Assembly (NCBI GenBank): GCA_947034885.2
Contig: OX344750.2
Location: 1,364,001 to 1,428,000, forward strand
Direction of reading: 5' to 3'
Source: Thuidium tamariscinum
Taxonomy: Eukaryota; Streptophyta; Bryopsida; Hypnales; Thuidiaceae
Length of the DNA stretch: 64,000 nucleotides
Made by a program: the position numbers and the translations under genes. Below are positions 1-64,000 of the stretch, one piece after another. The notes under the pieces were generated by a model. The model saw only the letters and a program-made list of their open reading frames with translations, had not been told where the DNA came from and made no database searches. Positions within the stretch are counted from its first letter, which is position 1; every line of letters begins with the position of its first letter.

Positions 1-195
1 CAGTCGCCCCACCGAGACCCGCAGTCGCCCTACTGAGACCCGCAGTCGCCCCACCGAGACCCGCAGTCGCCTCACCGCGACCCGAGGTCGCCCCACTGCA
101 ACCCGCGGTCGCCCTACCAGACCCGCGGTCGCCTACCTCCGACTTCGGCATTCGCCCTGTACCCGTGGTCGCACCACCTATAAATGCAGTCGCCC
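1..195 (+). promoter_or_regulatory. GCGGTCGCC-type repeat array 1, upstream of the RING gene
   Basis: About ten irregularly spaced copies of a short GC-rich word (core GCGGTCGCC, with GCAGTCGCC and GAGGTCGCC variants, usually preceded by ACCC) run from the window edge to about 195. They read in the same direction as the gene that follows. Spacing varies, so this is not a simple satellite. The array may continue left of the window. By comparison with the other arrays here it is probably an upstream promoter module; that function is inferred. Confidence 0.7.
179..185 (+). promoter_or_regulatory. TATA box of the RING gene
   Basis: TATAAAT lies between the last two array repeats, about 160 bp before the ATG at 340. 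A degenerate copy of the shared downstream tag (TTGGCTGCATGCATT, 246-260) begins 67 bp further on, matching the spacing at three other genes in the window. Confidence 0.5.
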
Positions 196-339
196 CCTCA
201 TGTTACCTTCATTCTCCGTCGAGGCTTCTCGTCTTGCAACCTTCATTGGCTGCATGCATTAACCTTTGGATGAATATTGACTATTTTCTCTATTCGGCTA
301 CGTTTTCATGATTCCTTGTTATCGAGTGCAACAAATCCC

Positions 340-2838
340 ATGGCTTCCGAAGGCAACAATCTTGTGCCACTCCCGGTTTCGACCAACACACGCGCCCCTC
401 GTGCGGTCAGGAAGGCTGTCATCGACAAGGGTCGTAAGCGTAGAGGCAACACTCATAGAAAGCGATGGCATGTGTTGAGAAATCCAAACCACCCTGCTTT
501 TAAAGGGTGGGATGAGGAAGAAGAACCATGGACGATGCAGACTTGTGAAGAATACATTGAATGGTGTCACATTGATAAGTTGTTTCCACCATGGCGTCAT
601 CATTTCAATCGACACACCAACAAAGCGAACTTGAAGTATTGTGAAAATGCACCTTACGTTCAAAGGTGCATCGAATTGTGGCAAGTCCTCTACAAAACCC
701 CTTTTGTAGAGAGGAATGAAGTGACTCTTTTCATTGCCCGAGGAGCATATGCTGAGCTTGTTTTGAAGAAAGAAGTAGATTGGTCCACTATCAAAGAAAC
801 TGCCTACGTGGAACGTCCAGAGACTGGATTAATACCAAGAGGGGTATTGAAATTTCTAGAAGGTGGACTTGGACCAATTCGAAGTGATCCTCAAAACAAG
901 GTAACAGAACCTGAAACTGAAGAATCTGAAGAGGACAATGACTCTGATGGCACACGACCTCCAAGAAAAGAGCGAGTCAAGCAACAAATTGTCACTCCCA
1001 CTCAAGTGCAAGTTCCAAATGTTGAGGGGGCTTCTGCATCACGAGGATCGAGACCAAAACGTCCTACCAAGGTTCGACGTTCGACCATTCAAATCGGACC
1101 TTCATCAAACTCAACAACACTTCCCACGCGCCCGTTGCCAACTGGTAACACAATCGATGTCTTCGAGTTTGGTGCAACTGATGATCCCCCCGTGGAAGTT
1201 TCCGCGAATGTTCCTATTCACATTCCTCCATCTCAAGAAAATTCAACTATGGCTCTATCTGAGGCTCTGGACCTCTTGAAGACCAAAGACGCCACAATCG
1301 CTTCAATGCAATTGGACCTGAAGAAATTGCAGTCTGATTTGGACCATAAAAACGCTCTTCTTTCACAGCAGTCCAAAGATCTTCAACGTCTTCGACAAAA
1401 AGAACGTGAGACGATCACTTTGTCGGATATGGATGATGGCTTTGGTGAACAGGATCCACATCATTTGGACAAGGTTGTGGCAGATGTCACTAGCGGTCTC
1501 CTCCATTGTTCTCCACCTGTTGCTAAGCGTACAAAGCGTTCTTCAATTATTCCAACCACGTTTCTTCCTACCATCATGGAAAAACATACCGTCGACCCCA
1601 ACGATGTCGAGGAAACCCAAGATTCTCTTTCATTTCCTGCGCCTACGCATCTCTTATCTTCAACAAAGAAATTGGATCTTCGAGAAGAAAACAACATACT
1701 ACGAGCACAGTTGGCTCAATTGGCAGCCACATACTATCATTGGAAAGTTGCTTGTATTCTCACCGTGGATAGATCACAACAAATAGCTCAAGAATTGGAC
1801 AAAGTTGCGAAGAACTTCGTTGCAAAGGCCCCAAAGCGTGAGAATGGAATGACATCGTGGCCATTGTTGGAGGACATGTTTCCTGAGAACCTACCCATGG
1901 TGAACGCAGAAAATGGAGGAATCAATTGGGCACAACTTGGTTGGGACTACGAAAAACAAATGTCGTGCCACTTGGATGAGAAAGAACGACAACTTCTGTG
2001 GCCAAAGCCAGCAAGCTTTGTTTTGGACCATATAAAATGTCCTATCTGTCTGGAATCCTTTGGCCCTGAAGGAAGTTGGGCATTGGGATCATGCATGCAC
2101 GTTTACCATCCTCAATGTCTCATTGTGCAATGCCTAATAAGGCGACGTTGCGTGATTTGTTCGGCACCATTTCATGATCGTTTGTATGCCATGTTCAACC
2201 TAATGACATATATGCCACCTTCATGGGAACACAATGGTGAAACAACTATGGATACAAGATTTTGGGGGCGAGATTTGTTGTGGAGCTGGCGTGAAGGCCA
2301 ACATGATCAAGAAAAAGGACCTGCTAGCTCTCAGTTGAATTGGGAAACTGATCCTGATGAAATTCTTCGAGTTGCACCTCGGCTCATGGAAGCAGGCCCA
2401 CGTAACGAGGGGAGGAGGGCATTTTTTTTCCAATGTCTCGGTGGATATTTTGATAAGACCTCTGCAACCTTCAAGTGGGGCCCTCATCCACTGAAACATC
2501 GTTGGGATTTAGAAGGGAATAGAGTGGCCAACCAGGACTCAAACGCCTCTCTTGAAGACTTAACTAGTATGGCGTACCTTGACTCTACATATGGGCCATA
2601 CTACACAAGTCAAGCCCTCGACTTTCTATTGGAACAACACTCTCCACAAACTGCAAGGACTCTTGAAGCTTTGAAGGATTCCAATGTTTTAGAGTCCATT
2701 TTGAGTGAAGATGGTCCAGCTTCTCGTACTCGTGTGAAGCGTAAGCTTGACGTTGAGGAATCATCCAATTATGAGCATGGTGAGGCAAGTGGTGCACTGG
2801 TGCCCAAAATAATGCACATGTTGTCACCTAAATATTAG
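340..2838 (+). CDS. WCHIDKLF-family protein with coiled coil and RING-H2 finger (possible E3 ubiquitin ligase)
   Basis: Intronless ORF of 832 residues from ATG 340, which has a good context (cccATGGc). The open frame extends upstream to a TTG, but this ATG is the credible start. Residues 31-43 are strongly basic, a likely nuclear signal. Residues about 48-155 form a domain shared with two other genes here (6656-8146 and 24721-26112), with WCHIDKLF at 75-82, then ANL, QRC, an RNEV-like motif and VDWSTIK. A heptad-rich coiled coil follows at about 304-356. Residues 567-611 form a RING-H2 finger: CPIC, then SCMH, YHPQC and RRCVIC supply the C3H2C3 ligands. RING-H2 proteins are commonly E3 ubiquitin ligases, so ligase activity is plausible but inferred. 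I do not recognise the N-terminal domain. No frameshift is seen. The gene lies behind array 1. Confidence 0.8.
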   Translation: MASEGNNLVPLPVSTNTRAPRAVRKAVIDKGRKRRGNTHRKRWHVLRNPNHPAFKGWDEEEEPWTMQTCEEYIEWCHIDKLFPPWRHHFNRHTNKANLKYCENAPYVQRCIELWQVLYKTPFVERNEVTLFIARGAYAELVLKKEVDWSTIKETAYVERPETGLIPRGVLKFLEGGLGPIRSDPQNKVTEPETEESEEDNDSDGTRPPRKERVKQQIVTPTQVQVPNVEGASASRGSRPKRPTKVRRSTIQIGPSSNSTTLPTRPLPTGNTIDVFEFGATDDPPVEVSANVPIHIPPSQENSTMALSEALDLLKTKDATIASMQLDLKKLQSDLDHKNALLSQQSKDLQRLRQKERETITLSDMDDGFGEQDPHHLDKVVADVTSGLLHCSPPVAKRTKRSSIIPTTFLPTIMEKHTVDPNDVEETQDSLSFPAPTHLLSSTKKLDLREENNILRAQLAQLAATYYHWKVACILTVDRSQQIAQELDKVAKNFVAKAPKRENGMTSWPLLEDMFPENLPMVNAENGGINWAQLGWDYEKQMSCHLDEKERQLLWPKPASFVLDHIKCPICLESFGPEGSWALGSCMHVYHPQCLIVQCLIRRRCVICSAPFHDRLYAMFNLMTYMPPSWEHNGETTMDTRFWGRDLLWSWREGQHDQEKGPASSQLNWETDPDEILRVAPRLMEAGPRNEGRRAFFFQCLGGYFDKTSATFKWGPHPLKHRWDLEGNRVANQDSNASLEDLTSMAYLDSTYGPYYTSQALDFLLEQHSPQTARTLEALKDSNVLESILSEDGPASRTRVKRKLDVEESSNYEHGEASGALVPKIMHMLSPKY

Positions 2839-5800
2839 CACTATTTTGTGACATGAACTTCATTTTTGTAATGGTATAAATAGCAAAAGGCCCATAGTAC
2901 GCACTTATATGATATCCATAGTGAATACTCCCCACTTGCATTGTGGATCAATAGAATTTCCTTCAATTTGCTTTGGAGAATTTGATTCTACAACTTTGCT
3001 TTTTGTTAATATAAACTATAAAGCAATTTCATATTGCTTATATTTTTAATATAAACCACCTTTACCTTTCTACAAGAAAATTGTATTGTTTCCTTGTTTC
3101 CATAAAAAATATCATTGTCATGGATTTTGTTTATTCTGAAAGGCCCATGGCCATTTTCCCATCCAAAACTACTAAGAACTGCCATTTTGGTTGCATTTAT
3201 CCAAAAGACCCAAAAAAATGTATTTTTATAAAATTTAACCATACGATCTTGTATTTTGTTTGTCTGAGATCATGTGGTCAAAATTTCATGAAGTTTGACC
3301 GTATACATTAGAAGATTTAAGCATTGAAAGTTGGAAAACATAGTCTTCTTAAACACTATCTTGCATTCCTACAATTCCAAATGACTTTGACTGCCATTTG
3401 CTGAATTTTATTCTACTATGGACTTTAAATTTAAATTTGTAGATATTTAAGAATTGAGTAGAAAGTCTAATAAAAGAATTCCCAAAAAAGAATGCTTGTT
3501 TTTCATTCTTTACAAAAACATAAAATAAAAATAAGTCCAAGATTGAAAAATTATAAAGTAAAAGTAGGTCCAACATTTTTTCAAATACCTCACTGTAGGA
3601 TGTTCTACTTAGGTGGCTTGAAAATATATGGACAAAAAATCCGAAATTTTCACAGTCTACATTACAAGATTTGAATATTTGAACTACCAAAAATCTTTTT
3701 TTATTCCTCTTAAAATTTGAGCTAATGTTCTTGGTAAGGTCACATTTGTATGAAAAAATACTAAAGATGATGGTAAGTCTTTGAATTCATTTTCCAATGC
3801 AAATTCACTATATATTCAAAACATTTGAAATCGTTTGGGAATTGGGATAGTAAAACATAGAGAAAAAAATAGTTAGTACTTAGTAGTTAGTAGAGAGAAG
3901 TAGAAAATGCTTGAATATACTATAGTGTGAATGATTTCTTTTTTAAAATGAAAAATGCTAATCATACATGGCTAAACCTTCAAATATAGTTATAAACTGT
4001 AAACAATCTTCACCCAATAATTGATTTTTTTCTTCAAAAATATTAAAAATTGAATTAAGTAAATCATTTCAGCCTTTTTCTATAATATATAGTATACAAA
4101 TTCGATATCTACCCGCAAACTACCCCTAACTGCAATTCATCATAACTTCTGCGGGTTTGAAATGGAATGATTCCAAGCTTTCGACATAAATAGAAGTCTA
4201 ATAAACAAAGGTTACTTATTTACTTCCACTTCCTAATTGTTCCGGAGATGGAAATGTCTAGATTTAGACTGGCAACAAGTAGGAACATTAGTATACACCG
4301 CTTATAGAATCGTATAATTTTCTGAAATTGTTGTTCAAAGATTGTTGTACATAAAAAGAAAATTTAAGACATATCAAGTGAAGAATAAATTATTGTAAAG
4401 AAATGTTTAACCATGAGAATTTTACAAATATAATTACATAAATATTAATATATTCTAATTATTGAGTCATAAGAATTTGGATATAATTATGCAAGTAATG
4501 CAACAATTTATTGATTTTAGAAACCAAAAAAATGTAACAATTATTCTAAATTTGTTATAAAATCATCATATTAAAATATTAACAAAATGTGCTCACTTCA
4601 GTCACTTGATAATGGATTCTCATTTTTCAATTTACGGTTAGGGTTCAAATATAATCTACATAAGAAAATTTTATCAATTTTAATCCCTAAAGGACCAAGT
4701 TGCATCTTCTATCAATCACAAAATTTCAGGCATTCATGGTTCATGAGAAAACTTTTTGATTTTGTATTTTTTAGAAAAAAATCTTTTTTGCTAATAAATT
4801 CTCTTTATAGTTTTAACATTTTTTTAAATTAATGGACAAATGGTCAACTACAAAAAAATTGAGAGTATCTTGAGTATAAAAATAGATTGGTAATTTGACA
4901 TTAAGTCATTTGCATTTTGCAATAGACCTAGTCAAGTTGCCAACAAAGGTTTTGCACATTTAACCTTTTGAAGATAATTGAAAACCATATCTGAAATATT
5001 TAAATTTTTTTGAAGGGGGACATAAAATGTTTTAATGTAATAATCAAAAGAAAGGGTGCTCAAGGTCTTATTAGATAATGATAGAACCTTATAAGGGAAG
5101 AGTTTAGGAATTACCGAAATAGGATTTTCCAACAAAAATTTCAACTTCCAATACTAGTTTAAAAAAATAACATGTAAAATGAATTTAGATTTCTTGTAAT
5201 ATTAAAAATGAATGACTTTCAATAAATAATAAGAACTATTTTGAATTTTATGAACACTACATTTGACAAGATTAAGAAAATTAAACAAAGGTGGATGCAA
5301 TTAATTCATTTGCTATTTTGTCTCATTTGGCATGTGATGATCTATCCCTTGGCGATTACTTTTGTGTTTTAATTTTAAATGACGCAAAATTTTTAGACAA
5401 CGTGCTCATCACTATTATACAATTTGTCTAATTTTTATATTACTTTTAAAAATATTTCACTATTTCAAAATAGACCTGATCTAAAAGTCCGAAATGCCAT
5501 TTTGGAGGTTTTAGTACTATTGAGTCCCTTTTTTTAATGATTTTGAGCTCAAATTTGGATTAAATGGTCTTCTAGTAGACTTGTAGCTATATAGAGAAGG
5601 AATTTAGGATAAATTATTTTTATGTGATGTAGTGGTGTACAAGTCCATAAAGCAAACCTCCTTCTATGTCTTTTGGGAAACATGTGAAAAATGATTTTAT
5701 GTGATTATATTAATGAATAACCACCTCCAAAAAGTTTTTGAAAATTATAAAAATGTTGTTTTTTTATAAATTTAATTTTCTATATTTTACTAATTAGAAC

Positions 5801-6655
5801 ATTGAGACATATTTTTTCATGAGGTTTGGTACTTCTCAAATTCTCCTACTTAGAGATTTCCTTAACAAATATCCTTTCATGTTTTCCTTCATCTTCAAGG
5901 TGTTTACAATAGTCATATTTTTTTTTAATTCAAAATTATTTTAATAATTTTAAAGTACTCCACTACTCCCCAAAAAAGAAACCAAATGCAACAAATGGTT
6001 CAAAGGTTTAAGGTATTTGCCCACATCTATTTCCATTCTCATACCAAAATTAGTCGATGATATAAAATTGTGAGTGGTTACTCATATTTTAAAATACTAG
6101 ACTCTATGAGCCCATTAGAATTCTTGTTTTGTTCTCTCACTTTGAAAATGAATTTCAAACTTTTAACTTCCGCAATTTATAGTGAAGTACCATAGAAATA
6201 GAATTTACATGTGAAATTGTGAATAATAAGGAGTAGCACTTTCGCTGTCATATGATGGTACAACATTCTTGTAGAAAATTTTAATTCCAATTCATGATGT
6301 CCATTGGTCAAACAATAATTATTATAAACATTCAAGTTTGCTTATGGGTGCTTTAGTGTGTTACACAATGTTTATAATTTAAAATATATCTTCATTTTAT
6401 TATAAACATTTTGTTTCAAATTTCAAACTATTATAGGAAATTGAAATCATCCATTCTTTGAAGTTGGAAATAGCGCACAACCTTGGTATTCAACAATTTT
6501 TCCACATCTTTACAAAAGACTCATGCACATTCAAATGACAAAACTTAATATTTTCTATTCATTTGAAGGAAGTGACATCTCAAAAAGTAGGCCTACAAGG
6601 CTACAACCAAAAACGGCCAAGAAGGGGTTTTTTAGTAGTTTAATAGGTGCTTCCT
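2839..6655. other. AT-rich intergenic DNA with no supported gene
   Basis: The first 150 bp are probably 3' UTR of the RING gene. The remainder is AT-rich with only short chance ORFs. It holds a decayed copy of the TTAA-type TIR element (3138 to about 4330), and at 4682 a second end-like sequence (CCCTAAAGGACCAAG) that matches the left terminus of the intact element at 9687. No RNA gene is apparent. Confidence 0.6.
3138..4330 (+). repeat. Decayed copy of TTAA/CCCCTAAAGG element (family 1)
   Basis: The stretch from 3138 follows the internal order of the intact element at 26634-27556. It has the AAAGG-type start, a shared block around 3240-3330 (GAGATCATGTGGT and AGTTTGACCGTA-like words) and a shared block around 3370-3420 (ATGACTTTGACTGCCATTTG). 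The ends are degenerate and the right boundary is approximate. Confidence 0.4.
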
Positions 6656-8146
6656 CTATTGCTCAAAAAAATCACTCTCTTTGGGTTCTGGCCCCATCTT
6701 CTGTATATCTACACGTTTAGCGCCTTTAGCTGTAGTACGTAGGCTCCAATGCCGCCATGCACTCTCAAAACGGATTTCAGACTGCAATTTTGACGACTCT
6801 TGTTGTAAGACAAGAGTTTTCTGTTCGTGCAGTTTAACAAGCTTTAGAAGTGTTGATAACTCTTCTGGTGTGTTGCCATATTCAGGAGCTATAGCTGAGA
6901 CATCTAGTGTCGAGGCACATTGTATTGCAGCATTATAATACTCTCTTTCTTTTGCATCTACTTGCAAATTGACCCCTCTCCTTTCATTCTGCACCCGCCC
7001 ACGTTCATGTTCCAAAATCTTCATTTTCTGTTGAAGAACAGTACACTCATCCATTGGAAACAAACGACCCTCTGCTTTCTTTTTCCAGTAATTATCTCTG
7101 CTTCTCTTCAAAGTAGCAAAGCGCGAGTCATTTTCCGAGATGCCGTTTTGTAATATCTTCAACTCTTCTCTCAATCCATGTACCCCAGCTGCATCTGATG
7201 AAGTTGATAAACGAAAGTTTCGTATTTTTTGGAGAGCTTCAATTTCCTCCTTTGTTTCTTGCAAACCCAAAATTGCACTCTGTATTTTAGCGTACAATAC
7301 ATCTGCATCGTCTTCCAAGTCGCTTCCACTTCCACCGCAGTGACCCACCAAACCATTGTGGTCTACTTCCATAGGTTGTACTGCCTGTATACGTTGTGTG
7401 CCTTCATTGTGGATATTTTCACCAACTACAAATTCTTCAACCTTCTCTTTTCCCTTGTTGGCAATTTCCACTTCCAAGGCCACCTTTCTTTCTCCCATAA
7501 CATCATCTTCAGTGTCGCTTTGGAAATCATATCCATCATATTCGTGGGTATGCTCATCTGAGCTAGAATTTGGCGACCACACAATTTCGGCATTAGAAAC
7601 GGCCAGCCTTCCCAATTTCACAGGCATTAGTGTGTTCTTGACATCTGCTAATGCAACTTCATTCACAATCGATGTTTCTTCAGGACGATCTCCGATGGGG
7701 TGCCCCTTCAAGGTACTCCAGTCCACGTTCTTCTTGAGTATGCATTCAGCATATACCATTTGGACAAGATACAAAGAGAAATTGTCATTTCGATAAGGCT
7801 TAGGCTCATCGTACAACCTCGTCCATACAGCTAGACATCTTTGCTTGAAAGCCTCGTTGGTGCAATATCCAAGATTTGCCTTGTTTTGTGTCAAGTGTAT
7901 CTTGTGACGCCATAGCGGAAACAACTTATCAATGTGGCACCAATCCACGTATTTGTTTACCGTTTCGTAACTCCAAGGCTCAGGTTCTGCTCTCCAGCCT
8001 AAAAAAGCCTTTATCTTTGGATGCAAAAGCAAAGGCACACGCTTCTTGCGACTTTTTCCACCCCTCTTACGACTCTTGTCACGAACCGCCTTATTCTTCA
8101 ATCCAAGTACTAGTTTACATGGGGCAGGTGGAGGCTTGGCATCCAT
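6656..8146 (-). CDS. WCHIDKLF-family coiled-coil protein
   Basis: Intronless ORF of 496 residues. The start is the ATG at 8146: its product begins MDAK, like the paralog at 24721, whereas the frame upstream reaches only a TTG. Residues 22-37 are highly basic (a likely nuclear signal). The shared domain covers about residues 40-150, with WCHIDKLF at 69-76, then RHKIH, NKANL, QRC, MVYAE and VDWSTLK. Next comes an acidic, serine-rich linker (about 200-285), then long heptad-like helical segments (about 285-315 and 330-410), which suggest a coiled coil and self-association. There is no RING, unlike the gene at 340. I cannot assign a function; nuclear location and a scaffolding or DNA-associated role are inferences. 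A minus-oriented array (8440-8690) lies upstream. Confidence 0.75.
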   Translation of the reverse strand: MDAKPPPAPCKLVLGLKNKAVRDKSRKRGGKSRKKRVPLLLHPKIKAFLGWRAEPEPWSYETVNKYVDWCHIDKLFPLWRHKIHLTQNKANLGYCTNEAFKQRCLAVWTRLYDEPKPYRNDNFSLYLVQMVYAECILKKNVDWSTLKGHPIGDRPEETSIVNEVALADVKNTLMPVKLGRLAVSNAEIVWSPNSSSDEHTHEYDGYDFQSDTEDDVMGERKVALEVEIANKGKEKVEEFVVGENIHNEGTQRIQAVQPMEVDHNGLVGHCGGSGSDLEDDADVLYAKIQSAILGLQETKEEIEALQKIRNFRLSTSSDAAGVHGLREELKILQNGISENDSRFATLKRSRDNYWKKKAEGRLFPMDECTVLQQKMKILEHERGRVQNERRGVNLQVDAKEREYYNAAIQCASTLDVSAIAPEYGNTPEELSTLLKLVKLHEQKTLVLQQESSKLQSEIRFESAWRHWSLRTTAKGAKRVDIQKMGPEPKESDFFEQ

Positions 8147-8431
8147 GATGATCAATCTGTACGTAGGATGCTGAACTATGTACTTTCTCTAAACTTCTAA
8201 GAGTGTAAGACTAAGGTAGTACTATAAAAGTGTAAAATCCTAGAATCGTTGTACTTCACATTTACAGAAGTCTTTCCATTACAAAAAATGTACCTTAAAC
8301 TATTCACATTTACAAAAATGTTTACATTTACAAAAAATCAATCTTCAATAGTGCTCGTGATGTAGTGTGGGCGACCAGAGCAATACGGAAGACCAAAAGT
8401 TCAAAACGAACCATAACTCCTAACTCATGGG

Positions 8432-8470
8432 CACGCAATCAGCCACGTCTAGGTGGGTGATTCTCAATGC
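8432..8470 (-). promoter_or_regulatory. Conserved downstream promoter tag
   Basis: On the minus strand this reads GTGGCTGATTGCGTG (8446-8432), preceded by CACCCACC (8459-8452). The same pair of words lies below the arrays of the genes at 14299 and 24721. It begins about 69 bp after the TATA-like word at 8515-8510, the same spacing as at the other genes, so it probably lies in the 5' UTR. Confidence 0.6.
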
Positions 8471-8690
8471 GTTGAGAAGGAGTGGCAACTGCGGGTAAGG
8501 CGACTGCGGTATATAGCCGTAGTCGCCTAGGGGCGCGTGCGGGTAGGGGCGAGTGCGGGTCCACCTGAGAGGCGACCGCGGGTAAATTCACGAAGGGCGA
8601 CCGCGGGACTGGCGACTGCGGGTCCTGCAAGGGAGGGCGACTGCAGGTCCCAAAAGACTAGCGACCGCGGCTCTGGCCTTCGTGGCTTTC
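8440..8690 (-). promoter_or_regulatory. GCGGTCGCC-type repeat array 2, upstream of the minus-strand WCHIDKLF gene
   Basis: About eight copies of GCGACCGCGGGT or GCGACTGCGGGT, the reverse complement of the plus-strand arrays, lie 0.3-0.55 kb upstream of the ATG at 8146. Relative to its gene the repeat therefore has the same polarity as arrays 1, 3, 5 and 6. A TATATA word on the minus strand (8515-8510) is embedded near the gene-proximal end. Confidence 0.7.
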
Positions 8691-8703
8691 TTACTTTTTT
8701 CAT

Positions 8704-9185
8704 ACCCCTAAATGCCCAAGGCACCCAAATGTGGTGTCAAAGACACTTTGAAGTTCATGAAAACCTTACCAAAAGTTCATTTTCAGTGGTTTATGTTTTT
8801 GGAAGGCTTTTTTCAAAGTCTAGTTTTACCATCCATAATCCAATTTTGAAAATGAATGATTATGATTTTTCTATTTAAAAATTAGTTCAAGGGTATCCAT
8901 TTCAATCTTGACTTTTCATAGTCATTAGAGAAATTATGAACTCTCCAAAGGGCTTCTAGAATGGCCTCAATTGGGGTCCTCAAATTGGATTTAAATGCGT
9001 ACTTGTCAAATGAAGGACAACTTTTTTCCCCTATTTCCACCCATTTTGACATCACGATGTTTATAAAGGTACATGTTCTTTTATTGGAGAATGGGACATT
9101 AGGTACTTCTTGTCATTCAAATTTTAAATACACTGAGGAATTATTTTCTTTGGAGAAGAACAAATTTGGTGCAATTAAGTACTAA
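8704..9185 (+). repeat. Partial TIR element, family 2 (CCCCTAAATGCCCAAGGC end)
   Basis: The end sequence at 8704-8722 and the following 60 bp match, in inverse orientation, the right end of the element at 20955-21590 (shared words ATGTGGTGTCAAAGA and TTTGAAGTTCATGAAA). The flanking TTAA is degenerate (CATA) and the right terminus is not clear. Confidence 0.45.
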
Positions 9186-9195
9186 TGACATGGCT

Positions 9196-10680
9196 CAGTG
9201 AATGGGGAAGGGTGAAAGGGTTTAGGGTCTCTACCGCAAATCCTAAACCCTAGTTAGGGACTTGTGAGGTGACACTTGGGTGATTCAATCAAGTGGTGGA
9301 AGAAATAAAAAAAATGGGGAAGTCAATGACTTCCCCATTCATTAAGGTTGGCTGAATGGAGGTGATTCAATGCTAAGTGTGGGAGTTGGGAATAAAAAAT
9401 AAATAAATGAATTAATGATGGGGAAGTACAATTATACTTCTCCATTCATTAATGAAGGAAGGGCTAAGTGAATGGGGAAGTTGGAGTAAAATAAAAAAAT
9501 GGGGAATTAATGTGTTGGGGTAAAATTAAAAAAGAAATAAAAATGGGGAAGGGTGAAAGGATTTAGGGTCTCCACCGCAAACCCTAAACCCTAGTTAGGG
9601 TCTTGTGAGGTGACACTTGGGTGATTCAATCAAGTGGTGGAAGGAATTTAAAAAATGGGGAAGTCAATGACTTCCCCATTCATTAACCCCTAAAGGACCA
9701 AACTGTGTTTTTTGGCAACATAGCAATTTCGGGCAGCTCATTACAGATAGAGTTTTTGGTTTTTATTTTTGAAATTTTTACACAACATGTGTCCAAGGAG
9801 TACCTTCAAGGTCCAACAATTTTCATAACTTTTGACTACATAGTGAAAAAGTTATTGGCTAATATGTAATTTGCTCTACTCGGAGGGCAGTCTGGGCAGC
9901 AAAAAAAACTTCTTCAAAAATTAATTTTTTAAGAAATTAAAATTTTAAATTGGTTTCTTTGATTTTTATAGAAGTGGAAACCTTTGAATCATTCCATTTT
10001 GATTAATGAGTCAAAAGTTATGAGGATTTTTAGTTTGAGGTAGTTTACGCTAGATATAAAATTTCTACACTACAAAAAAAGTTTGTAAATCTTTATTAAA
10101 TTCAATTCTTTATATTTTTGAAAAAAAATAAAAACATTGGGTGTATAGTGTTTAATCCAACATTACAACCGTTGGGATTGTCTTCTTTTAACTCTATAAA
10201 TAAATTGTTAATAATTTAGTGTTTTGGCTCATTTTCTACTTCTTTCTACTTACTATTTTTTTCCTATATGTTGTACAATTTCAAATGATCTAAAAATTTT
10301 TAAGCATGTGTCCAACTTCACTTGAAAAATGAATCCAAAGAGTTACTATCATTTTGGACATTTTTCCACACAAATAAGGTCTTTTGAAGTGCAGCTGCCC
10401 GGATTTCCGCAGTGGTAAAAAAATGATTTTTGTCACTTCAAACACTAATATCTTGCAATCTACACGGCAAAAATTGCTGAAAATTTTTCCACATATTCTT
10501 AAACTTGTTCTCTAAAAGATCCAACGGTTATTTTTTTCAAAAAATGTTTTTTTCTAAAATTTTTATAGTTGTCTAAAAAATGACAGTTTTGAAGCAGTTT
10601 TGGTGAAAACATAGTCAACAACCTTTAGGGGTTAAGGTTGGGTGAATGGGGTGATTCAATGCTAAGTGTGGGAGTTGGGA
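9196..10680 (+). repeat. Tandem duplication of about 345 bp, second copy interrupted by a TTAA element
   Basis: Copy 1 (about 9196-9541) and copy 2 (about 9542-9686 plus 10632-10680) share the order GAATGGGGAAGGGTGAAAGG, a CCCTAAACCCTAGTTAGGG block, a short inverted repeat GGGAAGTCAATGACTTCCC, and GATTCAATGCTAAGTGTGGG. The CCCTAAACCCTA word equals less than two plant telomere units, too short to call a telomere remnant. Copy 1 preserves the empty site of the element inserted in copy 2. Confidence 0.7.
9687..10631 (+). mobile_element. TTAA-targeting TIR element (family 1, piggyBac-like non-autonomous)
   Basis: This 945-bp insertion is bounded by TTAA on both sides (9683-9686 and 10632-10635), with terminal inverted repeats CCCCTAAAGG and CCTTTAGGGG. 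Copy 1 of the surrounding tandem repeat holds the uninterrupted target with a single TTAA (9342-9345), so the insertion and its TTAA duplication are directly visible. A TTAA target with a CCC-starting TIR is the piggyBac signature; no transposase is encoded, so superfamily assignment is inference. Confidence 0.75.
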
Positions 10681-10984
10681 ATGATGGTAGGATTTATCAA
10701 TTGATTCTGCAAAAAATTTAATATAATTTCAATTTTAATATGGCAATTTGGAGGTAGTTTTGGAAAAAGGACCCTTTAGACATTTAGGATTTAAAGATTT
10801 GCATTGTTAGGATTAAATATAAAAGTCTATGATTATACCACCAATTGTCAAAACCCTTTTTAAACATTATGTTTCATTTCCATACTACTCAAGAGAAAAA
10901 AAATTGATGATTTTATGTTTTCGAAGTTAAAAAAATAAAAAGCCAGAAAAGCCAGTTCAATCCATTGCTTCAGTCCGTCTAGCC

Positions 10985-11849
10985 TTGTTCCATATAGATG
11001 GCGACGGTCCTATTGCCACACGAGATTTTCCTGAGGGTTGTGTGAGATTGCCGAGGAAAGTCACGAAGAACACCACAAGGCCACAATCAGCGGGAACTCT
11101 TGAGGGAGAGGCAACTTCAAACCCTAATGGAGCAGGAGCCTATGCGGTAGATGGAGAACTACCAAGAGATTTTGACCAAGTCAGTGTCAGGGTTCAATTT
11201 TTGCAGCAATGTACTCTGTAGTCCCGGATCTTACAGCATTATCAAAAACTCAAGACGAGGGGTCAGTTGCTTGGTAATCGGCCTGACTTGCAGGCAATGA
11301 AGCAGATGAATGAAGAAAGAAAATCTAATGAGTTTCAAAAGTTTGGTCACGTTCCCGGAATCGTAGTCGGTGATCAATTTGAATTTTGGTCCGAAATGTT
11401 TGCCTTTGGGCTTTGGGTTGCACCGGCAAGTGCAAGGAGGGATTGTATGGGTTGAAGATTGAGGGGAGAAGGTGGCTTGCAGCGTGGTGATCTCAGGTGG
11501 TTACCAAGATGATGATGACCATGGGGAGACAGTCAAATACATTGGCCAGGGTGGAAACGATTACAGAGGTGACAAGCGGCAATTGGAGGATCCGAAGCCC
11601 AAGAAAGGGAACAAAGCGCTTATTAACTCCTACAAACGTGGGGAAGTTGTTCGTTTGATTAGGGGCCATGATGTGGACGCTGGATGGAACAAAATCTATT
11701 CCTATGATGGATTGTACAAGGTAAAGCGTTACAACCTTGAGGTGGCACGAGATGGTCACAAGGTGTACACTTTCAATGTGGAGAGGCGAAAAGGTCAGCC
11801 CCCATTAGACACTGAAAAGTGGAAACGTCTCAAGAGTCTCAAGAAATGA
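10985..11849 (+). pseudogene. SUVH-type SRA-domain fragment, copy 1
   Basis: A decayed reading frame contains the SRA (SET- and RING-associated) domain of plant SUVH histone H3K9 methyltransferases, which binds methylated DNA. Recognisable parts are RPDLQAMKQM, VPGIVVGDQFEF, then after a frame change GLHRQVQGG-like sequence, VISGGYQDD, GQGGNDYRGDKRQLEDP, GNKALINSYK, VRLIRGHD, YSYDGLYKV and YNLEV. Damage includes an in-frame TAG at 11219, a frameshift near 11424, and TGA at about 11455 where copy 2 has CGA. No pre-SET, SET or post-SET domain follows; the frame stops at 11849. It is best read as a non-functional partial copy. Confidence 0.75.
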
Positions 11850-12540
11850 GTATTTCAAGCGGCTTTGACGTTGGGGGTGTCACGAAGGTTAGAAATTACT
11901 AACATGTCGTTTTTATTGCCCACATTACCAACACTTGGGTGCGCACCAGACCGATCTCATTCAGTTCTTTAGCTTTTCCTTAGACTGATTACTTTGTTGC
12001 CTCTCGGCTCCTCGCAGCAATCTTTTTGGATTTGTGGGCCGAGGCTTTCTTCTTGCTTGCAGGATCCTCGAGAGCGCTCCTCCTCCACCACGAATGAGTT
12101 TGTGGAGCTGCTGTTCTACCAATGGCTCCCCCAAATTGCCACCTTGGGGTACTCAGCTCTGGCGGTCCTCATCATCTACCTCGTTGTCCATTTTCTCATG
12201 AAGCCGTGATTTCCAGTGCTCTGTTAGGTCAGGTCCTACTGTAGGGTCCTGACGCTTTCGTGATTTCTTCCATGAAGACAGTACTGCTGAATTCTTAGTT
12301 TGCTCTTCTTAGTTTGTTTGCTCGATGAACTTCCACACGACCACACTCCTGTCTCCCAGATTTGAGGGTAGCAGAACTTCCCGTGATCTTGCAATCCGCA
12401 ATGTAGAATGGAATTGATTTGGTCCTTGCGCACGGTTGGGAGGATGCAACTAGCATGGAATTCAAGCCCTAGTGATGGTTCTGGCGTGGTGCCTTCTTTT
12501 CAGGTAAATGGAGTCTCTGGGCCTCTCATAGCTGGTCGTA
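11850..12540 (+). other. Spacer between the two SRA fragments
   Basis: No confident gene. One open stretch (11994-12209) could encode a C-terminal hydrophobic segment (around residues 50-70), but it has no recognisable homology and no ATG of clear merit. The segment may be part of the unit duplicated with the SRA fragments. Confidence 0.35.
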
Positions 12541-12936
12541 GTGGGGGATGAATTTGAGTTTCGAACTGAAATGTTTGTGGTTGGGTTGCACCGGCAAGTG
12601 CAAGGAGGGATTGCATGGGTTGAAGATCGAGGGGAGAAGGTGGCTTGCAGCGTGGTGATCTCAGGTGGTTACCAAGATGATGATGACCATGGGGAGACAG
12701 TCAAATACACTGGCCAGGGTGGAAACGATTACAGAGGTGACAAGCGGCAATTGGAGGATCCGAAGCCCAAGAAAGGGAACAAAGCGCTTATTAACTCCTA
12801 CAAATGTGGGGAAGTTGTTCGTTTGATTAGGGGCCATGATGTGGACGCTGGATGGAACAAAATCTATTCCTATGATGGATTGTACAAGGTAAAGCGTTAC
12901 AACCTTGAGGTGGCACGAGATGGTCACAAGGTGTAA
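12541..12936 (+). pseudogene. SUVH-type SRA-domain fragment, copy 2
   Basis: A second, nearly identical copy of the SRA core (FEFRTEMFVVGLHRQVQGG, VISGGYQDD, GQGGNDYRGDK, GNKALINSYK, VRLIRGHD, YDGLYKV). This copy retains the intact GLHRQVQGG junction and the CGA codon broken in copy 1. It ends abruptly at 12936, where VYTF of copy 1 is replaced by a stop and an AT-rich tail with polyadenylation-like words (AATAAATC near 12999). It contains only the SRA core and no SET domain, so it is a truncated copy. Confidence 0.7.
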
Positions 12937-13134
12937 ACATTGTCACAATTTAATTTTTGTTCATTATTTTTGAATACCATGAAACCAAGAAATCAAAAAT
13001 CAATAAATCATAGTGACGTTTCCAACATGCGCATGAAAACTTGTATTACTTTCAAAGGTTCAGACAAACCATTTCCATTACAAGCTCCATGTACTATGAA
13101 TATCTAAACATCTAAGTCTACATTCCTTGAATTT

Positions 13135-13707
13135 CTAAGGCTTGTAATCAACGTCTCCTCTCACCTCAGCTGCACTGCTATGACCTCTTGAATCCCGTTC
13201 CGAGTCTTCTTCATTACTTGTGCTGTCCATACTATCGGATGAAGATTGTAGAGCTCGCTCTTTTCTTCCGGATATTTGCTTTGATGCAAGCGATCTCTTG
13301 CGTCTACCCTTCTTTTTCTCTTTCACCATGTCTCTACCTCCTAGTGTAGACTTCCCAATCCCTTGTTCAAGACCATTAACCGGTTTCACTTTGCTTTGTG
13401 AGAAAGGTTCACATACATGAAGGGGGGTTCGACCTAGACTTTGCCGCTTCGATGGTGATCTTGCAAAGGCCTCCAGTATTCTTTTATTTCTAGCTTTCTT
13501 GGACTCTTTCATTGCTGGTTGTCTTGCTTTTGATTCGTTTGGAATGATGATCTCATTTGCGCCCAAAGAAAGTGATCGATCCAATGACTTCACCGAACGT
13601 AGACCAAACATGGACCTCAACGTTTCATCTTCTTGTGGATCCTTATTTCCGTTGTGTAAACTACCGAGACCACATAAACTTGCATTGCCGAAGTCAGAAA
13701 AATACAA
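13135..13707 (-). CDS. Hypothetical basic, serine-rich protein fragment
   Basis: Open frame of 190 codons with no good upstream ATG: the first codon of the open frame is TTG. It may be a terminal exon or a truncated gene. The product is low-complexity and basic in the middle (a KEKKKGRRKRS-type cluster, likely a nuclear signal), then serine- and acid-rich toward the end (SSDSMDSTSNEEDSE). I recognise no domain. The direction is supported by the absence of a comparable open frame on the other strand. No GCGGTCGCC array points at it: the array on its right has the opposite polarity. Confidence 0.4.
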   Translation of the reverse strand: MYFSDFGNASLCGLGSLHNGNKDPQEDETLRSMFGLRSVKSLDRSLSLGANEIIIPNESKARQPAMKESKKARNKRILEAFARSPSKRQSLGRTPLHVCEPFSQSKVKPVNGLEQGIGKSTLGGRDMVKEKKKGRRKRSLASKQISGRKERALQSSSDSMDSTSNEEDSERDSRGHSSAAEVRGDVDYKP

Positions 13708-13879
13708 AATTCATTTCTTAAACTAAAATATCCTATTTAAAAAGATTTGTGATTCAAAAGTATTTTGGTTTTTTCGAATAAAATTTTTAAGTAAAATTTT
13801 ATAATGCAAAAGAAAACAAAAGATTAGTTTCTAATCTATTTGACATTTCCTAATTCTTTTTTTCTATGACCTAGTGAAG

Positions 13880-14155
13880 CCCAGACGCGGTCGCCCCAAG
13901 AGACGCGGTCGCCCCCAAAGGCGCGGTCGCCCCCAGAGGCGCGGTCGGCCCCGAAGAGGCGCGGTCGCCCCCCCCCCCGATCCGCGGTCGCCCTACAGAT
14001 ACCCGCTGTCGCCCCCCCCCCCCCCCGAGCCGCGGTCGCCCTGAACCTACCCGAAGTCGCCTCCATGCCGACCCGCAGTCGCCCCTCCCGATCCGCGGTC
14101 GCCTCGCACCCGCTGTCCGGTACTTAAGCGTTCTCCATTACCCGCAGTCGCCACT
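13880..14155 (+). promoter_or_regulatory. GCGGTCGCC-type repeat array 3, upstream of the kinase-like gene
   Basis: About a dozen repeats with core GCGGTCGCC, starting with a tight set spaced about 18 bp apart and becoming irregular. Two poly-C runs interrupt it (near 13970 and 14010-14027). A TATA-like word (TACTTAAGCG, 14121-14130) precedes the last repeat. Confidence 0.7.
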
Positions 14156-14165
14156 CTTGGCCATG

Positions 14166-14205
14166 CGCACTGTCTTTCACCCACCTCTGAGTGGCTGAAT
14201 GCGTG
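14166..14205 (+). promoter_or_regulatory. Conserved downstream promoter tag
   Basis: GCACTGTC, then CACCCACC (14178-14185), then GTGGCTGAATGCGTG (14191-14205). The same three words in the same order lie at 24561-24599. On the minus strand at 8470-8432 the last two recur and the first is degenerate. GTGGCTG begins 70 bp after the TATA-like word at 14121. Confidence 0.6.
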
Positions 14206-14298
14206 CCCGTTGGTCCAGGTTTATTTTTTGGGGGGCGGACTTTTTGCATTTTTCTCCTACGAAATTAGAAGTTGGTGTTATTTCTTTGAAGGAGCACC

Positions 14299-15879
14299 AT
14301 GTCCAATCCACGTGAAGGCACTAGCATGAGGCGGAGGTCAATTTGGGATCTAGATGATCCTAAGCATTTTGAAGTCCCTATAGCTACAGGCGTGACAACT
14401 GGGAGTGCAACCGAAACCAAGCCAAAGAAGCCTAGGACAGCTAATGAGAAGGACCCGACGTACCCACCTCCAAGTTATACAAAGTTTGCATATGAGGTGT
14501 CCTTACAATGGTATGCAAGAAAAAGTGTGCAATTTCTGGAGGCAAGCTATTTCAGAGATCCCTTGACAGGTGCTCTAAAATTGGTGGATGATTTGGAGGC
14601 TAGGATTTTGAGCAAGTGCTATGAATCTGATGATTTCAAAGACGTGGATTTGACATACAATTCAAGCCTTCAACGTTGGCTTACCGACACTGTTCAGTCT
14701 ATAATTTTTAATACCAAGAGATTGATGGCTGATCTTCGACCACAAGTGGCTGGGCAACCACTAGATGATGAAGCAAAGGAGTTCTGTGAGAAGATGGAAT
14801 GGTGGCAAACAGCTGTGAAGAAATTATCAAAGTCAGGATCAAGGGGTTTCAAGTGGAAAAACGATGCTGTGAAGGCTGCATTTGCAAGAGATGGTGGACT
14901 ATGTATTACTTGGATACCACCTTCAGCAAAGGTGGAGCCCCTTAGTGGATTCTGTCGTGAAGGTGGGCATGGCAAGGTGCGCAAAGTGCGTATTCTAGGG
15001 TTAGATACGTTCCCTGAATATATCACTTTGGCTGGGAAAATGCCAAAAACCAAGAACTTGCGCGATGCAAGGGTGGAACGATCCGTAGAAGCCTTGGTAT
15101 GTCCCCTAAATCATGCTGGCATAATAAAGTTTTGTGCCATGAATTCAAAAACCATGGAGGCGTATACTCTATGGTGGAATGGAGGTCATTTGGGTGAATT
15201 GCTCGATTTGAACAACAAGGTGTCACCAACCGTGGAATGGCACAAGGTGAATCAGATTAGACAATTGCCTGAGGAGAAACAAAAAGAAGTCAGCCTTTTT
15301 TGAAGGCACAAGGCCAAATTAGCATGGGCTCTTGTGTACGTGACTCATCTTATGCATCAGTCATTGGTGTTGTACAACGACTTGTCTCCAAGGAATATAT
15401 TGTTGCATTTTCCTGATTATTCCAACAAGATCATCAACATCGGGATTTGTGATTGGGGAATTGCAAGTCATATGGATGAGAAAGCCCCATCGCACTATGG
15501 ATACCGTACCAATGAAGAGATGGAGAGACAACAACTAGGGCGTTGGTGGGTGGCCCCAGAGTTGTTCTACACATTTGGGCCACAAAATTCCGATACAAGC
15601 CTATCCATTATGCAAGCAACGCATCGATATACCGTGCAATCGGATTCATATTCTATTGGAAAATTGGCAGAAAGCATGAAGATTGAGTGGACTGGCGACT
15701 TTGATGAAGACATCTTCAAAAATCGAGATGCATGTAGGTACTTTGCCTTGAAGTTGGATCAATTGACTAGAAAAGATCCAAAGGACAGACCAATGTGTAC
15801 GGAGGTGGTAAGTTTGCTCATGGGGCCTCCATGGTGCATGAAACCCCCCGAATTAGTTTTCCGTGACTCACCTTTGTAG
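14299..15879 (+). pseudogene. Protein-kinase-like gene with an in-frame TGA
   Basis: One reading frame from ATG 14299 (caccATGt) to 15879, broken only by TGA at 15301-15303; the frame on both sides is the same. The first part (334 residues) has a basic N-terminus, an unrecognised region (about 55-190) and the start of a kinase fold: a glycine-rich loop EGGHGKV (221-227) and a candidate ATP-binding lysine in LAGKMPK (K247). The second part supplies the catalytic loop YNDLSPRN (with the catalytic Asp and Asn, in place of the usual HRDLKPEN) and the metal-binding DWG in place of DFG. It then has WWVAPE and DSYSIGKL-like segments of the activation loop and helix F. The missing His and catalytic-loop Lys make activity uncertain. 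The stop may be a recent nonsense mutation, a readthrough codon or a sequencing error. The gene lies behind array 3. Confidence 0.65.
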
Positions 15880-18800
15880 TAGTGAGTGTATGAGGGAGTA
15901 TGATTTAGTAGAAAGTATTTTAGTACAAGGAAGCTGATGGCCACGTTGTGTGCCTTTCATTTTGTAATAGGATTTATGTATATATAAAAATATTTTATAT
16001 TATGAACAATGTGTTCACACTACTAAAATACTAAATCCAACATATTGAAAGTTGAATGAAAAAATATTTGATTACTTGGATGAATTTCCAAATGTTTGAA
16101 ATTCATATGTAATTTGAGTTATTGAGTATTAGACATGCGGGCTATCAAATTATTTTATGGTAAGAATTAACCAAGTAAAATTTGTAGTTTAAGATAGTAA
16201 ATGATGTAGCATTGATTGCATTTGTCATTTACGATTTGATACAAAAATTTGAAAATCAAATCATCGAAGTCAAATCTTTCACTGAAATAATGAATATACT
16301 TTTGTGTCCACTGAATTATTCAAACAATTGATTTTCTGTGCCACATTTTCATAGACAATATCAATTTTGATTTCTTTTAAGAGACTTCTAAACAGAATAT
16401 TCACCTCACACAACTATTTCACTTTCTAATGTTCATTGAATTATGGAAGAAATCCTCTTCTACCAATGTACTAGTAGGTCGTGGAAGTCTCTTATAAGTC
16501 TTTAATCAATAAATTACTAAATGCCCAAGGCACCTAACTTTGGTGTTTGCATAATTTTGAAGTTAAATTAAAACTAACAAAGTTGTTATTTTTAGTGGTT
16601 CTTATTTTTTGGAAAGTCTTCTAAGAAGTCTTATTTTAATGTCAACAATCCAATTTAGAAAATGATTGACAGTGATTTTTCTATTCAAGATTTTGTGCAA
16701 GGTTAATCAACTACCCATTACATTCTTCACTTTACGTAGTGTTGAGAGTTCTTGAAAATGAGCCTCAAATACGCTTATATGCTCAATTTAGGAGAAAAAT
16801 GCACGTTCAAAATTCATTTAAATAAATTGTAGATTCGATTTTGAAAAGGCATAAATTGATTGGAATCATGCATGTTAAGCCCTTTAACCTCATATTTCTT
16901 TGGTCACCAACTTTCAAATTTTACTTGTGAAAAGAGAATACAAAGACTTCACATCACTTTTTATTTATGTCTATTGTTGAAAAATGTACTTGAATTACAA
17001 ACTTCAATTCTATAGGAATTTATAGACTTCAATAAGGCTACTAATTTTAAATTAGAAGTATATTTGAGTCATTTTCATCTAATATTATTTCATCCTTGGT
17101 AGATGACTTTTTTTTATTTTTGCTTTAAACAAATGTTAGAATGGTATACATGCATAGACCCTTATAACCCTTTAGGGAACAACTTTTATTTTATTTTTTG
17201 GATGCTGCATCTCCAATTGTGGTGTGATGTTTTCAAATTTTGTTGAATTAAAATAAGAATAGGGTCATAGGGAGATTCATAGAAAGATTGTTAATATTAA
17301 AATGAATTTTTTCCAAATTACCAGTCCATTGATTCCAACAAACAAGAGCGGCTCTAAAGTTTGTTGCAAAGAAGTGTAAGTGATGAACAACAAATACATG
17401 CAATGATTTAATATTTGTAAGACTATTCAATCTCAAGGGCTACAGTGAGTGGAAGAAGTAGCTATATATGTATGAACAAATGTAGGATGCCAAATAATCA
17501 TTTTGATAAAAATTACAATTTGATTTTAAAATTTTATATACTACAATATATAGAAAATGATATAGGGTGTTTTTAAATATTGTAGGGTACAAATTAAAGG
17601 TGTGCATTAGAAAAAAATTGAATTGGGTCTTGGGGTATCTCCTTTAATATTCCATTATTGAACCAATACTCTTAATTAGTGTTGTTATTTTGTGAGTTGG
17701 TCTGGTGGTCACATCATCAATTAGTCTCGTCGTTAATTACCACGTCACTAATTTGTAGATATTAGATAGGTTGTACTAGGAATGTAATACTAGTCTACCA
17801 ATCCCATTCCATCTTTCCTTACAGTGAATGTGTTAATAGTCTCAAAAGTTTCATGTCATGTTTGCAATTAGTGTATTTAGAAGAGGAATGTGTATTTAGA
17901 AGAGGAATTTCTTAAATAAATTTTTTCTATATATACTTAAATTATTTGATTCGGTGTATGTTTAAGGAGAATCTAATTAGGTGTATGTTTGAAAAGGATC
18001 TTATATTTTGTAAAAATTGGAATTGGCAAAACGAGATATTATGAGAGGATCAATTTCATACAAGCTAATGAGCACAAGTGCGATACTAATTAAATCAATT
18101 GCACTTCATCACAATAGATTATTTTCATCTGGCTTAGTAGTTTGAATATATTCGAATCTTTAATTTTTTAAATGGATTAGTTGATATCATGTAATACCAC
18201 ATTTTATTTGGCAATATTCAAACCGAATTCAAAACATTAACTTATATAGATTTGATACAAGGAAGTCCTTAGACCTGGGAAAACATGATGAAAAAAAGAA
18301 AAGTTCATTTGCTAATTTGAAACACCTCCATCATGAAACATTTATATCTTTCAATCCATAAGAAATATCGTGTATTATGTTTTTCCTATTTGATCTAAGA
18401 CATGTCTACTTTTTATTTGTTGGATGACTTATAGAAAAGCATAAGAGGCTTTTTGAGATCTATATAAGGCCCTTAGAGATAGACATGCACACCTATTTAA
18501 TGAAGACAAAAACTAGTAGTTGAAATATTGTGTGAAGTAAAAGTAGAGACTACAAAAACAAGGTACTATTACCAAATATTAAATTTGGATAGTATAACAT
18601 TATATTGATGGTTGTAAAAGAAAATCCACTAGTGGAGTCAATGTACAATACTATATTATTATCTTAATGGTTGTACAAAATAGTGTTCCTGATTGGATAG
18701 TTTGGTGTCATCTTCATGTCCTAAACCCAAATTTTAAATGACAAAGCTTCATCATGGTCTCCGTGATCCACCCAATGAAAGCTATTGTCACATGGAAGTA

Positions 18801-19971
18801 CACATTGGAAAAAAATCTTTTCCAATGAGCACGTATAGGGAAGTAGTCATCCTCAAGGAGAATATTTAAATACAAAAGCATCCTTCCAAACACCTCTTAG
18901 CGGCCCTCTTTAGAACTCAAAAATCCTCTAAGGCTCTAATGAATGGATTAAGGTTACCAAAGGATTGGTCTATTGTTCAATTATAAATATTTCCCTAAAA
19001 CTATTAAAGAAGTACTCCGGACATTTACATGGTGATCCCTAAATGCCTAAGCCTTTTCAATTTTTATTTATTTTTTCATATTTTTCAAGTGTATTTTGAA
19101 TATGAAAAAAATATATGAGCTTGTAGTCATCCCTAGTGAAGCAAATTGATTTTCTTCCCAAATTATACCACATGGATGTTTAAAGAACTTGTTTATTAGT
19201 AAGTACACAAATTTTGAGTACAAAATTGCATAGGAGTTGTGAGATTATAACAAGTGAGTAGTACATCTTTTATACTTTGTATATTGCTCTTTACCACAAA
19301 GTTTCTCAAATTTGCATATGAATTGTGTTGGGGGTTGGAGGGGACATAATTAACTACAAAGAGTGTTAGCACACTAAAATGCATTTAAAAAAAAATTAGT
19401 TTCACATGAAAAGCTATTGAATTCATTAGACAATCCACCTTGCAATTGTTGAAATGCAATTATTTTTTTAAAGTAGAATTTGGAAATAACTCCAAGTCAA
19501 TAGTTGTATGATTAAATTTTCAATGTTGAATCATGGAAACACTTTCTTCTTTCCATTCTAACCATTCTCAAAGCAAATGGATATGTACTATTTCTTAGAT
19601 CTCAAATAAAGTGAAATTGTATAAATCTAGGAAATGAAGTAAAATTGGCAAGCTTTACACTTCACTTATGACACATGTATGCCTTTGAAGACCTCTCAAT
19701 AATCAAATATATACTTTTTACAGTGAAAAATGAAAGTTCTCTATCGTTAACCCTTAAAAGTGACTAATTTTTTTTTTTTATGTTCAAGGAATGTAACTGC
19801 CTATTCAGATATGGGCCTTTAATTTCAGATCGACCATATATGGTCGGTTGGGTAGGTAGGGGTTAATACCTTCAATAATCTTGGTTGGATCCAGCCAGCT
19901 GCTTCCATAATTTTAGGTGGCCAAGGGGGGGAGGGGGGAATTTCAAATTAATTCCTTTCCTTACCAGTAGG
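15880..19971. other. AT-rich intergenic DNA with decayed repeats, no supported gene
   Basis: Only short ORFs without recognisable homology. A family-2 TIR-like stretch lies at about 16507-17175 (AAATGCCCAAGGCACC start, CCCTTTAGGG near the end). A further family-2 internal fragment lies at about 18265-18440; it is closely similar to 22930-23100. A CCCTAAATGCCTAAGCC end-like word occurs at about 19035. Confidence 0.5.
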
Positions 19972-20580
19972 CGCGGTCGCTGTTCTTCTGGAGGCTTTTT
20001 AATTGTCGGACCCGCGGTCGCCCACCCGATGTCGCACCCAAGGGCGGTCGTTGTGTCCCAGGATCCCCGCCAGGACACGAGGTCGCCTCGATGCGAAGTC
20101 GCACCCACCCGCGGTCGCTGTGTTCCGTGAGCGTGGAGTTTTGAACTTCCCGCAAGGACCCGAGGTCGCCCCTACGCGCGGTCGCACCCACCCGATGTCG
20201 CACCCACCCGCGGTCGCTGTGTTCCGTGAGCGTGGAGTGTTGAACTTCCCGCAAGGACCCGAGGTCGCCCCACGCGAGGTCGCACCAACCCGCTGTCGCA
20301 CCCACCCGCGGTCGCAGTGCCAAGATCGGGGCTTCTGAACTTCCCCGCACGACCCGCAGTCGCCACCACGCGCAGTCGCCCACCCGCTGTCGCCCCACCT
20401 GCGGTCGCTGTGTGCCAGGATTCGAAGGACTTGAACATGGCGCCAGGACCCGAGGTCGCCTCACGCGCTGTCGCGCCAACCCGCTGTCGCCCACTCGCGG
20501 GCGTGCGTTCGCAGTGCCAGATCGAGGGTTCAGAAATTCCGCCAAGACCCGCGGTCGCTCGAGGCACGGTCGTGCCTTTA
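19972..20580 (+). promoter_or_regulatory. GCGGTCGCC-type repeat array 4 (largest; no intact gene follows)
   Basis: About 600 bp of the short repeats (GCGGTCGC, GAGGTCGCC, GCTGTCGC, GATGTCGC). It includes a higher-order tandem duplication of about 103 bp: a unit from about 20109 recurs from about 20212, each with GAGCGTGGAGT, TTGAACTTCCCGCAAGG and GAGGTCGCCCC. The array ends in a short palindrome (AGGCACGGTCGTGCCT). The long GC-rich open frames across it on both strands are a by-product of the repeat composition. Confidence 0.65.
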
Positions 20581-20610
20581 TTTTTTCTATTTTTTTTTCT
20601 TTTTGAACAA

Positions 20611-20799
20611 ATGGAGAAAATTCAATTGGCACAGGAACCAGTACATTCAGACCAGGGGCATCAAGCCTTCTGCAGAATTAGGCAGGATTACTCGCCTACC
20701 TCAAATGGGTTGTGTTCCTATTTGGAGGTGCTAGAATATGATTTGACTTTTCATTATTTGAAGAGTATTGATCTTATTCAAACAAAAAGGGGAAATTAA
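20611..20799 (+). other. Possible remnant coding segment behind array 4
   Basis: An ATG at 20611 opens a 62-codon frame (MEKIQLAQEP...) ending at 20799, about 30 bp after the array. It matches nothing I recognise and lacks the WCHIDKLF domain. It may be the stub of a gene once served by array 4, or chance. Confidence 0.2.
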
Positions 20800-20954
20800 T
20801 ATTTAAAATCCTAAGGCCTGAAATTAAAACATTTAACCCTTTTTGAATTATTTGCCATGAATCATTTTTTTCCCAACTCCGTACAATTAAGACATAACTT
20901 ATAAGAGACCATGTCTTCAACTAGTGATAAACAAATGAATACAAAAGTGTTTAA

Positions 20955-21590
20955 CCCCTGAATGCCTAAGGCTTACTTTGAATTTCTTAGAATTTGCTCT
21001 AAATTGGAACAAGATGCAACATTCTTGATAAGTTGAATAAATTTTCTTTTAATTGAAACTTTAGAAATTTGAAGTAGACATGTTAAAGATCACCTAGAAA
21101 AAGAAAACACAAGTATATCACTTCTGGATTGAAAGATTGTAATGTTTGATCATGAGGGTGTAGAAAGTATGAAAATCTTTGAGTTCTCTTTTTGCATGTC
21201 AAATCTAAAAAGGTGGTCACCAAAACAAGACTAGGTGTTAGGGCCTAAGAAGCATAGCTACAATCAATTTATGGCTTCTCAAAATGTAGTCTAAAATTTT
21301 TTGAAATGAATTTTTTGTGTGATTTGTTCTCTAAGATCTAGTGTATTTGAGGCTCATTTCCAAGAGTCTTTAACACTATGGATTGTCAAGATTGCAATGG
21401 GTACCCTTGCATTAAAATTTGAATAGAAAAATCATAATCATAATTCAAAATTGGATTATTGATGGTAAATCTAGACTTTGAAAAAAGCCTTCCAAAAATA
21501 TAAACCACTAAAAAAAAATTTTTGGTAAGGCTTTCATGAACTTCAAAGTTTCTTTGACACCACATTTGAGAGCCATGGGCATTTAGGGGG
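20955..21590 (-). mobile_element. TTAA-flanked TIR element, family 2
   Basis: Flanked by TTAA at 20951-20954 and 21591-21594. The imperfect inverted ends are CCCCTGAATGCCTAAGGC on the left and, read inward from the right, CCCCCTAAATGCCCATGGC. The interior of about 636 bp has no coding potential. Related fragments lie at 8704, 16507, 18265, 22690, 28090 and 30190. The strand is assigned from similarity to the fragment at 8704 and is arbitrary. Confidence 0.6.
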
Positions 21591-23113
21591 TTAAAAAACA
21601 CACAATTCTTCATTTCTGCAGACATCAAAACACTTGTAGATTATTGTGTTGTTTTTATTTCATTTTTTTAATTTGGATTTTCATGAATACTCTTGCAAAT
21701 CTTTTGTACTTAAGAAAATAAAGTATGTTTGAAATTGTGAACAAACTTTTGAATTCAAGAAATTACCATTCCAAAACGATGTGAATAAATAAGTAAAATA
21801 AAAACCATAAATAATAATTACAATCTAAACATACTATATTGAACGTAAAGAAAATTCTTGTAAGAAGATAGTTACAATTATTCTATTTGTACTTTACTTT
21901 ACAGTGATTTTAAAGGTTCAAATTTAATTGAAAAATAAGTCATAATGTCATAGTGATAGTGTACCAATTATCTAACTATAGGGATATATTATGTAGATAA
22001 TCACTTTTGATTGAATTATGTGATTAAATTGTTATCCTATATTTCATTTTATAGTATATCATTATAATTTTCAAAATTTGAATGAACCCTTGATCCCTTT
22101 AGGAATTAAACCTCAAATCTTAAAAAAATTTACCTTGGCTAACCTCAAAGTTTACAATTTTCATTTACACATTTCTATACTATCTACTTTGAGATCTTAT
22201 AGTTAGCTAGGTGACTAAATCGAATTTTAGACTTAAACTACACTTTGTTTCCAAAGATGACATTTAGTAAGATTTTAGTAAAGTATAGTTATGAAATTAT
22301 AGTGATTAATTGTACATTTGTACTCACTTTTTCTAGAATATATTAGTAATATTGATTTTACATTCCATCCAACTAAGCACAACATAAATGACCAACATCG
22401 TTAGTGAAGGGGTCTCAAAGAATTGGTAAGGATATTTTTTCATGTTTCCCTCTACAACATCATGGCATGATTTTTATTTACATGAAGAGTAATTAGGGGA
22501 GGGAATGCGGCATGAATGTGTTTCTCATTCTTTTAACCCGTAGAATTCGGAGGCACATAAATTTGATTTTTCCTCAATTGCAATGCAAAATAGATTTGAT
22601 TGAAATTCCTATTTTTACTAGTTCATATTAATGAGAAAATTACTAAAGGATGTCTAGTTTAAGCATCACAATACCGATCTGGAAATGATTGGTTATGTTT
22701 TTTGGGTTGAAGATTTACTGTAAAGATGTCTATTGCAATCTTGCCTTTTTTAAGTCCTTAAATAGGTACACGAAGATGACTTGTAATTACATTAAAGGCT
22801 TAAGGAAAAATGAACTGAAAATTTCTTTTCTATAATTTGTACATAGAAGATTCAGAGAAGGCAAAAATTGATTAGAATTATGTATATGAAACCCTTTGCC
22901 TTTTTTTTCCCACTAACTACTTCTTAAGATTAGACCTAGGAAAACATGATGAAAAGAAGAGAAGTTCATTTGGCAATTTGAATGCTTCTATCATGAAACA
23001 TTTAAATCTATCAATCTATAAGAGATATCGTGTATTATGTTTTTCCTAGTTGGTCTAAGACATGTCTATTTTTAATTTGTTGGATGACTTATAGAAAAGA
23101 ATGGATAATTTAA

Positions 23114-24042
23114 CCCCTAAAGGACCATTGTCCCCTCGGAGGACAATTTGGAGTTTGGGCAGGTTCCGTAGACCTCAATTTTTAATGAATCTTGTTGAAA
23201 CTTTCTCAAAAGATAGGAAAATTGAGTACCTTCATGGGAATGTAATTTTTATTTCAATTGGTGACCGGGAGCAAAAGTTATACCACAAAAAGCCCAAATT
23301 TTCATTCGGCGGGCAGAAATTTCTTTTTGCAAAAACTCAAAATTCCATTTAAATTTTTTTTTCTTCTAAAATAACATATTTTTGCCTACATGTGAAGCTT
23401 TGATTCACTCTATTTGGACTTATAATGAGAAAGTTATGGACAATCTTGTTTTTCGGGCAATCTAAACAATTTCTTGAATGAAAAAATAACTTATAAGATT
23501 CATTTTAGAATGCAATTTTTACAATTTAAAAAAATAAAAATTTGGACAAGGTTATGTTTACTTTCTAGAACAATCTCACCATTGGGATTATTGTATTTCA
23601 ATCCCATCTTAGAGTTATTAACCATTTAGTTTTTCTTTCAATCTTGGACCTACATCTACTTAACAATTTTTTAAAGAATGAAAATGAAGTGTTTTTTGAG
23701 TGAATTTTTTTTCCTAGACTCTCAACTCAATTTCTTAACACAAAAAATTATAAATTCAAAGTCTATAGTGCAGTCTTTTGATACCAATTCCAGTCAAAGT
23801 CATCTGAAATTGCAAACCACAGTTCAAAAAAACTTGTATTTCCAACTTTGAATGCTCATATCTTCCAATCTGTACGGTCAAACTTCATGAAATTTTTACC
23901 ACTTCATATCAATCAAGTTAAGTACAAGATCCTACGGTTAGATTCTTATATATATATATATTTTTTGTTTTCTTGGATGAATGCAATAGAAATGGCAGTT
24001 TTGAGAGGTTTTTGACAGAAAAAAGGCCTTGGCCCTTTGGGG
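23114..24042 (+). mobile_element. TTAA-flanked TIR element, family 1
   Basis: Flanked by TTAA at 23110-23113 and 24043-24046. Ends are CCCCTAAAGGACC and GGCCCTTTGGGG. The left end (CCCCTCGGAGGACAATTTGG, TTTGGGCAGG) matches the reverse complement of the right end of 26634-27556, so these are two copies in opposite orientation. No transposase is encoded. Confidence 0.65.
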
Positions 24043-24231
24043 TTAAGCTTATGAAAGGATTTGCTTATTGTTGAACAAAAACTATTTTTCTCAAACAATT
24101 TAAGAAATGATTTGGGCATTTACATGTCAATATCTTCAAGAGTCTTTGGTGGATTCAGCCAGCTGCCTCCAAAGTTTTAGGTGGCCAAATAATTTTTGGG
24201 GGCAATTTCAAAGCCCTTTATTTTCTTACCA

Positions 24232-24545
24232 GGAGGCGCGGTCGCCCCACGCGCGGTCGCTGGAGGAGGGAAGTTTGAACTTCCCGCCTAACCCGCGGTC
24301 GCCTGACGCGCGGTCGCTAGAGGAGGGAAGTTTGAACTTCCCGCCTGACCCGCGGTCGCTGGAGGGGGCAGTTTGAACTTCCCGCCCGACCCGCAGTCGC
24401 CAGACCCGCAGTCGCCTGACGCGCGGTCGCCCCACGCGAAGTCGCCCACGCGCAGTCGCCCCCTACCGGAGGTCCCCTCTCCCTGTACCCGCACTCGCCC
24501 TTGTGCGACTTCGGGTGCATAAGCAGTCGCCCCCACCCGCATTCG
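24232..24545 (+). promoter_or_regulatory. GCGGTCGCC-type repeat array 5, upstream of the third WCHIDKLF gene
   Basis: Dense short repeats including an internal tandem unit of 45-57 bp present about three times between 24249 and 24400. Each carries GCGGTCGCTGGAGG or a variant and TTTGAACTTCCCGCC. The spacer word GAACTTCCCGC also occurs in array 4, so some arrays share spacers as well as the core. A degenerate TATA-like word (GCATAAGC, 24517-24524) precedes the last repeats. Confidence 0.7.
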
Positions 24546-24560
24546 CCATTTTCGCTTTGT

Positions 24561-24599
24561 GCACTGTCTGTTACCCACCGCGAAGTGGCTGACTGCGTG
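24561..24599 (+). promoter_or_regulatory. Conserved downstream promoter tag
   Basis: GCACTGTC (24561-24568), ACCCACC (24573-24579) and GTGGCTGACTGCGTG (24585-24599), in the same order and spacing as at 14166-14205. GTGGCTG begins 68 bp after the TATA-like word at 24517. Confidence 0.6.
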
Positions 24600-24720
24600 T
24601 TCAACAACTGGTTCAGTTTTCAGGGGTTAATTCCTCTCCACTTTGTGCTCTAAGGTAGTGTCTCGTGCAACCCGTCATACATTGAGGTATTTTTAAATAC
24701 CCATTGAAGATTACAATTCA

Positions 24721-26112
24721 ATGGATGCCAAGAAGAAGAAGGTGAAGGCCAAAGGAAAAAAACAAAGAAGGCAACGCCACATCCTTCTTGATCCTAATGC
24801 GATGGCTTATCCAGGTTGGGATAGAATTCAAGGTGATTGGACCGCGACCACTTGTAAGGGATTCATTCAATGGTGCCACATCGACAAGCTTTTCCATCAT
24901 TATCGGCACAAGATTCATGTGCAATCGAATGTGGCAAATCTTCATTCATGCACTCATGACACATTTGTGCAACGATGTATTGAAGTTTATCGGTACTTGC
25001 ACAACACACAGACCGTGCCGAGAAATGAAGTTCAATTGTACCTGTGTGAGATGGTGTATGCGGAGGTCATCCTCGGAAGAACGGTGGATTGGAGGACCAT
25101 CAAGGGATCGAAGATGGCCACCATTCCAACAACCAAAGACATTCCTAGAGCGGGTCCCTCCCCCAATCCAAGAGCAGGGCTAGGAAAAAATCTTTTCATC
25201 AAGAATGTAGTGCCTAATGATGAGTATCAGTGGTCACATCACGCGAGTTCGGATGAAGAGAATGAACCATTGAATGAATTATTGGATATGGCCAAGATGG
25301 AAGAGCCACCTACAAAATTGGAAGAAGTGGTGGCGCCTCTTCAAATGCCATTGCTTGATGTGGAACAAATGTCGGGCATTGAAGAAAAGCTTGAAGATGT
25401 AGATTATGAAGACCTGAAAGAGATTCACAAAGATCATCTCGAGCTACTTCTTCAAGACTTGGAAGAGAAGCAGAAAGAGTTAAAGACTCTACAGGACGAG
25501 GCTATGGAAGATTTGGATGATGGAGTTCCAACCCTTCTAGCCCAAATTGAAACTGCTCGAATCCAATTGTCAAAGCAACATGAGGAGATGAAGAACTTGG
25601 AAGCGTTTTATCTTAGCTTCTATGGTTCTCAAGATGGAGCTTCTAGTTCTAGGGTCGATAACCCAATTACAAAGAAAAGACTTGCAAAAGCCATGGAGGA
25701 CTACCAGAAAGAACATGATAATTGTGACCGTGAGAAAAGAGGTCTTGAAGAGGCACAATTGAGGTTGACACACCTTTGTGAGATCACGGACAAAGCCCCA
25801 CTTGACCGTGTTGTTGACATGTACGGTTGGGGAGACTTTTGTACACAACATGAGATGACCCCCTTGGAAGTAGAGGAATTGAAGAAGAAATTAGCTGCTT
25901 CTCTTAAGGTGGAAAATGAGTTGCAAGAGACAGTGGATAAGCAAAAGACAGTCCTGGAGATGCAGAAAGCAACTAAGACAGCTTGGTTACGTGGAGAGTG
26001 GTGCAAACATGACATTCTATCCAAGCTCAAGAGTGAACAGAAGGTGGCTTGGTCCCAAATATTAGCTAAGAGGCAGAAGAGAGAAGAAAAGGGCAAAAAA
26101 AATGTTGAGTGA
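24721..26112 (+). CDS. WCHIDKLF-family coiled-coil protein
   Basis: Intronless, intact ORF of 463 residues beginning MDAK, like the paralog at 6656-8146. Residues 4-19 are almost wholly basic (a likely nuclear signal). The shared domain spans about 22-128: GWD, WCHIDKLF at 51-58, RHKIH, ANL, QRC, RNEVQLYL, MVYAEVIL and VDWRTIK. An acidic linker (about 165-230) leads into long charged heptad-rich segments (about 225-300 and 335-460), so most of the C-terminal half is probably coiled coil. There is no RING or other known domain. Conservation of only the N-terminal domain across three otherwise diverged paralogs marks it as the functional core of the family; its activity is unknown to me. Array 5 and the shared tag lie upstream. 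Confidence 0.75.
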   Translation: MDAKKKKVKAKGKKQRRQRHILLDPNAMAYPGWDRIQGDWTATTCKGFIQWCHIDKLFHHYRHKIHVQSNVANLHSCTHDTFVQRCIEVYRYLHNTQTVPRNEVQLYLCEMVYAEVILGRTVDWRTIKGSKMATIPTTKDIPRAGPSPNPRAGLGKNLFIKNVVPNDEYQWSHHASSDEENEPLNELLDMAKMEEPPTKLEEVVAPLQMPLLDVEQMSGIEEKLEDVDYEDLKEIHKDHLELLLQDLEEKQKELKTLQDEAMEDLDDGVPTLLAQIETARIQLSKQHEEMKNLEAFYLSFYGSQDGASSSRVDNPITKKRLAKAMEDYQKEHDNCDREKRGLEEAQLRLTHLCEITDKAPLDRVVDMYGWGDFCTQHEMTPLEVEELKKKLAASLKVENELQETVDKQKTVLEMQKATKTAWLRGEWCKHDILSKLKSEQKVAWSQILAKRQKREEKGKKNVE

Positions 26113-29100
26113 CATGGTAGTTTTTGAGCATTTTGAGAACCACAACGTATTTTTGTAATTACATATGTCTATATTTGATACCTTTCGGTTTATACATTGT
26201 TGATGTTGTGATGAATTGTTTAACTCCTAGTTTTCAAATTTGCTAAAGGCATGATTGATTGCAAGTAATTGGTGAGCAATTTTCAAAAATTCATTGCATG
26301 GATATGTAGGAGATAGGAATTATTGCTATGCACAACATTGGCTTAGAATTGCATCTCCAAGAATGCTTTGGAATACATGTGTTAACATTTGTATATTGGG
26401 ATAATTCCATATTAATTTCCGTATCAAAGTTTTTTCTCTAATACAATCACTTTTTGCACATCACATGGTGATTTGTTTGTAAATTTTAATGTGATGGTCT
26501 TATTACATAGAAAAAATGAATTTAACAAATGTAAACATCCATCTCTTCAAAGTTTGGTTATATGTGACACTCTCACAGTATTCATTGACATGTCAATGAT
26601 CCTATTATTGTTCTTGAATGGGATGTCTATTAACCCCCAAAGGACTGAGGCATTTAGTGGCTTGAAACCACTCAAAATTGCCATGTTTGCTACTTCCTCC
26701 CAAGAAAACAATTTAAAAAAAAATTAGAATCTAACTATAGGATCTTGTAAATTACTTGTCTGAGATCATGTGGTAAAAAGTTCATGAAGTTTGACTGCAC
26801 AAATTGGAAGATATTAGCATTCAAAATTGTCCAAATAAGTTTTTTTGAACTCTACTTACAATTTCAGATGACTTTGATTGCCATTTGTACAATTTTTTTG
26901 CAATATGGAGTGTGAAGTTGAAATTTTTTATATTGAACATTTGAGTTGAGGATTAGGGAAATTTTTTAAAAAGAAAAAATACTTGATTTTTATTCATTAA
27001 AAAATTGTGAAGCAAAAGTAGGTCCAAGATTGAATAAAACAATAAGTGCTTAATAACTTTAAGATGTAATTGGAAAACTATGATCTCAACGGTGAGCTTG
27101 TTCTTGCAAACATCGTGAACTGAATCAAAAATTAAAATTAGGAAAATTTGGGAAATTGTATTCAAAAATACATTCTATAAGTTATTTTGTGAAGAAGGTG
27201 CTTAGATTGCCCGAAATACAAGATTGTCCACAAGACCATAAATTTCTCATTATTAGTCCAAATTAAATCAACCAAAGCTTCAAATGTAGAAAAACAATAT
27301 AATCTTAGAGAGAAAAAATTAAAAATTAAAAACAATGTTTATTGTGTTTTTTTTGGGCTTAGTGAACTGTTGTTTGGACTTGGAATGGCATAAGTTTTGC
27401 TTCGAAGCACCAATTGAAATAAAGATTATATTTTTAGAAAGCTAATCTGATTTCCTATCTTCAAAAGAAGTTTAAGAAAATCATAGCAAAAATCAAGTCA
27501 CAAAAGCCTGCCCAAAATTCCAAGGGTCCCCCGAGGGGACTTTAGTCCTTTAGGGGTTAATACAAAAGGTGATAGTGTGGATGTTCCTTAGTCCTTACAT
27601 ACAATATATAGCCTTGCAAATGAATTACAATTAATAATCACATATTCAAAATTTTTGATTGAAGGCCATAGGAATTAAATGAAATAAAATCATATGATAT
27701 GATTTTTTTTAAACTTTGATTTAGTTAGATACTTAGATTGATTGGGTTTTTCACCAAGCATTGAGTGTTAGAAATGCAAGGTCAGGAAGACTTTTTTTCC
27801 TGTGTAATGTAACAATCTTTGAATGCCTTTATAATAGGATGAACGTTGGATTTTTTTGATCAACTTATATTTAACCTTATAAATGCTAAAATATTAATGA
27901 AAAATATGAAATGTGATATATTGTTACTTATAAAATACAGACTATCATTCTAATTGATTGACTTTGCATTGAATAGCATGAATCATTTGTTTTTCAATTG
28001 ATTACTATTATATTCATCATATACAGACTACATGGCCACAAAGGGTTTAGAGGCCCTTGTAGAATAAAAAATAGGACATTTAAAAGTTTCTAATACTTCT
28101 TGAATATGAAATGTCCAAGCTACAAAAATCCAATGTTTGTCAAACTTTGAAGTTGAACAAAACCTAACGAAGTTGCTATTTTCAATACATTATATTTCAG
28201 AAAATTTCTTTTTGAAGTCAACTTTTAGCTTCAATTAAATAAATTTGGAAAAGATTGATTATGATTTTTCTATTCAAGATACCTTACAAGGGGGTCCACT
28301 GCAATCATGGTCTTTTACAATGTTTAGAGCTATTGGACATGAGTTATCAATAAAATACAGACATACAATACATCGTGTAGGAAAAATCCTATTAGAAATC
28401 GATTTGAGAATACAGAAGAATACATTCCTAAGAAACAAAAATAGATTAGAATGATGTATGTAGGGCCTCTGCACTGCATTTATTTTGGCAACCAATTTGA
28501 GATTTGAGATTTCACATTTGAAAAGAGAATTAGAACCCTTCAAATTGTTTTTGCTACTTTTATAAAATCAAATATTATAATCTTTTAATCCATAAGTGAT
28601 ATTGTTTTTCCGAAGTTCTCTGTAACATGTGTGCTTTAAATTTATTTGGTTATATCTTCCAAAAAATGGATAAATTATATCAAATTGTTTACTACTCATT
28701 ATAGTTTTTAAATCTTTGTAGATGTTGAACAAAAGATTTCATTAGGAATTCAAGGATTTTTTTACCCACTTGGGAGCTAATCAAATATTTTTGAAGCAAT
28801 GAATGCCAAAGCTAAAAAAATGTGGTGTTTCAAAAAATTGGAGGAATAATCTAACCTTATAATATTGCTTGTTTTAGAATTTAGAATTTTCAAATATTTA
28901 TTTTTCCAAATTCACTTGAAGCATAAAAAATTTTGATATTAGAAATGATAGATTGTGATTTTTCATTGAACATTCTTTGTAAATGTGTCATTGCTTTCTT
29001 CACTTTCTAGTTTCTATAGGTACCTTTGTGGAAATGTGGGGCTCTATTGAATGAGCGTGAAATACACAATATTTTTGGAAAAAAAAACAAATTATGTTAG

Positions 29101-30815
29101 CTTATTTGAAAATCCAAATTTTGTTAGAATAATAAAATCTACAAATGTAAAATTTGTACATGGAAATAGATAGTAGATGACTACATGTAGAGGTTCTCCA
29201 AATAAAAAAGATAAAATTGCTTATGATTAGTAGTACCTCGATAACGTGTCCATGTAACAATTGTATTATGAAATTTCATTTACATCTCATCTATTAAAAA
29301 ATTAATTCATTCATTCATTATCAATAAAAAAAGAAAAGCCAAATAATGAATGTGGAGCCTTTTAGGAAAAGGTGACTCTAAATTGTAAAGAAATTGAATG
29401 TCAATTTCAAAATTGGAGAAGAATTCCAATAATGGAGAACACATATAGTTGCTTGTTGATTTGATGTCATTGATGACCAATGTACCAAAGAAAAAATTGT
29501 ATTGTACATGATACAATAGTGTAATAATTGTTTCTATCTCCAAAGTGTTTGTATAGGACAATTGTTTTTTGTACAGTGATGAATTATAGATCAATTTAAT
29601 AATACAAAATAGACTAGAAGATAGTAAATTCATTTATATTCTTAAATAGTTCTAAGCAAGTATTAAATGAGACACATGTGTTTAAATATCCAATTATTAA
29701 ATATTTAAAACAATACATCACTTGATCTTTATCCTCAAATTTGAAGAAGTCGTAACAAATCTATCACTTCTGTAGCTGGATTGACCCTTAATGAAATAAG
29801 AAATAATTTGTTTTGTATGAGATTGTTGGAAATTCGTTTAAATAAATTGTAGAGTGTATTTTGAGAATTTTGGAATTGATTGATGTTAGGCATGTTAGGC
29901 ACTTTAACCCCAAAATTTTGGAGACTAAATTCTTAGATTTCTCAAGTAAAAAGAAGATTCAAAGAGTTTGATAGGCTTTTGGAATTTTAACACCTCCACA
30001 ATAAAACATTATAATCTTTCAATCAATAAGTGATATTGTTGTGTTTTATTTTTCTAAGTAATGTTTAACATATCTTGTTTGAATTGTTATTGTAACATTG
30101 AACAAGAGGTTGATAACTTATAAAAATGTTCATTTTTCCTTCAATTTAGAACAAATTCCAAGAAGATTAAAAAAAGTCTTGGTCATGTATGGTTAACCCC
30201 TATAAGACAAGGGTACACTAATTTGGAGTTTCCAAAATCTTGAAGTTAAATAAAACCTAACCAAGTTGCTATTTTTACTAGACTACATTTTGGGAGAAAG
30301 TTTTTGAAGTATGCTTTAAGCTTATATTGAAAATAATAGACTATAATTTTTCTATCTAAGATATTCAACTAGGGTATCCATCGAAATGATACTTGCATAT
30401 CCTAGATCTTGGATATAAAATTACATTCGAAATTCATTTGAAAGAATAGTCCAATACATTTTATTGAGCCAAAAATTGATTGGGTTATACAGTTTAGGTT
30501 ATTCTAGTTAATTTTTTTTCCTCAAAATTTTTTAAGATTTGACTTGGGAAAAGATGATTAGAAGACTTGAACTCACTTTTACAATTTTTACACCCTCATG
30601 AGCAAACATTATAATCTTTCAATCCAAAAGTGATGATGATGTGTTGGATTTTTCTAATTGATGTCTAGTATGTCTAATTTGAATTTGTACAATTACATTT
30701 CTCAAGAAATTGATGAAGCTCATAATGAAGTAGTCTTTTTGTTGACTTTAGCAGAAATTCCAAACAGGTCCAAGGGCCTGACGCGGAAACCCTGGAAACC
30801 CTCCAACTCGGATTT
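26113..30815. other. AT-rich intergenic DNA with TIR elements, no supported gene
   Basis: Contains the family-1 element at 26634-27556. Several family-2 fragments also lie here (about 28090-28770, 28796-29000, 29930-30080, and 30188-30660, which begins at a TTAACCCCTATAAG end). No ORF above about 110 codons and none with recognisable homology. Confidence 0.5.
26634..27556 (-). mobile_element. TTAA-flanked TIR element, family 1
   Basis: Flanked by TTAA at 26630-26633 and 27557-27560. Ends are CCCCCAAAGGACT on the left and AGTCCTTTAGGGG on the right, an almost perfect 13-bp inverted repeat. Length 923 bp, close to 945 and 929 bp of the other two intact copies, which supports a fixed-size non-autonomous family. 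Confidence 0.7.
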
Positions 30816-30817
30816 GG

Positions 30818-31035
30818 CATGCGCGGTCGCCCTACCTCTGGACCCGCGTTCGCCATGCTTGCGGACCCGCAGTCGCCCTCCAGACCCGAGGTCGCCTTCC
30901 CTTTGTACCTGCTGTCGCCCCCCTAAACGCGCGGTCGCCTCACCAGTGGACCCGCGGTCGCTAAATTAGCCGCGGTCGCCCCTCCAAATTCCAGAGTTTG
31001 CCCCTTCACCCGCAGTCTCGTGTGGGGCGACCGCG
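30818..31035 (+). promoter_or_regulatory. GCGGTCGCC-type repeat array 6, upstream of the hAT-like gene
   Basis: About eight plus-oriented repeats (GCGGTCGCC, GCAGTCGCC, GAGGTCGCC, GCTGTCGCC) and one inverted copy (GCGACCGCGGGT at about 31027). TATATAT at 31055-31061 follows, 226 bp before the ATG. The GTGGCTGA tag seen at four other genes is not found here. Confidence 0.65.
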
Positions 31036-31286
31036 GGTAAATGGAATGAGGCACTATATATGTTGGGGGAAGCAATAGTTTCTCATCTTGCTCTGGTGAT
31101 TAGACTCTTGACTTGAACCTTCGAAAGAAGCTTCCTACGGATGTTTGGATTCAACGGAGGACAACTACCTTGCTTTGAGAGGTTTTTAAAATCACTCAAA
31201 GTGGGTAGCTTTGTCATTACATCTTTTACACTATTTACTTTATTGATCCAGTGTTGTGGCGCCAAGATCACTTTTAGATTTTCACT

Positions 31287-34200
31287 ATGGTTGGCCCTGG
31301 TGGGGGGCAGGGAGCAAGCGATACACGGAGGGCCACAAAAGATTGGGATCCTTGGCTCATACCATGTACACCTGACGATAATTCGAATTATCCTCGGAAA
31401 TGTGTATTTTGTGGATGGAGCAAAGTATTTGTACGGAAGAGGGCATTTAGTCACTTTGGATATGGTGGATCGACAACATCAGAGCGTTGTCCTAAAATCC
31501 CTAGGACTGTGAAGAACAAGTTTTTAACATGTGGTGGGGTGGTTCCTAAAGCCATGAGCTTTGAAGAAATGTATGAGGCACCATTAGTTGGTGCCCCAAG
31601 CAATGTTGAGGGTGAATCCATCATTCAAGAACTAGAGCACATAGAAGTGGGAGGCCGTGGGGATCCTATTGGCTTGAACGAAAGTCAGACTATCGGCCCT
31701 GACTCAGTGGATTCTACTCCAGCTATGGTCGAGAGAACAAGGAGTGGCCCTTCAACTTCTCGTCAAAGAAGTATGGATGAATCATTACAAGTGGGCCTCA
31801 GGCAGAAGTTGGATAGGGTGTGGTCCTCTTTCTTTTACGAGGCTAACATTGCGTTCAACGTTGTGCGACACCCTGCCTTCATCAAGGCTGTGAAAGAAAC
31901 TGCAGCGGCTGGATTCTTGTATCACCCACCCGCAATGAACGCAATCCGCACAAAAATGATTGATGTGAAGAAGGCAGCGGTGAAGAAAGTAGTCACTGAG
32001 CGGACAAAACATTCTATTGCCCAATATGGTGCAACTATTTGTACAGATGGATGGTCAGATACCAATAGACGTCCATTGATGAATATGATGCTTGTTTGTC
32101 CAGCCGGGGATACTTTTTTGGGATCAGTGGACAGTACGGGGCATAAAAAGGACCTAGGGTATACGGTTGAGATGTTGACAAAATACATAGAAGAGGTCGG
32201 TCCAGCCAACATTGTCCAAATGTGCACAGATAATGCCCCAGTAATGACGGGAGCTATGACAAGCTTGGAAGAGAAGTACCCTCACATGTATAAACAAGGA
32301 TGTGCAGCTCACATTCTAGATTTACTTTTGGAGGATTGGGGAAAGGATCAAAGAGTGAAGGATTTGGTCAAGGACTGTAGGGAAATGGTAAAGTTCGTTC
32401 GAAAATACCACTTCACACTAGCTCTTTTTCGGAAATGGTCACCGAAGAAGGTATTGAGACTTCCAGGAGCAACACGCTTCGCTACCAATTTTCTCATGAT
32501 AGACCGATTAGTGGAATGCAAGCAAGCTTTGCACATGGTGATCGCAGACGAGGGGTATATGGCATTCGAGTTCAGTTTGAATGTCAGACAAAATGGACGT
32601 ATGATGATGCGTAGAGCAAAAGATGTTCGACTGAACATTCATTCGGAAGGGTTTTGGATAAGATGCGAGAATTTCTTGCACATGGTAGAGCCCGTGCTCA
32701 TTGCTCTACGGCACTTCGATGGAAAAATCCCAGCAATGCCAAAAGCTTGGATAATCATGAAAGACTTGAAAAAGCATGTATATTCTCTTAGGGAGCCTCC
32801 TTTTCTTTTGACACCGAACGTTGCAACACGCTACGAGAAGAAGTTTGATGCTCGTTGGAAGTTAATGCTAACAGACCTCCACTATGCTGGTGCCCTATTG
32901 AATCCATTTTTGGTGGATGTAGCAGACATTCAAGATGATGGCAGTGCCAAGCGAGCTTTAAATCGAGTCATTCGAAAATTGGCCCCTACATTAGGAGTGT
33001 CAGTGGTGGAGGCAATGCAAGAGTTGACGCAATTTGAAGAAAAGACAGGTCCATTCGACCCTTTAGAAGAGGCTCCTGATATTACTCAATGCAACTTATT
33101 GCCTCATCAATGGTGGAATCGAGTAGGTGGTAATGCTCTTCCGAAGATTGCAAAGAGAATTCTAGGCTTGACGTGCTCAACATCTTCATGCGAAAGGAAT
33201 TGGAGCATGTATTCGTTTGTGCACAGCAAAGTGCGGAACCGCCTAACCACATCCAAGGCAGAAGATTTGGTCTATATCTACACCAACAGTAAATTGGAAC
33301 GTGAAAAACGTGGACACAACCCTGCCCTCTTTTATGAGAAGTATCTTGATGGAGGAGATAGTGAGGAAGAGGACGACGAGCCCTTGCATTCTGCATCAGA
33401 TGAAGAGATTGGTTTTGATTATTATGAAGCCAATGTAATCCGTAGAGAAGAAGAGGATCGCTTGCGTAATAATCCTTGGAATGCAATGATCCCCCACGAC
33501 CGAGTTCGCCTGAATACCCTACTCGAGAAACATATGCGGGTGGCGATGATCGGAACAATTCCATTGATGAAGAACTTTTTCGTTCTCCAGAGGCTGACCG
33601 TGCCCATGTGTGGAATGGAGTGTGGTCACCAAATGCACCATCAAATGTGGGGGAAATTCCTGTTGATAACAACGAAAACGTGGCTCATCCAATGCCACCA
33701 TCACATTCTCAAGAGAGATCTCCAGTACCAACACGTATTCCTTTGAGTGATTCAAGGAATCCTTTGAATGTTGGACAAGCTAGCGTGGGAAGTGAACAAG
33801 AAGAAGAAGCTCCCGTCCAGCAAGGAGATGTCACGGGGATTCTAATTTCCAGAACGATGAATCCATCAACCACCCAAACTACAACAGCTTTGGAATATGA
33901 TTCAGATGCGCCATTGAACAGTGTCATATATCGCAATCCTCGCAGGAACTCAACTCCAGCTACAGTGAGAAGGTCGGTTCCAAGTCCTTCTAGAAGGGTG
34001 CCTCCAATACCATCCACTACGGAAGTAGTACCACAATCTGCTCCACAACCTACCCAAGTGACATCAATGTCATTCCCCGGACAATCATCATTGGAAGCGC
34101 ATACACGCAATACCGGAGGGAAACGACGGCGTATTAGAAGGGTTGATGAAAGGACACAAGGGAATCCAAAACGTGCTAACCATGTTGTTCACAAATATAA

Positions 34201-34522
34201 CATGGCGGTGGAGGGCTCTACGCAAAGAGTTGGGCAATCAAGTACTGGAGGTCGGCCTCCTTTATCTATTATTGATGGCACTACAGATGCAACGAGGCCT
34301 ACAAAACGGTTAGTACGAGTTGAAAATGTAGGAGGTATAGATGTTCAGGTGCGAAATTTGCACTCAGAGGTAGAACGTGAAATACAAGCTGAGCCAATAT
34401 TGAGAGAAGATGACGAGAATGAAAGCTCGGATGGCAATAGAGGCAGTGGCGAGTCAAATGGAGAAACAGACCCTAATGTCGATGAAGTTGAGGGTGATTC
34501 GGATTTTTCACCAAGTGATTAA
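31287..34522 (+). pseudogene. hAT/DUF659 transposase-like protein with a frameshift near 33490
   Basis: ATG 31287 opens an 819-codon frame to 33746. Order: a BED-like zinc finger (CVFCGW, then a His-containing segment, about residues 38-58); a DUF659-type RNase-H-like core with YGATICTDGWSD (Asp about 253) and IVQMCTDNAPV (Asp about 314), the first two acidic positions of hAT transposases; CAAHILDLLL; and the C-terminal hAT dimerisation region with SSCERNWS (about 635). Near the CCCCC run at 33490-33494 the natural acidic, Ser/Pro-rich tail continues in another frame (33476-34522, ending GDSDFSPSD). Thus a 1-nt indel, or less likely a programmed slip, splits one protein of about 1,080 residues. 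It could be an autonomous transposase or a domesticated copy. No TIRs were found around it. Array 6 precedes it. Confidence 0.7.
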
Positions 34523-36027
34523 ATGTGCAAGCAGCAGTCTTGAGAAAAAAAAAGTATTATAAAGATCTTCGACAAATGTTTTGTATTGAAGATTAGAAGT
34601 AGAAGTTTATAGGCTAGTACCTTATGTGTGAGCATTTTGTAGTGCTTCATTAGATAATTATACATGTTATAGCGAGACTCACATAAATCCATATTATTAT
34701 TTGTATTTGAAAGTAATTAGTTGATGGTAGTAGGCAATTTCAAAATAGCAACGCAGACAAATCTTTTTTTGTAGACTCTTTGAAGTATAATGATAATACA
34801 TAAGTTATGAGTTTATTATCACTATTTTGATTTTGAGTACTACTGATTTGTATTTCATTAATGTAAAGTCCTTAGACATCCGTTTTTGAATTGGAGAAGA
34901 AGAAATGAGTTACAAAATTCTCATCCTTCATTGTTCAGAATTATGTAGTAGGGAACTCATTATGATTTTGTAGCACTTCCAATGGTTTTGAACAGGGTTT
35001 AGAAGTACCTAAGTGTAAATCCTTGAGAATCATTTGGGATCTTTTAAATCAAGAGTAGATTAATAGATAGGGCCAATTAATCTCTACCCACTCAAACACC
35101 ATTTTTTAGCAACCTGGCAATTTTGGGCTATTCACTATGAATGGAGATTTTATTATATTCTTTCGAAATTTTCAAACAATATGTGTCCAATGAGTAGCTT
35201 TGAGGCCCAACAATGTTCATAGCTTTTGACAACATGTTTTAAAAGTTATGGCATAATATGTCACTTCTTTAATTCATTTAATTGGTGGATACTGGATAGT
35301 ACGGGTAGTCGGGTAGAAACAAAAAATTCTTTAAAAATAATTTTTATAAGAAGTAAAACATTGATATTGGTTTATTAGATTTCTACCTAAGTGCAAAGCT
35401 TTGAATCATTTGATTTTGATCAATGAGTCAAAAGTTATGTCGAGTTTTAGTAGGAGTATTTTGTGACTAGTTATAGAATCTCTACACTACAAAAGAAGCA
35501 GTTCTTGATCCTTTATTAAATTTAGTTTTTTACATTTGGAATAATAAATAAATAGTAGGTGTAGATTGTTTATTATAATATTTTAACCATTGGGATTGGC
35601 ATTTTCCAATTCTATGAATCAATTGTTCACAATTTGGTATTTTAGCTCTTTTCTACTTCTTTCTAGTTATTATAATCTTTTATACGTTGTACAATTGACA
35701 ATTCTAAATGATTTGAAATTTCTTGAGCACGTAGCCAACTTGCCTTCAAGGATGAATTCAAAGTGTATCAAGCAATTTGAACTTTTTTTTCATACAAGTG
35801 TAACCTTGTGAAGTGTAGCTTCCAGTATTTTAGCATTGTTAAAAAAAAAATTTGTAACTTGAAATGGAAATATGTTGCAATCTGTATGGTGGAAAATTCT
35901 GAAAGTTTTTCTATATCTTTTCAAACAAGATTACTATAAGAATATAAGATCCTAAGGTTGCATGTGTTAAAAAAAATGTTTTTTCCCCTAAGTCTTGGTG
36001 CATGAAGTAGAAATCTCATTGCCACCC
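34523..36027. other. 3' flank of the hAT-like gene and AT-rich spacer
   Basis: The first 300 bp are probably 3' UTR. The rest is AT-rich with a decayed family-1 element at about 35085-35990. No gene seen. Confidence 0.5.
35085..35990 (+). repeat. Decayed family-1 TIR element
   Basis: Sequence from 35085 (ACACCATTTTTTAGCAACCTGGCAATTTTGGGC in part) follows the intact element at 9687-10631 through its whole length. Shared blocks include TTTCTACTTCTTTCTA and GAGTCAAAAGTTATG. Terminal repeats are eroded, so the boundaries are approximate. Confidence 0.5.
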
Positions 36028-36195
36028 TAAACCCGCAGTCGCCCCTCACCCGAGTTCGCAGTCCTCTAGGACCCGCGGTCGCCCACTGGAACCCACACCC
36101 GAGGTCGCGCACGGGAACCCGCACCCGAGGTCGCCCTAAAGCCGCAGTCGCCCTGCATTTGGTACCCGCGGTCGCCCTCTCTTCACCCGTAGGCG
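36028..36195 (+). promoter_or_regulatory. GCGGTCGCC-type repeat array 7 (gene displaced or lost)
   Basis: About seven repeats (GCAGTCGCCC, GCGGTCGCCC, GAGGTCGC) in plus orientation. A partial internal repeat, GGAACCCACACCCGAGGTCGC followed by GGAACCCGCACCCGAGGTCGCC, is present. No ORF follows before the copia nest begins at about 36.3 kb, so any gene once downstream has been displaced or lost. Confidence 0.6.
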
Positions 36196-36393
36196 CCTTA
36201 AACCCTTTCCACGTCATTGTCCAAAGCCTGCCACGTATGCCAAATCCATTTACTATAGGGTAATTTTTTTTTACCTTACTCGACGGGCTGCGACGGGGTA
36301 GCGACATGTTGTCACCTGCGACACGCGACGTCAGACGTCCAACACGACACTAAAACCCAAAAATATGTCCGACAAGAAAACCCTGTCTTCAAC

Positions 36394-37090
36394 ACTCCCA
36401 CTTTGAGAGTGGTCAAAGGTGCAATGAATTATCATTGCAATCAAGTTTGGGTTGGTGGCATACCAAGTACGCCATAAAACTATCTCAACACTCTCTTGAC
36501 CGATGCCCAACACTTTGGGCCATACTTAGACATGGATTCACATACAACACTCACCGATAATGCCAAATCAGCCCTTGTGGCTTCCATGGCATGCTTTAAA
36601 CAACTCACCGCTGCCTTATAAGGCACACCTCTCATTTCAGCCCTCACCTCCTCAAATTCGTCATCTATGAGCTTGGGAACCTCCTCATGAGTGTTAAGTG
36701 GTGTACCTAGGGCTTTGCACTCCATTTGCATAGCCAACTCCCACTTGCTTGCATCTTCACAACCCAACACTTCTCCAAGTGTGGTTGCATCTCCAAAGCA
36801 TGCTACGTTGGCTTCTTCTTCACGTTGTGCGGGAAGAATGTGATTCAGCCACCAATTTCCTAGAGACTTACGAGTCCTTGTTGGATAACGTGGCTCCTCT
36901 TGCTCTTCCAAGGGCTGATCATGCTCTTGCTCCTTTGGTGAAGCACTTCGAGAAGGAATTGCTGATCTCTTCACTTGGGGTGTAGTCACCTTCTTCTTGG
37001 GCTCCACCCAGTCCTCATCTTCCCCTCCTTGCTCTTCATCTTCATCATCTTCCATGTGCACTCTTGGAGTTGTGCCCACTACATGGGCTG
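36394..37090 (-). mobile_element. Copia element B, 3' part (split by element A)
   Basis: Minus-strand continuation of B. It encodes the tail of the polyprotein from VVGTTPRVH to VKRVLR (stop near 36480) with the RT and RNase-H deletion shared by A, C and J. The polypurine tract (AAAGTGGGAG on the minus strand) ends at 36395. The LTR that follows, reading left from 36394, starts TGTTGAAGA but then differs entirely from the other LTRs in this nest. The residue TSD of element A (GGCTG) forms the right edge. Confidence 0.7.
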
Positions 37091-37345
37091 TGTTGAAGAT
37101 CATGTACATATTAGTATAGACCATGTACATACAGCCCTAGGTGTAGCATTAGACACTAGGTTAGTGTTAGAGTCCATTGGGTATTGCTCGTAGTCAAAGG
37201 CAGCCCATGAAAGGTAGTTATCCCACATGGTTTGTGGATAACTAGGGAAAGGCTTCTAGCATAAGATCAGCCCACTCATGGGTCTTTGTATCTTCCTACC
37301 ATCTAAGTAAAGCCTTTCATCCATCATAACCTTGTAATCTCAATA
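37091..37345 (+). repeat. 5' LTR of element A
   Basis: 255 bp, TGTTGA...TCAATA. It contains the inverted words ATCATGTACAT and CATGTACAT near its start and the conserved segment CCACATGGTTTGTGGATAAC. Same subtype as the 3' LTR and those of D, G and I. Confidence 0.85.
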
Positions 37346-37361
37346 GGTTATGGGCCCACGC
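37346..37361 (+). promoter_or_regulatory. Primer-binding site (half-tRNA type)
   Basis: GGTTATGGGCCCACGC abuts the LTR. The first 14 bases are complementary to the anticodon-stem region of plant initiator tRNA-Met (GTGGGCCCATAACC), not to its 3' CCA end. Drosophila copia and yeast Ty5 prime in this way. The same site follows every 5' LTR in this nest. Confidence 0.75.
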
Positions 37362-37639
37362 ACTTGGAGTTGCGCTTGAGGGTGAAATTCAAATCATTTG
37401 GAGGAGATCTTGGAGCTTGGAGGAGCAATCAGCCTTTTGTGACTTTTCACCTACAAACCATATGGTGTCAGTATATTTTAAAAAAGGAAGAGGAAAGTTT
37501 TGTTGCTTTCTCATTGGCTGGTTTGTGAGGTTTTGAGTACATTTTGGTGGAGTGGTTGCTTATGGTAGTAATCAGACCTAGTTAGGGCTGGTTGCATGCT
37601 CCTAGTTTGAGTTTGCTTTTAGAAGTGTGCATTGAGAGC

Positions 37640-38160
37640 CATTTGAGGCTGAATTGTGCACTTGGGTGCATTGATGAGTGAGATTGTGCCAATTGCACTT
37701 TAGTGAGAGTGCTTTGAGGCTGATTGTGCACTTTGGTGCATTGTTGAGTGAGATTGTGAGCCTTGGAAGCATGTTTGTGAGTGAGTGAGGCGAATTTGTG
37801 GACTTGGTGAACTTAAGAGGGCTGATTAGTGCCCTTGTGAGTGAGTGAGGCGAATTAGTGGATTTTTGTGAACCCTAGAGGGCTGACTTGTGCCCTTGTG
37901 TGTGAGAGAGGAGAATTAGTGGATTTTGCAAATCCTAGAGGGCTGATTTGAGCCCTTGTGTGTGAGAGAGGCGAATTAGTGGAATTTGTGAACCCTAGAG
38001 GGCTGATTTGTGCCCTTGTGAGTGAGAGAGGTGAATTAGTGGGTTTTGTGAACCCAAGAGGGCTGAATTGTGCCCTTGTGAGTGAGAGAGGTGAATTAGT
38101 GAGTTTTGTGAACCCAAGAGGGCTGAATTGTGCCCTTGTGAGCCTTGTGGAGCCATTGAG
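37640..38160 (+). repeat. Leader minisatellites of element A
   Basis: Two tandem-repeat types. One is about 70 bp (TTTGAGGCTGATTGTGCAC core, 37640-37770). The other is 60 bp (GGGCTGATTTGTGCCCTTGTG core with GAATTAGTGG, about 37785-38140, six copies). Homologous arrays occur in D, G, I and J with different copy numbers. Confidence 0.75.
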
Positions 38161-38652
38161 AGCAAAGTAGGATTCTTTGGTGGCTTGGTGATCCAACTAG
38201 GGTTGTTGGAGACCATTGTTGTCCTTGAGGTGCTGATTGTGAGTAGGAGCTTCCATCTAGGGCTGATTGGAAGCCTAGAGCTCCTTGGAGTGTGGAGTAC
38301 CCTCTTTGTGAGGAGGGCTTGTTGAATTGAAGTAGCACTAGTCCATGTGTTGGACTTGAGCTTGATTAGGGTCTGAATTGGTGATTGAGAGGAGGTGATG
38401 CACATGTGAGGAGTGTTTGGCCGTCCTTGGTGTTCAAAAGATCTTGGGAGGTCCTTGTGAGGGCTGATTGGTGCCATTTCAACCCTATTCGCTGCCAAGG
38501 GAATGTTTGGTCGTTCTTGGAGCTTGGAGGATCTTGGGAGGTCCTTGTGAGGGCTGAATTGTGCCATTTCAGCCGCATTGGCTGCCAAGGGAGTGTTTGG
38601 AGGCTGAATTGAGTTTGTGAACTCTTGAAGACACATTGGGTGCTGCCAACAA

Positions 38653-40929
38653 GTGGGAGGTGCTTCACCAATGAAGGAGCTGACCATGGAGTTTGTGACG
38701 GCCCAATTGATGCAAGAGGTGACCAAGCACAAGGAGAATGAGTCCCAAGGGGAGGGATCAGCCCTTGTCTCAAGATATGGGAGAGGAGGCAACACCAAGG
38801 CGTTCAAGGAGACAAGGACGTGCTTCAAGTGTGGCAAACCAGGCCACATTGCTAGGGATTGCAAGGGCAGCCAAGCCAAAGACAAGGAGAGTGCACACCA
38901 AGCCTCCAAAGAGGAGGAGATTGCCTTTGCCACCCATGGAGGAGGGGAGAAGGCCAACATGTTTACTTGGATTGTGGACTCGGGGGCCACCCAACATATG
39001 ACCAGCCATCGGGATGCCTTCCACACCTATCAGCCCATTTCGGGGAAGAAGATTTATTTGGGAGACAATGGCATGGTGGAGGCCCTTGGCAAGGGGGAGA
39101 TCCTTGTGGAGGTGCAAGTGAAGGGGCTGACCAAGAGGATCCAGATCCAAGAGGCCCTCCATGTCCCCAAGTTGCATGCCAACTTGCTTTCGGTGAGTAG
39201 ATTGTCTTTGGGAGGTTTGAAGGTTCATTTCAACAAGGTGGGGTGTGTTGTGAGGGCACCAAGTGGAGTTTTGATAGCATCAGCCCCTCGTGAGGGCCAC
39301 TTGTACCGCCTCCACTTCACCAAGGTGAATGGTACTTCTTCGGCTTGTGTTGGCCAAGAATCATCCCAAGGATCAGCTCATGGAGACCTTGTGGAGCTTT
39401 GGCATAGGAGGCTTGGACACTTGAATGTGAAGAGCATGAGGAGTCTCCAACACATTGTGAAGGGGCTGAACCTCTCTTCTTGCAAGCATGATTGGAGTTC
39501 TATGGTGTGCAAGGGGTGCATTGAGGGCAAGCAAGCAAGGCAGCCCTTCCCCAAGGATGGGCCAACCCGAGCCACCAAGCCATTGGAGCTTGTACATTCA
39601 GATGTGTGCGGGCCAATGAAGACCACATCCATTGGAGGAGCAAGGTATTTTGTGACCTTCATTGATGATTTCTCTCGCAAGGTGTGGGTGTATATGCTGA
39701 AGTGCAAGAGTGAGGTGTTTGGGCGTTTTGAGACTTGGAAGGCCCTTGTGGAGGCCCAATCGAATTGCAAGGTGAAGGTGCTGCGGTCGGATAATGGAGG
39801 GGAGTATGTGTCCAAGGCCTTTGAGGAGTACTTGAAGGCCCATGGCATTGAGCACCACACATCAGCACCTTACACTCCTCAACAAAACGGTGTAGCGGAG
39901 CGTGCAAATCGCACCATTGTGGAGATGGCAAGGTCTATGATTCATGGCCAAGGGCTGAAGTATGAGCTTTGGGGGGAGGCGGTGTCTACAGCGGTTTATA
40001 CAAGGAACCGATGCCCCACCCAAGCCTTGACAAGCATGACACCCCAAGAAGCTTGGAGTGGGATTAGGCCCCATGTGTCTCACATGCGGATTTTTGGGTG
40101 CATGGCCTATGCATTGGTCCCAAGTGCCAAGAGGACCAAGTTGGATGCCAAAGGCATCAAGTGCCTTTTCCTTGGTTATTGTGAGGGAACCAAGGCTTAT
40201 AGGCTGATGTGTGTGGAGAGCAAGGCCATCATCAAGAGTAGAGATGTGACCTTCTTGGAGGATGGAGGTGCTGATCCCAAGCTCTTGGAGATGAGCCCAA
40301 GTGGGAGTAATAGAGGACCAGCCCATGTGGTGGGCACAACTCCAAGAGTGCACCTGGAAGATGATGAAGATGAAGAGCAAGGAGGGGAAGATGAGGACTT
40401 GGTGGAGCCCAAGAAGAGGGTGACTACTCCCCAAGTGAAGAGATCAGCTGCTCCTTGTGCAAGCACTTCACCAAGGGAGCAAGAGCATGATCAGCCCTTG
40501 GAGGAGCAAGAGGAGCCACGTTACCCAACAAGGACTCGTAGGCCTCTAGGAGATTGGTGGCTGAATCACATTCTTCCCCCACAACGTGAAGAAGAAGCCA
40601 ACCTAGCTTGCTTTGAAGATGCAACCACACTTGGAGAAGTGTTGGGTTGTGAAGATGCAAGCAAGTGGGAGTTGGATTTGCAAACGGAGTGCAAAGCCCA
40701 AGGTACACCACTTAACACTCATGAGGAGTTGCCCAAGCTCATAGATGACGAATTGGAGGAGGCAAGGGCTGAAATGCAAGGTGTGCCTTATAAGGCAGCG
40801 GTGAGTTCTTTGAAGCATGCCATGGAAGCCACAAGGGCTGATTTGGCATTATCGGTGAGTGCTGTATGTGAATCCATGTCTAAGTATGGCCCAAAGTGTT
40901 GGGCAGCGATCAAGAGAGTGTTGAGATAG
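38653..40929 (+). CDS. Element A polyprotein: truncated gag, protease, integrase; RT and RNase H deleted
   Basis: An open frame of 758 codons. The gag N-terminal region is missing: the frame enters at the segment equal to TKDLTLEFVTARLM of element C. Then follow a CCHC knuckle (CFKCGKPGHIARDC), an aspartic protease motif (WIVDSGATQHM), the GAG-pre-integrase motif (LWHRRLGHLN) and an integrase core with all three acidic positions (HSDVCGP, RSDNGGEYVS, QQNGVAE). The acidic linker leads to YPTRTRRPLGDWW, after which the whole RT and RNase-H region is gone; the frame rejoins at GTPLNTHEELPKL and stops after VKRVLR. Any transposition would need enzymes in trans. Confidence 0.8.
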   Translation: MGGASPMKELTMEFVTAQLMQEVTKHKENESQGEGSALVSRYGRGGNTKAFKETRTCFKCGKPGHIARDCKGSQAKDKESAHQASKEEEIAFATHGGGEKANMFTWIVDSGATQHMTSHRDAFHTYQPISGKKIYLGDNGMVEALGKGEILVEVQVKGLTKRIQIQEALHVPKLHANLLSVSRLSLGGLKVHFNKVGCVVRAPSGVLIASAPREGHLYRLHFTKVNGTSSACVGQESSQGSAHGDLVELWHRRLGHLNVKSMRSLQHIVKGLNLSSCKHDWSSMVCKGCIEGKQARQPFPKDGPTRATKPLELVHSDVCGPMKTTSIGGARYFVTFIDDFSRKVWVYMLKCKSEVFGRFETWKALVEAQSNCKVKVLRSDNGGEYVSKAFEEYLKAHGIEHHTSAPYTPQQNGVAERANRTIVEMARSMIHGQGLKYELWGEAVSTAVYTRNRCPTQALTSMTPQEAWSGIRPHVSHMRIFGCMAYALVPSAKRTKLDAKGIKCLFLGYCEGTKAYRLMCVESKAIIKSRDVTFLEDGGADPKLLEMSPSGSNRGPAHVVGTTPRVHLEDDEDEEQGGEDEDLVEPKKRVTTPQVKRSAAPCASTSPREQEHDQPLEEQEEPRYPTRTRRPLGDWWLNHILPPQREEEANLACFEDATTLGEVLGCEDASKWELDLQTECKAQGTPLNTHEELPKLIDDELEEARAEMQGVPYKAAVSSLKHAMEATRADLALSVSAVCESMSKYGPKCWAAIKRVLR

Positions 40930-41014
40930 TTTTATGGCGTACTTGGTATGCCACCAACCCAAACTTGATTGCAATGATAATTCATTGCACCTTTGACCAC
41001 TCTCAAAGTGGGAG

Positions 41015-41270
41015 TGTTGAAGATCATGTACATATTAGTGTAGACCATGCACATACAGCCCTAGGAGTAGCATTAGACACTAGGATAGTGTTAGAGTCCA
41101 TTGGGTATTGCTCGTAGTCAAAGGCAGCCCATGAAAGGTAGTTATCCCACATGGTTTGTGGATAACTAGGGAAAGGCTTCTAGCATAAGATCAGCCCACT
41201 CATGGGTCTTTGTATCTTCCTACCATCTAAGTAAAGCCTTTCATCCATCAATACCTTTGTAATCTCAATA
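41015..41270 (+). repeat. 3' LTR of element A
   Basis: 256 bp. It is almost identical to the 3' LTR of element C (47660-47915), closer than to its own 5' partner, which hints at gene conversion or shared recent ancestry of the A and C 3' halves. Confidence 0.85.
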
Positions 41271-43393
41271 GGCTGGTCCTCCATTACTCCCACTTGGGCT
41301 CATCTCCAAGAGCTTGTGATCAGCACCTCCATCCTCCAAGAAGGTCACATCTCTACTCTTGATGATCTTCTTGGTCTCCACACACATCAGCCTATAAGCC
41401 TTGGTTCCCTCACAATAACCAAGGAAAAGGCACTTGATGCCCTTGGCATCCACCTTGGTCCTCTTGGCACTTGGGACCAATGCATAGGCCCTGCACCCAA
41501 AAATATGCATGTGAGACACATGGGGCCTAATCCATCTCCAAGCTTCTTGGGGTGTCATGCTTGTCAAGGCTTGGGTGGGGCACCGGTTCCTTGTATAAAC
41601 CGCTGTAGACACCGCCTCCCCCCAAAGCTCATACTTCAGCCCTTGGCCATGAATCATAGACCTTGCTATCTCCACAATGGTGCGATTTGAATGCTCCGCT
41701 ACACCGTTTTGTTGAGGAGTGTAAGGTGCGGATGTGTGGTGCTCAATGCCATGGGCCTTCAAGTACTCCTCAAAGGCCTTGGACATATACTCCCCTCCAT
41801 TATCCGATCACAGCACCTTCACCTTGCAATCAGTTTGGGCCTCTACAAGGGCCTTCCAAATCTCAAAATGCCCAATCACCTCACTCTTGCACTTCAACAT
41901 ATACACCCACACCTTGCGAGAGAAATCATCAATGAAGGTCACAAAATACCTTGCTCCTCCTATGGTTGTGGTCTTCATCGGCCCACACACATCTGAATGC
42001 ACAAGCTCCAATGGCTTGGTGGCTCGGGTTCCCCCATCCTTGGGGAAGGGCTGCCTTGCTTGCTTGCCCTCCATGCACCCCTTGCACACCATAGAACTCA
42101 ATTCATGCTTCAAGTGCCCAAGCCTCCTATGCCAAAGCTCTACAACGTCTCCATGAGCTGATCCTTGGGCTGATCCTTGGGCAAAACAAGCCAAGGAAGT
42201 ACCATTCACCTTGGTGAAGTGGAGGGGGTACAAGTGGCCCTCACGAGGGGCTGATGCTATCAAAACTCCACTTGGTGCCCTCACAACACACCCCACCTTG
42301 TTGAAATGAACCTTCAAACCTCCCAAACACAATTGGTTCACCGAAAGCAAGTTGGCATGCAACTTGGGGACATGGAGGGCCTCTTGGATCTGGATCCTCT
42401 TGGTCATCCCCTTCACTTGCACCTCCACAAGGATCTCCCCCTTGCCAAGGGCCTCCACCATGCCATTGTCTTTCAAGTAAATCTTCTTCCCCGAAATGGG
42501 CTGATAGGTGTGGAAGGCATCTCGATGGCTGGTCATGTGTTGGGTAGCACCTGAATCCACAATCCAAGTGAACATGTTGGCCTTCTCCCCTCCTCCATGG
42601 GTGGCAAAGGCGAAATCCTCCTCCTCCTCCTCTTTGGAAGCTTGGTGTGCACTCTCCTTGTCTTTGGCTTGGCTGGTCTTGCAATGCTTGGCAATGTGGC
42701 CTGATTTGCCACACTTGAAGCATGTCCTTGTCTCCTTGAATGCCTTGGTGGTGCCTCCCTTGCCATGCCTTGACACAAGGGCTGATCCCTCCCCTTGGGG
42801 CTCATTCTCCTTGCGCTTTGTCACCTCATGCATCAAGCGGGCTGTTACAAACTCCAAGGTCAGATCCTTGGTGGCCCTTGTCTCCAAGGCGGTGATGAGG
42901 AACTCATAGGATGGTAGCAAGCTCTCCAACAATGTCATCACCACATCTCCCTCCGTCACGGGCGCCTCCAAAGAAGCCAACTCATCAGCAAGAGCCTTGA
43001 TCTTGTTGACATGGTCCAACATGTCGTCCTCCTCTTGCATCTTGCTAGTGAAGAACTTCCGCCGAAGGAAGAGGATGTTAGAGAGGCTCTTGGTCTCATG
43101 GATGTTGCAAAGGGTGGTCCACGCATGGGCTGGTCCCTTGCAATGGCGGATGTGTGCAATCTGCCGGTCCGCAAGGTTGATGGCAATGAGGGCAAAGGCC
43201 TTCTTCTCCTTCCTCTCAAATGCCTTCTTGGTCTTTGGATCAGCATCCTCACTTGGAGGCTCCTCACTCCCATCCACCACATCCCACAAGTCCTTCTCCG
43301 CAAGAATCATCTCCATCTTGAACTTCCACATGCCAAAGTTCTCCCCATTGAACTTGTCAATGATAAGCACGCCGTCTCCTCCACTTGATGCCA
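41271..43393 (-). pseudogene. Element B gag-protease-integrase polyprotein, one stop, split by A
   Basis: Probable start MASSGGDG at 43393 (a METLG start lies 15 codons upstream, at 43439). It keeps the gag core (MWKFKMEMILAEKDLW region, UBN2-like), the CCHC knuckle CFKCGKSGHIAKHC, protease WIVDSGATQHM, LWHRRLGHLK and the integrase. A short gap relative to C removes the residues after LGHL. At about 41805 the codon expected for Arg in VLRSDNGGEY is TGA. Reading continues in the same frame to GGPA, where element A interrupts it; the C-terminal remainder is at 36480-37090. Confidence 0.75.
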
Positions 43394-43631
43394 TGGTGAA
43401 GCACCTCCCACTTGTTGGTAGCACCCCAAGTGTCTCCAACTGAATTCAGCCTCCAAACACTCACTTGGAAGCCAATTGGGCTGAAATCTCAACAATCAGC
43501 CCTTCTAAGGACCTTCCAAGCTCCTCCCAATCCAAGGAATCGACCAAAACACTCCACACAAGTGCCTCACCTCTACTCCACACCAAATCAGACCCTAATC
43601 AAGCTCAAATTCACCACATGAATGTCATGGG
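41271..43631 (-). mobile_element. Copia element B, 5' part
   Basis: Minus-strand element running from its leader (43394-43631, cut by the LTR of element C at 43632) through full-length gag, CCHC, protease and integrase to the insertion point of A at 41271. Its own 5' LTR and primer-binding site are missing. B is the oldest layer on this side of the nest, since A lies inside it. Confidence 0.8.
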
Positions 43632-43887
43632 TGTTGAAGATCATGTACATATTAGTGTAGACTATGTACATTGAGCCCTAGGAGTAGGAGTAGACTCTTA
43701 GTTAGGCTTAGAGTCCCTTGGGTATTGCTTGTAGTCAAAGGCAACCCATGGTGTTTGGTTATCCCACATGGTTTGTGGATAACTAGGGAAAGGCTTCTCC
43801 CTTATGTTCAGCCCACCCATGGGCCATGGTATCTTCCTACCATCTAAGTAAAGCCTTTCATCCATTCATAACATTGGAATCTCAATA
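43632..43887 (+). repeat. 5' LTR of element C
   Basis: 256 bp, TGTTGA...TCAATA, followed directly by the GGTTATGGGCCCAC primer-binding site at 43888. Same subtype as the LTRs at 52862-53117 and 55174-55429. Confidence 0.85.
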
Positions 43888-44796
43888 GGTTATGGGCCCA
43901 CGCACTTGGAGTTGCGTTTGAGGGAGGAATTCAAAGCATTTGGAGGAGATCTTGGAGCTTGGAGGAGTAATCAGCCCTTTGTCACTTGTCACCTACAAAC
44001 CATATGGTGTGAGTCATTTTTCAAATATCAACAACTTTGGAGTGCATTTTTTTAAAAAAAGGAATTTTTTGTAGGAGCTATTGTTGGCTGGTTTGTGAGG
44101 TTTTGAGTCCATTTTGGGTGAGAGTTTGCTTATGGTAGTAATTAGACCTAGTTAGGGCTGGTTGGAAGCTCCTAGTTTGAGTTTGTGCTTAGAAGTGTAC
44201 ATTGGGAGCCCATTGAGGCTGATTGTGCATTTGAGTGCATTGTGGATTGTGATGGCGCCAATTGCAATCTAGTGAGAGTCCTTTGGAGGCCTTGGAAGCA
44301 TATTTGAGTTGCTTGAGGAGTTTGCCATCCTTAGAGGACTGATTTCTGCCCCTTGTGAGCCATTGAGGGCCAATTAGGGTGCTTTGGTGGATTGGTGATC
44401 CAATTAGGGCTGTTGGAAGCCATTGTTGTCCTTGAGGTGCTTATTGTGAGTAGTAGCATCCATTTAGGGCTGATTGGAAGGCTTGAGCGCCTTGTTGTGT
44501 GGAGTACCCTATTTGTGAGGAGCATTGTGAGATTGCTTGCTGAATTGAAGGAGCACTAGCCCATGACATTCATGTGGTGAATTTGAGCTTGATTAGGGTC
44601 TGATTTGGTGTGGAGTAGAGGTGAGGCACTTGTGTGGAGTGTTTTGGTCGTTTCCTTGGATTGGGAGGAGCTTGGAAGGTCCTTGGAAGGGCTGATTGTT
44701 GCCATTTCAGCCCAATTGGCTTCCAAGTGAGTGTTTGGAGGCTGAATTCAGTTGGAGACACTTGGGGTGCTACCAACAAGTGGGAGGTGCTTCACC

Positions 44797-47574
44797 ATGG
44801 CATCAAGTGGAGGAGACGGCGTGCTTATCATTGACAAGTTCAATGGGGAGAACTTTGGCATGTGGAAGTTCAAGATGGAGATGATTCTTGCGGAGAAGGA
44901 CTTGTGGGATGTGGTGGATGGGAGTGAGGAGCCTCCAAGTGAGGATGCTGATCCAAAGACCAAGAAGGCATTTGAGAGGAAGGAGAAGAAGGCCTTTGCC
45001 CTCATTGCCATCAACCTTGCGGACCGGCAGATTGCACACATCCGCCATTGCAAGGGACCAGCCCATGCGTGGACCACCCTTTGCAACATCCATGAGACCA
45101 AGAGCCTCTCCAACATCCTCTTTCTTCGACGCAAATTCTTCACTAGCAAGATGCAAGAGGAGGACGACATGTTGGACCATGTCAACAAGATCAAGGCTCT
45201 TGCGGATGAATTGGCTTGTTTGGAGGCGCCCGTGACGGAGGGAGATGTGGTGATGACATTGTTGGAGAGCTTGCCACCATCCTATGAGTTCCTCATCACC
45301 GCCTTGGAGACAAGGGCCACCAAGGATCTGACCTTGGAGTTTGTGACAGCCCGCTTGATGCATGAGGTGACGAAGCGCAAGGAGAATGAGCCCCAAGGGG
45401 AGGGATCAGCCCTTGTGTCAAGGCATGGCAAGGGAGGCACCACCAAGGCGTTCAAGGAGACAAGGACATGCTTCAAGTGTGGCAAATTAGGCCACATTGC
45501 CAAGCATTGCAAGACCAGCCAAGCCAAAGACAAGGAGAGTGCACACCAAGCTTCCAAAGAGGAGGAGGAGGAGGATTTCGCCTTTGCCACCCATAGAGGA
45601 GGGGAGAAGGCCAACATGTTCACTTGGATTGTGGATTCAGGTGCTACCCAACACATGACCAGCCATCGAGATGCCTTCCACACCTATCAGCCCATTTCGG
45701 GGAAGAAGATTTACTTGGGAGACAATGGCATGGTGGAGGCCCTTGGCAAGGGGGAGATCCATGTGGAGGTGCAAGTGAAGGGGCAGCCTAGGAGGATCAC
45801 AATTGAGGAGGTGCTCCATGTGCCCAAGTTGCATGCCAACTTGCTTTCGGTAAGCAAGTTGTCTTTGGGAGGTTTGAAAGTGCAATTCAACATGGTGGGA
45901 TGTGTTGTGAGGTCCCCAAGTGGAGTCTTGATTGCATCAGCCCCTCGTGAGGGGAACTTGTACATCTTCCATTTCACCAAGGTGAATAGCACTTCCTTGG
46001 CTTGTGTGGCCCAAGGATCAGCTCATGAGGACCTTGTGGAGCTTTGGCATAGGAGGCTTGGGCACTTGAATGTGAAGAGCATGAAGAGCCTCCAACATAT
46101 TGTGAAGGGGCTGAATCTCTCTTCTTGCAAGCATGATTGGAGTTCTATGGTGTGCAAGGGGTGCATTGAGGACAAGCAAGCAAGGCAGCCCTTCCCCAAG
46201 GATGGGGCAACAAGGGCCAGCAAGCCATTGGAGCTTGTGCATTCAGATGTGTGCGGGCCGATGAAGACCTCAACCATAGGAGGAGCAAGGTATTTTGTGA
46301 CCTTCATTGATGATTTCTCTCGCAAGGTGTGGGTGTATATGCTGAAGTGCAAGAGTGAGGTGTTTGGGCGTTTTGAGACTTGGAAGGCCCTTGTGGAGGC
46401 CCAATCTGATTGCAAGGTGAAGGTGCTGCGGTCGGATAATGGAGGGGAGTATGTGTCCAAGGCCTTTGAGGGGTATTTGAAGGCCCATGGCATTGAGCAC
46501 CATACATCAGCACCTTACACTCCTCAACAAAACGGCGTAGCGGAGCTTGCCAATCGGACCATTGTGGAGATGGCAAGGGCCATGATTCATGGCCAAGGGC
46601 TGAAGTATGAGCTTTGGGGGGAGGCGGTGTCCAATGCGGTGTATACAAGGAACCGGTGCCCTACTTCAGCCTTGATTGGGAAGACACCCCAAGAAGCTTG
46701 GAGTGGGATCAGACCTCATGTGTCTCACATGCGGGTTTTTGGGTGCATTGCTTATACCTTGGTGCCTAGTGCCAAGAGGACCAAGTTGGATGCCAAGGGC
46801 ATCAAGTGCCTTTTCCTTGGTTATTGTGAGGGAACCAAGGCTTATAGGCTGATGTGTGTGGAGAGCAAGAAAATCATCAAGAGTAGGGATGTGACCTTCT
46901 TGGAGGATGGAGGTGCTGATCCGAAGCTCTTGGAGATGAGCCCAAGTGGGAGTAATAGAGGACCAGCCCATGTGGTGGGCACAACTCCAAGAGTGCACAT
47001 GGAAGATGATGAAGATGAAGAGCAAGGAGGGGAAGATGAGCACTTGGTGGAGCCCAAGAAGAAGGTGACTACTCCCCAAGTGAAGAGATCAGCTGCTCCT
47101 TCTCCAAGCACTTCACCAAGGGAGCAAGAGCATGATCAGCCCTTGGAGGAGCAAGAGGAGCCACGTTATCCAACAAGGACTCGTAGGCCTCTAGGAGATT
47201 GGTGGCTGAATCACATTCTTCCCCCACAACGTGAAGAAGAAGCCAACCTAGCTTACTTTGAAGATGCAACCACACTTGGAGAAGTGTTGGGTTGTGAAGA
47301 TGCAAGCAAGTGGGAGTTGGATTTGCAAATGGAGTGCAAAGCCCAAGGTACACCACTTAACACTCATGAGGAGTTGCCCAAGCTCATAGATGACGAATTG
47401 GAGGAGGCAAGGGCTGAAATGCAAGGTGTGCCTTATAAGGCAGCGGTGAGTTCTTTGAAGCATGCCATGGAAGCCACAAGGGCTGATTTGGCATTATCGG
47501 TGAGTGCTGTATGTGAATCCATATCTAAGTATGGCCCAAAGTGTTGGGCAGCGATCAAGAGAGTGTTGAGATAG
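44797..47574 (+). CDS. Element C gag-protease-integrase polyprotein lacking RT and RNase H
   Basis: An intact frame of 925 residues from ATG 44797 (ttcaccATGGc); the same frame is open to a METLG start at 44752. Full gag core (about 1-200), CCHC knuckle CFKCGKLGHIAKHC (about 225), protease IVDSGATQHM (about 280), LWHRRLGHLN (about 415), integrase Asp (HSDVCGP, about 482), Asp (RSDNGGEY, about 545) and Glu (QQNGVAE, about 580), and an acidic linker (EDDEDEEQGGEDE, about 735). The residues that would start RT (SKWELDLQMECKA) join directly to the RT end (GTPLNTHEELPKL), and the frame stops after AIKRVLR before RNase H. The join falls where E has two similar words (GAGGAGTACAAGGCC and GAGGAGTGCAAAGCC), so a microhomology jump is the likely cause. 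Confidence 0.85.
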   Translation: MASSGGDGVLIIDKFNGENFGMWKFKMEMILAEKDLWDVVDGSEEPPSEDADPKTKKAFERKEKKAFALIAINLADRQIAHIRHCKGPAHAWTTLCNIHETKSLSNILFLRRKFFTSKMQEEDDMLDHVNKIKALADELACLEAPVTEGDVVMTLLESLPPSYEFLITALETRATKDLTLEFVTARLMHEVTKRKENEPQGEGSALVSRHGKGGTTKAFKETRTCFKCGKLGHIAKHCKTSQAKDKESAHQASKEEEEEDFAFATHRGGEKANMFTWIVDSGATQHMTSHRDAFHTYQPISGKKIYLGDNGMVEALGKGEIHVEVQVKGQPRRITIEEVLHVPKLHANLLSVSKLSLGGLKVQFNMVGCVVRSPSGVLIASAPREGNLYIFHFTKVNSTSLACVAQGSAHEDLVELWHRRLGHLNVKSMKSLQHIVKGLNLSSCKHDWSSMVCKGCIEDKQARQPFPKDGATRASKPLELVHSDVCGPMKTSTIGGARYFVTFIDDFSRKVWVYMLKCKSEVFGRFETWKALVEAQSDCKVKVLRSDNGGEYVSKAFEGYLKAHGIEHHTSAPYTPQQNGVAELANRTIVEMARAMIHGQGLKYELWGEAVSNAVYTRNRCPTSALIGKTPQEAWSGIRPHVSHMRVFGCIAYTLVPSAKRTKLDAKGIKCLFLGYCEGTKAYRLMCVESKKIIKSRDVTFLEDGGADPKLLEMSPSGSNRGPAHVVGTTPRVHMEDDEDEEQGGEDEHLVEPKKKVTTPQVKRSAAPSPSTSPREQEHDQPLEEQEEPRYPTRTRRPLGDWWLNHILPPQREEEANLAYFEDATTLGEVLGCEDASKWELDLQMECKAQGTPLNTHEELPKLIDDELEEARAEMQGVPYKAAVSSLKHAMEATRADLALSVSAVCESISKYGPKCWAAIKRVLR

Positions 47575-47659
47575 TTTTATGGCGTACTTGGTATGCCACC
47601 AACCCAAACTTGATTGCAATGATAATTCATTGCACCTTTGACCACTCTCAAAGTGGGAG

Positions 47660-47915
47660 TGTTGAAGATCATGTACATATTAGTGTAGACCATGCACATA
47701 CAGCCCTAGGAGTAGCATTAGACACTAGGATAGTGTTAGAGTCCATTGGGTATTGCTCGTAGTCAAAGGCAGCCCATGAAAGGTAGTTATCCCACATGGT
47801 TTGTGGATAACTAGGGAAAGGCTTCTAGCATAAGATCAGCCCACTCATGGGTCTTTGTATCTTCCTACCATCTAAGTAAAGCCTTTCATCCATCAATACC
47901 TTTGTTTTCTCAATA
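47660..47915 (+). repeat. 3' LTR of element C
   Basis: 256 bp, preceded by the polypurine tract AAAGTGGGAG. Subtype of element A, unlike the 5' LTR of C. It abuts the truncated integrase of element D at 47916. Confidence 0.85.
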
Positions 47916-49147
47916 CGATTTGCACGCTCCGCTACACCATTTTGTTGAGGAGTGTAAGGTGCGGATGTGTGGTGCTCAATGCCATGGGCCTTCAAGTACT
48001 CCTCAAAGGCCTTGGACACATACTCCCCTCCATTATCCGACCGCAGCACCTTCAGCTTGCAATCAGATTGGGACTCCACAAGGGCCTTCCAAGTCTCAAA
48101 ACGCCCAAACACCTCACTCTTGCACTTCAGCATATACACCCACACCTTGCGAGAGAAATCATCAATGAAGGTCACAAAATACCTTGCTCCTCCTATGGTT
48201 ATGGTCTTCATCGGCCCACACACATCTGAATGCACAAGCTCCAATGGCTTGGTGGCTCGGGTTGGCCCATCCTTGGGGAAGGGCTACGTTGCTTGCTTGC
48301 CCGCAATGCACCCCTTGCACACCATAGAACTCCAATCATGCTTGCAAGAAGAGAGGTTCAGCCCGTTCACAATGTGTTGGAGACTCTGCATGCTCTTCAC
48401 ATTCAAGTGCCCAAGCCTCCTATGCCAAAGCTCCACAAGGTCTCCATGAGCTGATCCTTGGGCTGATCCTTGGGCAAAACAAGCCAAGGAAGTACCATTC
48501 ACCTTGGTGAAGTGGAGGGGGTACAAGTGGCCCTCACGAGGGGCTGATGCTATCAAAACTCCACTTGGTGCCCTCACAACACACACCACCATGTTGAAAT
48601 GTACCTTCAAACCTCCTAAAGACAATCTACTCACCGAAAGCAAGTTGGCATGCAACTTGGGGACATGGAGGGCCTCTTGGATCTGGATCCTCTTGGTCAG
48701 CCCCTTCACTTGCACCTCCACAAGGATCTCCCCCTTGCCAAGGGCCTCCACCATGCCATTGTCTCCCAAATAAATCTTCTTCCCCGAAATGGGCTGATAG
48801 GTGTGGAAGGCATCCCGATGGCTGGTCATATGTTGGGTGGCTCCCGAGTCCACAATCCAAGTAAACATGTTGGCCTTCTCCCCTCCTCCATGGGTGGCAA
48901 AGGCAATCTCCTCCTCCTCTTTGGAGGCTTGGTGTGCACTCTCCTTGTCTTTGGCTTGGCTGCCCTTGCAATCCCTAGCAATGTGGCCTGGTTTGCCACA
49001 CTTGAAGCACGTCCTTGTCTCCTTGAACGCCTTGGTGTTGCCTCCTCTCCCATGTCTTGAGACAAGGGCTGATCCCTCCCCTTGGGACTCATACTCCTCA
49101 TCAAACTTGTCAATGATGCGCACGCCTTCTCCTCCACTTGATGCCAT
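47916..49147 (-). pseudogene. Element D reduced gag-protease-integrase frame with one stop
   Basis: The frame starts near MASSGGEG (about 49147). After IIDKF it jumps straight to ESQGEGSALV, so the roughly 180-residue gag core is deleted while the CCHC knuckle (CFKCGKPGHIARDC) and protease (IVDSGATQHM) remain. At about 48284 KQARQP of other copies reads KQAT followed by TAG. The frame continues with the integrase (HSDVCGP, RSDNGGEYVS, QQNGVAERANR) and ends at the break with C. The first two acidic positions and the Glu are present but the C-terminal integrase is lost. Confidence 0.75.
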
Positions 49148-49669
49148 GGTGAAGCACCTCCCACTTGTTGGCAGCACCCAATGTGTCTCCAAGAGTTGAA
49201 AAACTCAATTCAGCCTCCAAACACTCCCTTGGCAACCAATGGGGCTGAAATGCCACAATTCAGCCCTCACAAGGACCTCCCAAGATCCTCCAAGCTCCAA
49301 GAACGACCAAACATTCCCTTGGCAGCCAATAGGGCTGAAATGGCACCAATCAGCCCTCACAAGGACCTCCCAAGATCTTTTGAACACCAAGGACGGCGAA
49401 ACACTCCTCACATGTGCATCACCTCCTCTCAATCACCAATTCAGACCCTAATCAAGCTCAAGTCCAACACATGGACATCTTGAGCTAGTGCTACTTCAAT
49501 TCAGCAAGCCCTCCTCCCAAAGAGGGTACTCCACACTCCAAGGAGCTCTAGGCTTCCAATCAGCCCTAGACGGAAGCTCCTACTCACAATCAGCACCTCA
49601 AGGACAACAATGGTCTCCAACAACCCTAGTTGGATCACCAAGCCACCAAAGAATCCTACTTTGCTCTCA

Positions 49670-50390
49670 ATGGCTCCACAAGGCTCACAAGGGCACAATT
49701 CAGCCCTCTTGGGTTCACAAAACCCACTAATTCACCTCTCTCACTCACAAGGGCACAAATCAGCCCTCTAGGGTTCACAAATTCCACTAATTCGCCTCTC
49801 TCACACACAAGGGCTCAAATCAGCCCTCTAGGATTTGCAAAATCCACTAATTCTCCTCTCTCACACACAAGGGCACAAATCAGCCCTCTAGGGTTCACAA
49901 ATTCCACTAATTCGCATCACTCACTCACAAGGGCACTAATCAGCCCTCCTAAGTTCACCAAGTCCACAAATTCGCCTCACTCACTCACAAGGGCACTAAT
50001 CAGCCCTCTTATGTTCACCAAGTCCACAAATTCGCCTCATTCACTCACAAGGGCACTAATCAGTCCTGAATGGATGGCAAATGCCTCAAGCATCTCAAAC
50101 ATGCTTCCAAGGCTCACAATCACTCTCAACAATGCACCTTAGTGCACAATCAGCCTCAAAGCACTCTCACTCTAGTGCAAGTGGCACAATCTCACTCAAC
50201 AATGCACCCAAGTGCACAATCAGCCTCAAAGCACTCTCACTCTAGTGCAATTGGCACAATCTCACTCAACAATGCACCCAAGTGCACAATCAGCCTCAAA
50301 GCACTCTCACTCTAGTGCAATTGGCACAATCTCACTCAACAATGCACCCAAGTGCACAATCAGCCTCAAAGCACTCTCAATGCACATTTC
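49670..50390 (-). repeat. Leader minisatellites of element D
   Basis: About six copies of the 60-bp unit (49690-50065) followed by about four copies of a 70-bp unit (50140-50385, core TCAGCCTCAAAGCACTCTCA). The repeats make chance frames of repeating TRAQISPLGFTNSTNSPLS-type peptide, which I do not regard as a gene. Confidence 0.8.
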
Positions 50391-50697
50391 TAAAAGCAAA
50401 CTCAAACTAGGAGCATGCAACCAGCCCTAACTAGGTCTGATTACTACCATAAGCAACCTCTCCTCCAAAATGTACTCAAAACCTCACAAACCAGCCAATG
50501 AGAAAGCAACAAAACTTTGCTCTCCCTTTTTTTTTTAAATGCACTCAAAGTATGTCTTTTTGAAAAATATACTCACACCATATGGTTTGTAGGTGAAAAG
50601 TCACAAAAGGCTGATTGCTCCTCCAAGCTCCAAGATCTCCTCCAAATGATTTGAATTTCACCCTCAAGCGCAATTCCAAGTGCGTGGGCCCATAACC

Positions 50698-50953
50698 TAT
50701 TGAGAAAACAAAGGTATGAATGGATGAAAGGCTTTACTTAGATGGTAGGAAGATACAAAGACCCATGAGTGGGCTGATCTTATGCTAGAAGCCTTTCCCT
50801 AGTTATCCACAAACCATGTGGGATAACTACCTTTCATTGGCTGCCTTTGACTACGAGCAATACCCAATGGACTCTAAGACTAACCTAGTGTCTAATGCTA
50901 CACCTAGGGCTGAATGTACATGGTCTACACTAATATGTACATGATCTTCAACA
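50698..50953 (-). repeat. 5' LTR of element D
   Basis: 256 bp in minus orientation, with GGTTATGGGCCCAC (minus strand) immediately inside at 50697-50684. Flanked on the right by element E sequence at 50954. Confidence 0.85.
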
Positions 50954-50956
50954 CCC

Positions 50957-52861
50957 AAAAGGTGGGCACAACTCCAAGAGTGCACCTAGAAGATGAAGGA
51001 GATGAAGATGAAGAAGATGAAGACTTGGTGGAGCCCAAAAAGAAGGTGGCCACACCCCAAGGGAAGAGGCCATCAACCCCTTCTCCAAGATCTTCACGAA
51101 GGGAGAAGGAGCATGATCAGCCCTTGGAAGAGCAAGATCAGCCATTGGAGGAGCAAGACCAGCCCTTGGAGGAGCAAGAGGAGCCACGTTATCCAACAAG
51201 GACCCGCAAGCCACTTGGAGATTGGTGGCTGAATCACATTCTTCCCCCACAACATGAAGAACAAGCCAATGTGGCTTTCCTTGGAGATCCATCCACACTT
51301 GGAGAGGTGTTGCGTTGTGAGGATGCAAGCAAGTGGGAGTTGGCCATGCAAGAGGAGTACAAGGCCCTCATTACCAAAGGGACATGGGAGCTTGCTGCCC
51401 TTCTTTCCAAGAGATCAAGTGTGGGCTGTAAGTGGGTTTTCTCCACCAAAAGGGATGCATTGGGTCATGTTGTGAGGTACAAGGCAAGGCTGGTTGCTAG
51501 GGGGTTTTCCCAAGTGGAGGGGGTGGATTTTAATGAGACTTTTGCTCCCGTTGCCAAGTTTAGCACCATCCGGTGTGCTGTGACTCTTGGGGCAGCCATG
51601 GACTTGGAGATGCACCAAATGGATGTGAAGACGGCTTTCTCAACCCCAAGCTCAAGGTGGTCATCTACATGGATCAGTCCCAAGGCTTTGTGCAAGAAGG
51701 CCAAGAGCATCTCAAGTGCAAGTTGAAGAAGGCCCTTCCCGGGGTAAAGCAATCGCGGAGAGCATGGTATCAAGATATTGATGCCATGTTTGTGAGGAAG
51801 GGCTTCCTAAGAAGCCATGCTGATCACTCATTGTACACCATGCAAAGTTGTGAGTTTTTGGTGATTGTGATCTTATATGTGGATGATCTGATCCTTCTTG
51901 CAAGTAGCATGACCAAGATGCTTGAAGTGAAGGCCATGCTCAAGGAGGAGTATGAGATGACTGATCTTGGAGAGCTGAACTATTACCTTGGAGTGGAGTT
52001 CAAGAGGGATAGGGCTGCCCGAACCATCACCATGAGCCAACGCAAGTACCTTGAAGAAATTCTCAAGCGCTTCAAGATGGAGGAGTGCAAAGCCATAGGT
52101 ACACCACTTGAGACTCGTGTGAAGTTGCCCAAGCTCAGGGATGCTGAATTTAGAGAGGTGAGGGCTGAAATGCAAGGTGTGCCTTACAAGGCAGCGGTGG
52201 GTTGCTTGATGTATGCCATGGTGGCCACAAGGCCTGATTTGGCCTTTCCGGTGAGTGTTGTGAGTCAACACATGTCCAAGTATGGCCCAAAGCATTGGGC
52301 TGCGGTGAAGAGGGTGATGAGGTACCTTCAAGGCACACTTGGGCTGGAGTTGCAACTTGGAGGTGCCCATGTGACTTTGCATGGCTATTGTGATGCGGAT
52401 TGGGCGGGTGATGAGGCGGATAGGAGATCCACCACCGGCTACGTGTTTAAGCTTGGATTGGGTGCCATTACTTGGAATTCCAAGAGGCAGCCCACCATAG
52501 CTCTTTCTACAACGGAGGCTGAATACATGGCCATGAGCCAATGCACCAAGGAGGCCATTTGGTTGCGGCAACTCTTGGCTGATGTTGGCCTTGTCCAAGA
52601 GGGGAGCACACCCATTTGGTGTGACAACCAAGGGGCCATTGCTTTGGCCAAAAATCCCACCCACCACTCTCGGACGAAGCACATTGATGTGCAACACCAT
52701 TTCATTCGTGAACGAGTGGAGGCTGAGGTGATTGAGCTCAAGTATGTGCCTACCCAAGCTATGGTTGCTGATGTGCTGACCAAGGCTCTTGGGAAGCCAC
52801 AACACCACAACTTGATTGAGAAGATGGGCCTTCGAGCCTTTGACCACTCTCAAAGTGGGAG
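50957..52861 (+). pseudogene. Element E reverse transcriptase and RNase H, one frameshift
   Basis: The first frame (to about 51638) gives YPTRTRKPLGDWW, KWVFSTKRDALG, YKARLVARGF and FAPVAKFSTIR, up to MDVKTAF. There a missing base shifts the frame. The second frame (to 52931) resumes with LNPKLKVVIYMDQ and continues with KQSRRAWY, the catalytic ILYVDDLILLAS, LGELNYYLGVEF and TRPDLAF. RNase H follows with GYCDADWAGD, STTGYVF and STTEAEYMA, then HIDVQHHFIRE and the C-terminal ADVLTKAL. This is the standard Ty1/copia RT-RNase H order. It serves as the reference that shows what A, B, C and J have lost. Confidence 0.85.
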
Positions 52862-53117
52862 TGTTGAAGATCATGTACATATTAGTGTAGACTATGTACA
52901 TTCAGCCCTAGGAGTAGGAGTAGACTCTTAGTTAGGCTTAGAGTCCCTTGGGTATTGCTTGTAGTCCAAGGCAGCCCATGGTGTTTGGTTATCCCACATG
53001 GTTTGTGGATAACTAGGGAAAGGCTTCTCCCTTATGTTCAGCCCACTCATGGGCCTTGGTATCTTCCTACCATCTAAGTAAAGCCTTTCATCCATTCATA
53101 ACATTGTAATCTCAATA
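52862..53117 (+). repeat. 3' LTR of element E
   Basis: 256 bp after AAAGTGGGAG, of the subtype shared with the 5' LTR of C and the LTR of F. It cuts into element F at 53118. Confidence 0.85.
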
Positions 53118-54332
53118 GGGCCACACAAGCCAAGGAAGTGCTATTCACCTTGGTGAAATGGAGGATGTACAAGTTGCCCTCACGAGGGGCTGATGCAATC
53201 AAGACTCCACTTCGGGACCTCACAACACATCCCACCATGTTGAATTGCACTTTCAAACCTCCCAATGACAACTTGCTTACCGAAAGCAAGTTGGCATGCA
53301 ACTTGGGCACATGGAGCACCTCCTCAATTGTGATCCTCCTAGGCTTCCCCTTCTCTTGCACCTCCACATGGATCTACCCCTTGCCAAGGGCCTCCACCAT
53401 GCCATTGTCTCCCAAGTAAATCTTCTTCCCCGAAATGGGCTGATAGGTGTGGAAGGCATCTCGATGGCTGGTCATGTGTTGGGTAGCACCTGAATCCACA
53501 ATCCAAGTGAACATGTTGGCCTTCTCCCCTCCTCCATGGGTGGCAAAGGCGAAATCCTCCTCCTCCTCCTCTTTGGAAGCTTGGTGTGCACTCTCCTTGT
53601 CTTTGGCTTGGCTGGTCTTGCAATGCTTGGCAATGTGGCCTGATTTGCCACACTTGAAGCATGTCCTTGTCTCCTTGAACGCCTTGGTGGTGCCTCCCTT
53701 GCCATGCCTTGACACAAGGGCTGATCCCTCCCCTTGGGGCTCATTCTCCTTGCGCTTTGTCACCTCATGCATCAAGCGGGCTGTCACAAACTCCAAGGTC
53801 AGATCCTTGGTGGCCCTTGTCTCCAAGGCGGTGATGAGGAACTCATAGGATGGTGGCAAGCTCTCCAGCAATGTCATCACCACATCTCTCTCCGCACGGG
53901 CGCCTCCAAAGAAGCCAACTCATCAGCAAGAGCCTTGATCTTGTTGACATGGTCCAACATGTCGTCCTCCTCTTGCATCTTGCTAGTGAAGAACTTCCGC
54001 CGAAGGAAGAGGATGTTGGAGAGGCTCTTGGTCTCATGGATGTTGCAAAGGGTGGTCCACGCATGGGCTGGTCCCTTGCAATGGCGGATGTGTGCAATCT
54101 GCCGGTCCGCAAGGTTGATGGCAATGAGGGCAAAGGCCTTCTTCTCCTTCCTCTCAAATGCCTTCTTGGTCTTTGGATCAGCATCCTCACTTGGAGGCTC
54201 CTCACTCCCATCCACCACGTCCCACAAGTCCTTCTCCGCAAGAATCATCTCCATCTTGAACTTCCACATGCCAAAGTTCTCCCCATTGAACTTGTCAATG
54301 ATGCGCACGCCCTCTCCTCCACTTGATGCCAT
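53118..54332 (-). pseudogene. Element F gag-protease frame, frameshifted
   Basis: Starts near MASSGGEG (about 54332; METLG at 54377). Full gag core (MWKFKMEMILAEKDLW region) to LASLEAPV, where a missing base near 53897 shifts the frame. The next frame carries MTLLESLPPSYEF, the CCHC knuckle CFKCGKSGHIAKHC and WIVDSGATQHM. A TAG at about 53374 replaces a Glu codon after ALGKG, and a last segment to 53118 ends with TSLACVA. Confidence 0.75.
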
Positions 54333-55173
54333 GGTGAAGCACCTCCCACTTGTTGGCAGCACCCCAAGTGTCTCCAACTGAATTCAGCCTCCAAACACTC
54401 ACTTGGAAGCCAATTAGGCTGAAATCTCACCAATCAGCCCTCACAAGGACCTTCCAAGCTCCTCCCAATCCAAGGAAACGACCAAAACACTCCACACAAG
54501 TGCCTCACCTCTACTCCACACCAAATCAGACCCTAATCAAGCTCAAATTCACCACATGAATGTCATGGGCTAGTGCTCCTTCAATTCAGCAAGCAATCTC
54601 ACAATGCTTCTCACAAATAGGGTACTCCACACAACAAGGCGCTCAAGCCTTCCAATCAGCCCTAAATGGATGCTACTACTCACAATAAGCACCTCAAGGA
54701 CAACAATGGCCTCCAATAGCCCTAATTGGATCACCAATCCACCAAAGCACCCTAATTGGCCCTCAATGGCTCACAAGGGGCACCATCACAATCCACAATT
54801 GGCACCATCACAATCCACAATGCACTCAAATGCACAATCAGCCTCAATGGGCTCCCAATGTACACTTCTAAGCACAAACTCAAACTAGGAGCTTCCAACC
54901 AGCCCTAACTAGGTCTAATTACTACCATAAGCAAACTCTCACCCAAAATGGACTCAAAACCTCACAAACCAGCCAACAATAGCTCCTAAAAAAGAATTCC
55001 CTTTTTTTTAAAAATGCACTCCAAAGTTGTTGATATTTGAAAAATGACTCACACCATATGGTTTGTAGGTGAAAAGTGACAAAGGGCTGATTACTCCTCC
55101 AAGCTCCAAGATCTCCTCCAAATGCTTTGAATTCCTCCCTCAAACGCAACTCCAAGTGCGTGGGCCCATAACC

Positions 55174-55429
55174 TATTGAGATTACAATGTTATGAATGGA
55201 TGAAAGACTTTACTTAGATGGTAGGAAGATACCATGGCCCAAGAGTGGGCTGAACATAAGGGAGAAGCCTTTCCCTAGTTATCCAAAAACCATATGGGAT
55301 AACCAAACACCATGGGCTGCCCTTGACTACAAGCAATACCCAAGGGACTCTAAGCCTAACTAAGAGTCTACTCCTACTCCTAGGGCTGAATGTACATAGT
55401 CTACACTAATATGTACATGATCTTCAACA
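55174..55429 (-). repeat. 5' LTR of element F
   Basis: 256 bp in minus orientation, TGTTGA...TCAATA, followed by GGTTATGGGCCCAC on the minus strand. Its right edge joins the leader of element G. Confidence 0.85.
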
Positions 55430-56951
55430 ACAAGGACCTCCAAAGATCCTTTGAACACCAAGGACGGTCAAACACTCCTCACATGTGCATCACCTCCTCT
55501 CAATCACCAATTCAGACCCTAATCAAGCTCAAGTCCAACACATGGACGTCATGAGCTAGTGCTACTTCAATTCAGCAAGCCCTCCTCGCAAAGAGGGTAC
55601 TCCACACTCCAAGGAGCTCTAGGCTTCCAATCAGCCCTAGATGGAAGCTCCTACTCACAATCAGCACCTCAAGGACAACAATGGTCTCCAACAACCCTAG
55701 TTGGATCACCAAGCCACCAAAGAATCCTACTTTGCTCTCAATGGCTCCACAAGGCTCACAAGGGCACAACTCAGCCCTCTTGGGTTCACAAAACCCACTA
55801 ATTCACCTCTCTCACTCACAAGTGCACAAATTAGCCCTCTAGGGTTCACAAAACCCACTAATTCACCTCTCTCACTCACAAGGGCACAAATCAGCCCTCT
55901 AGGATTTGCAAAATCCACTAGTTCGCCTCTCTCACACACAAGGGCACAAATCAGCCCTCTAGGGTTCACAAAGTCCACAAATTCGCATCACTCACTCACA
56001 AGGGCACTAATCAGCCCTCCTAAGTTCACCAAGTCCACAAATTCGTCTCACTCACTCACAAGGGCAGTAATCAGCCCTCAATGGATGGCAAATGCCTCAA
56101 GCATCTCAAACATGCTTCCAAGGCTCACAATCACTCTCAACAATGCACCTTAGTGCACAATCAGCCTCAAAGCACTCTCACTCTAGTGCAATTGGCACAA
56201 TCTCACTCAACAATGCACCCAAGTGCACAATCAGCCTCAAAGCAATCTCACTCTAGTGCAATTGGCACAATCTCACTCAACAATGCACCCAAGTGCACAA
56301 TCAGCCTCAAAGCACTCTCAATGCACACTTCTAAAAGCAAACTCAAACTAGGAGCATGCAACCAGCCCTAACTACGTCTGATTACTACCATAAGCAACCT
56401 CTCCTCCAAAATGTACTCAAAACCTCACAAACCAGCCAATGAGAAAGCAACAAAACTTTCCTCTCCCTTTTTAAAAAAAAAATGCACTCAAAGTATGTTT
56501 TTTTGGAAAATATACTCACACCATATGGTTTGTAGGTGAAAAGTCACAAAAGGCTGATTGCTCCTCCAAGCTGCAAGATCTCCTCGAAATGATTTGAATT
56601 TCACCCTCAAGCGCAACTCCAAGTGCGTGGGCCCATAACCTATTGAGATTACAAAGGTATTGATGGATGAAAGGCTTTACTTAGATGGTAGGAAGATACA
56701 AAGACCCATGAGTGGGCTGATCATATGCTAGAAGCCTTTCCCTAGTTATCAACAAACCATGTGGGATAACTACCTTTCATGGGCTGCCTTTGACTACGAG
56801 CAATACCCAATGGACTCTAAGATTAACCTAGTGTCTAATGCTACACCTAGGGCTGAATGTACATGGGCTACACTAATATGTACATGTTCCTCAACATGCT
56901 CCTAGGGCTGTATGTACATGGTGTACACTAATATGTACATGATCTTCAACA
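55430..56951 (-). mobile_element. Copia element G: leader and duplicated-head LTR (minus strand)
   Basis: Only the 5' region survives: leader with minisatellites (about 55750-56325), primer-binding site and LTR 56641-56896. Beyond the LTR a further 55 bp (56897-56951) repeats the first 55 bp of the LTR, so two LTR heads lie in tandem. The same arrangement, in opposite orientation, marks the left end of element I. Confidence 0.75.
56641..56896 (-). repeat. 5' LTR of element G
   Basis: 256 bp in minus orientation. Its head reads TGTTGAGGAACATGTACAT, slightly diverged from the usual TGTTGAAGATCATG. Confidence 0.8.
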
Positions 56952-57294
56952 CCAAGGCACTTGGGAAGCCTCGACATGAAGATCTTCGACAGAAGATGGG
57001 TTTGACATTTTTTTGCAACAAACAAAGTGGGAGTGTTGAAGGAAGTGAGTAGTTAGACTAGAAGATAGTTTGTAGCTAAACTATGTGTCTTTAGAGAGGG
57101 CAACCTTCTTAGAGGTGCTAATAGAGAGGGGAAGCCCTTGTAGATGAGACATAACCCATATGGTTAGTCACTCCATTTGTTAGTAGAGTAGTATAAGAGG
57201 TCAGCCCCTAGTATGGACTTGACACCCTTTTCTCATATTTGTTTGAGGTCTTCCTTCATAGGATTACTTCACCTTGGTGTTCTTTTACTCAATA
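56952..57294 (+). mobile_element. 3' end and LTR of a second copia family
   Basis: 56952-57033 encodes a pol C-terminus (KALGKPRHEDLRQKMG, then NKQSGSVEG) and a polypurine tract AAAGTGGGAG. It is followed by an LTR at 57034-57294 that shares only the first and last few bases (TGTTGAAG and CTCAATA) with the main family. The rest (GGAAGTGAGTAGTTAGACTA) is unrelated. It is a relic of a related but distinct lineage. Confidence 0.65.
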
Positions 57295-57797
57295 CACATC
57301 TCTACTCTTGATGATTTTCTTAGTCTCCACACACATCAGCCTATAAGCCTTGATTCCCTCACAATAACCAAGGAAAAGGCACTTGATGCCCTTGGCATCC
57401 AACTTGGTCTTCTTGGCACTTGGGACCAATGCATAGGCCATACATCCAAAAATCCGCATGTGAGACACATAGGGCCTAATCCCACTCCAAGCTTCTTGGG
57501 GTGTCATGCTTGTCAAGGCTTGTGTGGGGTTCCGGTTCCTTGTATAAACCGCTGTAAACACCGCCTCCCGCCATAGCTCATACTTCAGATCTTGGCCATG
57601 AATCATAGACCTTGCCATCTCCGCAATGGTGTGATTTGCACGCTCCGCTACACCGTTTTGTTGAGGAGTGTAAGGTGCTGATGTGTGGTGCTCAATGCCA
57701 TGGGCCTTCAAGTACCCCTCAAAGGCCATGGACACATATTCCCCTCCATTATCCGACCGCAGCACCTTCACCTTGCAATCAGATTGGGCCACCACAA
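57295..57797 (-). pseudogene. Integrase fragment (element K, minus strand)
   Basis: An open frame from AQSDCKVKVL (right) to IIKSRDV (left) with RSDNGGEYVS, QQNGVAERAN and the C-terminal integrase block (MRIFGCMAY, KCLFLGYCEG). The first integrase Asp and everything upstream are absent. It is bounded by the second-family LTR on the left and the element I LTR head on the right. Confidence 0.7.
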
Positions 57798-57852
57798 TGT
57801 TGAAGATCATGTTCATATTAGTGTAGACCATGTACATACAGCCCTAGGAGTA

Positions 57853-58108
57853 TGTTGAAGAACATGTACATATTAGTGTAGCCCATGTACATTCAGCCCT
57901 AAGTGTAGCATTAGACACTAGGTTAGTCTTAGAGTCCATTGGGTATTGCTCGTAGTCAAAGGCAGCCCATGAAAGGTAGTTATCCCACATGGTTTGTGGA
58001 TAACTAGAGAAAGGCTTCTAGCTTAAGTTCAGCCCACTCATGTGGCTTGGTATCTTCCTACCATCTAAGTAAAGCCTTTCATCCATCAATACCTTTGTAA
58101 TCTCAATA
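57853..58108 (+). repeat. 5' LTR of element I
   Basis: 256 bp. Its head reads TGTTGAAGAACATGTACAT, like that of G, and it is followed by GGTTATGGGCCCAC. Confidence 0.8.
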
Positions 58109-58409
58109 GGTTATGGGCCCACGCACTTGGAGTTGCGCTTGAGGGTGAAATTCAAATCATTTAAAGGAGATCTTGGAGCTTGGAGGAGCAATCAGCCTTT
58201 TGTGACTTTTCACCTACAAACCATATGGTGTGAGTATATTTTTTAAAAACACACTTTGAGTGCATTTTTAAAAAAAGAAGAAGAATTTTGTTGCTTTCTC
58301 ATTGGCTGGTTTGTAAGGTTTTGAGTACATTTTGGAGGAGAGGTTGCTTATGGTAGTAATCAGACCTAGTTAGGGCTGGTTGCATGTTCCTAGTTTGAGT
58401 TTGCTTTTA

Positions 58410-58995
58410 GAAGTGTGCATTGAGAGTGCTTTGAGGCTGATTGTGCACTTGGGTGCATTGTTGAGTGAGATTGTACCAATTGCACTAGAGTGAGATTGCT
58501 TTGAGGCTGATTGTGCACTTGGGTGCATTGTTGAGTGAGATTGTGCCAATTGCACTAGAGTGAGAGTGCTTTGAGGCTGATTGTGCACTTGGGTGCATTG
58601 TTGAGAGTGATTGTGAGCCTTGGAAGCATGTTTGGGATGCTTGAGGCAATTGCCATCCAGTGAGGGTTGATTAGTGCCCTTGTGAGTGAGTGAGGCTAAT
58701 TAGTGGATTTTGTGAACCTTAGAGGGCTGATTTGTGCCCTTGTGTGTGAGAGAGGCGAATTACTAGATTTTGTGAACCCTAGAGGGCTGATTTGTGCCCT
58801 TGTGTGTGAGAGAGGCGAATTACTAGATTTTGAGAACCCTAGAGGGCTGATTTGTGCCCTTGTGTGTGAGAGAGGTGAATTAGTTGATTTTGTAAACCCA
58901 AGACGACTGATTTGTGCCCTTGTGACTAAGAGAGGCGAACTAGTGGGTTTTGTGAACCCAAGAGGGCTGAATTGTGCCCTTGTGAGCCTTGTGGA
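58410..58995 (+). repeat. Leader minisatellites of element I
   Basis: About three copies of the 70-bp unit (58425-58610) then about five to six copies of the 60-bp unit (58670-58990). Confidence 0.75.
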
Positions 58996-59434
58996 GCCAT
59001 TGAGAGCAAAGTAGGATTCTTTGGTGGCTTGGTGATCCAACTAGGGTTGTTGGAGACCATTGTTGTCCTTGAGGTGCTGATTGTGTGTAGGAGCTTCCAT
59101 CTAGGGCTGATTGGAAGCCTAGAACTCCTTGGAGTGTGGAGTACCCTCTTTGGGAGGAGGGCTTGCTGAATTGAAGTAGCACTAGCTCATGATGTCCATG
59201 TGTTGGACTTGAGCTTGATTAGGGTCTGAATTGGTGTTGAGAGGAGGTGATGCACATGTGAGGAGTGTTTGGTCGTCCTTGGTGTTCAAAGGATCTTTGG
59301 AGGTCCTTGTGAGGGCTGATTGGTGCCATTTCAGCCCCATTGGCTGCCAAGGGAGTGATTGGAGGCTAAATTGAGTTTGAGAACTCTTGGAGACACATTG
59401 AGTGATGCCAACAAGTGGGAGGTTCTTCACCATG

Positions 59435-61034
59435 CCATCAAGTGGAGGAAAAGCCGTGCGCATCATTGACAACTTTGATGAGGAGAATGAGTCCCAAGGG
59501 GAGGGATCAGCCCTTGTCTCAAGACATGGGAGAGGAGGCAACACCAAGGCGTTCAAGGAGACAAGGACGTGCTTCAAGTGTGACAAAACAGGCCACATTG
59601 CTAGGGATTGCAAGGGCAGCCAAGCCAAAGACAAGGAGAGTGCACACCAAGCCTCCAAAGAGGAGGAGGAGGAAGAGATCGCCTTTGCCACACATGGAGG
59701 AGGGGAGAAGGCCAACATGTTTACTTGGATTGTGGACTCGGGGGCCACCCAACATATGACCAGCCATCGGGATGCCTTCCACACCTATCAGCCCATTTCG
59801 AGGAAGAAGATTTATTTGGGAGACAATGGCATGGTGGAGGCCCTTGGCAAGGGGGAGATCCTTGTGGAGGTGCAAGTGAAGGGGCTGACCAAGAGGATCC
59901 AGATCCAAGAGGCCCTCCATGTCCCCAAGTTGCATGCCAACTTGCTTTCGGTGAGCCAATTGTTTTTGGGAGGTTTGAAGGTTCATTTCAACAAGGTGGG
60001 GTGTGTTGTGAGGGCACCAAGTGGACTTTTGATAGCATCAGCCCCTCGTGAGGGCCACTTGTACCCCCTCCACTTCACCAAGGTGAATGGTACTTCCTTG
60101 GCTTGTGTTGCCCAAGGATCAGCGCAAGGATCAGCTCATGGAGACCTTGTAGAGGTTTGGCATAGGAGGCTTGGGCACTTGAATGTGAAGAGCATGAAGA
60201 GCCTCCAACACAATGTGAAGGGGCTGAACCTCTCTTCTTGCAAACATGATTGGAGTTCTATGGTGTGCAATGGGTGCATTGAGGGCAAGCAAGCAAGGCA
60301 GCCCTTCGCCAAGGATGGGGCAACTCGAGCCACCTAGCCATTAGAGCTTGTGCATTCAGATGTGTGTGGGCCAATGAAGACCACAACCATAGGGGGAGCA
60401 AGGTATTTTGTGACCTTCATTCATGATTTCTCTCGCAAGGTGTGGGTGTATATGCTGAAGTGCAAGAGTGAGGTGTTTGGGCGTTTTGAGACTTGGAAGG
60501 CCCTTGTGGAGGCCAAGGGCTGAAGTATGAGCTTTGGGGGGAGGCGGTGTCTACAGCGGTGTATACAAGGAACCGGTGCCCCACCCAAGCCTTGACAAGC
60601 ATGACACCCCAAGAAGCTTGGAGTGGGATTAGGCCTCATGTGTCTCACATGCGGATTTTTGGGTGCATGGCCTATGCATTGGTCCCAAGTGCCAAGAGGA
60701 CCAAGTTGGATGCCAAGGGCATCAAGTGCCTTTTCCTTGGTTATTGTGAGGGAACCAAGGCTTATAGGCTGATGTGTGTGGAGAGCAATAAAATCATCAA
60801 GAGTAGAGATGTGACCTTTTTGGAGGATGGAGGTGCTGATCCCAAGCTCTTGGAGATGAGCCCAAGTGGGAGTAATGGAGGACCAGCCCATGTAGTGGGC
60901 ACAACTCCAAGAGTGCACATGGAAGATGATGAAGATGAAGAGCAAGGAGGGGAAGATGAGCACTTGGTGGAGCCCAAGAAGAAGGTGACTACTCCCCAAG
61001 TGAAGAGATCAGCTGCTCCTTCTCCAAGCACTTC
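59435..61034 (+). pseudogene. Element I reduced gag-protease-integrase, broken
   Basis: Starts near MPSSGGKA (59435; the frame is open from 59402). Like D and J it jumps from IIDNF to EENESQGEG, losing the gag core. The knuckle reads CFKCDKTGHIARDC (Gly to Asp). Protease IVDSGATQHM is intact. A TAG at about 60337 replaces Lys after RAT. An internal deletion near 60513 joins KALVEA to KGLKYELWG, removing the second integrase Asp and the Glu. The remaining frame runs to PSPSTS and then into the 3' LTR. Confidence 0.75.
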
Positions 61035-61290
61035 TGTTGAAGATCATGTACATATTAGTATAGACCATGTACATACAGCCCTAGGTGTAGCATTAGACAC
61101 TAGGTTAGTCTTAGAGTCCATTGGGTATTGCTCGTAGTCAAAGGCAGCCCATGAAAGGTAGTTATCCCACATGGTTTGTGGATAACTAGGGAAAGGCTTC
61201 TAGCATAAGATCAACCCACTCATGGGTCTTTGTATCTTCCTACCATCTAAGTAAAGCCTTTCATCCATTCATAACATTGTAATCTCAATA
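61035..61290 (+). repeat. LTR at the right end of element I
   Basis: 256 bp, A subtype, with no polypurine tract before it. It abuts the 3' end of the minus-strand element J at 61291. Confidence 0.8.
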
Positions 61291-63284
61291 TTGGTGGCTT
61301 ACCAAGTACACCATAAAATTATCTCAACACTCTCTTGACCGCTGCCCAACACTTTGGGCCATACTTAGACATGGATTCACATACAACCCTCACCGATAAT
61401 GCCAAATCAGCCCTTGTGGCGTCCATGGCATGCTTCAAAGAACTCACCGCTACCTTATACGGCACACCTTGCATTTCAGCCCTTGCCTCCTCCAACTCGT
61501 CATCTATGAGCTTGGGCAACTCCTCATGAGTGTTAAATGGTGTACCTAGGGCTTTGCACTCCATTTGCATAGCCAACTCCCACTTGCTTGCATCTTCACA
61601 ACCCAACACTTCTCCAGGTGTGGTTGCATCTCCAAAGCAAGCGAGGTTGGCTTCCTCTTCACGTTGTGGGGGAAGAATGTGATTCAGCCACCAATCTCCT
61701 AGAGGCCTACGTGTCCTTGTTGGATAACGTGGCTCCTCTTGCTCCTCCAAGGTCTGATCATGCTCTTGCTCCCTGGGTGAAGTGCTTGCACAAGGAGCAG
61801 CTGATCTCTTCACTTGGGGAGTAGTCACCCTCTTCTTGGGCCCTACCAAGTCCTCATCTTCCATGTGCACTCTTGGAGTTGTGCCCACCACTTGCGCAAC
61901 ACAAGCCAAGGAAGTACCATTCACCTTGGTGAAGTGGAGGGGATACAAGTGGCCCTCACGAGGGGCTGATGCTATCAAAAGTCCACTTGGTGCCCTCACA
62001 ACACACCCCACCTTTTTGAAATGAACCTTCAAACCTCCCAAAAACAATTGGCTCACCGAAAGCAAGTTGACATGTAACTTGGGGACATGGAGGGCCTCTT
62101 GGATCTGGATCCTCTTGGTCAGCCCCTTCACTTGCAGCTCCACAAGGATCTCCCCCTTGCCAAGAGCCTCCACCATGCCATTGTCTCCCAAATAAATCTT
62201 CTTCCCCGAAATGGGCTGATAGGTGTGGAAGGCATCTCGATGGCTGGTCATATGTTGGGTGGCACCCGAGTCCACAATCCAAGTAAACATGTGGGCCTTC
62301 TCCCCTCCTCCATGGGTGGCAAAGGCAATCTCCTCCTCGTCCTCTTAGGAGGCTTGGTGTGCACTCTCCTTGTCTTTGACTTGGCTGCCCTTGCAATCCC
62401 TAGCAATGTGGCCGGGTTTGTTACACTTGAAGCACGTCCTTATCTCCTTGAACGCCTTGGTGTTGCCTCCTCTCCCATGTCTTGAGACAAGGGCTGATCC
62501 CTCCCCTTGGGACTCATTCTCCTCATTAAACTTGTCAATGATGCGCACGCCTTCTCCTCCACTTGATGCCATGGTGAAGCACCTCCCACTTGTTGGCATC
62601 ACTCAATGTGTCTCCATGAGTTCACAAACTCAATTTAGCCTCCAAACACTCCCTTGGCAGCCAATGGGGCTAAAATGGCACAATTCAACCCTCACAAGGA
62701 CCTCACAAGATCCTCCAAGCTCCAAGAACGACCAAACATTCCCTTGGCAGCCAATAGGGCTGAAATGGCACCAATCAGCCCTCACAAGGACGTCCAAAGA
62801 TCCTTTCAACACCAAGGACGACCAAACACTCCTCACATGTGCATCACCTCCTCTCAACACCAATTCAGACGCTAATCAAGCTCAAGTCCAACACATGGAC
62901 GTCATGAGCTAGTGCTACTTCAATTCAGCAAGCCTTCCTCACAAAGAGGGTACTCCACACTCCAAGGAGCTCTAGGCTTCCAATCAGCCCTAGATGGAAG
63001 CTCCTACTCACAATCAGCACCTCAAGGACAATAATGGTCTCCAACAACCCTAGTTGGATCACCAAGCCACCAAAGAATCCTACTTTGCTCTCACTGGCTC
63101 CACAAGGCTCACAAGGACACAATTCAGCCCTCTTGGGTTCACAAAACCCACTAATTCACCTCTCTCACTCACAAAGGCACAAATCAGCCCTCAAGGGTTT
63201 ACAAAATCCACTAATCCACCTCTCTCATTCACAAGGGCACTAATCAGCCCTCTAGGGTTCACAAAAATCCACTCAAGGGCACTA
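61291..63284 (-). mobile_element. Copia element J, internal part (minus strand)
   Basis: Covers the 3' untranslated stretch (ACCAAGTACACCATAAAAT), the strongly reduced polyprotein and the leader with about three 60-bp repeats (63110-63260). It has no LTRs: the left end is replaced by the element I LTR and the right end stops at a sharp break at about 63284. Confidence 0.75.
61319..62570 (-). pseudogene. Element J minimal polyprotein (CCHC, protease, acidic tail), one stop
   Basis: Starts near MASSGGEG (about 62570). After IIDKFN it joins EENESQGEG (gag core lost). Its knuckle is CFKCNKPGHIARDC. A TAA at about 62345 interrupts QAS. Protease WIVDSGATQHM follows. TSLACVAQ then joins directly to VVGTTPRVHMED, so the whole integrase is lost. 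The tail carries the shared RT and RNase-H deletion and ends AAVKRVLR. It is the most reduced member of the series. Confidence 0.75.
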
Positions 63285-64000
63285 TGAGTCCCCGATTCGT
63301 CACCGGGGACTCAGGGGTTCTTTTTTCGAATTTATACATAAACTAAGGCGTATTTAGGCTCATAAAACCCACAAAAGGGCATTAAACCTATATTGGCATT
63401 ACACATACCAATGTGCCATTTGGTCATTAGGTGGGATTTAGGATAGTTTACATCCAAAATGGGACTAGTCTTAGCTAAATAGACGCCAAATTGATAGAGA
63501 CATGTAGGATTAGGGTAAGAAGCCTAAAAAGGCCCTGTCTAGGCTAGGAAGTCCTCATAGGGGGATCTAGGAGGAATCCCCCACTCCCCATAGCATCGAA
63601 GAGAATACGGATAAAATACTAACCTTGAAATGTAGGTACCGGGCAATTTCCTAATTCTAGGAGCACACAGTGGGGATGCAGATTTGCATCCAAGTGGGGG
63701 GATCCCATGGGTGGTCCCCTCTGAAGTTTGGGAATTTTCCGACATTGTTTGGATATTTTCCTAGACGGTCAACCGCGGTGGACTTTGGGTGGGAATTCGA
63801 AAGAATATCCCAAAGTGCGGTAAAATCCCACTAAAAATCCGACGAGGCGGTCTCACACCAACGGAGCGCTTCCCCAAGTTTCAAGGCAAAACGATAGTCA
63901 AAGGATCCCGAATCGGCGACATTCCTCCCCAACTGACAAATTAAAAAACGAAAGCGGCGGTTGACCGGCGTACCGGGGCCATACGACATCAGAATGGAGC
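63285..64000. other. Unidentified flank beyond the copia nest
   Basis: Begins with a perfect 10-bp stem (TGAGTCCCCG 63285-63294 and CGGGGACTCA 63304-63313, 9-nt loop), then non-copia sequence of higher complexity. The only notable open frame (63539-63745, minus) has no recognisable homology. It may be host DNA or the end of another element that continues past the window. Confidence 0.4.

Follow-up and report, generated by a model that had tools for sequence, protein, structure and literature searches.

INTRODUCTION

The usual picture of a hAT element is a transposon of a few kilobases with a single transposase gene, and Ac of maize has one gene. Among other mobile elements, Starships carry a tyrosine recombinase, Polintons/Mavericks carry polB and integrase, and Teratorn is a piggyBac with herpesvirus genes. 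The Ac transposase binds subterminal AAACGG hexamers within the terminal 200 bp of the element, according to the passages of PMC3260210 that concern it, and the usual preference of hAT-derived proteins that combine BED with Hermes-type domains is for CGG or CGC (passages of PMC8097297). TNPA of Spm binds subterminal repeats and also carries a suppressor function (passages of PMC2613891); thus, a subterminal-repeat binder can also affect transcription. A review of giant transposons (PMC6431247) does not contain the whole word "hAT" in its main text.

We analyzed a 64,000-nucleotide stretch of Thuidium tamariscinum DNA (here, the window; C2:1364001-1428000) in which a hAT element differs from these systems in scale and organization. 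Like Ac/Ds of maize, the element has CAGGG-type terminal inverted repeats (TIRs), an 8-bp target site duplication (TSD), a hAT dimerization domain, and a repeated word near its ends; unlike Ac, which is 4.6 kb (passages of PMC3260210), such elements measure 29 to 38 kb here, carry five genes, and have the word at every gene promoter as well. The CACTA elements (Spm/En; soybean Tgmt*) resemble it in the way they work, with subterminal repeats bound by a TNPA that has suppressor function and a possible size of 20.5 kb, but the element described here has hAT ends and a hAT transposase, an 8-bp TSD rather than the 3-bp TSD of Tgmt*, and five separate genes (passages of PMC2613891). ToxhAT of wheat-pathogen fungi, at 14 kb, is likewise a large hAT element with additional genes; however, it is under half the size, has other cargo and a fungal host, and a promoter-and-terminus word is not mentioned in the relevant passages of PMC9594970. 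Starships, Polintons/Mavericks, and Teratorn share with our element a size of tens of kilobases or more, several genes, and discrete ends, but their enzymes differ from the hAT transposase found here. CGGBP and other domesticated hAT DNA-binding proteins are host genes, whereas the candidate binder here is a transposase within mobile copies. In searches of the open-licence PMC literature, such a size, the five-gene set, and promoter use of a terminal word were not found, and the nearest large hAT element was the 14-kb ToxhAT (PMC9594970). The hAT superfamily itself is known; the variant appears to be new in these three respects.

RESULTS

Extent and insertion site of the element

Positions 1 to 36385 of the window are nearly all of one giant hAT transposon (element W; C2:1363535-1400385, i.e., window -465 to 36385; 36,851 bp), as delimited by TIRs, a TSD, and an empty site. 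The left end (C2:1363535) is thus 465 bp outside the window, and the right end (C2:1400385) is at window position 36385. The TIR CAGGGTTTTCT, of the CAGGGTT type, is present at both ends (the right copy, at 36371 to 36385, reads CAGGGTTTTCTTGTC inward), and the 8-bp duplication TCTTCAAC flanks the element on both sides (right copy, 36386 to 36393). The insertion host was copia DNA whose uninterrupted form exists nearby: the joined flanks, minus one duplication, matched uninterrupted copia copies at seven places (97 to 99% identity over 106 to 112 bp). The window copy is almost certainly a giant hAT element of the cut-and-paste kind. A CACTA assignment was rejected because the ends are CAGGG with 8-bp duplications rather than CACTA ends with 3-bp duplications.

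About 10.2 of the 36.9 kb of the element is coding. Three AT-rich elements of 931 to 953 bp (window 9683 to 10635, 23110 to 24046, and 26630 to 27560), bounded by TTAA and with CCCCTAAAGG-type inverted ends, are presumably piggyBac-like nonautonomous insertions. An SRA-domain (methyl-DNA-binding) fragment occurs twice in W (11361 to 11773 and 12536 to 12941; 95% identical; SAD_SRA, 3.7e-25 on 11490 to 11846) and seemingly once in element D (see below); it is possibly a captured piece of a host gene. A 158-aa basic open reading frame (ORF) at 13135 to 13611, with no Pfam family above the cut-off, lies on the minus strand, opposite to and upstream of array A3. On both sides (window 36386 to 64000 and C2:1334001-1363534), the element is surrounded by copia retrotransposons nested in one another, with tandem repeats of 60, 70, and 90 bp.

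Arrays of a 13-bp word

A sequence-only reading of the window had reported seven arrays of a degenerate word, and all seven were found where it had placed them: ACCCGCGGTCGCC with at most 2 mismatches occurs 67 times in positions 1 to 36200, compared with a mean of 0.05 and a maximum of 1 in 20 Markov shuffles. Sequence beyond the left edge shows that the first array begins about 150 bp outside the window and that an eighth, outward array is located at -314 to -163.

The best-written form of the word is A(C/G)(C/G)CG-NN-GTCGCC (13 bp; 83 units), in which the central pair is variable (CG, 35; CA, 24; AG, 11; CT, 7; others, 6). Among 71 GTCGC-anchored sites, an A stood seven bases upstream in 69, a C at -4 in 66, and a G at -3 in all 71. 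The core GTCGC/GCGAC occurs 10 times in positions 1 to 36200 beyond the arrays. Only the 13-bp word is shared from array to array; the spacers are little conserved, and the unit period varies by array (about 15 to 26 bp, with higher-order periods of 41 to 99 bp). The observed/expected CpG ratio was 1.06 to 1.20 in the arrays, 0.48 to 0.69 in the genes, and 0.21 to 0.33 in three AT-rich spacers.

Five of the arrays lie upstream of a gene: A1 (about -150 to 173, plus strand) precedes the WCHIDKLF-RING gene, A2 (8484 to 8672, minus strand) the WCHIDKLF-b gene, A3 (13883 to 14152, plus strand) the kinase-like gene, A5 (24234 to 24547, plus strand) the WCHIDKLF-a gene, and A6 (30819 to 31020, plus strand) the hAT transposase gene. 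As the sequence-only reading had noted, each has the polarity of its gene, including the minus-strand array A2, which stands before the minus-strand gene at 8146 to 6656. The left terminal array (-314 to -163), back to back with A1, and the right terminal array A7 (36031 to 36197, plus strand) both point outward with no element gene behind them. Array A4 (19969 to 20559, plus strand) is an orphan without a recognized gene behind it and is present in element D too.

A conserved five-gene set

The genes behind the arrays had been taken to be of unrelated types. They are instead one conserved set belonging to one transposon family, and the same five (those for a hAT transposase, a kinase-like protein, two coiled-coil proteins of the WCHIDKLF type, and a WCHIDKLF-RING protein) were found in all five complete elements described below. 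In the orientation of W, their order is WCHIDKLF-RING, WCHIDKLF-b (reverse), kinase-like, WCHIDKLF-a, and hAT transposase. Between the two families of elements (W versus B1), dN/dS was 0.12 to 0.40 across the five genes, at dS values of 0.8 to 1.5, where synonymous estimates are near saturation.

The WCHIDKLF-RING gene (340 to 2838, plus strand) is open in W and encodes 832 aa (dN/dS, 0.24); its RING domain falls under the Pfam cut-off and has an RNF24 match at 1.3e-5. The Pfam scan assigned no family above the cut-off to WCHIDKLF-b (6656 to 8146, minus strand; ORF of 496 aa; dN/dS, 0.27) and none to WCHIDKLF-a (24721 to 26112, plus strand; ORF of 463 aa; dN/dS, 0.40). The WCHIDKLF proteins are about 45% identical to one another in their N-terminal domain. 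The kinase-like gene (14299 to 15879, plus strand; dN/dS, 0.15 and 0.12 for two parts) has an in-frame stop at 15301 in W, where Pkinase scored 4.6e-10 on the second half, compared with 1.1e-12 on the uninterrupted B1 copy (527 aa). In the alignment, the protein retains HNDLSPRN and DFG.

The hAT transposase gene (31287 to 34522, plus strand) consists in W of two ORFs in different frames (31287 to 33746 and 33692 to 34522), with DUF659 at 3.6e-36 and Dimer_Tnp_hAT at 1.1e-6; both domains were above the cut-off in B1 too. Its dN/dS was 0.17 over the first 736 aligned codons. A weak Hermes match (E, 0.052) aligned CxxH and a C-terminal E. Pfam detected no BED domain in the W and B1 proteins; the hAT ORF contains a CxxC...H...C stretch, a putative BED-like N-terminal finger. 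The kinase-like and hAT genes look broken in the window copy, by the stop at 15301 and a 3' frameshift, respectively. An open hAT frame of 1,082 or 1,134 aa, with no stop within the match, was found at 20 of the 55 scored hAT loci.

Pfam families for protein-primed DNA polymerase B, retroviral-like integrase, and tyrosine recombinase were absent from the sequences scanned, which comprised 5 proteins of B1 and 8 ORF pieces of the window, smaller overlapping ORFs aside. A Polinton/Maverick was rejected given the lack of a polymerase B or integrase family in these sequences, and a Starship was rejected because the scanned proteins included a hAT transposase and no tyrosine-recombinase captain.

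Two families of elements in the genome

The genome searched (363.2 Mb; 19 contigs) is that of a photosynthetic host, with 49 chlorophyll a/b-binding matches. With at most 1 mismatch, the word consensus had 3,077 + 3,270 matches, compared with 46 + 56 for a reversed control. The first 100 exact matches listed, all on C1 below 21.13 Mb, were grouped into 12 clusters (99 matches) and one isolated match with no array around it. Near-equal internal spacing in two of the C1 clusters suggested dispersed copies.

The five long clusters that were fetched all proved to be complete giant hAT elements of 29.4 to 37.6 kb, with CAGGGTT... TIRs at both ends and 8-bp TSDs, and they fell into two families: W (W and D) and B (B1 to B3). 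Element D (C1:5387914-5425549; 37,636 bp), flanked twice by CTTTCAAT, is mostly 94 to 98% identical to W (terminal piece, 83%). B1 (C1:7134478-7163927), B2 (C1:12734489-12763877), and B3 (C1:13974691-14004680, reversed) are all complete and align almost end to end with the same ends, at about 98.4% identity for B1-B2 and mostly 96 to 97% for B1-B3 (one 441-bp end piece, 89%). The family B ends are CAGGGTTGT inverted repeats, and their duplications are exact in B1 and B2 and have one mismatch in B3. Thus, four of the five TSDs are exact (TCTTCAAC, CGCACTGG, GTAACAAC, and CTTTCAAT) and one has a single mismatch (CAACCGGG/CAGCCGGG).

Two short C1 clusters are fragments from a right end, one matching W (97.4% over 2.8 kb) and the other B (96.4% over 4.4 kb), and the cluster at 16.50 Mb has an array followed by a W-like terminal repeat at its end (89% over the last 205 bp). 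The remaining five hold listed kinase, hAT, or RING copies and are tied to the element on coordinates alone. With these five so assigned, all 12 C1 clusters among the exact matches listed below 21.13 Mb go with the element.

Copies of individual genes were scored as lower bounds: at least 55 for hAT among 831 candidates (42 W, 13 B), at least 54 for RING among 1,319 (41 W, 13 B), and at least 120 for the kinase among 580 (46 W, 74 B), together forming at least 122 loci on 11 contigs (grouping gap, 45 kb). The transposase-side end had 441 genome matches at up to 3 mismatches (control, 0). Within 60 kb, RING was linked to the kinase at 38 of 41 W and 13 of 13 B loci, hAT to the kinase at 39 of 42 W (37 on the same strand, 2 opposite) and 12 of 13 B, and hAT to RING at 34 of 42 W (33 on the same strand) and 7 of 13 B. 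Loci without such linkage may be fragments or have partners beyond the scored lists.

The sequence-only reading had interpreted the arrays as a promoter module that is mobile or has been taken up repeatedly by genes of different types. In the genome search, 99 of the 100 exact matches listed lay in element-linked clusters. The membership of all 12 of these C1 clusters in the element and the co-occurrence of the five genes at fixed distances and on fixed strands in most scored loci both argue against recruitment; genes and arrays belong together to one hAT transposon with TIRs and 8-bp TSDs.

Polarity of the arrays across elements

The five complete elements contain 43 arrays of at least 3 units. 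Of these, 25 are at genes, 10 are terminal, and 8 are orphans, with a single orphan in W, another in D, and a pair in every B element. The array-gene polarity seen in the window extends to all 25 genes, each with a same-strand array upstream, and an outward array is found at 10 of 10 element ends, in an inverted arrangement. The distance from an array to the first aligned residue is 147 to 406 bp, a value overestimated for B1 RING and WCHIDKLF-a, where the queries start late. The same consensus is common to terminal (102 units), gene (253 units), and orphan (73 units) arrays. In B1 to B3, an antisense array (B1 positions 22991 to 23536, W orientation) lies intermingled with that of the hAT promoter, and no gene was recognized on its strand.

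Relative to RING, the kinase has the same orientation in all 38 linked W loci and the opposite one in all 13 B loci, a contrast between two independent families, copies inside one family being close relatives. The kinase array in B1 to B3 is inverted together with its gene. No other observation speaks as strongly as this inversion for array and gene being a single directional unit.

Promoter anatomy

A good TATA-like box stands at the array 3' end in three of the five window promoters (178; 8516, with array A2; and 31054, with array A6) and is weak in the other two. Downstream of the arrays are short promoter blocks: TGGCTGCATGCAT after A1 (247 to 259, plus strand), ACCCACC...GTGGCTGATTGCGTG after A2 (8432 to 8458, minus strand), and those after A3 (14179 to 14205, plus strand) and A5 (24573 to 24599, plus strand). 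A block of 27 to 42 bp just past the array is common to the kinase and the two WCHIDKLF promoters of the window (0 of 2,000 shuffles for each of the three pairs), so that copying or exchange of promoters within the element is likely. Block similarity was not significant in the other 7 of 10 window promoter pairs (98 to 1,742 of 2,000 shuffles). A looser block, TGGCTG(A/C)NTGC(G/A)T, occurs exactly four times in each of the five elements, after the RING, both WCHIDKLF, and the kinase arrays, and is absent at the hAT gene in all five.

The block shared by the kinase and WCHIDKLF promoters is what a module recruited by unrelated genes might leave, but the lack of significant similarity in 7 of 10 pairs adds to the evidence from the genome search, and we regard that explanation as hardly credible. 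The earlier promoter interpretation is supported in part, by the upstream position and polarity of the arrays, the shared block, and core constraint in two of three comparisons; recruitment by unrelated host genes is not supported.

Constraint on the word

Positions within a unit of either copy compared were counted as core. Two of the three pairs of copies showed less divergence at core positions than in the array spacers: W-D (30/649 versus 123/1,081; P = 4.7e-7) and B1-B3 (18/523 versus 56/751; P = 0.0015); the difference was not significant for B1-B2 (16/520 versus 35/872; P = 0.23). The central pair of the word changes at the spacer rate or above. Array spacers are more divergent between W and D than the rest of the element (0.118 versus 0.027).

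This fast spacer divergence, together with unit periods that differ among arrays and so indicate local expansion, would also be expected if the arrays were functionless, GC-rich, satellite-like repeats hitchhiking in the element. However, the arrays have the 13-bp word alone in common and not the spacers, the positions flanking the spacer-like central pair changed less in the two comparisons above, and position and polarity have been held across two families (dS, about 0.8 to 1.5) and across an inversion. A satellite origin without function is therefore very improbable.

DISCUSSION

The best explanation, to which we assign a probability of about 0.7, is a five-gene giant hAT element in which the word serves as a control site at the ends and at the genes. 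The arrays are probably promoter and subterminal sites. A(C/G)(C/G)CG-NN-GTCGCC would be the element's own control site, bound by one element-encoded protein: the outward end arrays are most likely subterminal binding sites for transposition, and through the gene arrays, an element-encoded DNA-binding protein would most likely set the expression of the whole element. A single word that points outward at the ends and follows the direction of each gene is what a binder encoded by the element and put to two uses would require. Several observations count against this explanation: 8 of the 43 arrays are orphan, Pfam finds no BED domain, the B1-B2 comparison gave P = 0.23, good TATA-like boxes are present at just three of five window promoters, and the block is missing at hAT. 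In addition, short GTCGC/GCGAC words less than 100 bp from both ends (four elements checked) run in the same direction along the element near the TIRs and are not inverted. A pure promoter role is at odds with the 10 terminal and 8 orphan arrays, which have no recognized gene downstream.

The likeliest binder would be the transposase, by way of its putative BED-like N-terminal finger, at close to even odds; a WCHIDKLF protein is the second candidate and an unlikely one. Transcription is expected to start from the array ends, an expectation that, like the choice of binder, is built on the observed architecture (the element, its ends, arrays, and polarity). Binding by an element protein would then activate or repress.

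Tentatively, and at somewhat worse than even odds, we propose a fuller scheme in which a single protein, either the transposase or a WCHIDKLF partner, would recognize the 13-bp word at the ends and at the five promoters and would thereby couple movement to the expression of the transposase, kinase-like, and RING proteins. The accessory proteins would serve the element (e.g., by countering host silencing or helping to mobilize unusually long DNA) and would not be captured passengers.

The same giant element could instead have arrays read by a host transcription factor, the word being a host motif for expression in a tissue or cell-cycle phase and the terminal arrays acting as outward promoters or boundaries rather than transposase sites. 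The five TTGAACTTCCCGC words in the window (20141, 20240, 24275, 24332, and 24373) all lie within A4 and A5 and resemble what we take to be E2F-like plus CHR-like cell-cycle sites, as a host factor might require. The TATA-like boxes at the array 3' ends of three genes and the long, GC-rich consensus, which we infer to be like some host sites, point in the same direction. However, 99 of the 100 exact word matches listed were found with the element, and arrays stand at both ends, the place of known hAT transposase sites (passages of PMC3260210); a host factor is a distinctly improbable reader, and we favor an element-encoded one.

Elements of 29 to 38 kb with more than 100 copies and five co-conserved genes raise the question of how a cut-and-paste mechanism moves such a length and why kinase-like and RING proteins are kept. 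Because the word is shared, self-regulation by a transposon can be tested directly here; its terminal recognition site would double as a promoter code for all genes. In plant genomes, a GC-rich island that holds intronless genes can be the sign of a giant transposon, which annotation would break up into genes without apparent relation.

Among the listed ends, a third variant of the terminal repeat (CAGGGTTGTCTTGTC...) is found repeatedly, at C1:20418197 and C1:20472083. None of the exact word matches listed fall across C1 18.04 to 21.12 Mb, which suggests that a third family may use another array word.
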